A stretch of DNA of 64,000 nt, taken from NCBI GenBank assembly GCA_032622095.1, contig CP136063.1, forward strand, positions 81,261,980 through 81,325,979, given 5' to 3'. Shown here one piece after another: positions 1 through 64,000 of the stretch. The notes under the pieces were generated by a model. The model had not been told where the DNA came from. It did not search any database and was given only the letters and a program-made list of their open reading frames with translations. The position numbers and the translations under genes are program-made. The first letter of the stretch is position 1; each line of letters starts with the position of its first letter. Origin of the DNA: Siphonodentalium dalli. Its lineage: Eukaryota; Mollusca; Scaphopoda; Gadilida; Siphonodentaliidae.

Positions 1-36
1 ATGCATTGGCAGAGGGCCCTTCTGTTGGGTAAAGGG
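1..36. mobile_element. PB-B MITE, right end only
   Basis: The end TTGTTGGGTAAAGGG-type terminus is followed by TTAA at 37-40; the rest lies outside the window. PB-B elements run CCCTTTACCCAAC...GTTGGGTAAAGGG between TTAA sites, the target and end style of piggyBac transposons. Confidence 0.75.
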
Positions 37-120
37 TTAAATGCGATGTCAACATGATGGCACGGAAGTTGTCTAGACTTTTGCTAGTAACCTCGATAGT
101 ATCAATGTTGTCATTTACAG

Positions 121-140
121 TATTGCGCAATTGTGTCACG
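121..140 (+). CDS. Possible 20-nt microexon carrying a cysteine of the first C1 domain (tentative)
   Basis: A good acceptor (tgttgtcatttacag) at 106-120 is followed by 20 nt that read IAQLCH plus one base. Joined to the exon at 546 this gives the pattern C-x2-C-x4-H-x2-C, matching the second C1 domain (LQC-RE-C-GVCS-H) and the same phase-1 intron. The donor gtgcca is poor, and the H-x12-C-x2-C half of the domain is not visible upstream, so this may be chance. Confidence 0.18.
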
Positions 141-545
141 GTGCCATGAGCCATGGGAGATACCAGAGCATTTCCGTGTCCCTTCTTGGACTTTCTGAAA
201 TTTCTGGTGCATATTCTGGGTATATTGTTAGATATATAACTAGTTTTCTGTCAGAATCTTCAGCAAATGGATACAAAGGTATTGAGCAATACTAACTTGT
301 ATCATGTTTTTAGAATATGGTGCATAAAAGATGAATTTAAACCAAAAACAAATTGCCAAAAAACAATATTTTTCCTACCTGCCTACCTGAATTTTTTTGC
401 TCAAGAAATCGTTAACAGACAAATTTGTTTTCCGGCCTAATATGTCAGGGTGAATTTAGTTATTTTCATGTGTACAGTTATATTATAATATGAGGTTCCA
501 TGCACAAGCTTATAAATTTATTAATTTTCATCAATTTTCTTACAG

Positions 546-643
546 CCTGTGGTCAATGCTGTCACAACACATGTGCTGACTTATTCACCACCAAGGAGTG
601 CACAGGAGAGTGTGTGAACAACACAACGTACAGCCATCCCGTG
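546..643 (+). CDS. PIK3R1: PIK3R exon: C-terminal half of a first C1 (zinc finger) domain
   Basis: Acceptor cttacag at 539-545, donor gtgagc at 644; enters in phase 1, leaves in phase 0. It reads [20 protein letters not shown], the C-x4-H-x2-C-x8-C tail of a C1 domain, in the same phase and at the same domain position as the C1 exon at 35452. The zinc ligands C, H, C and C are present. It joins in frame to the SAM exon at 2308 (…YSHPV then PIENW). The front half of this C1 domain must lie upstream, mostly outside the window. Membership of the gene is inferred from phase, strand and domain match. Confidence 0.7.
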
Positions 644-3600
644 GTGAGCCTTGGTTTAAACAATATTCTATGATCAAGACTGCAAATAGTCAGTCTGTCA
701 TTTGAAGAATGAGGTCCACAGAGGTTTAATTTAGTGACGCTATCCCGCACGGTGGGCTAGCATCACCAAATTCATCCTCTGGGAACCTCATTCTGCTTCT
801 CATTTCGGCCTAAGCAGAATGAGGTCCCCAGAGGGTGAATTTGGTGATGCTATTCCACTGTGTGGGATAGCATCACTAAATTCACCCTCTGGGGACCTCA
901 TTCTGCAAATGACAGACACCCTATTTGCAGGCTTGATTTTATTTGATCTAAGCAGAACAAAAGTACAAATAATACATGAAATATATGATAATATAAATGT
1001 TCAAAAGAGGATCGGGCAACAAGCTTTGTGGCTTTTTGTTAAGTCCTATCCTCAAAGCATAAGCATTCAAAATACAGCCAATTCTGCTCAGGCCTCATAA
1101 TGTGGTGCCGGACATTTGGAGTATGACGTCCATAGATAGTAGTTACGCTACCCGTGACCTGGGCTAGAATCACTAAATTCACACTCTGGGGACCTCATTC
1201 TGTTTAGACCTGCTTTTTCTCTGACAAAAAGCATTGTTTTGTTAATAATATCATCAGGATGCTACCGGGTATACTATTAGTTTATTCTTGGGGAAATTAT
1301 CATAATTTGATAAATGTTATTTCTAAATTATAACCTACAACGAAGACCGCCCGTCCCTTTAATTATATAAACATGCCTGGAAATAACTCAAATTTTGGAA
1401 CCAGTTAAAAAGACGGGCATCAATTGGTTCAAGTCTGAGCGGGATAGCATCACTAATTTCACCCTCTGGGGACCTCATTCTGCAAATGACAGGCACACTA
1501 AACTCAGACTTGAATTGGTTTGTGCCATTCATTAACAATTTTGTTACAGTCATAGATATTTTCAGAAAGTGTGTGCTACATGTATACTAGTATGTTATGG
1601 GACACCGAGATATTTTATAAATAAATTTTAGTTTTCTCAACTTTGTACATGTGCCACCTGACCTAACTGCAGTTTACAACTTTACAGTTGTATTGCGCAT
1701 TTTGTTGAAAGTGCTGATGCAATGTTTGTTTTCATTTTCGAACACACATGCAGCCCCCGTGTAAGTAAATAAACATGTTATCGAACCATTGAGAATATTG
1801 AAGTAGTTGTAAAAACACGCAGTTACAACATGTTACAAGTAATAATTGGAGAATTTTTATCAATGGCACATAAATGAGCGCTCGTCATTTGGGCTTTTCG
1901 GATGGGCATTCACCTATTTCCTGGCTTGTATATACAGTAATGCTCTAATTAATCGACCTCTTAACCAAAGCAGAATTATGGGTAACTTTTCAGGATTTTG
2001 TCGGAAATATGGCTTGTTGCCATTCATCGGAAAGCTCTCGGTGAGAGCTTTCCGATGAATGGCAACAAGCCATATTTCCGACTAAATCCTGAAAAGTTAC
2101 CCATAATTCTGCTTTGGTTAAGAGGTCGATTAATTAGAGCATTACTGTAAAGTATGTAAATAAGTGCTTGACATATTTATGGACAAACCAGTATGTTTAT
2201 GCTCAGACCCTGTCAGGAATATATCAAAAGTGCAAATTTCTAGGCACAGATTGATGCTCCAAACAGCCACAGACCATTAATTCAACGTTTTATGGTTTAA
2301 TTTACAGCCCATTGAAAACTGGACAACAAACAACATTACAGAATGGATGGCATCACTGAATCTCTATAGATATGCGGAACTCTTCAGAGAGAAGGGCGTA
2401 AATGGTAAACTATTGAAAACTATGGACCAGGATAAACTAAAGGTAAATAATACATGTTAAACCTTCCATGACTGGATCTTCCTGAATTTTGCAAAAACCC
2501 TGTGCCATTGCATTCTCTTATAAATGTGAGTCTCCCAATAGGGAGCCTTGCATATATAATAGAATGCATTGGCTTAATAATATTTACTATGATTTTGTAA
2601 CCCACGCATTCTTTTATATATATACGAGGCTCCCAAAAAAACTTATTTATCTGTTATCTGCTTTTATCACTTTAACGTCCCTCCAAATAAAAAAAAGACC
2701 ATTCCGATATACTTTTTAATTGAGTGGGAGTATTAATCCATTTAGTATAGAAAGGGTAAATGCGATGTTTGCATGTCGATTTCGTGATAAACATGAATTG
2801 ATTACACAGGGGAAATTGTATAATTGTAAGTGACGCAAAGCGATAATGGAGTCACAAAAGTTGCCTAAATCACATTTTTCCAGCTGTGAAGTACATTATT
2901 GAGGAACAGGTATTGACTAAGAAATTTATTACCTGCATTAAGTTTTTTATGTTATAAAGTTCCCCGTCAGAACATCAAAAAGTTCCAAGGTTTTGAACAG
3001 GATCAATATGGTCAGGTTCAGAGTAGAGATTCATGATATGATCTAATTGAACCTCTGTATACTTGTACTGGTGTCAGGGATCTGTTTTCTCTTTGAACCA
3101 TAGCGTTCAACTGTTTTTAGCTCACCCGAGACGAAGTCTCCGGTGGAGCTATAGTCATCACTCCTCATCTGTCCATCCGTCCATCCATCCGTCCGTCCAT
3201 CAACAATTCTTTAAACATCTTCTCCAGAACCATAAGGCCATATGGGTTCATATTTGGTGTGGATGTTCCCTTGGAGACTCACATTCAGATTTGTTAAAAT
3301 GAGGTCACCAAGTCAAATAGTTGCGAAGCCAGGGCCATAACTCTTTCTCTCCATAGTAATTTTTGTCCCTCGACGTTTCCGTCGGAGGACTATAGAAATG
3401 ACCCTCGTCCGTGCGTGCGTCCGTCCATCCGTGCGTCCGAGATTGAGTACCTTCATGGTGTAATCAACTCCTCCTACAGTTTTAAACGTAGAGATTTGAA
3501 ACTAGATTCAACTCGATGCTCAATTTACTAACCAAATAAAAAAATGGAAATATTAGGCAAAAAAAAGAAAAGTTTTTTGATTCTCGGGCAATTTTTTTTG

Positions 3601-6600
3601 AGAATCGATGAGGGAGCGAGGGTTTTATTTTTATTTTTTATTTTTGTTATGGGGATAATGCCCATAGTTAGCATGGGTTATTATACCTTCCCAGGTTAAG
3701 AAAATGTAAGGAGAACATTGTTTTGATATAAACAAATGTATTCCTCTATAAAGAATGACCATAATAAAATCGTTCTCAACATTGTACATGGACCAGTCTA
3801 CTAACATTTTATCACCTGTTGTCACATTTAATGGGATGAGCATATTTGCATATCTAATATTGTTTCGTAACAAGCATGTTTAATAACAACAAACAGAGCT
3901 AAATATCCAGTTCCAATTACTCAAATAAAAATACGGAACGTGAATACAATCAAAACGAAAAGATATATATACTATAGTGATCTTCATAGAAAGTCTAGAA
4001 TGATTTATTATGTACCTCAATACATGCTAGCCATAAAAACTTCAAATATTAAACCAGCATACACATCACCAATACTCATCATATTTCTTTCCGGTTTGCG
4101 TTCCCGAAATTGTAAATCTCAAAATTGTTTACCGTTTACCTTTTCCAATTGATAAAATACCGAAATATTTGAACACATTACACTTAATAAACTTTGGGTT
4201 TGGGCAGCTTGTGGTGACAATATACCTGGTAGTTATCGTTGCCTAGTGTCTGTTTTTGAATACCAACACATGCACCATTGTATGTCTATCATATTCGATG
4301 TTTGAAACATAACTAATTTCTGTTTTCTAGTTTCCTATTTTCGTGTTATCATTTGACAGCTTTGGTAAAATTTGAAAATCGTAATAAAATGGTTCAACGC
4401 AGGCCTTTTTTTCCCGACGCGGCTATGCCCAAGAATCAAAAAACTTTTTTGTTTTGGCCTTACTTCATTATATTTTTTATTTTAAATGTAAATTTTGAAA
4501 AACTAACCATGTTATAACATTCACCAAGGTACACCGACTCACCCCACCAAATTTAGTTGAAATCTATGCAGGGCAGGCTTCACAGTCGGTACTTGTAACG
4601 GAATCGGAACTGGCTTAAATGCGATGCCGGTAATCATTGGCAGGTTTACAAATCATGTATAGTCGAAAATTTTGAGTTCAGAACGCAGAATTGGGATGCT
4701 TGAGAGCAGTTACAACAGGGTTGAAAGTCGGTGTGTCTGTATATTTGACCTGGAATTCAATCATATTGGTATAGTGTTGATTGTTCCCTTGACAACTCTG
4801 CTGATAACAAGGATGTGTGAATTGTTTCTGTCATATTGTGATAAAAGTTATGTCTGCTGACACATGGTTATGTCAGGGATCAGATATTATGCCATGTTAA
4901 TGTGACCCTGCTGGGATAATAAACCCTGCACTGGTCAAATTCCACACACACAAATTATAATTTAGATACTAATAGTTCTGTAAGCTACGTACCTGTTAGA
5001 TTATGTAATAAGTGATCATGTACAGTAATGCCCTAAATAATCAACTCCTTACCCACAGCAGAATTGTGGGTAATTTTTCAGGATTTCATTCACAGAGCTT
5101 TCCGATGAATGGCAACAAGCCATATTTCCGACTAAATCCTGAAAAATTACCCATAATTTTGCTGTGGTTAAGGAGTTGTTTATTTAGGGCATTACTGTAT
5201 ATTTCGACTTTTCTTCGTTTCACCAATATCAATTGAGTTAAACGAACAATCGTGACTACATATTGCAGAACAAATAAGAACACCAGTAGAATTTTGGACT
5301 ACTATCTCGATGACCCAAGCGACAAGGGCAAAGCAAAATGTGTCGAGTTTAATGCATCAATGACTCGTTACTGAGGCAGAACCAGTGGAATCAAGAAGCA
5401 CCCTAATAAAAAGCCAGTCGACATAAATTTCGACTCAGTATATCATATCTGAGTCGAACAGGACTGGCCGGAATTCTATTTCCAGACTTGGGGATATACC
5501 AGGGAATTCCTTGTTTTGATTGGAAGCGGTACCAGAAAGCGCTGGCCCCGATTGGCTAACCGATAACAGCTGCGCGTGTCCCGTAAAAATAGCTCAGGTG
5601 TCGTCTGTATACGGCGAATGCAATAGTCGTTTAACTCGGTCATGTGGCACTGATTTATAGTTAGTTTTAATAGTCGTATTAATTTTGACCAGCTGCTTTA
5701 TTAAAGAAAAACACTTTTGACAAATGGCATGATTCTGATCGGCGGCGAAATAACCGATGCCTCTATTCAGTGTTCTGTACTAGTAAATCTCTGCCTCTCG
5801 TAACATTCCAATACAACCGCATAAATTATTCCTTATTTGGAATGTCTGTGACATCAGTATGACGTCACGAAATTGGTGGAAGCCCATTGTCCTGGAAATG
5901 GGTTTTTACATGAATTCGTGTCGACGTAATATTATAATTATTACGGAGATGTTTACGTCGACTGATAAAAAGCATACTATGTCATAAAATGCATCAATGT
6001 ATATTGAAATATACGTTATTCGCATACAAGGGCAAAGCAAAATGTGTCGAGTCTAATGCATCAATAGCTCGTTCCGGAGACAGTACCAGTGGTATGAAGA
6101 ACCATGCCTTCATCAATTTCATAAAATGCATAACTGTATATTGGAATGTACGTTATTGGCCTATCATGTACTATTCAGCCTTTTGATCTGTTCCGCTGTG
6201 GAAAATCAACCCTCCCTCCTCTCAACAACTTATGTTACATTATTCACGTACACCCACTTATAAATATCTATGAGGATATATGGGCAGTACCGCGATTCTG
6301 GTACTGGTCTAGTAAGGAACCGATGACAAATTTCCTGGTACTGAAGGTACTTTGCAAACCCTGGTCCAGGATCTGGGAGAAAAATCACGAACAGGCAGAT
6401 CGTCACACTTGCCATTGAACGGTCAAGTAAAGTACATGTACCCCTGTTACAAATGTTCTTTCACATTCCTAATGCCACAATATTATTTGAGAAGTCATCT
6501 CTTTCTCTGACAACAATATAAAGCTTGTCTGCCTGCCATTCTCTCCAAAGTCTCTTGTGTATGAAATGAGATCTTATCTTATATGACAGTGTTTGATAAA

Positions 6601-9600
6601 CAAATAACAGAAACGGCTGGATAATGTTTATTTGTGTCATTCATTTAAATTTAAATTAAATTCCCATGTGATGTATTCTATGCAATTGTTCAGGCAGGTG
6701 TTACAATAATATGCTTATTATTTATGTGGGCAGTAGCCTATATACGGGCGCCTGTGGCGCATAAGATATTATGGGTTGCGGGATGGGGTGGTGGGTGTGA
6801 TCTCATTATGCTTATTATTTATGTGGGCAGTAGCCTCTATACGGGCACCTGTGGCGCATAAGATACTATGGGTGGCGGGATGGGGTGGTGGGTGGGATCT
6901 CATTATGCTTATTATTTATGTGGGCAGTAGCCTCTATACGGGCGCCTGTGGCGCATAAGATATTATGGGTGGCGGGATGCGGTGGTGGGTGGGATCTCAT
7001 TATGCTTATTATAATAATAAGGAGTCGATTAATTAGAGCATTACTGTAGCTCCTTTTCATCTGTGATAATGATTTGTCTTATTTATTATGCTGATGATTT
7101 AAAGAAACAATTATCAGAGGTGCCATTTTGATAACCCTTACCTAATTTTTTAACTTATTTTAAGGAAAATGAACTCACTTAAACATGTATAATATACCCT
7201 TTGAAATTACTAGATCAATGCAGGAACTCATAGATTTGGATTTACATTTGGTACAAATAGGGGCAGAGATAGGAGATTTAACACTCCTGCACCCATCCTA
7301 CATTGTATCTATGCTATGAATTCATGTTTGGTACATATAATAATTTTTATATATACCGGTATTGTCAGTAAGGTTTTGATAAATTGCCAACAGATGGAGA
7401 TCTTGAGGTACCAGTTGTAATTTACTTTGGTCCAGTTGGGAGGTAATGGGCAATGATATATTGGGGGTTGGGGTGTGCAGTTAGAAATTTCAAGGTGGAC
7501 ACCCCCATAGTCCCAGTCTTCTCCGTCTTTACAGTCTGGTGAGCGACCCCACAATCATTGACTGTCTGGTCTATGGTTTGATTTGATTTTGGTTTCTCAT
7601 GAGTTTTTCCGACTTTTAATGATTTGGCTTTGTGATTTGTAATGATCATGTTCTGTCAATGCTATTTATAGTAGTCATCGCCCACTTGTTTACAGCTTGC
7701 CAGCAGGCAATGAAACCTCATAAGAGAACTTTATTACAAGGGAACCATGGAAAACTCCAACAAGACCCTATTTTCTCAGGCTTCCGTTATTGGAGAGAAA
7801 TATTAGAATTTGACGAGCGACCTTTTGTCCTCATTCCAATGCCTGACTAGGGGGGGGGGGGGATATGGAGATTATACCGGTAATGGAATTAACCTCTTTC
7901 TACAAAATGGATTCTCACATTCAGTTATAAATGTATACATTGGAATGGACTATTATTCATTTAGTGGGGTGTTTGGGTAATAAAAGCTGACGACAGGCAG
8001 AAAAACAGATACTACTAGAGCAGAATGATTCATATTCATCGGTGGGAATTTTTCAGATAATAAGTTCAACAAACGACCGATTGTTGAAATTATTATTGGG
8101 ACACAGGGACCAGCCTAGACCATATTTTCAGGGCGAAATGACTTCGCCCTACTATAAAAATAAAGCGAAGTGGTCGTTCTATAGGGCGAAGTGAGTCTAC
8201 AAAACTTAAATTGAACAGTACTACGACAGGAGTCGCTATAGTCTATATAGAACGAAAATAGGAGAGATGTAATATGTCAATTAAACTTATGAAACAATGG
8301 TTGAAATATGGAGTCTTTATGTTCACTTCATGACCCTAATAACTATTAATAATACCCAAACATAATTGTGAGAGGATAGAAGCATTTTATATCGTAATTG
8401 TGGGAGAATGACAAGATTTTATTTCATATCTTTCGGGTTCGGGTTTTTAAAAATGCCAACAATATTTATCAAACCGAAACGAAACGAAATCATGAACACT
8501 TTCACTGCGCTCTATTAGTAATCCCGTTTGAAAATTTAATATGCTTCACAAATGAATTTGTTTTAAAATTTCTTTAACCAAACTCCATAGAGGGAGTGAT
8601 GAACTGACACATTGTGAGAGCTATGAGTTGTAATCTTCATTGTAAGGTGTGGTAATCACGGTAATCTAAAAATCACAACAACCAGATTAACACTTGAGGC
8701 CCGACGATGTTTTCACAGCTGCCAGTAATCAGACTCCGTTGTCAACATGCTTCCAGATTGAAGCAATACAGGTGTTAATTGTTTTACAACACCCTGATAG
8801 TGGAGTATTGTGTGCAATCACTGTTGACAGTTGTAAATTATCATAAATTATATGGGGAATTTTGCCGATTTTCGTCAGTCAACTTTGGAATTTTCAGGGC
8901 GACTTGAACTTCGCCCGACTGCAAAAATAAGGCGAAGCGGACGGCGCTAGGGCGAAGAAGTCGCCCACGTCGCCCTCTCGGCTGGTCCCTGTTGGGACAT
9001 TTCCTTGGAGAACTACTCATCAATGAGTATTTAGTATAGTCTATAACCATACAATGGTTGTAAAAAAAGATCTGTGCTTGCATCAGCTAAAAGCATCAGC
9101 TTTTCAATTAATCCATTAGTTTGAAAATATCACTTCGTTTCTAAAAAATTGCCCCGACCCGCAATGTTGAAATATACCTTCTCTACGCCACCGTAACTTT
9201 TTGACATATTCTCTAATGGAATTCTGATATGCAGTTAATAGCCGTATTAAACTCTACCCGGTGGCACTATCCTTGCAAAAATAATTTCTCAAGTGCTGAA
9301 TCATCATACCTCGTTACACAATAAGACTATGGTTGTGAACACCTCAGGGAAAATGTTATATACTATTTTTAGGATATATTCTGTGGTTACGTTAATTATA
9401 CAATTTTAAATATTAGGTTAATTATACAATTTTAAATATTAATCACATTGAAATGATGGTCTTCAAAGATAATAAGTACAGTAATTGCCTAAATAATCGC
9501 CCTCTAAACCACAGCAGAATTATGGGAAATTTTTCAGGATTTAGTCGGAAATATGGCCTGTTGCCATTCATCGGAAAGCTCTTGGTGAGAGCTTTCCAAT

Positions 9601-12600
9601 GAATGGCAACAAGCCATATTTCCGACTAAATCCTGAAAAATTACCCATAATTCTGCTGTGGTTAAAGGGTGATATACTTCAGGCATAACTGTAAGTAATT
9701 TATATCTGAATTTTTGACGTTTGAGGTCAATTGGGATAATAAATGGATCTTGAGTACTGAAAATAGTGGCTGAAAATAGTTCTATCTCTAACCGGTTGAA
9801 ACTATCACTTGAAGATTCAGAACACAAATTTTCTTATCATACCTCATTTGCATTATTTTATGAATGTAGTTTTCTTTAAATCAAAGTAGTCTATATGTAA
9901 ATGTGCGATGCTTATGCAGATAAAATGTGAGCGATCATACAAATTACCACTCATTACATCTTATGTATCTTTGAAAGAAAACCGCAAACTCATCGAAATA
10001 TATTGATGTGCTTTACTACCACATTAGTTCATTTAACCCTTTACCCAACAAACCGGCCAAATAAAGCTTAAACAGCCTAAAATATCTTCGGTCTGTCTCA
10101 ATAGAACCATACAAATATGGATATCATTGGAACCGGCTCCTTGACCACATTGTGATAGTTACAGTTATGCCCTGTGCCAATGCATTCTCTTATATATGCG
10201 AGTCGACCATAGGTCGCCTCGCATATATAAGAGAATGCATTGGCCTAAAAATGTGTTAAGCCAATGCATTCTCTTATATATGCGAGGCGACCTATGGTCG
10301 ACTCGCATATATAAGAGAATGCATTGGCACAGGGCTGTTCTGTTGGGTAAAGGGTTAACCTTTTCATGATGGGAGCTTCCTGAATGTTTGCAAAAACCTT
10401 GTGAAAATGCATTCTCTTTAATATATATGCGAGTCGACCATAAGTCATCTCGCATATATAAGAGAATGCATTGGCCTAAAACTTTAGATATATTTTTTAT
10501 TATTGTTAAAAATTGTAAGAATTTCTTTTTTTTAAATGTTAAAGAATGATGAAATAATGACAAAAAAATATAAAAATTGTTAAAGAATGTAAGTATAAAA
10601 ATTATAAAAAATTGTTAGGCCAATGCATTCTCTTATATATGACTCGCATATATAAGAGACTGCATTGGCACAGGGTCTTTAAGGTTGTGCCAGCGCAGCT
10701 CCCGTCATGAAAGAGTTAATTCTTTCTTTAAAAAAATGAATTCTGCCATGAGTTATAAAAGTATACATTGGAATGGTCTATTATTTATCTGGAGGAATGT
10801 TCAGGAGATGAATATTAAGCAGACAGCGGACAAACAAACAATTAATACAAGAATTCCTATTCATTGGTAGAAAATGTTCAGATAATATAGGTTGAACTCA
10901 AGTCTGAGTTTTGTGTGCCTGTCATTTGTAGAATGAGGTTCCCAGAGGGTGAATTTAGTGTTGCTATCCCGCATAGCTATCCCTCATTCTGCTTAGGCTT
11001 CATATTCTCTGTAAAGTTTCTTTATTTACATCAAATTTCTATGGAAACTTCTTCACATAGATTCTATTTCTTATTGAGTTTAGTTTCTTTCTCAAATTGG
11101 CAGACAACGCATTGCATAATCGAGGTTCCCAATGGGTGTACAGCACAATATTCACCATTTGAGAACTTCAATCTGAGTCGATATATATTTCCCATAGCAG
11201 ATGATGCAATGCAGAATGTGGTCCCCAGTGGGGACAGCATCACTAAATTCAACCTCTGGGGACCTCGTTCTGCATTGCCTCATCTACTGTAAACTCAGGC
11301 TTGGTTGAACTTATTATCTTAACATTTCCCCTAAGAAACTAGTCATCAATGTGTACAGTAATGCCTTAAATAATGGACTCCTTAACCACAGCAGAATTAT
11401 GGGTAATTTTTCAGGATTTAGTCGGAAATATGGCATGTTGCCATTCATCGGAAAGCTCTCACAGAGCTTTCGGAAAGCTCTCACAGAGCTTTCCGATGAA
11501 TGGCAACATGCCATATTTCCGACTAAATCCTGAAAAAATACCCATAATTATTCTGTGGTTAAGGAGTCCATTATTTAGGGCATTACTGAGGTAGACAAGG
11601 GATTAACAAAAGATTTGACCACACTCTCTAGATTCTTATGTTAACATATGTGTAAATAATGTAGGAAATGCCTTTGAACTTGAAGTAGTACTTTGATCAT
11701 TTTTGTGGCAATGAAGTGTATTATTGACGTCATTGATAGGCTGCTCTAATCAGTCAGAAATTTTGACAGGTTTAAACTCTCAATCTGTCCAGGTATTAAT
11801 TGATTATGTGTGGTTTACCCACTCAATGCCTGAACTCAATATGGTTACTATATTTGACCACAAACTGGTTTATATAGATTATAGTCTGGGTTAAGGGGGC
11901 TCAAGGTCAAGCTTGAAAACAGTGTGTCTGTCCGTCATTTGCAGAATGAGGTCCCCAGAGGGTGAATTTAGTGACGCTATCCTGCACAGCGGGTTACCAT
12001 ACCCAGATTGAAGTAAATCCCCAGTTGAAGTTGGTGATGTTCACCCATTGGGCTCCTCGATTATGCATTTTATCTTCTGCAAATTATGGGATATAGAAAA
12101 TTGCCAGAAGGGAAAATGTAACTAAAATTAATGTTAATTTGAGACTATAAATACTTGCCAGAAGATGAGGCCTAAACAGAATTAAGTCTCCAGAGGGTGA
12201 ATTTGGTGATGCTAGCCCTAAATTCACCATCTGGGGACCCCATTCTGCAAATGACAGACGCGATTATTTAGGGTATTACTGTAGCTGGAAGGTTTAAAAC
12301 TGTTAAATGGCCATTTCAAATGTTGTGCGTGCATGAAATTTTCATCCGTTGAACATGTTGGGCCCTCGATCATCATGGCCCTGATATTGCCTTATAATAC
12401 ATTAACTATGCAGCATGAAGGTACCCATAAAAAGGACTATGGTGTAGACTAACAGTCTATTCTTCACTATGCCATGTCACCATGAGATTACCTGTTAAAG
12501 GTGTATTTAATGTCGCGGCTATTGTATGATATATTTGCTCGTTTGCAAAAATGGGTCACAGGATTTCATGTTCTAGTTACTGCTATACAAACCCATTATG

Positions 12601-15600
12601 CGAAACCTAGTTCTTTTCTCCCCAATAAATTTATTTCTAATTCATTTCGTTGGCAATAAGCTGCAAGGTAAATTGTAGTAATGTAGTCACGTGGCTTGAC
12701 ACATTAACCCTTTCTTGGCTGAATGGATTCTCCCATTCAGTTAGAAAAGTAGACACTAGAATGGTCTATCATAAATCTGGAGGGATGTTCAGGAAATATA
12801 AACAGACGGCCCATACAAAAACATACAATACAAGTGCAGAAGGATTATGTTCCTATTAGAGGGAATTAATTTCTCATTGATCAATGAGTATTTAATGAAG
12901 ACCACATTGTTAACATTTACATTATTTGGTGGCGAAAACCTTCACAATTGGGGAATACTAATTTGATTTTTACGTCAAGACACAATTTCTATGACTCTTT
13001 CCGAGGCATGTTCAAGTCTTTTTCACTTAATTTTTGTCCTACATGTTGTATATTGATTCCCGGAACGAGTTGGAAATATTCTGTGATTAACCTTTATAAT
13101 CTAAAATTCACCCTCTGGGGACCTCATTCTGCAAATGACAGGCACATTAAACTCAGGCTTGCTTGTTTCAAACATGTTAAACTTTTACACTAGAATCTAA
13201 ATTTAAAGTAAAATAGGTGTCATAAAAATTAGCTTACATCCCTGAATGCATCTTTGAATGTTACCCCATAGAGTTTTCCCAATTAACCTTGTTTTACTAA
13301 ATGGATTCTCCCACTAAGTTATAAAAGTATACATTGGAATTGTCTATTATTCATTTTGAGGGGTGTTCACAAAAACTGAGCTGACAACAAACAGACGAGA
13401 AGATAATATAAGTACAAAAGGATTCATATTCTTTGTTGGGAAATATTCAGATTATAAACGACCTGTATGAACTCATTTGAACATTTACTATATAAAGGGA
13501 ACTAATCGTCAATGAGTATTTATAATAATGCCCTTAATAATCGACTCCTTAACCACAGCTGAATTATGTTTAACTCTTCAGGATTTAACCGGAAATATGG
13601 CTTGTTGCCATTCATCGGAAAGCTCTCACTGATTTACCCATAATTCGGAAATATGGCTTGTTGCCATTCATAGGAAAGCTAGAGCTTTCCGATGAATGGC
13701 AACAAGACATATTTCCAACTATATCCTGAAAAGTTACCCACAATTCAGTTGTTATTAAGGAGTCTATTATTTAGGGCATTACTGTGGTATAGAGGGTTAA
13801 AATAAACCCGCTATGCATTGATTTGTTGAAACTTCTGCATGTACGAAATGCCCTTACTTATAGATTATATCCTCATAGCTTGCCTGCCATGCTGCATGCC
13901 CCCTCGTCAGATATTCATTATCCATACCATATTGTCAATAAAATGCATCTAAAAATAGATGATCTATATCGGAAGCCAATAAGTATTTGCATGTAGCAAT
14001 TGAAGACTTGTCAGTAATCAGAGAAAAAACGCAAATGAACTCTGTAACGAGTTCTCTGCCAGCATGTAGATCTGCACAATGATCTGATCTGCTATTTTTC
14101 GCCACTGATAAGCCCTGCACTTGATTTGCGCTAAATTGGACACAAATTGCCATAATTGCTGGCCACTCTGTTCCTACATACATACACTGGACAGAGTTGT
14201 TGAATTGTGGTATTGATTGTAGTTATTATTAATCTTCCCTTCTTTTATGGAAAAAAAACCCCCATAAAATTGCATGACGAGATATGACTTCCAATTTTTG
14301 TGTGTCAAATCATTCATACTATTTCAATAAAATTATTTTTGTCCCCCGACGTTTCCGTCGGAGGACTATAGAAATGACCCTCGTCCGTCCGTGCGTCCGT
14401 CCGTCCGTCCGTCCGTCCGTCCGTCCGTGCGTCCGAGATTGGGTACCTTCATGGTGTAATCAACTCCTCCTACAGTTTTAAACGTAGAGATTTGAAACTC
14501 TTGGATATTGTTCCTAACATGTTGGTGATTTGCAACATCTATAAAGCTAATCAAAAATATAATTTTTTCCATATTTTTGGGGGGGTTTTCGACTTAGAAA
14601 ATTTGGAACATTTTTGCCTTTTGGATGAGATTGGGTACCTTCATGGTGTAATCAACTCCTCCTACAGTTTTAAATGTAGAGATTTGAAACTCTGGGATAT
14701 TGTTCCTAACATGTTGGTGATTTGCAACATCTATATAGCTAATCAAAAATATAATGTTTTCCATATTTTTGGGGGGGTTTTCGACTTAGAAAATTTGGAA
14801 CATTTTTGCCTTTTGGATGAGATTGGGTACCTTCATGGTGTAATCAACTCCTCCTACAGTTTTAAATGTAGAGATTTGAAACTCTGGGATATTGTTCCTA
14901 ACATGTTGGTGATTTGCAACATCTATATAGCTAATAAAAAATATCATTTTTTCCATATTTTTGGGGGGTTTTCGACTTAGAAAATTTGGAACATTTTTGC
15001 CTTTTGGATGAGATTGGGTACCTTCATGGTGTAATCAACTCCTCCTACAGTTTTAAATGTAGAGATTTGAAACTCTGGGATATTGTTCCTAACATGTTGG
15101 TGATTTGCAACATCTATATAGCTAATACAAAAATATCATTTTTTTCGCGTTTGCATGCGTTTGTTCATCGGGTTGTTTTGTCCAAGAAATTTTGCGGTGG
15201 TTTGCAACATCTATATACTGTATAACATTGTTGCAAATAGTATCCTTCTAACAAATCCAATCATGAAGTTTACCACTCGAGTCGGGGGACATGTGGTCTG
15301 CGACCTTTTATTTATATTCAGTCAGTTCGTTTGTTTCAACTTTCACATTAAAAAAAATTGTGAGGGAGTTATGTCATCTATTATTTAGATGCCTTGATAA
15401 TCCAAGTGCAGAAGTCTTTAGGATTCCTATTCAGATTTTTGGACCGAATGTTCTAATAATAAAAGCAACAAACAAAAATCAACGGTACCTGTTTTAACGC
15501 TTTCTGTACTGAATGCATTGCATTCTCCCGTTAATAAATTGTTAAAAGTTGAAAACGGGCTTAACGGGTAATGTATATAAATTTCATGATTTATGAATTA

Positions 15601-18600
15601 AATCTGTGTATTAGTATATCAAGTATTTTTATACCTATTTATATTTTGTCACAAAACAGCACAAAGTACTAAATTTATCTGGACGCCTGAGAATTAGGTA
15701 CATGTAGGTGCATGCCACTGCATGGGCCTTTTACCCTTTCTGTACTGCCGGTAAATAGATTCTCCCACCCAGTTATAAAAGTATACACTGGGATGGTCTA
15801 TTATTCATTGGAAGGATGTACAAGTAATAAAAGCAGACGACAGACAGAAAAAAAGATAATACAAGTATATATTCATATTCATTAGTGGGAAATATTCAGA
15901 TCGTAAGTTCAACAAACGACATATGGTAGTTTGTAAAGAAAGGGTCCTTAACCACAGCAGAATTATGGGTAACTTTTCTGGATTTAGTCGGAAATATGGC
16001 TTGTTGCCATTCATCGGAAAGCTCTCAAATTACAAGCCATATTTCCAACTAAATCCTGAAAAGTTATCCATAATTCTGCTGTGCTTAAGGAGATGTTTAT
16101 TTAGGGCATTACTGTAGTCATCAATAAATGGTATTGTTCATTCAAAATGCTCTTATGTGTCTTATGTTTTTCAGAATTTTGGAATTGAAGACGATTTGCA
16201 TCAGAAATCTTTACTTGTTTGCATTGATGAGCTTTGTGGTCAGAACCCAGATTCAGTGAGTACAGCTATAGCTATTCATATGTACGAACCCTCCCTTTCT
16301 ATACTGAATGGATTCTCCCATTCAGCTGTAATAAGACAGTTCATTGGATTGGTCTATTATACATATGGAGGGGCGTCGTGATAATAGACATGCAAAAAGC
16401 ATATAGTTGCCGTTCATTAATTTGCATGAAATGTTAAGATAATAAGTTTGCTTGAATACTCTTTTAAAGTGAATTCCCCAAATTTGCTATGAAGTGCTAT
16501 GATAACTGCCTGAACTCCAGTCTCAAAGGTTGAACAAAATTGCTTCAGTTTGGGGTCTTCCTACAAAACCAAACTTAAATCCGCTGCTCATGTTTTTTTC
16601 ATGGTTTTCAAATTGTTGATAGAAATTTTTATAATTAACACTTTCCTGTGTCTTAGAATATGCTGATTCTCAGTCAATGCATTATGATTATTACAGTATG
16701 TACAAAGGCAATCATAATTAATCTTAGCTCAAATTTGCACACAAAAATCTACCGATATTAGACATAAAAAAATATAAGCCATAAGAAGATGACAAAATAA
16801 AAAAAATAAATTAAAAATATAAGTCTACCTACTGAACCTAATTTTTCTGTAAAGTCATGCATTTTATTTTCTTTGTCCCAATACAATTTGAAATTTATAA
16901 GCTCATCAAACTTACACTAGCATACAGTAATTCCCGAAGTATATTACCCTTTAACCCTTTACCCAACAAAATGGCCAAAAACGCCCAAATAAAGCTTCAA
17001 CAGCCTAAAATATCTGTCTCAATAACACCATACAAATATGGATATCATTGGAACCGGTTCATTGACCACATTGTGATGGTTACAGTTATGCCCTGTGCCA
17101 ATGCATTCTCTTATATATGCGAGTCGACCAAAGGTCGCCTCGCATATATAAGAGAATGCATTGGCCTAAAAGAAATCTTTTTTTACCATTTTTTCTTACA
17201 TTCTTTAACAATTTTATAATTTTTTCTTACATTTTTTAACAATTTTTATAATATTTTTCTACATTCTTTGACAATTTTATCATTTTTAATATGTGTTAAG
17301 CCAATGCATTCTCTTATATATGCGAGGCGACCTATGGTCGACTCGCATATATAAGAGAATGTATTGGCACAGGGCTGTTCTGTTGGGTAAAGGGTTAACC
17401 ACAGCAGAATTATGGGAAACTTTTCAGGATTTAGTCTGAGAGCTTTCCGATGAATGGCAGCAAGCCATATTTCTGACTAAATCCTGAACAATTCCCATAA
17501 TTCTGCTGTGGTTTAATAGTGGTCGATTATATAGGACATTACCGTACTTATATTCAAAGTTCAAATGAAAATAGTTTTTAATGATCGTTAACCTACTATA
17601 TTACACTATTTGGATAGAGGAAGAAATACTAGCTTTATAAATTTGACTTTTTAGTACCACCGATACTTATTTTCAGAGTGATAAAATTCAGCCTTCACTA
17701 TCGTGTCCCCCCCCAGGCCTGTATTAATGATGAATTATATGGATAATTTGTCATAAATGTGATATTTTGAACCGCACACAGCGGTCATGCCCAGGCTTAA
17801 AGCTAAAGAATATCCAAGCCTTGAAATAGGTGTGTCTGTCATTTGCAGAATGAGGTCCCCAGAGGGTGAATTTAGTGATGCTACCCCGCATAGCGGGCTA
17901 GCATCACCAAATTCACCCTCTGGGAACCTCATTCTGCTGAGGTGTAAGCAGAATGAGGTTCCCAGAGGGTGAATTTGGTGATGCTAGCCCGCTATGCGGG
18001 GTAGCATCACTAAATTCACCCTCTGGGAACCTCATTCTGCAAATGACAGACACACTATTTCAATGCTTGAGAATATCCCCACCCCTTCTATTGTTAGCTG
18101 ACTTCTATCTTTGACTGCTTTTCATTGATATTTTATTACTACTTTATTGCAATGTGATATTAAAAACCCAAGTTCGGTTAAATATTTTGCCATTTTCATC
18201 CCTGATCCCAAAGGCTTTCATTGTCTATACTGAGCTCGACACCCTTGTTTTTTTTCTGATAATGGATTGCTCTCTTGTTCCCTCTTGGTGAGTGCATTTA
18301 TAACTGTCTTGTATAGTAATGCCCTAAATAATCGACTCCTTAACCACAACAGAATAATGGGTAATTTTTCAGGATTTAGTCGAAAATATGGCTTGTTGCC
18401 ATTCATCGGAAAGATCTCATTGAGAGCTTTTTCTGATAAATGGCAGCGAGCCATATTTCCGACTAAATCCTGAAAAATTACCCCATAATTCTGCTGTGGT
18501 TAAGGAGACGATTATTTAGGGCATTACTGTAACTACCTGGTAAGTGGTTTCTCCCTTTCAATTATAAAAGTATGCATTGGAATGGTCTGTTATTCATTTG

Positions 18601-21600
18601 GAGGGGTGTTCAGGTAATACAAATCAGATGACAGACAGATAAAAAGCTAATACAAGTGCAGAAGTATTCATATCCATTGATGGGAAATGTTCAGATAAGA
18701 AGTTCAGCATGCCTTACAGTAATGCCCAAAGTAATTGACCACTTAACCACTCTCGGTGAGAGCTTTCCGATGAATGGCAACAAGTCATATTTCCTACTAA
18801 ATCCTGAAAAATTACCCATAATTCTGCTGTGGTTAGTGGTCAATTATTTTGGGAATTACTGTAGATAATGGTGTGCTTTACCAAAAATTGGGCAACGATT
18901 GTAATAACGGGATTGTGCTCTGAAGAAATGTATTGTCCTATGTATTCAGTAGTATATGTTTCATTTTACAATCAAATCAAATGACATGCATATCAATAGA
19001 ATATGTAAACGAAAACAGTTAATGTTCTAATAATATCTAGTTCTTTACTTGAGTGAGAGCTTTCCGATGAATGGCAACAAGCCATATTTCCGACTAAATC
19101 CTGAAAAATTACCCATAATTCTGCTGTGTTTAAGGAGTCGATTATTTAGGGCATTACTGTACATGACTGATTAATATAACAAGCTGCCTAAATATTGACT
19201 ATAGAGTATTGAACTTGACGGTGGTTAATGTCAAAACTTCACCTAATTTCGGATCTATGTATCATACCGGTATATTGCCCTGGTATATGTACGGTATTTG
19301 CAAGCGGTAAGCTAGACTGAACTGAACTTTATTTGTTTATAATGGATATTTTTTATATTTGTATTGTTCGATGCCACTGTTTATTCTTGTTCATGTATGT
19401 ATTGGTGATAATCCGGATATCGGATTCATTCCAATAAAGTTATTTGAATATGAATTTGTAACAGTGTACTGTAGAATAATCTCTGATAAAAAAATTGTTC
19501 AATTGACTGCACAAATTGGGATTAGCTAGAAATTTCTGTTTGGCATGATTTGACCATGACAGACAATGCATGCACTAACCGACATTAACACCTTAGAAAT
19601 TGGTGTACTTTAACAAAAATCGGTTAAATTATGAATATGAATTTGTAACAGTGCGTGCACTAACCGACATTAATTAACTGTAACACCTTAGAAATTGGTG
19701 TACTTTAACAGAAATCGACTTTAAATAACTGTAACACCTTAGAAATTGGTGTACTTTAACAGAAATCGGTTAAGGATTGTAACAATGGGATTGTACTTTA
19801 TCTCTTTTTTTACTAAATGGATTCTACTGCTCAGTTATAAAAATATACATTGGAAAGGTCTATTGTTCATATGGAGGGGTTTTCAGGAAAAAGAAGCTGA
19901 CATATAATAAAAGTGCAGAAGGAGTCTTATTTATTGGAGGGAAATGTTCAGATAATAAATTCAACAGGCAACCTGAACCATTTCTTAAGGAAACTACACG
20001 TCAATGAGTGTTTAGTATAGCAAGGCTTAAAGAATAGTACATGTGTATTAAACAGCTTACTATAGAAAAAATTCTCTGATAATGTCTTATAAATTTGTGT
20101 GCCAGGGGAAAATTCCATGTGCCACACAATTCCACATGCCGCACATTCTAATTCACAACCACCTATCACTGTGGCTTGATTTGACATTATCCAGCTGCCA
20201 AAAATTCAGGTTTTACAGCGGGTTAGCGGGTTAGTTCTTTTCTTCAGTGATTTATTCAAGCCTGAGTTTAGTGTGTCTGTCATTTCCAGAATGAGGTCTC
20301 CAGAGGGTGAATTTAGTGACGCTATCCCGCACAGTGGGCTAGCATAACTAAATTCACCCTCTGGGACCTCATTCTGCATGGCTTCATCTGCTATGGAAGA
20401 CATCGACTCAGATTGAAGTTCCCAAATGGTGAATATTGTGATGTACACCCATTGGGAACCTTGATTATGCAATGTGTCATCTGCCAATTTGGGGATAGAG
20501 AGAAACTAAACTAAAAAAGAAATAGAATCTATGTGAAGAAGTTTCTATAGAAATTTGACAATAAAGAATCTTTCCAGAGAAGATGCGGCCTAAGCAGAAT
20601 GAGGTCCCCAGAGTGTGAATTTAGTGATACTAGTCCGCTATCTCGCATAGCGGACGTCACTAAATTTACCCTCTGGGGGAGACCACATTCTGCAAATGAC
20701 AGGCACACTAAACTCAGGCTTGGATCTATTCCTTGGTCTGAAAGGATTTAATGCAACTGGCTGTGTGCCCTGCCAGCTCTCTTGTCAGTACACTCATTTA
20801 TCAACCTACATTCGAGATTTATTAATAGAACGAAATGTAGGTCACTGCCTCCTTGGCATGGAGAGTTGAGTAGTTAACTGCGTAGAAATACAACATGTAT
20901 GAAGGCAGCTTAGTAATAAGACAGACAAGCCTTGAAATAGTGTGTCTGTCATTTGCAGAATGAGGTTCCCAGAGGGTGAGTTTAGTGATGCTACCCCACA
21001 TAGTGGGCTAGCATCACCAAATTCACCCTCTGGGAACCTCATTCTGCTGAGGTGTAAGCAGAATGAGGTCCCCAGAGGGTGAATTTGGTGATGCTAGCCC
21101 GCTATGCGGGGTAGCATCACTAAATTCACCCTCTGGGGACCTCATTCTGCAAATGACAGGCACACTATTTCAAGGCTTGAAGACAGATAGTTAGTGCACT
21201 CAGTGGTGTGTTTGGTTCTTAGCCAATGCACACATTCACTGCTATGGTGCGGGTTAGAAAGCTCAGCCAAGTGTTCTGCTTTATATTCATTATCGCAGAA
21301 GGCACTCAGTACGGACAGTTCTACCAGTACAAACCTATAATTTTGCGGTATAGATCAATTGTTGGGAGGATATTGGTTCCGTGCTGTGGTTAAGATAAAA
21401 GGGGATATACGATGCTTAAACCACATAATCTCGCGGGTTATAATAATTTTCAATACAATCATTACGGGTCGTGGTTTATCGTGATGGCGGATCATATGAT
21501 GAGTAGTGGTCTATCGTGATGGCGTATCGTGGTTTCCAGCTACAGTAATGCTCTAATTAATCGACTTCTTAGCCGAGAGCTTTCCAATGAATGGCAACAA

Positions 21601-24600
21601 GCCATATTTCCGACTAAATCCTGAAAAGTTACCCATAATTCTGCTGTGGTTAAGAAGTCGATTAATTAGAGCATTACTGTAGTCAGTTAACCCTTTACCC
21701 AACAAACCGGCCAAAACCGGCCAAATAAAGCTTCAACAGCCTAAAATATCTTCGGTCTGTCTCAATAGAACCATACAAATATGGATATTGGAACCGGCTC
21801 CTTGACCACATTGTGATAGTTACAGTTAGCCCTGTGCCAATGCATTCTCTTATATATGCGAGTCGACTTATATATGCGAGTCGACCATAGGTCGCCTCGC
21901 ATATATAAGAGAATGCATTGGCCTAAAAAAAATCTTTTTTTTACCATTTTTTCTTACATTCTTTAACAATTTTATAATTTTTAATGTGTTAAGCCAATGC
22001 ATTCTCTTATATATGCGAGGCGACCTATGGTCGACTCGCTTATATAAGAGAATGCATTGGCACAGGGCCGTTCTGTTGGGTAAAGGGTTAATGCGGTGAT
22101 CGTATCAGAGCGCATGTTCATAATCAGTTGGAAAACAAACTCTTATTTTCCTAATTTCAAACATTTTCTTGAGAAAATCCATTTGGAAATTATTTTTTAA
22201 TACTAATCAAAGGCGCAAGATTCAGATCTTTCTGAGAAATTACATTATAAATATTACAAAGAAATTCGAGAATAAATTGGAATTAAATTTTCCACTCAAA
22301 AAATTAATAAGACATTGGCATTTATCATGGCATTTACATATCCCTTGTATTTTAACGTAATTTCAGTGTTGCAATGTCAATAGTAATTTGAAATTTGAAC
22401 TTATTGTCTGAACATTTCCTGAAGAAACTACTTAGTACAGAAAGCATTAAATGTGCGAGGAGAACATATGTGACCCGCCATATCAAATCCAGTCGTAAGT
22501 CGGGATTTTTTTACCCCGTGCCAATGCATTCTCTTATATATGCGAGTCGACCATAGGTCGCCTCGCATATATAAGAGAATGCAATGGCCTAACAATTTTT
22601 TATCATTTTTTTTTTTAAATAAATGTTTCTTACAATTTTTAGGACATAAAATAAAAAACATCCATTACCCTGCAGGGAGCCCCTTGCATATATATATAGA
22701 AGCATATAGAAGAGTGTTGTCTGCTCATGTTTGTCTGGGGCTCTGTATGGGTGAAATTATAAAATTGTTAAAGAATACAAGAAAAAATTATTAAAATTGT
22801 AAAAAATTGTTAGGCCAATGCATATATAAGAGAATGCATTGGCACAGGGTAAAAAAAATAAGCAATATCGGTCAGTATGTGACTGATTGAACCCACAAAA
22901 TGTCATCTGATCATTAAGAAAATATGTGGTATGGTGTTAGCCAACTGCCTGAGGCACATGGTGTGTTGAGGAGAAAGTCTGTGGCTAACCACATGAGATG
23001 AATGCCTTCACCAAACCATTAAGGAGGGTATCCTGGGGAGTAATGGCCACATGGTAATTCTTGTTAGTATGGCTCGATTTAATTGGACCACCTGATGAAT
23101 GAGGGTAACAATCTAGGCCACTGGGCAAAGTCCTACTGCCTCAGTCAGTTTTTACTAATGAATACAGTAATGCTCTTAAGTAATCCACTTCTTAACCACA
23201 GCAGAATTATGGGTAACTTTTCAGGATTTAGTCGGAAATATGGCTTGTTGCCATTCATCGGAAAGCTCTCCCTGAGAGCTTTCTGATGAATGGCATGCCT
23301 TTTATTTAATATTTTTTGTGCATAGGATTTACCTATCTCTGTTAACAAGTATTCAAGATTCATTAATCCGAATCAGACCTGTTAAGTCTTAAAAATGGCC
23401 ATCCAGGATATCTTGGCGGGAGATATGCCCATATATGCTCATGTTCCAAAAAAAAAATTAAATTGATTTCTGAATCCATCTTTTTATAATTTTTTCTGTT
23501 TGTGCTTATTTTATAAATATATACACCTTAATAAAACAGTAATGAAAACACAGAGTTTTATACAGCTATTGTGAGTGAGATACATGCATGTTTATATAAA
23601 GTAATACCAGGGAACATAGAATGCGAAATCATCAGCATGCATTCAAAGGTTAAGGACACCTACAGTAATGCCCTAAGTAATCGACTCCTTAACCACAGCA
23701 GAATTATGGGTAACTTTTCAGGATTTAGAGCTTTCCGATGAATGGCAACAAGCCATATTTCCGACTAAATCCTGAAAAGTTACCCATAATTCTGCTGTGG
23801 TTAAGGGGTTGATTACTTAGAGCATTACTGTGCTAACTTCCTGTTCTAATTCCAGTTTTAAAATAGAGCTTTCTCCATTCTATTGTGTTCTATTTGCACA
23901 GGAGTGCCAGACATTGTCATTCATGCTCGCTTATGTAATCCTACCTGTAAATCCTGTTATTAAATCTATTGCCTATATTATAACCACAGCTTGTGTGAAA
24001 AATAGTTAGCCTTAATTGACTCACTGCTGATAAGTACTGAATGATGATGAATGTGAAAATACTCTTTACTAACAGTTCATTTAAATTATGAGCAGTATTG
24101 CTTAGTGTGGAAGTTACAGCAATTTCCTAAATAATCGACTCCTTAACCACAGCAGAATTATGGGTAACTTTTCAGGATTTAGTCGGAAATATGGCTTGTT
24201 GCCATTCATCGAAAAGCTCTCACTGGGCGTTAGCCATAGTAGAGATTCATAGCATCATCTAGCTCAACACATGAATCAATGGGATTCAAGTTCGGTTATC
24301 AAAGGGTTAATTATACCCCCTTTTAAAAAAAAGGGGGGTATACTGTTTTGCACCTGTCCGTCCGTCCGTCCGTGCGTCCGTCCGTGTGTGCGTGTGTCCG
24401 TGAGTCCGTACGTCCGTCCGATGTCTGTTCGTGTCATAACTTGAACAGTAGTGCTCGGATCTCAATGAAATTAGGTATGGATGTTCACTATTATGAGGAC
24501 ATTTAAAAGAGGGTTCCATCGTTTTGTTTGGATTTTCCATTCTAGAGTTATTCATCTTTGTTTATCTGGAAATAGTGGCTTTTTTGGTACGTCTGGTGTC

Positions 24601-27600
24601 TGTTCATGTCGTAACTTCAACAGTTGTGCTGGGATCTCAACCAAATTTGGTGTGGATGTTCACAACTATGAGGACATTAAATAGAGGGTTCCATCGTTTT
24701 GTTCCGATTTTCCATTCTAGAGTTATTCATCTTTGTTTATCTTGAAATGTTGGAGTTTTGGTCCATCTGGTGTCTGTTCATGTCATAACCTGAACAGTAG
24801 TGCTCGGATCTCAATGAAATTTTGTATGGATGTTCACTACTATGAGGGCATTCAATAGAGGGTTCCATCGTTTTGTTCGGATTTTCCATTCTAGAGTTAT
24901 ACATCTTTGTTCATCTGGAAATGTTGGCTTTTTGGTTCGTCTGGTGTCTGTTCATATTGTAACTTCGACAGTTGTACTGGGATCTCAATGGGATTTGGTA
25001 TGGATGTTCACTACTATGAGGACATTAAAAAGAGGGTTCCATCGTTTTGTTCCGCTTTTCCATTCTAGAGTTACTCATCTTTGTTCATCTGGAAATAAAT
25101 GTTGACTTTTTGGTCCGTCTGGTGTCTTCATGTCGTAACTTCAACAGTTGTGCTGGGATCTCAATGGAATTTGGTATAGATGTTCACTGCTATGAGGACA
25201 TTCAATAGGGGGTTCCATTGTTCTGTTCTGCTTTTCCATTCTAGAGTAATTCATCTTTGTTTATCTGGAAATGTTGGCTGTTTGATCCATCCGATGTCTG
25301 TTCAGCTCATAACTTGAACAGTAATGCTCGGATCTCAATAAAATTTTGTATGGATGTTCACCACTATGAGGACATTTAATGGCACATTCAAATGTTTGTT
25401 TTTTGTTCTATAGTTATTCATCTTTGTTTATATGAAAATGCTGATTTCTGGGTCCATGTCTGAGTCTAGCCATCATAAGTTATAGATGTGCCCACACTAG
25501 GCGGTATGCCACGAGGGGGTATGCACCGGACGACAGTCCATCTCTTGTTAAAAGTACATTTATGCATCATTGTTTGATGTTAGGCAAGAGAGAATGATTG
25601 GTGATGCAACCTGTCTGATAGGCTGCAAAAGTCACTGATTTGTTTTAAAGCTGGATTACATTGCCAGACAACTGTCTTGAGTAAGCAGTAGGGATAAATT
25701 GTGAGCAGCAATCCAGTGGTGTTGCGAATAATTAACCAACTTATGAGTTATCTCTATTCTAGTTCTCATGACTTGACACTAGTTTGCACTTTAAAAGCTG
25801 CTCCAGTCTCATGGGATTAGCATTAAACAGTAATGCCCTAAATAATCGACTCCGTAACAACAGCAGAATTATGGATAATTTTTCAGGATTTAGTCGGAAA
25901 TGTGGTGGTTAAGTATTATTTAGAGCATTACTGTATTATGAGCTGCAATACAGTGGTGTTGCGAATAATTAACCAACTTATGAATATACACTCTGTAGTC
26001 TGCACTTTAAAAGCTGCTCAGGTCTCATGGGATTAGCATTATAAAATCACCCAAATTTACATTATTTTGTCAATTTTGATGGACTGTTGGCTTTTCAAAG
26101 TTATACCTAAGATTTCAAATTATAAATCGGTTAATACCAGTAAGGAATTTTTATAAACGAATTAATATGGTCATGCAGGATAATGAAAAATAATTTTGTG
26201 TTGGTCCCCTCTTTATATGACTTGCGAAACATCAATGATATATTATCTGTTGAGTCATCCAAGCCTGAGTTTAAAGTACCTGTCATTTGCAGAATGAGGT
26301 CCCAAAAGGGTGTCTCTGTCATCAAATTTAATTCCCTGGGGTCAATATATACCACGTAATGCCTTCTGTCTTATGGTCTTACGCCAACGGCAAGAGGTTA
26401 GTCCCATATACTCCTTGGCAGCTATGAGTAAATTATTTTATAGGATCCTTGATCCGGGGTATCATGCAAGAGGGTTATCATATAAACCACTTGATGGCAG
26501 CTGTGCAAGTGCTGCAGATTAACCTATTTCAAAAGCAAAGTACATGCCAGCAGGCACTGTCAATTAACCAAGATTCTGAAGGAGACTATAGACTTAACCC
26601 TTTCTTTACTAAAATTTATCTATCTGTGTTCTACAGTAATGCCCTAAATAAGCGACTCCTTAACCACAGCAGAATTATGGGTAATTTTTCAGGATTTAGA
26701 TGGAAATATGGCTTGTTGCCATTCATCGGAAAGCTCTCATTGTCTAAAAATACTATGGCTTCCAATATTTTTTCCAACAAACTATATTGAATGAAGATTT
26801 GAAAAGTTTTGTTATTAAATATATGCCATTAAATACGCCAAAGAGCCTTATTTATCTGGGACTATTTCTTTACGTGGGCAAACAATGCGAACAATCCCAA
26901 GTTGGATATTATTGGACATTATTAAAAAGTAGGTCAGCATTTTTTAATGGTAAATCATAAAATGGAAAATCTGCTTTGCGTTGTCACTAGATATATGCTC
27001 AATCAGTCCAAAAAGACATGAAGTATTCTAGGGTTTGTAAATATTGAGTAATATTGTCTTGAAAATTAACAGTGAATTCCCCATTGAAATGTTGCCACTT
27101 TACCTCCCTCTTAAGGGGAGATGCACATTTTGCATAAATCCAGCCAAAAATGGCAAGAGATTTTCAAACAATTTATCTGAATCTAACTCACATATCATCA
27201 TTTTCTTAGTATGTTGAATCTGAGCAATTAAGAGACAACAACAATGGATTTTAATACATTGAGAGGTTGAAAACTCCAATTTATTTTTTGTCGCTTTAAG
27301 TATCAACTGCTAGGAGAATTAATAATTTCACACAAAACTCCAATAACCAAATAGCTTATTATTTTGGCTCTATGAGAGGAGGCTTAAATTAATTTGTATC
27401 ATAATGTTGAGTTAGATTTTTAATTAAATAATATAGCATCATACCCCCATATTTTATAAAGAAGTATAAAGCAGTCACAAATATTCCAGCCCAATGAAAA
27501 CAAATGTTGATATACAGTGTGGTCCACTCAAGCAGGGAGCAATCAACAGGAATTAGGCCACAGTGTTAAGAGATATGGTGGTCAGCTTTAACTTAATTAT

Positions 27601-28647
27601 GAACCCATGACCCACAACTCATCTCAGCCCAATTGTTCATTGATCAACATGGCATGAAAATCCTCAAATATAGAAAATTAATTATGGATAGTTGCCATTC
27701 TTAATGAAAACAATCATTAAATTTCACAAATAAGGAATAATTAAGTCTCCTCTCGTGATCTTGGGATATGATATCATGGATACATGAACTGAACTTTTGA
27801 AAACAATATATTTTAAAGAAGTTCTTGGTACCTGAAAACAGTGAAATTTTAGAATTTTGCATGCAATAAAAGTAAAGTAAATGAGGTTATAATATCCAAT
27901 TGGTCGATGGTTCTTAAATATTGTGTCACAATAATTACTTGTACCAAATATCACAAAGATATTCCTAATACATTTTGAGAAAATCCATTTTGAAATACCA
28001 GGAAATTTTAACTAAAAGTGCATCTGACCCTTAAAACTTGATGGGAGAGTCCATTCGGCAAGTAAAGGGTTAAAACACCACATGCACCATCAATTAACCA
28101 AGATTCAAAAGGGGGCCACAGACTTGAGATTGACAGGAAGGAATGCAGATTTATTTCACACATAACAACAGAACTGCTGGGGGGTTGTGCTCCCTGTCTA
28201 TTGTCACTGTGATTTATAGCTGGTCTTGCTAACCCAGTTTTGCTGCCTATTAAATAGGGAGTCATTGATACCCACCACTGATTAGTTGTCACACGGTCAT
28301 TGGGCTGATCTGTTGGCATATATTTCAGCCAATCAGATCTCTTGAAACTCGAAGGTTTTGCAGCTGTTGTACTCATTTTATTACCATTGCACTCAATGGC
28401 CAAATGGGATGAGGCCATTAATAACCTACTGCATGGACTACTTCTGACCTTGATGCCAGCATTATGTTTCAAAGCTACTACTGACTGATGGGGTGACTTT
28501 TTCAATAACTATATAAGCAAAAGTTAACCCTTTGAGTGCCAGGTCGATTTTTGTATCAACCCATATACCCTGTGCCAATGCATTCTCTTATATATGCGAG
28601 TCAATCATAGGTCGCCTCGCATATATAAGAGAATACATTGGCCTAAC

Positions 28648-28680
<33 letters not shown>

Positions 28681-31600
28681 TTTTAATAATTTATTCTTAT
28701 ATTCTTTAACAGACTTATTTTGTAGGTTTAGGGCCGATGAGATCGGTCCCTGGCACTCAAAGGGTTAAATATATTGTTTCAATAGAATATAAGCAAAAGT
28801 TAAATAAATTGTTTATTTGTTTCTATTCTCTTGATGCCCGCATTATTTTTCAAAGCTACTATTGGACAGATAGGGTGACTTTTTCAATCACTATATAAGC
28901 AAAAGTTAAATAAATTGTTTAATAAAATATAAGCAAAAATTAAATGCATAGGGACGTGGTGGTAACATTGGTCTGAGGAGGAGGTTACCCCAACTTTGTT
29001 CAAAATTTTCAACAGTTGAGAATCGCTTGCCTGGCACAGTTGAAACTTTCAGACCAAAAATGGTTTGGATTGTTCTTTTGTTTGAATTTCCAATCAGTAT
29101 TTGGTGTGAAGTTTGTTTTATTTCGGCTAAAAGTGAAATATTTTCCTATCTCTGGTTAACTTTTTGGAGTGGAAAATTCCACCCCAAGAAGAAGGGGTGG
29201 GGGTGAGGGGGTGGTGGTGCAGATAGCAATTGGGAATTTTGTTTGGGTCTGGAATGGTTGCATTAATGCAGTTGGTAATTCTTATTTTGACACTTAACCC
29301 TTTGGATCCTCCTCCTATTGGCTCCTAAAATTATACATCATACATACTATTATTAATTTGGAGGGTACGTGTTCAGAAAATAAAATCCGACGATAGACAG
29401 AAAAACAGATAATACAAGAGTAGAAAGATTCATATCCATTATGCGTTTTAAAACTTAGACAGAACTGGATCCAATTTCTAAAGTCTTTTGGCTTTGTGGA
29501 GTTTCAGTAATGCTCTAATTAATCGACCTCTTAACCACAGCAGAATTATGGGTAACTTTTCAGGATTTAGTCGGAAATATGGCTTGTTGCCATTCATCGG
29601 GAAACTCTCGCCGAGAGCTTTCCGATGAATGGCAACAAGCCATATTTCAATATATCCTTGTGCAGATATGTTCATATTAGACCTAAATATTGACAATTGT
29701 TCATGTTGGACTTAATTGATTTTGGAATAAGCCCATTGTGGACTTATACCCATTATTCCATTGGATGGTGCTGGCCACAGTGAAAGCACATATACATATA
29801 TAAAGAGCGAACATCTGGTGCTGCAACATATCCTCGTGCAAATACATGTAGGTTCATATTGGACCTAAATATTCACATTGGTTCATATTGGACTTATCTG
29901 ATTCTGAAATAGGCCCATAGTGAACTTTAACCCTTTGAGTGCCAGGGGCCGATATTATCGGCCCTAAACCTACACAATAAGTCTGTTAAAGAATATAATA
30001 AAATATATTAAAATTGTAAAAAATTGTTAAAAAAAAAAATAAAAAAATAATTGTTAAGCCAATGCATTCTCTTATATATGCGAGGCGACCTATGGTCGAC
30101 TCGCATATATAAGAGAATGCATTGGCACAGGGTATATGGGTTGATACAAAAATCGGACCTGGCACTCAAAGGGTTAATATCTAAAAGTTTTTAGGCCATT
30201 ACTGTACATTACGAATACCTATACAGAGAAGCACCTGGCAAATGCCGTTGTAACCTCCGCCAGGGTACCCCAAGTCACCACACCAAATTTGGTAGAAATC
30301 GGACCAGCAGGCTGGGAGAAAAATCCAGCCAGACGGACAGGACAGACAGATCCTACTCTTTTATTTATATATAGATTCTTTAATAAATTAGCTGAGATAT
30401 GTTTAAAAACTTACAGACAGAACTGGATCCAATTTCTAATGTCTTAAGGCTTTTTGTTTGGCTGATCAGTGCTATTAGCATAAAAAAGCTGACATCTGCC
30501 ACTCTGACCTGGGTAACTGTTGCGTAAAACATTACACGGAGCATTTTCCCACGCTTCTCTAGCCAGGTGCTTCTCTGTATAGGTATTCCTAATGTACAGT
30601 AATGGCCTAAATAATCAACTGCTTAACCACACAAGAATTATGGGTAACTTTTCAGGATTTAGTCGGAAATATGGCTTGTTGCCATTCATCGGAAAGCTCT
30701 CAGTGAGAGCTTTCCGATGAATGGCAACAAGTCATATTTCCGACTAAATCCTGGAAAGTTACCCATAATTCTGCTGTGGTTAAGGAGTCGATTATTTAGG
30801 GCATTACTGTATATTACAAGAACCTGGAATTTTTATTATTTTGGTGTCTGGCAAAATCTGGTTATTTCAAAACTTTGTTTTTTCATTGCAGCGCCCATAT
30901 GCATCTGGTCTGCCTCCACCAGGCGATTGTATGAATATGGAAGGTAAGTTATATATTTCATTAATTTAAAGATGCATAATCTGAATTATCACCCCAAAAT
31001 TACTATTTCTTCGGCTTCGGGGGTAAAAAATATTTGATTTGAGTCGAGAAACCCACCCATCAAAGCTCAGAGTGATCAGATTTCAAAAAATCAATTTTTT
31101 AAATTTGTTATTTCTCGAGATATGTAATTTTTGGTGGCCTGGCAAATATTTGTAAAGCCAACCAAATTGCAGATGAAGATGGATAACTCTAAAATATTTA
31201 GTGGCCTTGGGTGTTAGATATTTGACAATCCGGCCAAATATCTGTGAACAAAATATTGATAAATAACACGTTTCGTGCAATTTTATACTATAGTTGACTG
31301 TGGTTAGCATTATTTTTTGGCAATTAATTGATTATGATAACTGAAGCGAAATGCTGTTGGAATCTGATATGGAGACCATCAAATCAGATTATGTACCTTT
31401 AAATGCTTGTTATTATTGTTTGTTTTGTTGTAATTTTGTCATTATTGAGATACAGTGTGAGTTAACAAAAAAACACATTCTTCTCTCATTTCACATACCT
31501 GAAGTTTATGACGTCTATAAATTATTTTTGTTTCAATAATATTCTCCAAATAATTCAATTTGTCCTTTCTATATCATTTTTGCAAATGTTTCTGGTTTAA

Positions 31601-34600
31601 TTCTTGTACATAACTTAAACACTAATCGCTGTATGATTGATCAGTTGTGGATTGTGCTAATTGTTTTTTGATTGGTCCATTTCAGCTGCTGGTTGTGCTG
31701 CGTCTGAACATAGGTTTGCCGAATATAGCTTTTCTTCCATGCAGAGATGCAACATTTGTGATAAATTCTTATATGGTTTGATGAAGCAAGGACTGCAATG
31801 CCGTGGTGAGTATCAAAACTCCAATCAGGGTTTACAGTAATGCCCTAAATAATCGACTCCTTAACCACAGCATAAATATGGGTAACTTTTCAGTGAGAGC
31901 TTTCTGATGAATGGCAACAAGCCATATTTCCGACTAAATCCTGAAAAGTTACCCATAATTCTGATGTGGTTAAGGAACCGATTATTTAGGGCATTACTGT
32001 ACCTCCCTTGATGAATCGGAAAGACTGCTGCTACTGGCGACATTTTACCAATATTTGGTGGACTTCCATGATATTAACATATCAACATTCTGCCTTTATT
32101 AAGCACACAAAATATCGGACACAATTTGTGTAATTTCGTACCTTAAGTTTGGAAAGTCCCACTAGAACCAAAGAATTATATTGAGAAATGGTGAGATTTG
32201 GTTCTCTGATTATTTTATCAACACAAATGTCTAAACGCACATGGACGGCATTGTCATGACAACACGCATGGCAAGTCAAACACAAGAATTCTAATTTGCT
32301 GCAATTTTGACGAGCAGCTTGCGAGAATCGTCAACAAAACTACTGCCTTGATTCTCCATTCTGTCATTAAGTTTTTAGTGCAGGAATTGTTCTCAACCCA
32401 CATTGGAAATTTGACTTTGGGGCGATCAGTTTTTGCCATTTTGTCTGGAAAACCTATCGCATCCGTACGTATGCACTCACAATTTTTAATTCACGGTTTG
32501 CTAATATTACCACTCGTCCCTCTAGTCAAAAGGTTTACGGTCACAGTAATCTTTGATTCAATATTGAACTATTTGAAGGTATATATAGAACATTTCCCAT
32601 CTCAGTTAAATTATGGGCATACGAAAGTGTAACTGGACATAGGTCTATCACTATAAGTTCTCTCTCTATGTTTTCCTCTTGGGAAGAAGTGGACAGTCAC
32701 GGACAGTTGTTTATGTTACACAGATGCCTAACAAGTGAGGCCTATATAAAGCAGTTACCTGAGACAGAGGAAATGATCAATGTTTTATCAAGACAGTCTG
32801 TGGGGGCTCAGAATTGTAGAATTGTGAGTGTCTTCCTGGTTTGCTTGTGAATCTTGTAAACAAGCATTCCAAGTTGAGTGAACCCAAGCCTTGAAATAGT
32901 CGGTCTGTCATTTGCAGAATGAGGTCCCCAGAGGGTGAATTTAGTGATGCTACCCCGCATAGCGGGCTAGCATCACCAAATTCACCCTCTGGGAACCTCA
33001 TTCTGCTGATGTGTAAGCAGAATGAGGTCCCCAGAGGGTGAATTTGGTGATGCTAGCCCGCTATGCGGGGTAGCATCACTAAATTCATCCTCTGGGGACC
33101 TCTTTCTGCAAATAACAGACACACTATTTCAAGGCTTGAGTGAACCCCAGTCTAAGTAAAGTAATGCCCTAAATAATTGACTCCTTAAACACAGCAGAAT
33201 TATGGGTAATTTTTCAGGATTTAGACGGAAATATGGCTTGTTGCCATTCATCGGAAAGCTCTTAGTTATGAATGGCAACAAGCCATATTTCTAAATTTAA
33301 ATCCTGAAAAATTACACTCATTAGGAACCAGCATCATAGAAAATGAGCAGAATCACTTAAGTAGGGGTGAATATGTGAGTAGGATGTAACTGAAAGTCCT
33401 TCCTGTTCACACCAAGTGGTGTCAGTGTTTGGATGCTGAAAATCTGATGTGGATCTTCGAAATATGGTTTCTGAATCGCTGTCTGGGCCAATATTTTTAT
33501 TATCTGACATGGAGTGACAAGTTGTTCATGTCATGGTTACATAGATTCAAATGGAATGTTCTGGGGTTTTTCCCATATTTACTATGAACGATGTAAACAA
33601 CATGCTAATTATAATGAAAATGAGTTTATGGCTCGAGCCATAAACCAGGGTTTCCGCCAGGGGAAAATAAATGAGAAATTTTTTGTATTTGTCACTGAAA
33701 AGTAGTCATTTCCTTGCACCTGAGATACTCACAAAGCAATCCAAAGCTACATATATTACGCAAGTTGATAATTTCCGTGGGTGCATTAATTCTGTTGATG
33801 GTACAGTGATCACCATATTACACACGTGAGACCGCCGTCTGATTGAAGACTAAATAAATGAATAAGCTACAAGTTACAGTGTTTACAAATTTATAAGATT
33901 CCGACAGGTATAAGTAAACACTAAAAAGCGTCTATGCATTGACCAATAATACCTAGCAAGGAGAATTGAATTAAGTATTTCCAAAAATTTCAACAGGTAG
34001 CTTCTGCGAAAATGAAATCCAAAGGATATTATTATTCTGTCAATAGTAAAACTATTTGTGCGCTGTGACGTCATACTGCAAAAGATATTTACAGCGGCGT
34101 AATATGAATGGTAGTGAAGTCGTTCCAACTCGGAATGCGTAGCTTGTTCAATAGTCTGCATTAGTCCAACAATTGTAGTGAGGACCACTGCCATGGAACA
34201 GAACTTTGGCCCCTGTGTTATGAAATATAATTGAGTTTTGGCAGAAAATGTGAACACGTGCGTTGTTGTTTATACAATTGTGCTTGGTGCCTCACGCGGG
34301 ATAACAAAACTATTATTGACCTTACTTTGACTTTATCTCCATATTGGGGGATATATTTTCCACGGGATCTCCGAGCGTGGGTAGTTTCATCCACAGAAAT
34401 CCTGTGCGCAAAATATCCATACTCAGCAGTCCGGCATTCTTTGATGTTACCATGACATTTTCTTATTTGTAATACGCTGTATACAACGTCACTATTTGAC
34501 TGCACACCAAACATTGCATTGTAGCTTTGAAGCTTTTATTTCAAAGGGTTATACTGTACCGATAACATACTATGCTCAATTGACCTGCCTTTTCACCAGT

Positions 34601-37600
34601 ATTCTGTTTGACCCTCGAACTCCCATTGCAGACAGATTTTTTTTATGATAGATTGCTATCGAATTTAGGTACATGTGTGTCTCAAACAGATCATCAGCGA
34701 GGGGAATTAGGCCGTTCCACGGACTCTGAGCCGTAGTAACGGAAACCCTGCATAAACTCATTTTCATTATAATAACCATGTTGTTTTACATCATTGATAG
34801 AGCACATGAGTGTATTTTGCACTTATTCCTGGCTCAAATGCATTAACCCTTTCAGTGCCAGGGGCCGATCTCATCGGCCCTAATTTACGGTCTGTAAAAT
34901 CGGCCCTAAAAAAATTGTTGTTTTTTTTAGATTTGTTTTTGTTTTGTTTTTGGTTGAATTTGTTTTGGGTATGCTTAAGCATGCTATAGCGAATTTAAAA
35001 ACAAACTGGATAAAACCTTAGGGGCATGTTATAACTCAAAACTATCACCAAGTATTCATAGTAGTAATTTTGATGCCCATGAAAAACGTAAGATTCCCTG
35101 GCACTAAACCTACAAAATAAGTCTGTTAAAGAATATATGAAAAAATTATTAAAATTCTAAAAAATTCTAAAAAATAATAACAAATTATGAAAAATTGTTA
35201 GGCCAATGCATTCTCTTATATATGCGAGGCGACCTATGGTCGACTCGCATATATAAGAGAATACATTGGCACAGGGTATATGGGTTGATACAAAAATCGG
35301 ACCTGGCACTCAAAGGGTTAATTAGTTGCATGTAATGTATTCTGTTGAGGGTAGTAGGAGATGGGCCCCATAAATGGCTGGATTTGGGTACAGTCCCCTT
35401 TAACCTATACCCATTATCTTACGTTTACATGTATGCCTTCTTATATTACAGAATGTGGAGTGTGTTCACATAGATTCTGTACCTCATCAATTCACTCCAA
35501 CACTCCATGTGACCTTCCAAAGATCGAGCGAATTAGGCGACCAAGTTTCTCAAAAAGTAAGTTAAAAATGAATATTCATGCTTGTTCACTAGAGAATAAG
35601 CCGTTCTTGAGTTTATTTTGTGTATCAATTTTGTCATTTGATGTGCAGTTATGCAAATTTTATATCGTCTGATTGCTGTTGGAAGCTGGTTGGACCTTCA
35701 CCGACATTTTAGAATCTAGGCATGGACTATGAATCATCTGCACAAGCCTTGAAATAGCGTGTCTGTCATTTGCAGAATGAGGTCCCAGAGGGTGAATTTA
35801 GTGATGCTACCCCGCATAGCAGGCTAGAATAACCAAATTCACCCTCTGGGAACCTCATTCTGCTGAGGTGTAAGCAGAATGAGGTCCCCAGAGGGTGAAT
35901 TTGGTGATGCTAGCCCGCTATGCGGGGTAGCATCACTAAATTCACCCTCTGGGGACCTCATTCTGCAAATGACAGACGCGCTATTTCAAGGCTTGCATCT
36001 GCATGTACTCGTAAAACAGCGACCCTAAATATGTACTAATATAACTGAATATGTACTGCATTAGAATATAATTTTTTTAGGAAAATCCAAATGGGACAAA
36101 ATTGATAAATTTGTGTTTCCATGGCAACAATGTCTAATAATCGGAATACTTGGAAACTTTACATTAAATAGTGCATATGGTGAATAATTTAATAACTACC
36201 TAAAAGTTTACATTGGTTTATGGAAACACTTGTAATGGCCAACATTTCCATATAATGTTAACTCTTGGATCAAGTTGCCAAAGAACAGGCTCGTTCTGTC
36301 TGTTGTCTGCTTATAGCATTTTGAAGATCCCTACATTTGCAGAGTAGACCATTCCAATGTATACTTCTAAAACTGAATGGAATAATCCTTTCAGTAATAA
36401 AACTGTTAATCCTATAGGACATGTTCAGATATTAAGTTCAATAAATCACCTTATTATCTGAACATTTCCCTGCAATAAATAGGACTCATTCTGTACTTGT
36501 ATTATCTGCCGTCTGCATATTTTTCTGAAAACCAGATGAATAATAGGCCAATCTTCATAGATCACATGAGTGGCTGGATTTAGTGTACAGCCACCCTTTA
36601 AGTACTTTCACATTTACACACCCAAAATGTTGGAAGATTAGAATCAAACATAACCTGTTCATGAAAATAATTATAGTCAACAATGGGAATTGTTAATGTC
36701 AGAAATACCTGTTTGGATATCAATATCATATTTCCCAAGGACATGTCTCGTGTTATATGAATACAATACACCTACCACATAGATTACGTCAGTATGACGT
36801 CAATTCCTTATATAGCAGTTGCCAGCTTTGCTTTTCATTATATTTTATACCCGCGTGTCAATGATAGTGAATAAATATAGCCACATCGTAATCTTTTTTC
36901 GTCACATACTTTTGAATTCTTTTTTTGCTACTCCAGTTTCATTCTATGCTGACAAATGAACTTTTGTTGGTCTCAAATATCCACCCTTTCAGATTTCTGG
37001 TGACGAAATCTATAAATATCTACTAGTAGCTCGTAAGAGCAATTGAAGAATAATAAAATAAAATGGTGACTTGACATGTTCCGTGTGATCTCATATATTG
37101 CATTTTGAACATTACACTATTAAGCCTTAAATATGGTGCTGTGGATATTGTCACCAAATTCATCCTCTGGAGACCTCATTCTGCATGGCCTCATCTGCTA
37201 TGGGAGATCAAGACACAGATTTAAATTCCCCGATAGTGATGGTGATATGCACCCATTGAGCATCTCGATTATGCCATGTGTCATCTGACATTTTGGGAAT
37301 ATAGATAAACTAAACTAAAAAAGAAAAAAGAAATTTTCTAAAGAAACTATAAAAACTTAATTTGATAATAAAGAAACTTTCCAGAGAAGATAAGGCCTAA
37401 GCAGAATGAGGTCCCCAGAGGGTGAAATTAGTTATGATAGCTCGCTGTTTGGGATATGGTCACTAAATTCACCCTCTGGGGACCTCATTCTGCAAATGTC
37501 CAGCACAATATTTTCAGTATTACCATCATCACATGTCTAATGATTTGAATGTGCTACAGTAATGCCCTAATTAATCGACTCCTTTAACCACAGCAGAATT

Positions 37601-40600
37601 ATGGGTAACTTTTCAGGATTTAGTTGGAAATATGGCTTGTTGCCATTCATCGGAAATCTCTCCCCGAGAGCTTTCCGATGAATGGCAACAAGCCATATTT
37701 CCGACTAAATCCTGAAAAGTTACCCATAATTCTGCTGTGGTTAAAGGAGTCGATTAATTAGGGAATTAATGTACTTGTAACTTGCTGGGGTTTTTGTTCA
37801 ATTAAATTTCAAATGTTTACATAATAAACATAATTTTTCCTATTTTTCTGCTCAATAATATACAGTTCTTCAATCAGTGGAGTCTCTCATTCAGTTGTAA
37901 ACGTATACAATGCAATGGTCTTATTTTCATTTTGTGGGATATTCGGTAAATATAAGCAGACAACAGATAATACAAGTGCAGAATTATTCCTATTTATTGT
38001 TGGGAAATGTCCTTTGTTGAACTTATTATCTGAACATTTTCGAGGGCAGCTACTAAGTAATGTGTATTTGTTCCCCGAAATTGCTTTTCGGGGGACTATA
38101 GAAATCAGCGGTGTCCATCCATCTTAGTGTGTGTCCGTCTGTCTGTCCGTCCCAGATGGTTTCCAGATGATAACTTTAGTTTTAGTTAACTGATTGTTTT
38201 CAAATTTCGTATGTGGATTATCCACATGGAAATACAGGTCAAGATCGAATTTGGGTTTCGGTCTGCCCATTTTTGCCAGAGTTATTGTCTTTGTCGATTG
38301 TCTTTGTCGGTTTCCGGGTGATAATATACATGTATAGTAAAGAAAGGGTTAACGATTAAAATTTATGATAATTTTTTATAGTTTGTAATAAGATCACCCC
38401 CTCAAATTTTCCAGGCTTTCAATGAAAGACTGTTAGGTAGTCTGTAGACGGACCCATTCTTCACTAAATGGACTCTCCCATTCAGTTATAAAAAATACAC
38501 ATTGGAATGGTTTATTATTCATCTGCAGAGATGTTCAGGAATGTAAGCAGACTTCTGATAGGCCAAAACAAAAAACTTCTGTGTTTCCGATAACATTGGG
38601 ATAATTTTTCAGACAGGCAGGCAGGGATTTTTTTTTTTTTTTTTAAACTTTTCAGCCAAAAGTGATTTAATAGTGTAGTCATAGTAGTCCCATGGAATAT
38701 GGTACATGTAGATCAGTGTGCATTGAAAATGAGCCAAGAGTTTTATAAAACATGCTGTCCCTTGAATTCATTCACTCTGCAGTATGATCTCTACCACAGT
38801 TGAGCTTAATAACTGACTTATTATGCCCCCCGACTTGGAGTCGGTGGGTATATAGTCGACGTCTCCGTCCGTCCGTACATACGTCCGTACAAACATTTTG
38901 CATTATTGTTCAGCAAACCGCTGGGCAGATTTAGCTGATATTTGGTATGGTGATAGAGCAGCATGGGGGAACAGCTAAATGCATAGCGCGGGTTTCGTCC
39001 ACCCATTTTCACCAGAGTTATGGCCCTTTTTTTACTTAGAAAATTCAATTTTTCTCTTGTTTTTTGGGTTTCCAGATGATAGCGTGAGCTTTGGTGGTAC
39101 GATTGCAAATCCCGTATTTTTGTGGATCAGTTATATGAAAATACATGTCAAGTGCAAATTTGGGTATGATCTAATGATTTTTGCCCTTTTTTCAACTTAG
39201 AAAATTTGAATTTTTGCTTGTTTTTGGGTTTCCGGATGGCTTGTTTTGGGGTTTTTAGTCAACATTTCTGTACGAACTTCTTTTGGAATGGTCATATAGA
39301 CCTCCTCTGATATCCGCAGTTTCGTCCATGCTTAATCCGAATTGCTACGGTCGGGGGCAAATGCCACGCGACAGCGTACCTCTTGTTTTTTATTTTGAGA
39401 TTGGGTAAAACATTCAATATTCACATCGACACTCTAACAAGATAACTATAGAATAGGCTTTTGAAGAAAATTGAAAAAAGAATTGAGACAGGCAAGAAAA
39501 TCTCAGCCAGGCAGGGTATCGGAAACAAAGAGTTTTTTTTTTTTGCCTAAAGCAAGTACGGAAGCATTCCCATTCGTTGGTGGAAAATGTTCAGGTAATA
39601 AGGTCGACAAATGGCCTACAAATGTATCTGAATCACACCATACATTAGTTACCTAGTAATTACACGGTCACCAAGTTATGACTGAATTTAGTACCTGTGT
39701 ACTTGCTGTCTGTAAGGTATGTTGTGCTACTCGTACACACCGACAGTCAATGAAGTATGTTTGACTTAGGTACCTGTGTACTGGCGTTTTCCATATTTGG
39801 TGTATAATGGAAATATTTACAGGATTAATGTGCTTTTTGACCTAAAAACGTGAGAAAGAACATGAATATATTCATTCATTGGGTGTATTAATAATCACCT
39901 ATATAAAATAAGGCCACTTGTTCTTAAATGGTGGTTTATTGATCCACCTACCCTAAATATCATCATACAGTAATGCCCAAAGTATATGACCCTTTAACCA
40001 CAGCAGAATTATGAGCAATTTTTCAGGATTTAGTCGGAAATATGGCTTGTTGCCATTCATCGGAAAGCTCTCACAAAGAGCTTTCCGATGAATGGCAACA
40101 AGCCATATTTCCGACTAAATCCTGAAAAATTCCCGATAATTCTGCTGTGGTTTAGGGGTCGATTATATAGGACATTACTGTAGTAGAAAAAGTAAAATTG
40201 TTCAATCGCCACTTATTTGATATCTTTCAAGTCTAATGGGGGGAATGTATAAAAAAAAAAATGGTAATAATAATTATTGATCATCAAGAAAGCCAGAATA
40301 TTATATAAAACTATTTTTGATTGGCTGTAATTGGGGTTAACCTCCATAATCTTTCATTGTGCACCAATCAGAAAGAGCATTTCCTAAAATCAGAATGAGC
40401 ACAAATTTCAACCCTTGAAATAGCGTGTTTGTCATTTGCAGGATGAGGTCCCCAGAGGGTGAATTTAGTGATGCTACCCTGCATAGCGGGCTAGCATCAC
40501 CAAATTCACCCTCTGGAGACCTCATTCTGCTTACACCTCAGCAGAATGAGGTTCCCAGAGGGTGAATTTGGTGATTCTAGCCCACTATGCGGGGTAGCAT

Positions 40601-43600
40601 CATTAAATTCACCCTCTGGGGACCTCATTCTGCAAATGACAGACACGCTATTTCAAGGCTTGAGCACAATTGCAGCGCTAGCATACTAGTACTTTGGCAA
40701 TATTTAACACACTCGCTGACGACCTTCGGTCATGTCATGCTCATTTCACCTTTTTGTCTAAAATTTATAAATGTACATTCAAGCCTGAGTTTAATGTGTC
40801 TGTCGTTTCCAGAATGAGCTCCCACACAGTGGGCTAGCATCACCAAATTCACCCTCTGGGGACCTCATTCTGCATCGCCTCATCTGCTATGGTAGACATA
40901 GACTCAGATTGAAGTTCCCAAAATGATGAATGTTTTGATGTACACCATTTGGGAACCTCGATTATCCATTTTATCTTCTGCAAATTAGAGGATATAGAAA
41001 CTTCCCAGAAGGGAAAAAGTAACCAAAAACAATGTTAATTTGAGACTATAGATACTTCCCAGAAGATGAGGCCTGAGCAGAATGAGGTCCCCAGAAGGTG
41101 TATTTGGTGATGCTAGCCCGCTATGTGGGATAGCGTCACTAAATTCTCCCTCTGGGGACCTCATTCTGCAAATCACAGGCACATTAAACTCAGACTTGGT
41201 TGCATTTAAAGACATATTATGGACTTGTTCGTGTGCGTGAAACTGATAAGTTAGTATGTAGGTGCTATGCCATCTGGAGGAATGTAGCACTCGACTAACA
41301 TCGCTGAAAATTTCAAGCAAATCGACCATCCCACTCCATAGAAAACATCGTCTGAACTATGCTCAATTGTAAATATTTACTTCTCGATTTGAGATGCATC
41401 TATCGGCGATAAACTAAAGAAAACTATATCGCCATCGAGAGTCACTGCATTTAATTAATAATAAGGAATGGTGGTGTGTGAAGTAAATGTGGATATACTG
41501 TGGTGTGTGAAGTAAATGTGGATATACTATGTGTTAAAATAACTACTTTGAGCAAGATTATTCTCCATTTTATTTTATCACCTTAAAGCAGTGTTTCACA
41601 TCACTTTAATTTAGATTTTTAGTTATATCTTCCTACCTGATTTGTTGATAAAACGAAAAAAGATAAAAATTCCAAGCCAATTTTATTTTTTATTTGTATT
41701 CCTCCTACCCTATTTTAAGAACAATTATACCTAAACCAACACATATAAATTGGCCTAACTGTTCTTCTGTTGACCTGATTCAAAGATGTTATGACTGTAC
41801 CTAACATTGGTTATGGCATGGCATCCTGAAAATGAGCCAATCGTACAACGTACACAGATAAGTGTCATTGTCATATGCCGTCATAACAGAGGCAAGGTTA
41901 CACAGGCCTCCCAGAGACTGGTGCAGGTAAACCCAGCATTTTTGGCCAAGTTGTGCATCATACTCCATTCGACCTATTGTTTGTTGAAGCTTGTTTTTAC
42001 TCATGAGTTCAACAACCAATTGTGTCATAAGTTTTTTCAGGAGTTATGTCTCTGGAGTTTATAATATACCTCCTGGTTTGTACCAAGCGTGTTATTTTAC
42101 ATTTACAGTAAATGCCCTAAAATATGGAAATATGGCTTGTTTCCATTCATCGGAAAGCTCTCAGTGACTAAATCCTGAAAAATTACCCATAATTCTGCTG
42201 TGGTTAAGGAGTCGATTATTTAGGGCATTACATTTACATCGTTAACCCTTTGAGTGCCAGGGGCCGATATTATCGGTCCTAAACCTACACAATAAGTCTG
42301 TTAAAGAATATAATAAAATATATTAAAATTGTAACAAATTGTAAAAAAAAAAAAAAAAAAAAAAATGTTAAGCCAATGCTTTCTCTTATATATGCGAGGC
42401 GACCTATGGTCGACTCGCATATATAAGAGAATGCATTGGCACAGGGTATATGGGTTGATACAAAAAAGGACCTGGCACTCAAAGGGTTAATCACAAAAGG
42501 ATTGGCCCATCACATGAGTTTAACAATCAAAAGTTTTTTCATAAAAAATACACAAGTCTCTGGAGTTAAGCCTTCTGGGTTGTACCATGTGTCTTATTTT
42601 ACATTTACATCGTTGCTCATAAAAGGCCATTGGCCCATTTTATGAGTTGAACAATCAAAAGTTTTTTCATAAAATAATACACGAGAGAGTTCTTGAAATC
42701 TTCATACTTATTTCAATACTTGATATAATCCAATTTCGACCAATTCGGTTTGTGGGTTCTTACTGAATTCTTATGCCTTAACTCATATGGCAAATCTGTG
42801 ATGTGTACCTCTTCATCAGTGGGAAAGTGTGCACTGGATTTGATTTCACACTTATTTGACATCTGCTCTTGGATCAATCAGATCGAATCATATGCAAAAA
42901 AGTCCACGCTGGCCTGAAATTTACTATTGCCAAATGAAAATAACTTTTGCTAAATTTTATCACAACTAGCAGGTTAGCCCGCCACTGGCGGCGTTCGTCA
43001 GAAACATGACAATTTTTAATGTTTTTAATTAATTTTTTAATTTAATTTTTTTCTTTCAATGAGTTAATATTAAATTTTTTTTTCTAACGCGAGTTAATTG
43101 TGCATTTTTAATTTACCTGATTTTTTATTTAATTTTTTTGATTAATTTTTTAATTTAATTTTTGGTTTTTCAATATTTTACCCGATTAGACCTTATTTTA
43201 CTCGATTACGGTGAAGAAGACATAAGAATCACTAAACACGCAGTACCCGTCCCTAAAAGAGGTATGATTTAAGATACATCGGGCGGAAAAACTGACCCGA
43301 TGAAAATTTCCCCCGTGCCTAGGAACGACAGACATAAGAATCACACAACACGCATTTTTTGTTTTCACACAACACGCAGTACCCGCCCCTAAAAGAGGTA
43401 TGATTGAAAATTTCCCCCGTTCGTAGGAACGACAGACATAAGAATCACACAACACGTTAATTCTGCCTTTTTAATCGAGATAAATGTATTTCGCGTTTTG
43501 CGTCCGTAGTTTCGTACGCATAGTTAACCGTTTAGCAACGTCGGTGGCAATAAAGAGCGTTAGTCGGTTAACGACTCCAAATACGGTCAATATAAAGATC

Positions 43601-46600
43601 GTTGATGCCTTAACCCCCAAAGTGTCGTTTGCAGTGATTTTGATGATTGGGAGTGGATAATGAGTGCTCAGAGCTTGTCCAAAATGCGACGTCGACGATT
43701 CCCGTGGGTTTTTATACTTATATACGAAATTTGAGCTCGATGGGTGCAGCTGTTTTCGATTCTATAAAGTACACACATATATATATATACGGAAGTCTCA
43801 AAATATATAGTACTAGCAGGTTAGCCCGCCACCGGCGGCTTGTCCGAAACATGACATTTTTTTAATTTTTTTTTTTAATTTTTAGCTCCACGCGTTTCAA
43901 TAAGAAAAATTTGTACCCGGTAGCTCCACCCGTTTCCGAGATCTGGTCTGCGCATGCGCGAAGCTGGCGTCGCACGTACTCGGCGACCCGATAAAATTTG
44001 TACCCGGCGCAAGATACATTCACATAGCAAATTTCAGGTCGATAGCTCCACCCGTTTCCGAGATCTGCCTTTCTGCATAATATTTCGAGCAATAACATTG
44101 CATTGAAATGTCAGACTCCCATCGTGAACCTCAACACGAAGTAAACACGTGTTTCGAGCGATAACATTGCATTGAAATGACTCCCATCGTGAACCTCAAG
44201 ACGACGTAAAACACGTGTTGCGTTCTAGGAAATGCACTCAATGCAGATGCTAATAACGTTGACTTCGTATATATATATATAATGACGTTATTAACCCCGG
44301 CCGTGCCGTTTGAGCTGATTTTTATGACTGGGAGTGGAGTACGGGTGCTCTGAGCTTCTGGAAAACGCGTGGACGACATCGTACGTGGTATTTTACCTTT
44401 AGATAGGAAGTTTGAGCTCAATCTGTCCAGCCGTTCCCGTCCTAATGTACTATTTCGAGCGATAACAATTGTCAGACTCCCATCGTGAACCTCAACACGA
44501 AGTAAACACGTGTTTCGAGCGATAACATTGCATTGAAGTCAGACTCCCATCGTGGACCCCCCAAGACGACGTAAACACGTGTTTGTTCCGGTATAACTTT
44601 GGAGACTCTGACTTCATATATATATATAATGACGTTATTAACCCCGGCCGTGCCGTTTGAGCTGATTTCGGTGACTGGGAGTGGATAAAGGGTGCTCAGA
44701 GCTTCTCGAAAACACGATTACGGCGGTGTCGGTGGGATTTTACACTTACATACAAAATTTGATCTCAATCTGTACACGCGTTTTGGATTCTATGAAGTAC
44801 ACACACACATATATATATACGAAGTCTCAAAATATATAGTATAGACTAGCAGGTTAGTCCACCACTGGCGGCATTCGTCCCATGGCTTTGTTCGAAAAAG
44901 CAATTGCAACAGGTTCCGAGACACTTGTGCTGCATTTGTACCAAATTTCGTCAGAAACATGACATTTTTTTAATTATTTTGTTTTTATTTATTTTTGTTT
45001 TTTATTTTTTAATATGAATTTAATGTTTTTTAAATTTAATATATATTTTTTCTGAATTGTTTTTTTATTTTTAAATTTTTTTAATTTTAAATTGTTTTAA
45101 TTAAATTTTAAAATTGTTTCAATTAAATTTTTTGTTTCTGGCGGAAAAATTTACTTGTAGAAATTCCCCCTTCCTAGGAACGACAGACAACGCATTCTTT
45201 GTTTCGTGAAATCTCTCTACGATAACATTGCATTGAATATTAAATTTTTTGTTTCTGGCGGAAAAATTTACCCGTAGAAATCCCCCCTTCCTAGGAACGA
45301 CAGACAACGCATTCTTTGTTTCGTGAAATCTCTCTACGATAACATTGCATTGAATTGAAATTAAATTTTAAATTGTTTTAATTAAATTTTTTGTTTCTGG
45401 CGGAAAAATTTACCCGTAGAAATCCCCCCTTCCTAGGAACGACAGACAACGCATTCTTTGTTTCGTGAAATCTCTCTACGATAACATTGCATTGAATTGA
45501 AAACAAACGCTTCCCGTCGGGAAATCTCTCTGCATAATATTTCGAGTCTGCCGTACCCGTCCTAATGTCGTGAACTCTGCATAATATTTCGAGCGATTAC
45601 ATTGCATTGAATTGAAAACAAACTCTTCCCGTTGTGAAATTTCGAGCGACAGGCTACAGACTCCCGTCATACAGATAGATTATCAATTTATCCAGTGTAA
45701 TAAACTTTGAACATGTTGTTTGTGTTGAGGTATTTTAATTATATTTTGTCATAGATTTTTATGAAAACTGTATATCAAGGCTCTATAAAAAAATAATAAT
45801 CGGTGACTCGAAAATTAAGTGGTTCTTTTAGCTGCATTATACATTAACTGAATTGGTATTTGGTTCTCATCGTAAAAGAAGTAGAAAATCAAATCAGTTT
45901 AAACTAACCATGTAGCTCTCTCTTCCACAGATCATGTGTTTGGTGCTGACCTACTGGAGGAAGCCAGCAAGCCAAACAACCATGTTCCCATAGTGATAGT
46001 GAAATGTGTCGAAGAAATTGAAAAATGGTGTGAAGAGCATCGTAAGTAGCTATCATTACATAGTTTCCTCTGGGCCTCCAAAACATGCAATAGCCTTGAA
46101 TTTGACAAATGACCAAGTCTGAGTTTAGTGTGTCTGTCATTTGCAGAATGAGGTCCCCACAGGGTGAATTTAGTGATGGTATCCCGCATAGAACGGCTAG
46201 CATCACTAAATTCACCATCTGGGAACCTCATTCTGCTTAGGCCTCATCTGCTATGGGAGACAGAGACCAATTATGCAATGTGTCGTCTGCCAATTTGGGG
46301 ATATAGAGAAACTAAACTAAAAAAGAAATAGAATCTATGTGAAGACGTTTCTATAGAAATTTGATAATAAAGAAACTTTCCAGAGAAGATGAGGCCTTAG
46401 CAAAATGAGGTCCCCAGAGAGTGAATTTAGTGATGCTAGCCACGTTATGCAGGGCAACATGACTAAATTCACCCTCTGGGGACCTCATTCTGCAAATGAC
46501 AGGCACACTATTATCAGGATTTCAAATGACCATTCAAGGCATGGAAAGTGCTTGAACTGACATGAGGCAGGGGGGCAAGTCTGAGTATAGTTATGGCTCT

Positions 46601-49600
46601 TTTCGACTTAGAATTTTCAATATTTGAGGTTTCTGGATGATAACTTTAGTTTGGTTTATTTTATCCGAATCAAATTTGGTATGTGAGTTTTCCAGACCAA
46701 AATACAGGTTAAGTTTGAATATGGGTTTGGTCCAAATATTTTTTACTGACTTATGGCTCTTTTCAAATTAGAATTTTCAGTATTTAAGGTTACCACAAGG
46801 TTACCACTGCCATTGTTTGTTTGTGCACAGTGCATAAAAGCACACAGGGCGTATTTTGCCATGCACAGCGTAGCTCTTGTTCGTTTCTGAGCACATGACA
46901 GACACACTATTTGCCATGCACATCGTAGCTCTTGTTCGTTTCTGAGCACATGACAGACACACTATTTTGCCTTGCACAGCGTAGCTCTTGTTCTTTTCTG
47001 AGCACACGACAGACACACTATTTTGCCTTGCACAGCGTAGCTCTTGTGCCCTTCTGGTCATATGACAGACACACTATTTGCAGGATTGTGAATTTTACCT
47101 CTCTTTGTCCAAGCCTTGAAATAGGGTGTCTGTCATTTGCAGAATGAGGTCCCCAGAGGGTGAATTTAGTGATGCTACCCCACATAGCGGGCTAGCATCA
47201 CCAAATTCACCCTCTGGGAACCTCATTCTGCTGAGGTGTAATCAGAATGAGGTCTGCTAATGACAGACACCCTATTTCAAGGCTTGCTTGTGAATTTTAC
47301 TGCTCTGTCCTTACAGCTTCAGAGGCTCTTGACATCTACAGAATCTCCGCTAAGACAGAGGATGTTAACCAGATTAAAACTTCTTTCAATAGTATAGGTA
47401 TGTAATTAATTAACTAATTAATAGTTTGTCATTATGAATTAAAGGCAATGATGGCCTTCGCGGTGGGTGTATTGCTGTTAAAATTGTCACATCTGTTAAA
47501 ACCGCCATAAACAGAAAGAATATTAAAAATTAGACATAATTTGTTCTTATACCATCATAAATGTCACGTAAATAGTATGTTATCGTCAGGTTTATACGGT
47601 TTGTTATGTAAACAAAAGCCAAAAACATTACAGAACCTGGCGTTTGTTTACATAACAAAGCTTACGGACTTGACAATATCATACTATTTTCGCAATATTT
47701 ATGATTGGTATTAAAACAAATTATGTCTATATTTTAATATTCTTTCTGTTTATGGCAGTTTTAACGTATGTGACAATTTTAACAGCAATACCCACTGCGA
47801 AGGCCATCCGTGCCTTTAATTTTCCATAATTTAACCCTTTCATGACGGGAGTCTTGCTGGTGCAGCATTAAAGATCCTGTGCCAGTGATTTCTGTTATAT
47901 ATGCGTGTCTTCGATATATAAGAGAATGCACTGGCTTACAAGGTCAAGTTAATTATTGTTAGGCCAATGTATTCCGTTATATATGTGAGCTCGCATATAT
48001 AAGAGAATACATTGGCACAGGGTTTTCGCAAAATTCCATGAAGCTCCAATCATGGAAGGGTTAACGGGACTGAAGGCCTTCAAAGTACAGTAATGCCCTA
48101 AATAATCGACTCGTTAACCACAGCAGAATTATGGGTAATGTTTCTGGATTTAGCCGGAAATATGGCTTGTTGCCATTCAACAAACGACCTGTATGAACTC
48201 ATCTGAACATTTACTATGGGAACTAATCGTCAATGAGTATTTACAGTAATGCCCTAAATAATCGACTCCTTAACCACAGCTGAATTATGTGTAACTTTTC
48301 GGAATTTAGTCGGAAATATGGCTTTCCGATGAATGGCAACAAGCCATATTTCTGACTAAATCCTGAAAAATTACCCATAATTCTGCTGTGGTGAAGGAGT
48401 CGATTATTTAGGGCATTACTGTATTTGTTATAAAATATCACCCCACCACAATTCTTAGTAATATAGATTGTTGTATTGATATGTATTATTCTTTTTTTTT
48501 TAGCTGATCCATCGCACGTGAAATTGTCAGTATTCAATGTCCATTGCGTGGCTGGAGCACTTAAAAAATACCTGCGAGAGTTGCCAGATCCAATCCTTCC
48601 TGTCGAAAAATACAGTCAGTTTATAGAGGCAGCAAGTAAGATTTATATCTTTATTAACCCTTTCTAAACTAAATGGATTCTCCCACTCAGTTATAAAAGT
48701 ATTTATTGGAATAGTCTAGTAATCATCTGGAGCGGTGTTCAGGTAATAAAAGCAGAATACAAATAGATGAATAGATAATACAAGTGCAGAAGGATTCATA
48801 TTCATTCAGTGGAAATGTTCAGATAATATATTCAACAAATGACCTATGGTTTTGTTGAACGTATTGTCTGAATATTTCCTAAGGGAACTACCCGTCAATG
48901 AGAATTTGGTATAGAAAAGATTAAATTATTATAAAATCATTATTTCACCATCTTACATGATTTATCAGCCTAATAATATTCAAATAGTTATCTTATAAAG
49001 AGCTTCCATGCTTTTGTCGCCACAAAAGCTCCATGCTTTTGTCGCCACAAAAGCCATAGATAATAAAGAGCATTTTCAATTATGATCTTTTGTACTCGTT
49101 TACAACGTTTATCTGATGGATGCATTTGTGTTTGCCTGTGCCATACGATCAGGGTCTGCGCTGGCCCGAAATTTGTTTTTGCCAAATATTTTGCCTAATG
49201 AAAATAATTTTTGAGAAATGTTGCCAAATTCTATCAGTTCTACAACATTGTGCCTTTTATTTTGACTAATTCGACAATCGCTGCTTGAGCGGCCATTGAT
49301 ATCGATAGTAAATCAGGTTATTACTAATAATTCTTGCCTCTATACTTGGGTCTATCATAGAATAATAAACCAACAATGGAATTGTGGAAGGGTTTCTTCA
49401 TCAGAAAGGCACGTCGAAACAAAGAGGATTAGCTATGTAATCACCACCACCAGATACTAATGATATCGGATTAATTGTATCTTGATAGAGGTGTTAACTT
49501 TTCATAACCTTCTAAATCACCACTAATACCAGTGATGAAAGATTTTCGTGGAGTGAATGGTATTAGTTGACAAATATTATTAAACTTTCTTTAGGAATAA

Positions 49601-52600
49601 AAAGGGACTTGCCAAATGAAAATATTTTTTGCCAAATGTGAATTATTTTTGCCATTGGCAAATTTGACCAGTGGCAGCGCGAACCCTGCATACGATTGAT
49701 GGTGAATGCGAGTATTTTCCATTTTTTGCCTGATGAACTGAAAAATGACTTTTTATTTGGCATCAAATCAACCAGGCCTGAAAATACGATGCCGGACATT
49801 TGCAGAATGAGGTCCCAAGAGGGTGAAATTAGTGACGTTACTCCTCAAAGCGGGCTAGCATCAACAAATTTATCCTCTGGGGACCTCATTCTGCATGGCC
49901 TCATCTGCTATTGGAGACCTAGACACAGATTTAAGTTCCCAGATGGTAATGTGCAAACATTTGTTTCCTTGCATAATTTCACAATTGTTTCTGTTTTAGA
50001 AAGTGAAGATGTTGGTAGGGCTCTGATAGAGTTAACGGAGCAGCTTCACTCTTACCATAAGTTGACGTTACAGTACCTGATGGCACACTTCTGTCGACTG
50101 TGGCACCTGCAGCATGCCTCCGGTCCAGCAGAGAGCCTGGATAAACTCTCACATGTATTCTGTCACATATTACTGCGACCCCCGTGGGAACGCATCATGT
50201 GAGTTTACTTTATCCCTTTCTGTACTTAAAGGCCCACTTAAGTTTGAAACCCCCCCCCCCCCAGATCACATATATAATAAAATATATGCCATATTATATA
50301 TATACCATTTGAAAGAGGAAGCTCCAAAACATTGTATTATCAACTTTTCCAGTGCAATAAACTGTGAACATGTTATTTGAGTTACCGACATGTACTTAAT
50401 TTAATTTAAATCTGGATTTTAGTGCAAAGTGTATTTTTTTCAATGGAGGGGGAATAACTCTATATCTTAAAGATAGTTATTCCCCTTCCATTGAAAATAC
50501 ATTTTTAGTTTGCATTCTGGGAGCCATAATGGGGGGAAATCTTTCTATTTACCTTGAACTTGTAAGCCAGTGCATTCTCTTATATATGGGAGACACACAT
50601 ATATGGGAATGCACTGGCACATGATCTTTAATGCTGCACCAGCACAGCTCCCATCATGAAAGCGTTAAAGACCTATACAATGCACTGGCAGCTATTCGAT
50701 TCGATGTCGACATCGGCCTCCCTATTTGATATTGGATTTTGAAATTGCAGAAAAGTGCCGATTCTCAAGGCCTTAAATATGGTAAAGTCATAAAAATAAA
50801 TGATTATTACACACTTAATTTATAAGGATTTCTCGGTAAATTAAAGGTGATAAAGTCACACCTGTGAATTATGTCCCCGGTGAGCGCACATGATCAGGGA
50901 CTATTTTGTGACATATTATCTTTAGAATTAGCTCCTTTTAGTGAAGTGTGTAATAAACAGAATAATGAATATGTGTCATAATTCGACCGGGGGTGCCGGT
51001 CCTATTGGTAAAATCCTTGTCCGCTCCGATCACTCATATTTTACCAGACCCGTCTCTCCTTGTGAATTATTTCACGTAATCATCAAAACAAATTGATTAC
51101 TCTCAATTTATTTCTTATTACAGCAATTGATCACTGAGGTCATTGATTAACCCTTTACCCAACAGAAGGGCCCTGTGCCAATGCATTCTCTTATATATGC
51201 GAGTCGACCATAGGTCGCCTCGCATATATAAGAGAATGCATTGGCTTAACACATTAAAAATTATAAAATTGTTAAAGAATGTAAGAAAAAAATGGTAAAA
51301 AAAGATTTTTTTTAGGCCAATGCATTCTCTTATATATGCGAGGCGACCTATAAGAGACCTATAAGAGAATGCATTGGCACAGGGCATAACTGTAACCATC
51401 ACAATGTGGTCAAGGAACCGGTTCCAATGATATCCATATGTGTATGGTTCTGTTCTATTGAGACAGACCAAAGATATTTTAGGCTGTTGAAGCTTTATTT
51501 GGCCGGTTTTGGCCGGTTTGTTGGGTAAAGGGTTAATACTTCAGTCGATAATAGTTGAAAATCTGACAAATATGTTTCTTGTTTTTGCTAGTACTGATAT
51601 CATGTTTTTTTCTTCTTTTTTTTCTCAGAGAAATTGTTGATAACACTAAAATCCACATAGAAATTGTTGAAGAATTGTTGAAAAGTGGTAGTTGGGGAGA
51701 ATCTCCACCACTGTCACCCCCACCCATACCTCCACGTACATGTAAGTATAAAACATACTAAGGCCAGATAAATTTGTTTCTCGGGGAAAGCCATAGTTAT
51801 GACCTGCCATAAAATAAGTAAATATATATATATACTTCCTGATAGAAGTCTTCATGACAAAAGTTTTTGATAACACACAAGATTGCACTATGTTTGTATT
51901 TCTATAAAAAGAAATCACCATTTAACATGGTTGTATGCACCGGGCGACAGCCCAGGTCTTGATATATTATACCTCTCGCAATGAGTTGTTGGTGGGGGGG
52001 GGGGGGGGGGGGGGGGGGGGGGTACTGGAATCAGCTTGTCAATCTGTAGCTACAATTTTGTCAAAGAGCTTTTATTCCTACAACTTTTTTTAAACTTTGC
52101 ACATATATTTAGTACCAAGGGAGCCTGTGCACCTGTGATTATGCAGTCCGTCTGACTTTTTTTGTCGAGTTATCCCCCTCTTTCGACTTTCCCAAAATTT
52201 GTCAGAGCTTATATTCCTACATTTTCCGGTCAATTTATTAAAATATTTGCAGTTTTTCTTGTTTTATTTGAATTGTCATTCTCCAATTGTGTCTTTTTGC
52301 AGGTCCACCTACGATAGACAAATCACACACGTTTTCACAACCCTCTTCATCAATCGCTTCATCGTCATCAAAAACACCCGAAGAGCGGCTCAAGGAGCAG
52401 CCGTGGTATCATGGAAACATATCGCGTGATGATGTGAATGAATTAATTCGAGACACGGAGGATGGTTCATTCTTGCTACGGAATGCCACCACCGTTGGAG
52501 ATTACACTCTTACACTCAGGTATTTACTTTGAAGTTGTGATAATAGCTTAGATTCAATAAATTAGCCAAGTCTGAGTTTGGTGTGCCTGTCATTTGCAGA

Positions 52601-55600
52601 ATGAGATCCCCAGAGGGTGGATTTAGTGACGCTATCCCGCACAGCGGGCTAGCATCACCATATTCACCATCTGGGGACCTCTTTCTGCAGGGCCTCATCT
52701 GCTATGGGAGATTTTGGCTCAGATTGAAGTTCCCAAATGTTGAATATTGTGATGTACACCCATTGGGAACCTCGATTATGCAATGTGTCGTCTGCCAATT
52801 TGGGGATATAAAGAATCTAAACTGAAAAAAAATAGAATCTATGTGAAGAAGTTTCTATAGAAATTTTATAATAAAGAAACTTTCCAGAGAAGGTTAGGCC
52901 TAAGCAGAATGCGGGATAGCATCACTAAATTCACCCTCTGGGGACCTCATTCTGCAAATGACATGCACACTAAACTCAGACTTGAAATTGCCCTTCCATT
53001 GGACCTTCCTGAAATTTTGCGAAAAACCCTGTGCCATTAAATTCTTTTATATATGCGAGTCTTCCACAGGGAGCCTTGCATATATAAGAGAATACATTGG
53101 CCTAACAATATTTACCTTGGCCTTGTAAGCTAGTGCATTCTCTTATATATGCAAGGCTAGCAATGGAAGTCGCGCATATATTAGAGAATGCACTGGCTCA
53201 GGATATTTAATGCTGCACCAGTGCAGCTCCCATTATGAAAGGGTTAATAGTGTGTGTTGGTTCTGTGGTTAGCCTGCTCGACCTGTTACATCATGGTGTG
53301 AAAACATCATGCGTTCGAATGTCACTATTTGCCATTAAACACCAAATGCTGCATTGGTTGCCTTCAGCAAGCAAGGTTCCAAGTACCTATTCTGATTATG
53401 CTAATCCTGATGCGCTCATTAGTTGCTTGGATTGCTTCATCATTAGAGAAGATGGGTAATCAATGTCTTATGATTGGGGTAATAATCACGTAAAGCGCAC
53501 TGAAATTAATTTGTAGTATGCTCTATAAAAATGCATTCATTTATATTATTATTATTTTTATAACAATGCAAAATAAATCTCTATTAAATTATATATAAAA
53601 AAAGGGAAGGATTTTTTTTTTTTCTTCAAAGAATTCTAGAAATTAATGAATGTATGAATAATTTTATGGGATCCAACTTTTATCCAACCAACGTATAGAA
53701 CTATCATCCAGTGCCGTTAGCCATTACAGTAGTAGTCTGAAGCAACATATCTATATTAAAAAAAAAATTCCATATTAGGGACACCAACGGACTCCTATAT
53801 GTCGGTCCTATATATGTTAATTTATTCCATGGGTGTATTTACACTAAATTACCCAACACCTTAAATGAACAAACTTGTGACAATGGTCCTTCAACAACTT
53901 AATATCAACATAGCCTCCACCCCTCCCCAATTTGATATTCGATTTTATTTCATTGGAAAAGTTCAAGACCTAAACATATATATCATCATATTTAATGAGA
54001 TTTGTATTTCTTCTGTTTCAGGAAAGGAGGGTGCCAACAAATTGATAAAGATCTTACACAAAAACCAAAAATATGGATTTGTGGAGCCACTGTGTTTCAG
54101 TACTATAATTGACTTAATAGAACATTATAGGGAGAACTCTCTAGTGATTTATAATCGTGATTTGGATATTCATTTATCAAAACCAATCTGCCGCAATTTT
54201 GGACAGGTATGTTTTCATTAATTGTAGCTTGATTTAACAACAATGATATTTTAATTTCATTTTGGATAAAAATTGCCTTGACAGAAATAAAATATAATAT
54301 ACCCCTATTGACTGCCTTGGGGTGGAATACCAAGACCTTTTTGTACCCGCGGTCTCTGTTGATAGTCCTGGTTGGGTTTCAGCTGAAACCTAAATCTTTG
54401 TTGTCATAAATACAAGTAAAATGTCCTTCGCTTTGCTGACGTAAATGGTTATCATATCTAATAATAGTCATTAGTTTTATATCATCGTTAATACACCAAC
54501 ATCGCAGTCTAAGCCACCATCTTTGATAAACTTATAACCAGAGCTGTCATCATGATTAATTGTAAGGTTTTCATTGGGTTTAAAATATGGTTATAATGTA
54601 ACAGACATATAAAAGCCTTAGTGCTATTGCCTGTTGCAACTCAACGTGCCAATGCACAATGCAACAGATGTAGCAGATTTGTCTAAATACTCCTTCAGAA
54701 GAAAATGTTATCTAATTAATAATAAATGATCTCCCTTTAGGAAGACATGATGGTATGTCCAGATCGGGAAGAGATCTCATTTCTCAGGAGCATTAACAAG
54801 GAATGTGTTGAGAAAATGGAAGCTTATGACCGACATTACGACGACCACAACCGCATTTCTCAGGAACTTCAGCTGAAAAATGCTGCCCTTGACGCTTTCA
54901 AAGAAACGCTTCTAGTTTTCGAAGAACAAATAGATTTGCATCGGAGATTTCATGGGCAGGCAGGCACAAATGAGATCCAAAGGTGAGAGAGAGAAGCAAC
55001 TTTACCCTTAAATGACTGAATAGATTCTCCCATTCAGCTACAAAAGTATGCATTGGAATAGTCTGTTATTCATTTGTGGGGATGTTCAGATACTATAAGC
55101 AGTTGACAGAAAGAGAGATACTTACTATTTGGCTTTTTGCTACATTATCAGCCGATATCCCTGCAAATGAACCAATGGAAATCATTTGGCTTTTTGGTGC
55201 ACTATCAGCTGATATCCCTGCAAATGAACCTATGTAAATCAAGTAACTACTCATCAGTTTGTGAGTAAAAGATGTTTTATTGGGTAATAGAGACATTAGT
55301 TCATACTTCATTTTCGCCTTCATCTATCTTGATCAATGTCACTGGTTGGCAAAGACAAAGCAAACTCTGTTTATTCATAATACTGAAATATATTTTGCAA
55401 ATTGGAAATGGATGTCACATATGAAGAATTGTCTTTCTTGATATCAATTGATTGATTACATGTGTTCGTCCGTCTTAGTGGATAACTCAATTCCTGCAAA
55501 TGGCTATCTATTATGTATTTTGGAACTTCTGTCTGTATGTATGTATGTATGTATATGTGTTATAGACTTGAAAAACCAATCCGACTCAAATTGGTATGTA

Positions 55601-58600
55601 GGCCTACTTTGATCCCGGGAACAATATGGGCGGGTCCAATTTCATGTCCGACCATGTCTTTGACCTCGCTCATAATACACTCATATAGGCATGTTTCTGG
55701 ACCGATATTTTCAATGTTGTTCACTCAGTGTTCAACGTTGTCACTGTATATTCTACCCAGACGGAGGCGATCACAAAGAAATCCCTAAATAGCCCGGACG
55801 AAGTCTGGCACATCAGCTAGTGTCTAATAAGTTTCAAATATTGTTTGTATTTTCCCTTCTAGAGTTATTCCTCTTTGTTAATCTGGATATTTATATTTTT
55901 TTGCAACAGTGAGTCAGTTTTTCCTTTCATGAATGATTTAAATTTCTCCTTACAGGTTACATGAGAACTTTGAGCTTTTAAAAGACAGAAAGGTGAGGAT
56001 ATTGGAAGAAAAGGAGAAATTGGAATCGGATATCAGACGACAGACAGAGTACAACAGACGGCTCATCACGGATATGAACGCTATGAAACCAGAGCTAAAA
56101 CGACTGTGTAAACAGCGTGATAAGTGCAAAAAGTAAGAAGTATTTACTACAAGCCTGAGTTTAGTGTGCCTGTCATTTGCAGAATGAGGTCCCCAGAGGG
56201 TGACCTCATTCAGCATGGTCTCATCTGCTATGGGAGACATAGACTCAGATTGAAGTTCCCAAATGGGGAATATTGTGATGTACATCCATTGGGAACCTCG
56301 ATTATGCTATGTGTCGTCTGCCAATTTGGGGATATGGAGAAACTAAACTAAAAAAGAAAAAGAATCTACATGAAGTTTTATAGAAATTTGATAATAAAGA
56401 AACTTTCCAGAGAAGATGAGGCCTAAGCTAAAGCAGAATGAGGTCCCCAGATGGTGAATTTAGAGATGCTAGCCCGCTAGCATCACTAAATTCACCCTCT
56501 GGGGACCTCATTCTGCAAATGACAGCACACTTAAAACTCAGGCTTGATTTATCAACCTTTTTGGGCTTTCCCTGTTAGCCGTGAGTGGTGCCATAAAACA
56601 GAATCTACCAGGATTGTTCACGTAGGGCCCTGTGATTCTCACAAATCAAATCATTTTTTAAGTTTAAGGTCTTCACTATATTTTCGTTGATGCAATTATT
56701 TATGCAAATTGCAACTAGGGATAATGTCAACAAGCCTAACTGGTGTCATTATGACTCAGAATGTTTTTCATCCATAATTCGCTGTAATTAGCTTCCTTAG
56801 ACTTATAAATGTATGGGTATCATCGAAGAAATTAATTGAAAATCAGTCTTTTTTTTTTCCTATGCATGGGACAGTTTTTGTGCGATGAATAAATAAAATA
56901 TGCAGCTAATGCTGTATCTTCAACAGTTTAAGCGACGGCACCAGCTACATATTCAATATTTATTTCACTAAACTTGATAAATACAGAAACTGGTAACTGA
57001 TCATGAGAAATAGAATACCAATACAATCATCATATTCTTGGAATTTGAGTGAGTAGTAAGTTTTGAGATCAGTTCCCTGTTCTTTATTCTGACAATAGGT
57101 TTTGGCCCGAATGAGAAATGTTTTGCTATAACATCACCTCAATGATCTTAAGTATAAGTATGATACAAAGGCAATTGGAGCCGGCACAATTTAAATATAA
57201 TGCACTTTAGAATGACAAGTCATTTTGCTATATCTTCCTCTTTTTCCCCCCCAATGTGTTATTTAACTTATATATATCTCTAACATGCAAATGTATCTAT
57301 TTAGGGTTCTGCAGGACCGAGGTATGTCTGCAGATGATATCGACAGCATCCTAGAAGGAAAGCAGGATGGGTAAGTTTTCCTTACTAGTTAAGCGGTCGA
57401 TGGCAATTCATTCAGAAAGAAGGCATTTAAACATGAGTAAATAATTGGTTATCAATAATGTTTGCATTATGATATATTCCTTCAATATTTTTATTTTAAT
57501 TTAAGCGACCTATTATTTTCCGAAATTAAGCCAAGAATCTTATTGCCTTCATTTGTTCATCATGGCTAGGGTTCTAAATGCTAAGCAAAATAAACAGTAT
57601 GGTATTGTGATCTCATTGTAGGTATAATTATTATATTATTACCTGCAGTTCTTTGTATATGCGTTTGCATTCATACATCCTCGACTCAATTAGAATATAT
57701 TAGAAGGTACAGTCCCCTCTTTAACCCTTCTATGACGGGAGATTCCTAAAATTTAGCAAAAACCCTGTGCCAATGCATTCTCTTATACATGCGAGTCTAT
57801 ATAAGAGAATACATTGTCCTAACAATATTTACCTTGACCTTGTAAGCCAGTGCATTCTCTTATATATGTGCGATGCTTCATATCGGAGACTTGCATATAT
57901 AAGAGAATGCACTGGCACAGGATCTTTAATGCTGCACCAACGCAACTACCGTCATGAAAGGGTTAATACCAGAGGCAGCTATTTATAATTTAAAAAAAAT
58001 AGTTATTAGACAACCGTTTATGAACCTGGTTAACATTATCACAATATCTCCAATAAAAGTAGAAAGTTAAATTTGGGTGTTGTCCCGCCCATAAATCAAA
58101 TTGAACTGTGGGGGTATGCCAGCATCCGAGGTTAAACTTGTTTTTAACCCTTTCAGCGCCATGTCCGATTTTTGTATCAACCCATATTTCCTTGATCATT
58201 TTTCAAATTTATTGTAAGAGCTCTTTCCATCAATGTATCACATTATTATAATCAATAAATTTGAAAAATGATCAAGGAAATATGGGTTGATACAAAAATC
58301 GGACTTTGCACTGAAATGGTTAATTGCCTTACTTTAGATACTCTCGATTATAACTAATATTGTTGGATTTTCAGGCTTCAGAACCCACCTGTGTTTGATG
58401 AGTCGACGTGGCTGGTGCATTGTGAACGAAAAGAAGCTGAATTAATGCTCTTAGGAAAACCAAATGGCACATTTCTAATCCGACCCAAAGAAGAACCAGG
58501 TGGAAGCTGTCATGTCTTATCAATAACGTAAGTAATCTTGTTTTTTCTTTCTCTTTTTTTTCTGTCATGTCTTATCAATAAATTAAGAAATCTCATTTGT

Positions 58601-60277: not shown

Positions 60278-60661
60278 GCACGCAGGCGATGTTTAAACAT
60301 GATTTATCGGTGCATGGCACCAATTTAAGCTTATTCGCCGGATCAAAGCAGCATGTCGAATCGAGCTTGCCACTGTGGATGATGCTCGATTATCGCAGCT
60401 AAAGGAAGGTAACTCCTGGATTCTTTGTGGAGGATGTTGAATGGAATGCGTAGAAGTTTGATAAATGGATCTGGATGGTTATTTTTCGAAGTGTGCATGG
60501 ATTAGAGGCCCATTTAATTTTTGATTCACTTATTATTTTTTTTTTATAGTGCCTTGATATATGGTTTTAATAACAATCTATGCCATAAAATATGATTAAA
60601 ATACTATAATTCTTCACCATTTGAAACGTCTGTATCTCAGAAGATGAGAAATAGAAAACAG
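60278..60661 (+). other. Presumed 3' untranslated region
   Basis: About 380 bp of unique AT-rich sequence lies between the stop codon and an inverted G-type repeat at 60662. No ORF or element is seen. An ATTAAA at 60595-60600 is the first plausible polyadenylation signal; I see no canonical AATAAA in this stretch. Confidence 0.4.
60595..60600 (+). terminator. Candidate polyadenylation signal ATTAAA
   Basis: This common variant hexamer lies 318 bp after the PIK3R stop codon. Position is the only support; the true site may lie farther on, beyond the repeat at 60662-60957. Confidence 0.25.
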
Positions 60662-60957
60662 CTTCCAGAATGCAACAGAATTCAAGCTAAAATGGAAGGG
60701 GAATAACTCTATCTTTAAGATATAGAGTTATTCCGCCTCCATTGAAAATAATACACTTTGCATTACAATCCAGATGAAAATTAAGTACAAAAACATGTTG
60801 GTAACTCAACAAAAACAACATGTTCACAGTTTATTTCACTGGATAAGTTGATAATACGATGTTTTGTAGCTCCCTCTTTCAAATGGTACATTATTAAATA
60901 TGGCATATATTTTATATAAAATTATTTGGGGGTTCGAAAATTAAGTGGGCCTTTAAG
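60662..60957 (-). repeat. G-type repeat, inverted copy downstream of the gene
   Basis: Same sequence as 50226-50525 on the other strand, ending gaaaattaagtgggccttta. It may lie in the 3' UTR or just beyond it. Confidence 0.78.
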
Positions 60958-61390
60958 AAGATTTGAAAAATGATGTGGTATTTAGTAGATATAACAGATA
61001 TTTTTCAGATCAAGAGGTGATAAAATTATACAATTATCATTATTGGTCAACTTTTATCAACATCGTTGCATAAAATGTTGAAATTGTTAAGTTTGACACC
61101 TGTTTCATTTTGCACTGAACACAGAAACCAAGGCCAGTACTCGAATCTTATGTGTGCCTTCACTCCGACTACATACATATTTTTCAAATCAAATTTGACG
61201 TTGAAACCAGCTGTTGAAACATTGAATTTTTGTGGAAACAAAATCATTGTGAAAATGGAAGAGTTTATTTGAAAGATCTAGTAAGAATAGTTTTCATACC
61301 ATTCTCCTATTTTCGAGATGAATTTTTTAAAATTAGTTAGGTGTATGAATAGTAGTGGAATTGAAGGTGGTGTTATCATAAAGGTCTTAA

Positions 61391-61575
61391 CCCTTTCGAA
61401 ACTAAATACCTATTGACAAGTAGTACCCTGAGGAAATGTTCAGATAATAAGTTCAACAAACATTTGTTGAACATATTATCTGAACATTTCCCACCAATGA
61501 ATATGAATACTGCACTTGTATTATCTTTTCGTAATAGTGTTGTCTGCTCATTTTCCCCGAACACCCCTCAGTTTG
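61391..61575. mobile_element. PB-D MITE, internally deleted
   Basis: TTAA at 61387-61390, then both copies of the 'gttcagataataagttcaac' arm in inverted orientation. Confidence 0.6.
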
Positions 61576-61796
61576 TTGAACTTCTTAAATCACCCCTAAA
61601 TGATAGTTATAGTGTCAATAGCGGTAGCAGTCATGTATTAAACTTATCAGACAGAAGGGTGTGGATAAATACAGAACACAACTGAATGCATCATAATCAG
61701 GAATATTTTATCAAATTTGTATCGGACAGCGCATAGTCACATTTCACTCAAGCTCCACTTTTCATGAAATATATCCTTGCACCATCTGTCGATGTA

Positions 61797-62290
61797 CAGT
61801 AATGCCCTGAATAATCGACTCCTTTACCCAACAGAACGGCCCTGTGCCAATGCATTCTCTTATATATGCGAGTCGACCATAGGTCGCCTCGCATATATAA
61901 GAGAATGCATTGGCTTAACACATATTAAAAATGATAAAATTGTCAAAGAATGTAGAAAAATATTATAAAAAATGTTAAAAAAGATTTTTTTAGGCCAATG
62001 CATTCTCTTATATATGCGAGGCGACCTATGGTCGACTCGCATATATAAGAGAATGCATTGGCACAGGGCATAACTGTAACCATCACAATGTGGTCAATGA
62101 ACCGGTTCCAATGATATCCATATTTGTATGGTGTTATTGAGACAGACCGAAGATATTTTAGGCTGTTGAAGCTTTATTTGGGCGTTTTTGGCCGGTTTGT
62201 TGGGTAAAGGGTTAACCACAGCAGAATTATGGGTAATTTTTAAGGATTTAGTTGGAATTATGGCTTTTTGGCATTCATCGGAAAGATCAC
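61797..62290. mobile_element. MAR-A MITE interrupted by PB-B, right half missing
   Basis: Left end cagtaatgccctgaataatc, PB-B from 61822, then accacagcagaattatggg to ggaaagatcac. Confidence 0.78.
61822..62211. mobile_element. PB-B MITE nested in MAR-A, left end trimmed
   Basis: The right end abuts TTAA at 62212-62215, inside MAR-A sequence (ccacagcagaatt follows). On the left MAR-A runs straight into TTTACCCAAC, so the TTAA and first bases have been lost. Confidence 0.8.
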
Positions 62291-62372
62291 AGGTTTTCTC
62301 AGTATTCAGGTTTCTGAGGGTTAAAATATTTTCATGGGAACACCACCTTTATAACACGTTATAGAGTCTTAA

Positions 62373-62625
62373 CCCTTCTATGATTGGAGCTTCCTGAAAT
62401 TTTGCGAAAACCCTGTGCCAATGCATTCTCTTATATATGCGAGTCTTCCGTAGGGAGCCTCGCATTTATAAGAGAATACATTGGCCTAACTATTTACCTT
62501 GACCTTGTAAGCCAGTGCTTTCTCTTATATATTCGAAGCTCCCTATGGGAGACTCGCATATATAAGAGAATGCACTGGCACAGGACCTTGAATGCTGCAC
62601 CAGCTCGGCTCCCGTCATGAAAGGG
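62373..62625. mobile_element. PB-E MITE, full length
   Basis: TTAA at 62369-62372 and 62626-62629. Both hairpins are well preserved; the loops read cttccgtagggag and gctccctatggga. Confidence 0.82.
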
Positions 62626-62739
62626 TTAACTAAAGTTTGTTATGTTGTCGAAATAGCTCTTCATACTTCACTTTTGTCGAAATTTTCAATGGTTCTCATT
62701 CCTTACAAAATTTTTCACAATTCACAGCATCTTCTATGT

Positions 62740-62972
62740 TTCACCATTTCTTTATCAAATACTCATTGAAAAGTAGTTCCCTTAGGTAATCTTCAGATAA
62801 TACGTTCAACAAAGGTCATTTGTTGAACTTATTATCTGAACATTTCCCTACAATAAATAAATGTTATCTATTGTCTGCTTATTATTCATGAAAACCCCTC
62901 TGGATGAATAATAGACCATTCCAATGTATTCTTTTATAACTGACTGGGAGAATCCATTTATAATAGAAAGGG
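62740..62972. mobile_element. PB-D MITE, right part intact
   Basis: Ends ...agaaaggg followed by TTAA 62973-62976; reads as the reverse complement of the left-end copies. Confidence 0.65.
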
Positions 62973-63107
62973 TTAAAGATGTACTGTATTTAATATGGTT
63001 CCAGACCTCCAGTTGCAACAATAATTTTTTTTATAACAGATAATTTTACATTTAAATACTATTGGCTTTTTCCCTATTTAAAAGATTGATTAGAAACTAC
63101 TCGTGGA

Positions 63108-63259
63108 CAAGCCTGGAAATAGTGTGTCTTGACATTTGCCGAATGAGGTACCCAGAGGGTGAATTTAGTGACACTATCCCGCATGGCGGGTTAGCATCAC
63201 AAAATTCACCCTCTGGGAACCTCATTAAGCAAATATCAGACATACAATTTCCAGACTTG
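63108..63259. mobile_element. hAT-C MITE, short form
   Basis: Ends caagcctggaaatag...atttccagacttg; target copies CTCGTGGA and CTCATGGA. Confidence 0.8.
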
Positions 63260-63548
63260 CTCATGGACTATCAAATAGTTTTATAAAAATCAAATAAATT
63301 TATTTGTTTGTGCAAAATTTGTTTTGTAGAAAATAGATAGAAATAGACATGAGCGAAATATTTATTCTGCTCGGCTTAGCCAATCTATTTCCACCTGAAT
63401 TTCTGAAAAGTTAGAATACTTTTAAACAATAAATTATCAAAATATCCCCCATGAACCCCACCATCCTTATATAATCTGTTTTTAAAAGGTGTAGAAATAT
63501 AACAAGAAAGTCTTATAAAACAAATCTAGTCTGAAATTGTGTATATAA

Positions 63549-64000
63549 GGCCAAACAAAAAAAGATATTTGATTCTCAGGCAATTTGTTTTTGAAAAACA
63601 TTACGGGAGCGAGGGTTTTATTTTTTTCTGCTCTTAGTAGCATGGGTTATTATACAGTAATGCCCTAATTAATCGACCCCTTAACCACAGCAGAATTATG
63701 GGTAACTTTTCAGGATTTAGTCGAAAATATGGCTTTATATATTGCCATTCATCGGAAAGCTCTACCCGAGAGCTTTCCAATGAATGGCAACAAGCCATAT
63801 TTCCGACTAAATCCTGAAAAGTTACCCTTAATTCTGCTGTGGTTAAGGAGTAGATTATTTAGAGCACTACTGTACCTTCCCAGGTCCAGAAAATGTAGGG
63901 AGAACTTTGTAGTGGATAGACTAATTTAATCTGATATAAAGAATGACAAATTATGACAATGTACTGCCCATACATGAGATATATATTGATATGATTTTAA
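63549..64000. mobile_element. Second copy of the 3551-4461 element, cut by the window end, MAR-A inside
   Basis: ataaggccaaac, gattctcaggcaattt and gggagcgagggttttat match 3551 onward; the MAR-A at 63655-63872 interrupts it. Confidence 0.65.
63655..63872. mobile_element. MAR-A MITE with an empty-site control in the window
   Basis: Inserted at TA in gggttattaTAccttcccagg; the same sequence without the insert is at 3674-3695. Confidence 0.88.

Follow-up and report, generated by a model that had tools for sequence, protein, structure and literature searches.

Domain organisation of the p85 gene

Siphonodentalium dalli very probably carries, as one gene, a class IA PI3K regulatory subunit (p85) with the order C1-SAM-C1-RhoGAP(BH)-nSH2-iSH2-cSH2, and we consider this account of the single p85 gene detected, taken together with the mechanism proposed below, to be the probable one. 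In the window, the 64,000-nucleotide stretch of DNA analysed here, our exon map confirms that the exons for the second half of the first C1 (C1 #1), the SAM, a linker and the second C1 (C1 #2) precede those for RhoGAP, nSH2, iSH2 and cSH2 on the + strand (Table 1), and it shows the p85 domains, their order and phase-compatible exons across the C1-RhoGAP junction. The first-pass annotation had proposed this same-strand arrangement, which the exon map and Pfam bear out, and the coordinates that it gave (546, 35556, 45931, 48635) fall precisely on exon boundaries.

In the joined protein, Pfam recognised SAM_2 over both SAM halves (9.4e-16), C1_1 over both halves of C1 #2 (1e-10), RhoGAP (4.3e-26), an iSH2 predicted to bind p110 (PF16454, 1.1e-35) and SH2 on either side of the iSH2 (first half of nSH2, 5.4e-9; cSH2, 5.3e-14), while the second half of nSH2 was recognised by alignment to p85-alpha. 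The joined C1 #1 matched Pfam C1 at 1.1e-5 and 25.6 bits, just below the curated cut-off of 26.5, and the two C1 stretches together reached 2.3e-15. The C-terminal half matched p85-alpha chains at 6e-69. A whole-genome search located iSH2 exons over the cut-off only here, so that a single p85 gene was detected, spanning more than 110 kb with large introns; a p110 adaptor-binding domain of class IA type occurs elsewhere in the same genome (C4:266454990, 7.4e-28). No Pfam family was matched above its cut-off by ten long ORFs taken from the two strands, and Rfam found nothing at gathering thresholds. A comparison of muscle myosin, made with one of the 21 C4 copies, places this genome closest to molluscan myosins: the best chains (1dfk, 1b7t, 2ec6, 2os8, 3i5f) are from scallop and squid, and the tarantula chain 3jbh is not one of them. 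The mollusc haemocyanin family PF14830 and the arthropod cuticle family PF00379 each returned no match, which does not establish that either is missing from the genome, so that myosin is the stronger guide to lineage.

Table 1. Exons of the S. dalli p85 gene, in window coordinates
Feature	Position	Strand	Phase, evidence and remarks
C1 #1, earlier part, exon a	-50962..-50898 = C3:81211017-81211081	+	outside window, ~51 kb upstream
C1 #1, earlier part, exon b	-15684..-15637 = C3:81246295-81246342	+	outside window, ~16 kb upstream
C1 #1 second half	546..643	+	phase 1 in, phase 0 out; Pfam C1 on joined domain
SAM first half	2308..2442	+	phase 0-0; SAM_2 match
SAM second half	16175..16255	+	phase 0-0; SAM_2 match
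Probable linker exon, least certain part	30892..30943	+	phase 0-1; splice scores and phase only
C1 #2 first half	31686..31805	+	phase 1-1; C1_1 match
C1 #2 second half, then linker to RhoGAP	35452..35556	+	phase 1-1; C1_1, chimaerin alignment
RhoGAP/BH exon 1 (NHVFGADLL...), no methionine	45931..46041	+	Pfam RhoGAP, chimaerin alignment
RhoGAP/BH exon 2, arginine-finger position IYRISA	47317..47397	+	chimaerin alignment
RhoGAP/BH exon 3	48504..48635	+	chimaerin alignment
RhoGAP/BH exon 4	50000..50198	+	chimaerin alignment
BH end and proline-rich stretch	51629..51741	+	alignment
nSH2 exon 1 (N1)	52303..52519	+	phase 2 out; Pfam SH2
nSH2 exon 2 (N2)	54022..54206	+	phase 1 in by homology; p85-alpha alignment
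iSH2 exon 1	54741..54982	+	Pfam iSH2, p85-alpha alignment
iSH2 exon 2	55956..56132	+	Pfam iSH2, p85-alpha alignment
iSH2-cSH2 linker exon	57305..57370	+	p85-alpha alignment
cSH2 exon 1	58375..58527	+	Pfam SH2, p85-alpha alignment
cSH2 exon 2 and stop codon (60277)	60058..60277	+	p85-alpha alignment

Exon joins and the 5' end

Phases agree in 18 of the 19 joins of the 20-exon chain, which is continuous from the first C1 exon to N1, although four of these 18 joins carry no independent weight, since the exons that they involve (the upstream pair and the linker) were sought by phase. The sole mismatch, of one base, falls inside nSH2 between N1 and N2 (52519 to 54022), meaning that the reading frame is broken within nSH2 as assembled.

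To gauge chance matches, the patterns of the two exons that begin C1 #1 were sought on both strands of the window, of the 80 kb upstream of it and of nine other loci, 409,870 nt in all over both strands, with L010 left out. When splice-score cut-offs were applied, each pattern occurred once, at its upstream site only; with the cut-offs removed, the second pattern gained one extra match, on L013. Neither strict C1 patterns nor the C1 profile detected the start of C1 #1 upstream, because the domain is split over these two further exons. Between 16.3 and 31.7 kb, the linker exon, which lacks homology support, is alone among phase 0-to-1 candidates in having two splice scores of at least 6. The upstream sequence examined for the first C1 #1 exons yielded no convincing initiator exon or start codon for p85. 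In a motif scan of 144 kb, the start and end motifs of SH3 never occurred together on the + strand, and matches to the strict start (2 on the + strand vs 2 on the - strand) and to the end (3 vs 5) were not above the reverse-strand level, for which reason a hidden upstream SH3 was rejected.

A probable single gene across the C1-RhoGAP junction

There is no methionine in RhoGAP exons 1 to 3, and translation of the RhoGAP must therefore begin in a coding exon further upstream; among phase-matched exons, that of C1 #2 is the best partner by a wide margin. This, with the agreement of phases, supports the earlier proposal of one p85 gene with C1-SAM-C1 at the place of the vertebrate SH3. The same exons could be divided between two neighbours on the same strand, the first a C1-SAM-C1 gene that stops near 35.6 kb and the second a p85 that starts from one or more exons of its own in 35.6-45.9 kb. 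The junction intron is 10.4 kb long, the join is read from genomic sequence, and read-through past the 35556 donor would give a short tail and then a stop, all of which would suit such a division. Yet that donor scores 10.4 (rank 2 of 16), the C1 exon ends in phase 1, the phase that the RhoGAP exon requires, and C1-linker-RhoGAP matches chimaerin as a single unit. Initial-exon candidates of all phases in the intron numbered 9 vs 16 on the reverse strand at a donor score of at least 6, and 7 vs 4 at a score of at least 7. Between 35.6 and 45.9 kb no internal phase 1-to-1 candidate exon was found (three had other phases), and the one initial exon ending in phase 1 has 5 residues and is equalled in count on the reverse strand. 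Moreover, SAM and two C1 domains have been reported for a shrimp p85 (PMC12817958). Given the phases, the alignment to chimaerin and the finding of no strong competing exon, we judge two separate genes very unlikely, one weak two-exon in-phase start (38507-38542 plus 38613-38661, 28 residues) remaining in their favour.

Within a single gene, alternative promoters might produce, besides a long form with C1-SAM-C1-BH, short ones like p50/p60 that start near nSH2, making the front end a feature of one isoform. Vertebrate PIK3R1 routinely yields short forms from internal promoters, and the large introns and length of the S. dalli gene would accommodate them, but with no methionine in RhoGAP exons 1-3 or in the listed N1 frame a short form would require its own first exon; we regard this arrangement as conceivable, though somewhat improbable. 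That the gene is decaying, with the one-base mismatch in nSH2 a true frameshift and the product stopping inside nSH2, is more improbable still than a division into two genes. N1 does end in phase 2 where N2 requires phase 1, but the flanking exons are open and conserved, this is the sole iSH2 gene found, and its loss would abolish class IA regulation while the p110 adaptor-binding domain persists. An assembly error is a simpler account of the mismatch than decay.

The RhoGAP domain and its relation to chimaerins

The C1-linker-RhoGAP of the S. dalli p85 and beta2-chimaerin (1xa6) form one unbroken alignment (query 7-265, E 3.1e-28), which ranks above all RhoGAP-only chains listed (best 2.7e-18). 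As in chimaerins, a C1 stands directly before the RhoGAP with a short, similar linker, and intron positions in both domains are common to the two. In chimaerin an SH2 precedes the C1 and the RhoGAP is the last domain, whereas in the S. dalli p85 a SAM and another C1 come before this unit and SH2-iSH2-SH2 after it. The genome also contains a separate chimaerin (C7:162.64-162.66 Mb), in whose C1 the intron position matches that of the phase-1 intron in C1 #1 and C1 #2. The second half of C1 and the start of RhoGAP share one exon in this chimaerin but are split in p85, and the chimaerin has an extra intron late in RhoGAP.

The p85 RhoGAP keeps the arginine (IYRISA) and the K/R (KKYLRELP), with lysine at the conserved asparagine of chimaerin and histidine for proline; the p85-alpha chain 6mrp has leucine (YLLDLP) where the S. 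dalli p85 and chimaerin have arginine (YLRELP). In a FastTree analysis of 12 RhoGAP sequences, namely this p85, the S. dalli chimaerin, six other RhoGAP genes of the same genome and four PDB chains, the S. dalli p85 joined the p85-alpha BH with a local support of 0.93. The six genes were drawn from 35 exon matches, with L024 and the C3:124.59 gene left out, and two of the six sequences begin with a few residues translated from intron. The p85 RhoGAPs fell near ARHGAP5 and the chimaerins, not specifically with the latter, and we therefore make no claim of descent from chimaerin. A shared, chimaerin-specific intron before the arginine finger was dropped as a link. Of four other RhoGAP genes read by eye, two (C5:57.15 and C2:217.45) seem to have a phase-1 intron at this site or adjacent to it and two (C9:188.89 and C4:269.33) have none; it is also absent from the C3:124.59 gene. 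Its presence in RhoGAP genes other than chimaerins indicates that it is old and shared.

C1 domains and proposed mechanism

The zinc ligands of C1 #2 are spaced as Hx12Cx2Cx13Cx2Cx4Hx2Cx9C and those of C1 #1 as Hx15Cx2Cx13Cx2Cx4Hx2Cx8C, with a first spacing longer than usual. Typical DAG-binding C1 domains have a loop consensus of Pro11, Gly23 and Gln27. Compared by eye with this consensus, C1 #2 keeps the glycine and glutamine with methionine for proline (SSMQRC), and C1 #1 keeps the proline and glycine with valine for glutamine. Neither has the full consensus, and judging from these residues lipid binding by either domain is doubtful. Shrimp p85 expressed alone is mainly cytoplasmic (PMC12817958), which, together with the loop residue missing from each C1, argues against a constitutive membrane anchor. 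The exon for the second half of C1 #2 (35452..35556) has two further dispersed copies.

In the mechanism that we propose, the C-terminal half would work as it does in other p85s, the iSH2 binding p110 and the SH2 domains restraining p110 and bringing it to phosphotyrosine. C1 #2 and the RhoGAP may act as a chimaerin-like unit that binds Rho-family GTPases but has little or no GAP activity, in which C1 #2 would give at most a low-affinity, stimulus-dependent contact with membrane (DAG) or serve as a lid. C1 #1, without a key loop residue, would be structural or protein-binding, and the SAM may replace the oligomerising and scaffolding job of the vertebrate SH3/proline-rich contacts. The roles suggested for C1 #2, RhoGAP, C1 #1 and SAM have, as a set, a little short of an even chance of being right.

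Comparison with other p85 proteins and origin of the front end

Textbook p85 is SH3-BH-SH2-iSH2-SH2, with a BH of unsettled role that is nearly inactive in human. Vertebrate p85-alpha and p85-beta (PIK3R1/2) have BH-nSH2-iSH2-cSH2 and a proline-rich stretch after BH in common with the S. dalli p85, but begin with SH3 and PR1 in contrast to C1-SAM-C1. Insect p60 and nematode AAP-1, adaptors of class IA p110, share SH2-iSH2-SH2 with it and are not known to carry a RhoGAP, C1 or SAM. Dimers of vertebrate p85-alpha form mainly through SH3-PR1, with additional BH-BH contacts (PMC7458397).

The first-pass annotation had treated the front end as peculiar to this lineage, a view not supported by the report of SAM and two C1 domains, without counterpart in human p85, in the p85-alpha of a crustacean, Penaeus vannamei (GenBank MH397365.1), cloned as a full-length ORF (PMC12817958). 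The likeness to the S. dalli p85 is one of description: the SAM is called N-terminal, and the order of SAM and C1 is unstated in the text of that paper. Among the open-licence papers listed in our searches, a p85 with SAM and C1 is reported only for shrimp; passages with similar terms in two other papers concern the SAM of SHIP2 (PMC8797975) and that of ACK (PMC9127371), and those of PMC3238295 give domain names only.

The occurrence of the same modules in shrimp and mollusc p85 suggests that the C1-SAM-C1 front end may be older than crustaceans, and that the human p85 form is one version among several. The position of BH behind a C1, in the fashion of chimaerin, offers an origin for the BH domain, and a C1-BH p85 predicts that PI3K regulation outside vertebrates could respond to SAM partners and to input from Rho-family proteins or DAG. 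More speculatively, and with the balance in our estimate against it, long p85 might ancestrally have had the C1-SAM-C1-RhoGAP front, in protostomes or in bilaterians as a whole. The human BH would then be a relic of a C1-RhoGAP signalling unit in which SH3 took the place of the lost C1 and SAM, and many invertebrate PI3Ks might also be tuned by DAG/Rho-GTPase input and SAM oligomerisation. The authors of the shrimp study speculated that SAM and C1 help virus-specific interactions (PMC12817958); since a mollusc genome has both, these domains need not be a virus-tied peculiarity of crustaceans.

The p85 gene and its front end

In the window (C3:81261980-81325979 of a 2.23-Gb genome in 9 contigs), + strand exons were defined by combining reading frames with splice sites. 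The C-terminal half of the gene is that of a p85 subunit: iSH2 and cSH2 score 1.1e-35 and 5.3e-14 against Pfam, and query residues 1-331 of this half align to p85-alpha chains in the PDB at 6e-69. RhoGAP (the BH domain), the second C1 (C1 #2) and SAM score 4.3e-26, 1e-10 and 9.4e-16 against Pfam, and in a tree of 12 sequences the RhoGAP groups with the BH domain of p85-alpha (local support 0.93). The profile search places iSH2 exons over the cut-off at one site in the genome, the third listed match, on contig C5 (5e-4), being under it.

The exon at 546-643 reads, in translation, as the second half of a first C1 (C1 #1). The 80 kb upstream of the window was scanned by splice score for candidates with a phase 1 end, and two of the three exons listed supply the missing parts of this domain. 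Once joined, it shows Hx15Cx2Cx13Cx2Cx4Hx2Cx8C as its zinc pattern, scoring 1.1e-5 (25.6 bits) against C1_1, just under the cut-off of 26.5. With splice-score cut-offs, the patterns of these two exons occur once each, only at this gene, in a two-strand scan that took in the window, its 80-kb upstream flank and nine further loci (409,870 nt with both strands counted; stretch L010 omitted); without the cut-offs, the second pattern has one extra match. SAM comes directly after C1 #1. The splice scores were trained on 17 window exons, those recognised first, and the scores of these exons do not count as independent evidence; the linker exon and the upstream pair lie outside the training set, yet they were sought by phase. 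Taken together, the exons predict a complete C1-SAM-C1 front end. No convincing start-codon exon was found for the gene, and SH3 was looked for by motif and exon-candidate scans only.

Features in and around the p85 gene (negative positions lie upstream of the window)
Feature	Position	Strand	Remarks
C1 #1 upstream exon	-50962..-50898	+	ends ...EPVLCPI + first base of Cys codon
C1 #1 upstream exon	-15684..-15637	+	remainder of split Cys, then NDYIWGCGLVGSKCE
Linker exon	30892-30943	+	17 residues; sole phase 0-to-1 candidate between SAM and C1 #2
Copy of 33508-35777	C3:299.42 Mb	+	~98% identity
Copy of 33508-35777	C3:299.85 Mb	-	~98% identity
Palindromic repeat copies	706-906, 17845-18040, 20955-21150, 32914-33109, 35772-35966, 40438-40633		near-tandem pairs
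Tandem array	14435-15144		192 bp x 3.7
Tandem array	24412-25380		174 bp x 5.6

Junction with the RhoGAP domain

The first-pass annotation had placed front-end exons, with phases that join in frame, upstream of the RhoGAP exons on the same strand, and this is borne out: 18 of the 19 joins across the exon chain are in phase, the only exception lying between the two nSH2 exons, N1 and N2. RhoGAP exons 1 to 3 lack methionine and must therefore be preceded by a coding exon with a phase 1 end. The C1 #2 exon has such an end, and its donor scores 10.4, the second highest of 16. Between 35.6 and 45.9 kb, the exon-candidate scan yields no internal candidate running from phase 1 to 1 and three in other phases (two 0 to 1, one 1 to 2). 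One initial-exon candidate there ends in phase 1 and is 5 residues long, and a weak initial-exon pair (38507-38542 and 38613-38661) would fit the RhoGAP phase; over all phases, there are 9 initial-exon candidates, compared with 16 on the reverse strand, at a donor score of at least 6, and 7 compared with 4 at a score of at least 7. Against PDB chains, C1-linker-RhoGAP aligns unbroken to beta2-chimaerin (query 7-265, 3.1e-28) and to N-chimaerin (query 8-267, 1.8e-25), both of which outrank RhoGAP-only chains (best 2.7e-18). As judged from the exon chain, the C1-SAM-C1 front end is very probably joined to p85.

N1, the first half of nSH2, ends at 52519 in phase 2 and N2, starting at 54022, needs phase 1 by homology, which leaves their join one base out. 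Both are conserved despite this mismatch, which most likely reflects an allele or an error in the assembly, because no second p85 gene was found. A tandem repeat at 58507-58721 (period 55, ~3.8 copies, 75% matches) takes in the end of cSH2 exon 1 and its splice donor, and apparently yields further degenerate copies of that donor sequence.

The genome's own chimaerin (C1-RhoGAP; C7:162.64-162.66 Mb; stretches L011 and L012, 162.643-162.657 Mb) matches both C1s of the p85 gene in the position and phase of its C1 intron, and has three phase 1 RhoGAP introns at p85's places or within a residue. It differs in carrying the C1 second half and the RhoGAP start in one exon, which the p85 gene splits by an intron, and in one additional intron late in RhoGAP. 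Descent of p85 from chimaerin, as read from introns, was dropped: other RhoGAP genes also seem to carry the intron that precedes the arginine finger, and the shared introns therefore support real exons rather than such descent.

A 2.27-kb stretch (33508-35777) containing the C1 #2 second-half exon is repeated at two dispersed places, at one of them in two pieces; the other front-half exons searched had no match at either copy. The right end of the stretch abuts the 35772-35966 copy of a palindromic repeat of roughly 103-110 bp (GCAGAATGAGG...CCTCATTCTGC), which looks like a MITE-type element. In the tandem array at 14435-15144 there is an open frame of 200 residues, whose match to DUF7886 is sub-threshold.

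Predicted function

A profile search places a p110 adaptor-binding domain at C4:266454990 (7.4e-28) and gives another, weak match at C4:285252914; with this domain in the genome, iSH2 should pair with p110 in the usual way. The C1 lipid-binding consensus includes Pro, Gly and Gln. The loop of C1 #2 keeps Gly and Gln and lacks Pro, and that of C1 #1 is without Gln, so that C1 #2 would make weak, regulated contact with lipid at most. The finger Arg is retained in the RhoGAP, as is K/R in the LRELP motif; in the NL..FGP motif, Lys replaces Asn and His replaces Pro. Given the usual roles of these residues, the domain may be a binder of Rho GTPases that has little GAP activity, in agreement with the very low activity given for p85-alpha in PMC7458397. 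By analogy with ARHGAP29, whose C1 region is proposed to aid RhoA recognition by RhoGAP in a modelling study (PMC12240320), C1 #2 might alternatively help in Rho GTPase recognition.

N-terminal dimerisation of vertebrate p85-alpha is ascribed mainly to SH3-PR1 contacts in PMC7458397, and SAM would be the natural replacement for them. The solved chain nearest to this SAM is liprin-beta-1 (3e-15 for three SAM stretches together, i-E 0.002 for the best of them), with liprin-alpha, SARM1, CNK2 and DGK-delta also near, and these chains name no partner for the p85-gene SAM.

Age of the domain set

A p85 with SAM and two C1 domains is already in print, since a shrimp study (PMC12817958, J Virol 2025) reports it in p85-alpha of Penaeus vannamei from a cloned ORF; GenBank MH397365.1 is cited, and the amplified full-length ORF is presumably the sequence analysed. 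In that study, shrimp p85 expressed alone in cultured cells is mainly cytoplasmic, and the authors term the SAM/C1 domains unique structural features and speculate that the virus adapted to its crustacean host. No other report of a SAM/C1-bearing p85 was found in the open-licence literature searched; two papers with look-alike terms concern other proteins. With the same domain set in S. dalli and shrimp, the simplest reading of these two species, compared by domain content, is that the C1/SAM front end arose before the split of their lineages.

Muscle myosin

Two muscle-myosin stretches, from a single gene copy, were compared with PDB chains. The first scores 4.3e-52 with 2ec6, against 2.2e-43 with 3jbh and 5.8e-38 with the best Myosin-4; the second scores 7.3e-40 with 3i5f and 6.8e-36 with 1dfk, against 2.8e-34 with Myosin-6 and 1.8e-31 with 3jbh, while 2ec6 (3.5e-34) and 2os8 (4.3e-34) fall just below Myosin-6. 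The best-matching chains of both stretches are molluscan, and the animal is accordingly taken for a mollusc or a close lophotrochozoan. The arthropod cuticle and mollusc haemocyanin families had no match in the genome profile search, a result that does not in itself show their absence. On contig C4 (158-292 Mb), one muscle-type myosin head exon region (profile about 376-435) accounts for 21 of the 85 matches listed, which suggests that myosin heavy-chain genes have expanded greatly.
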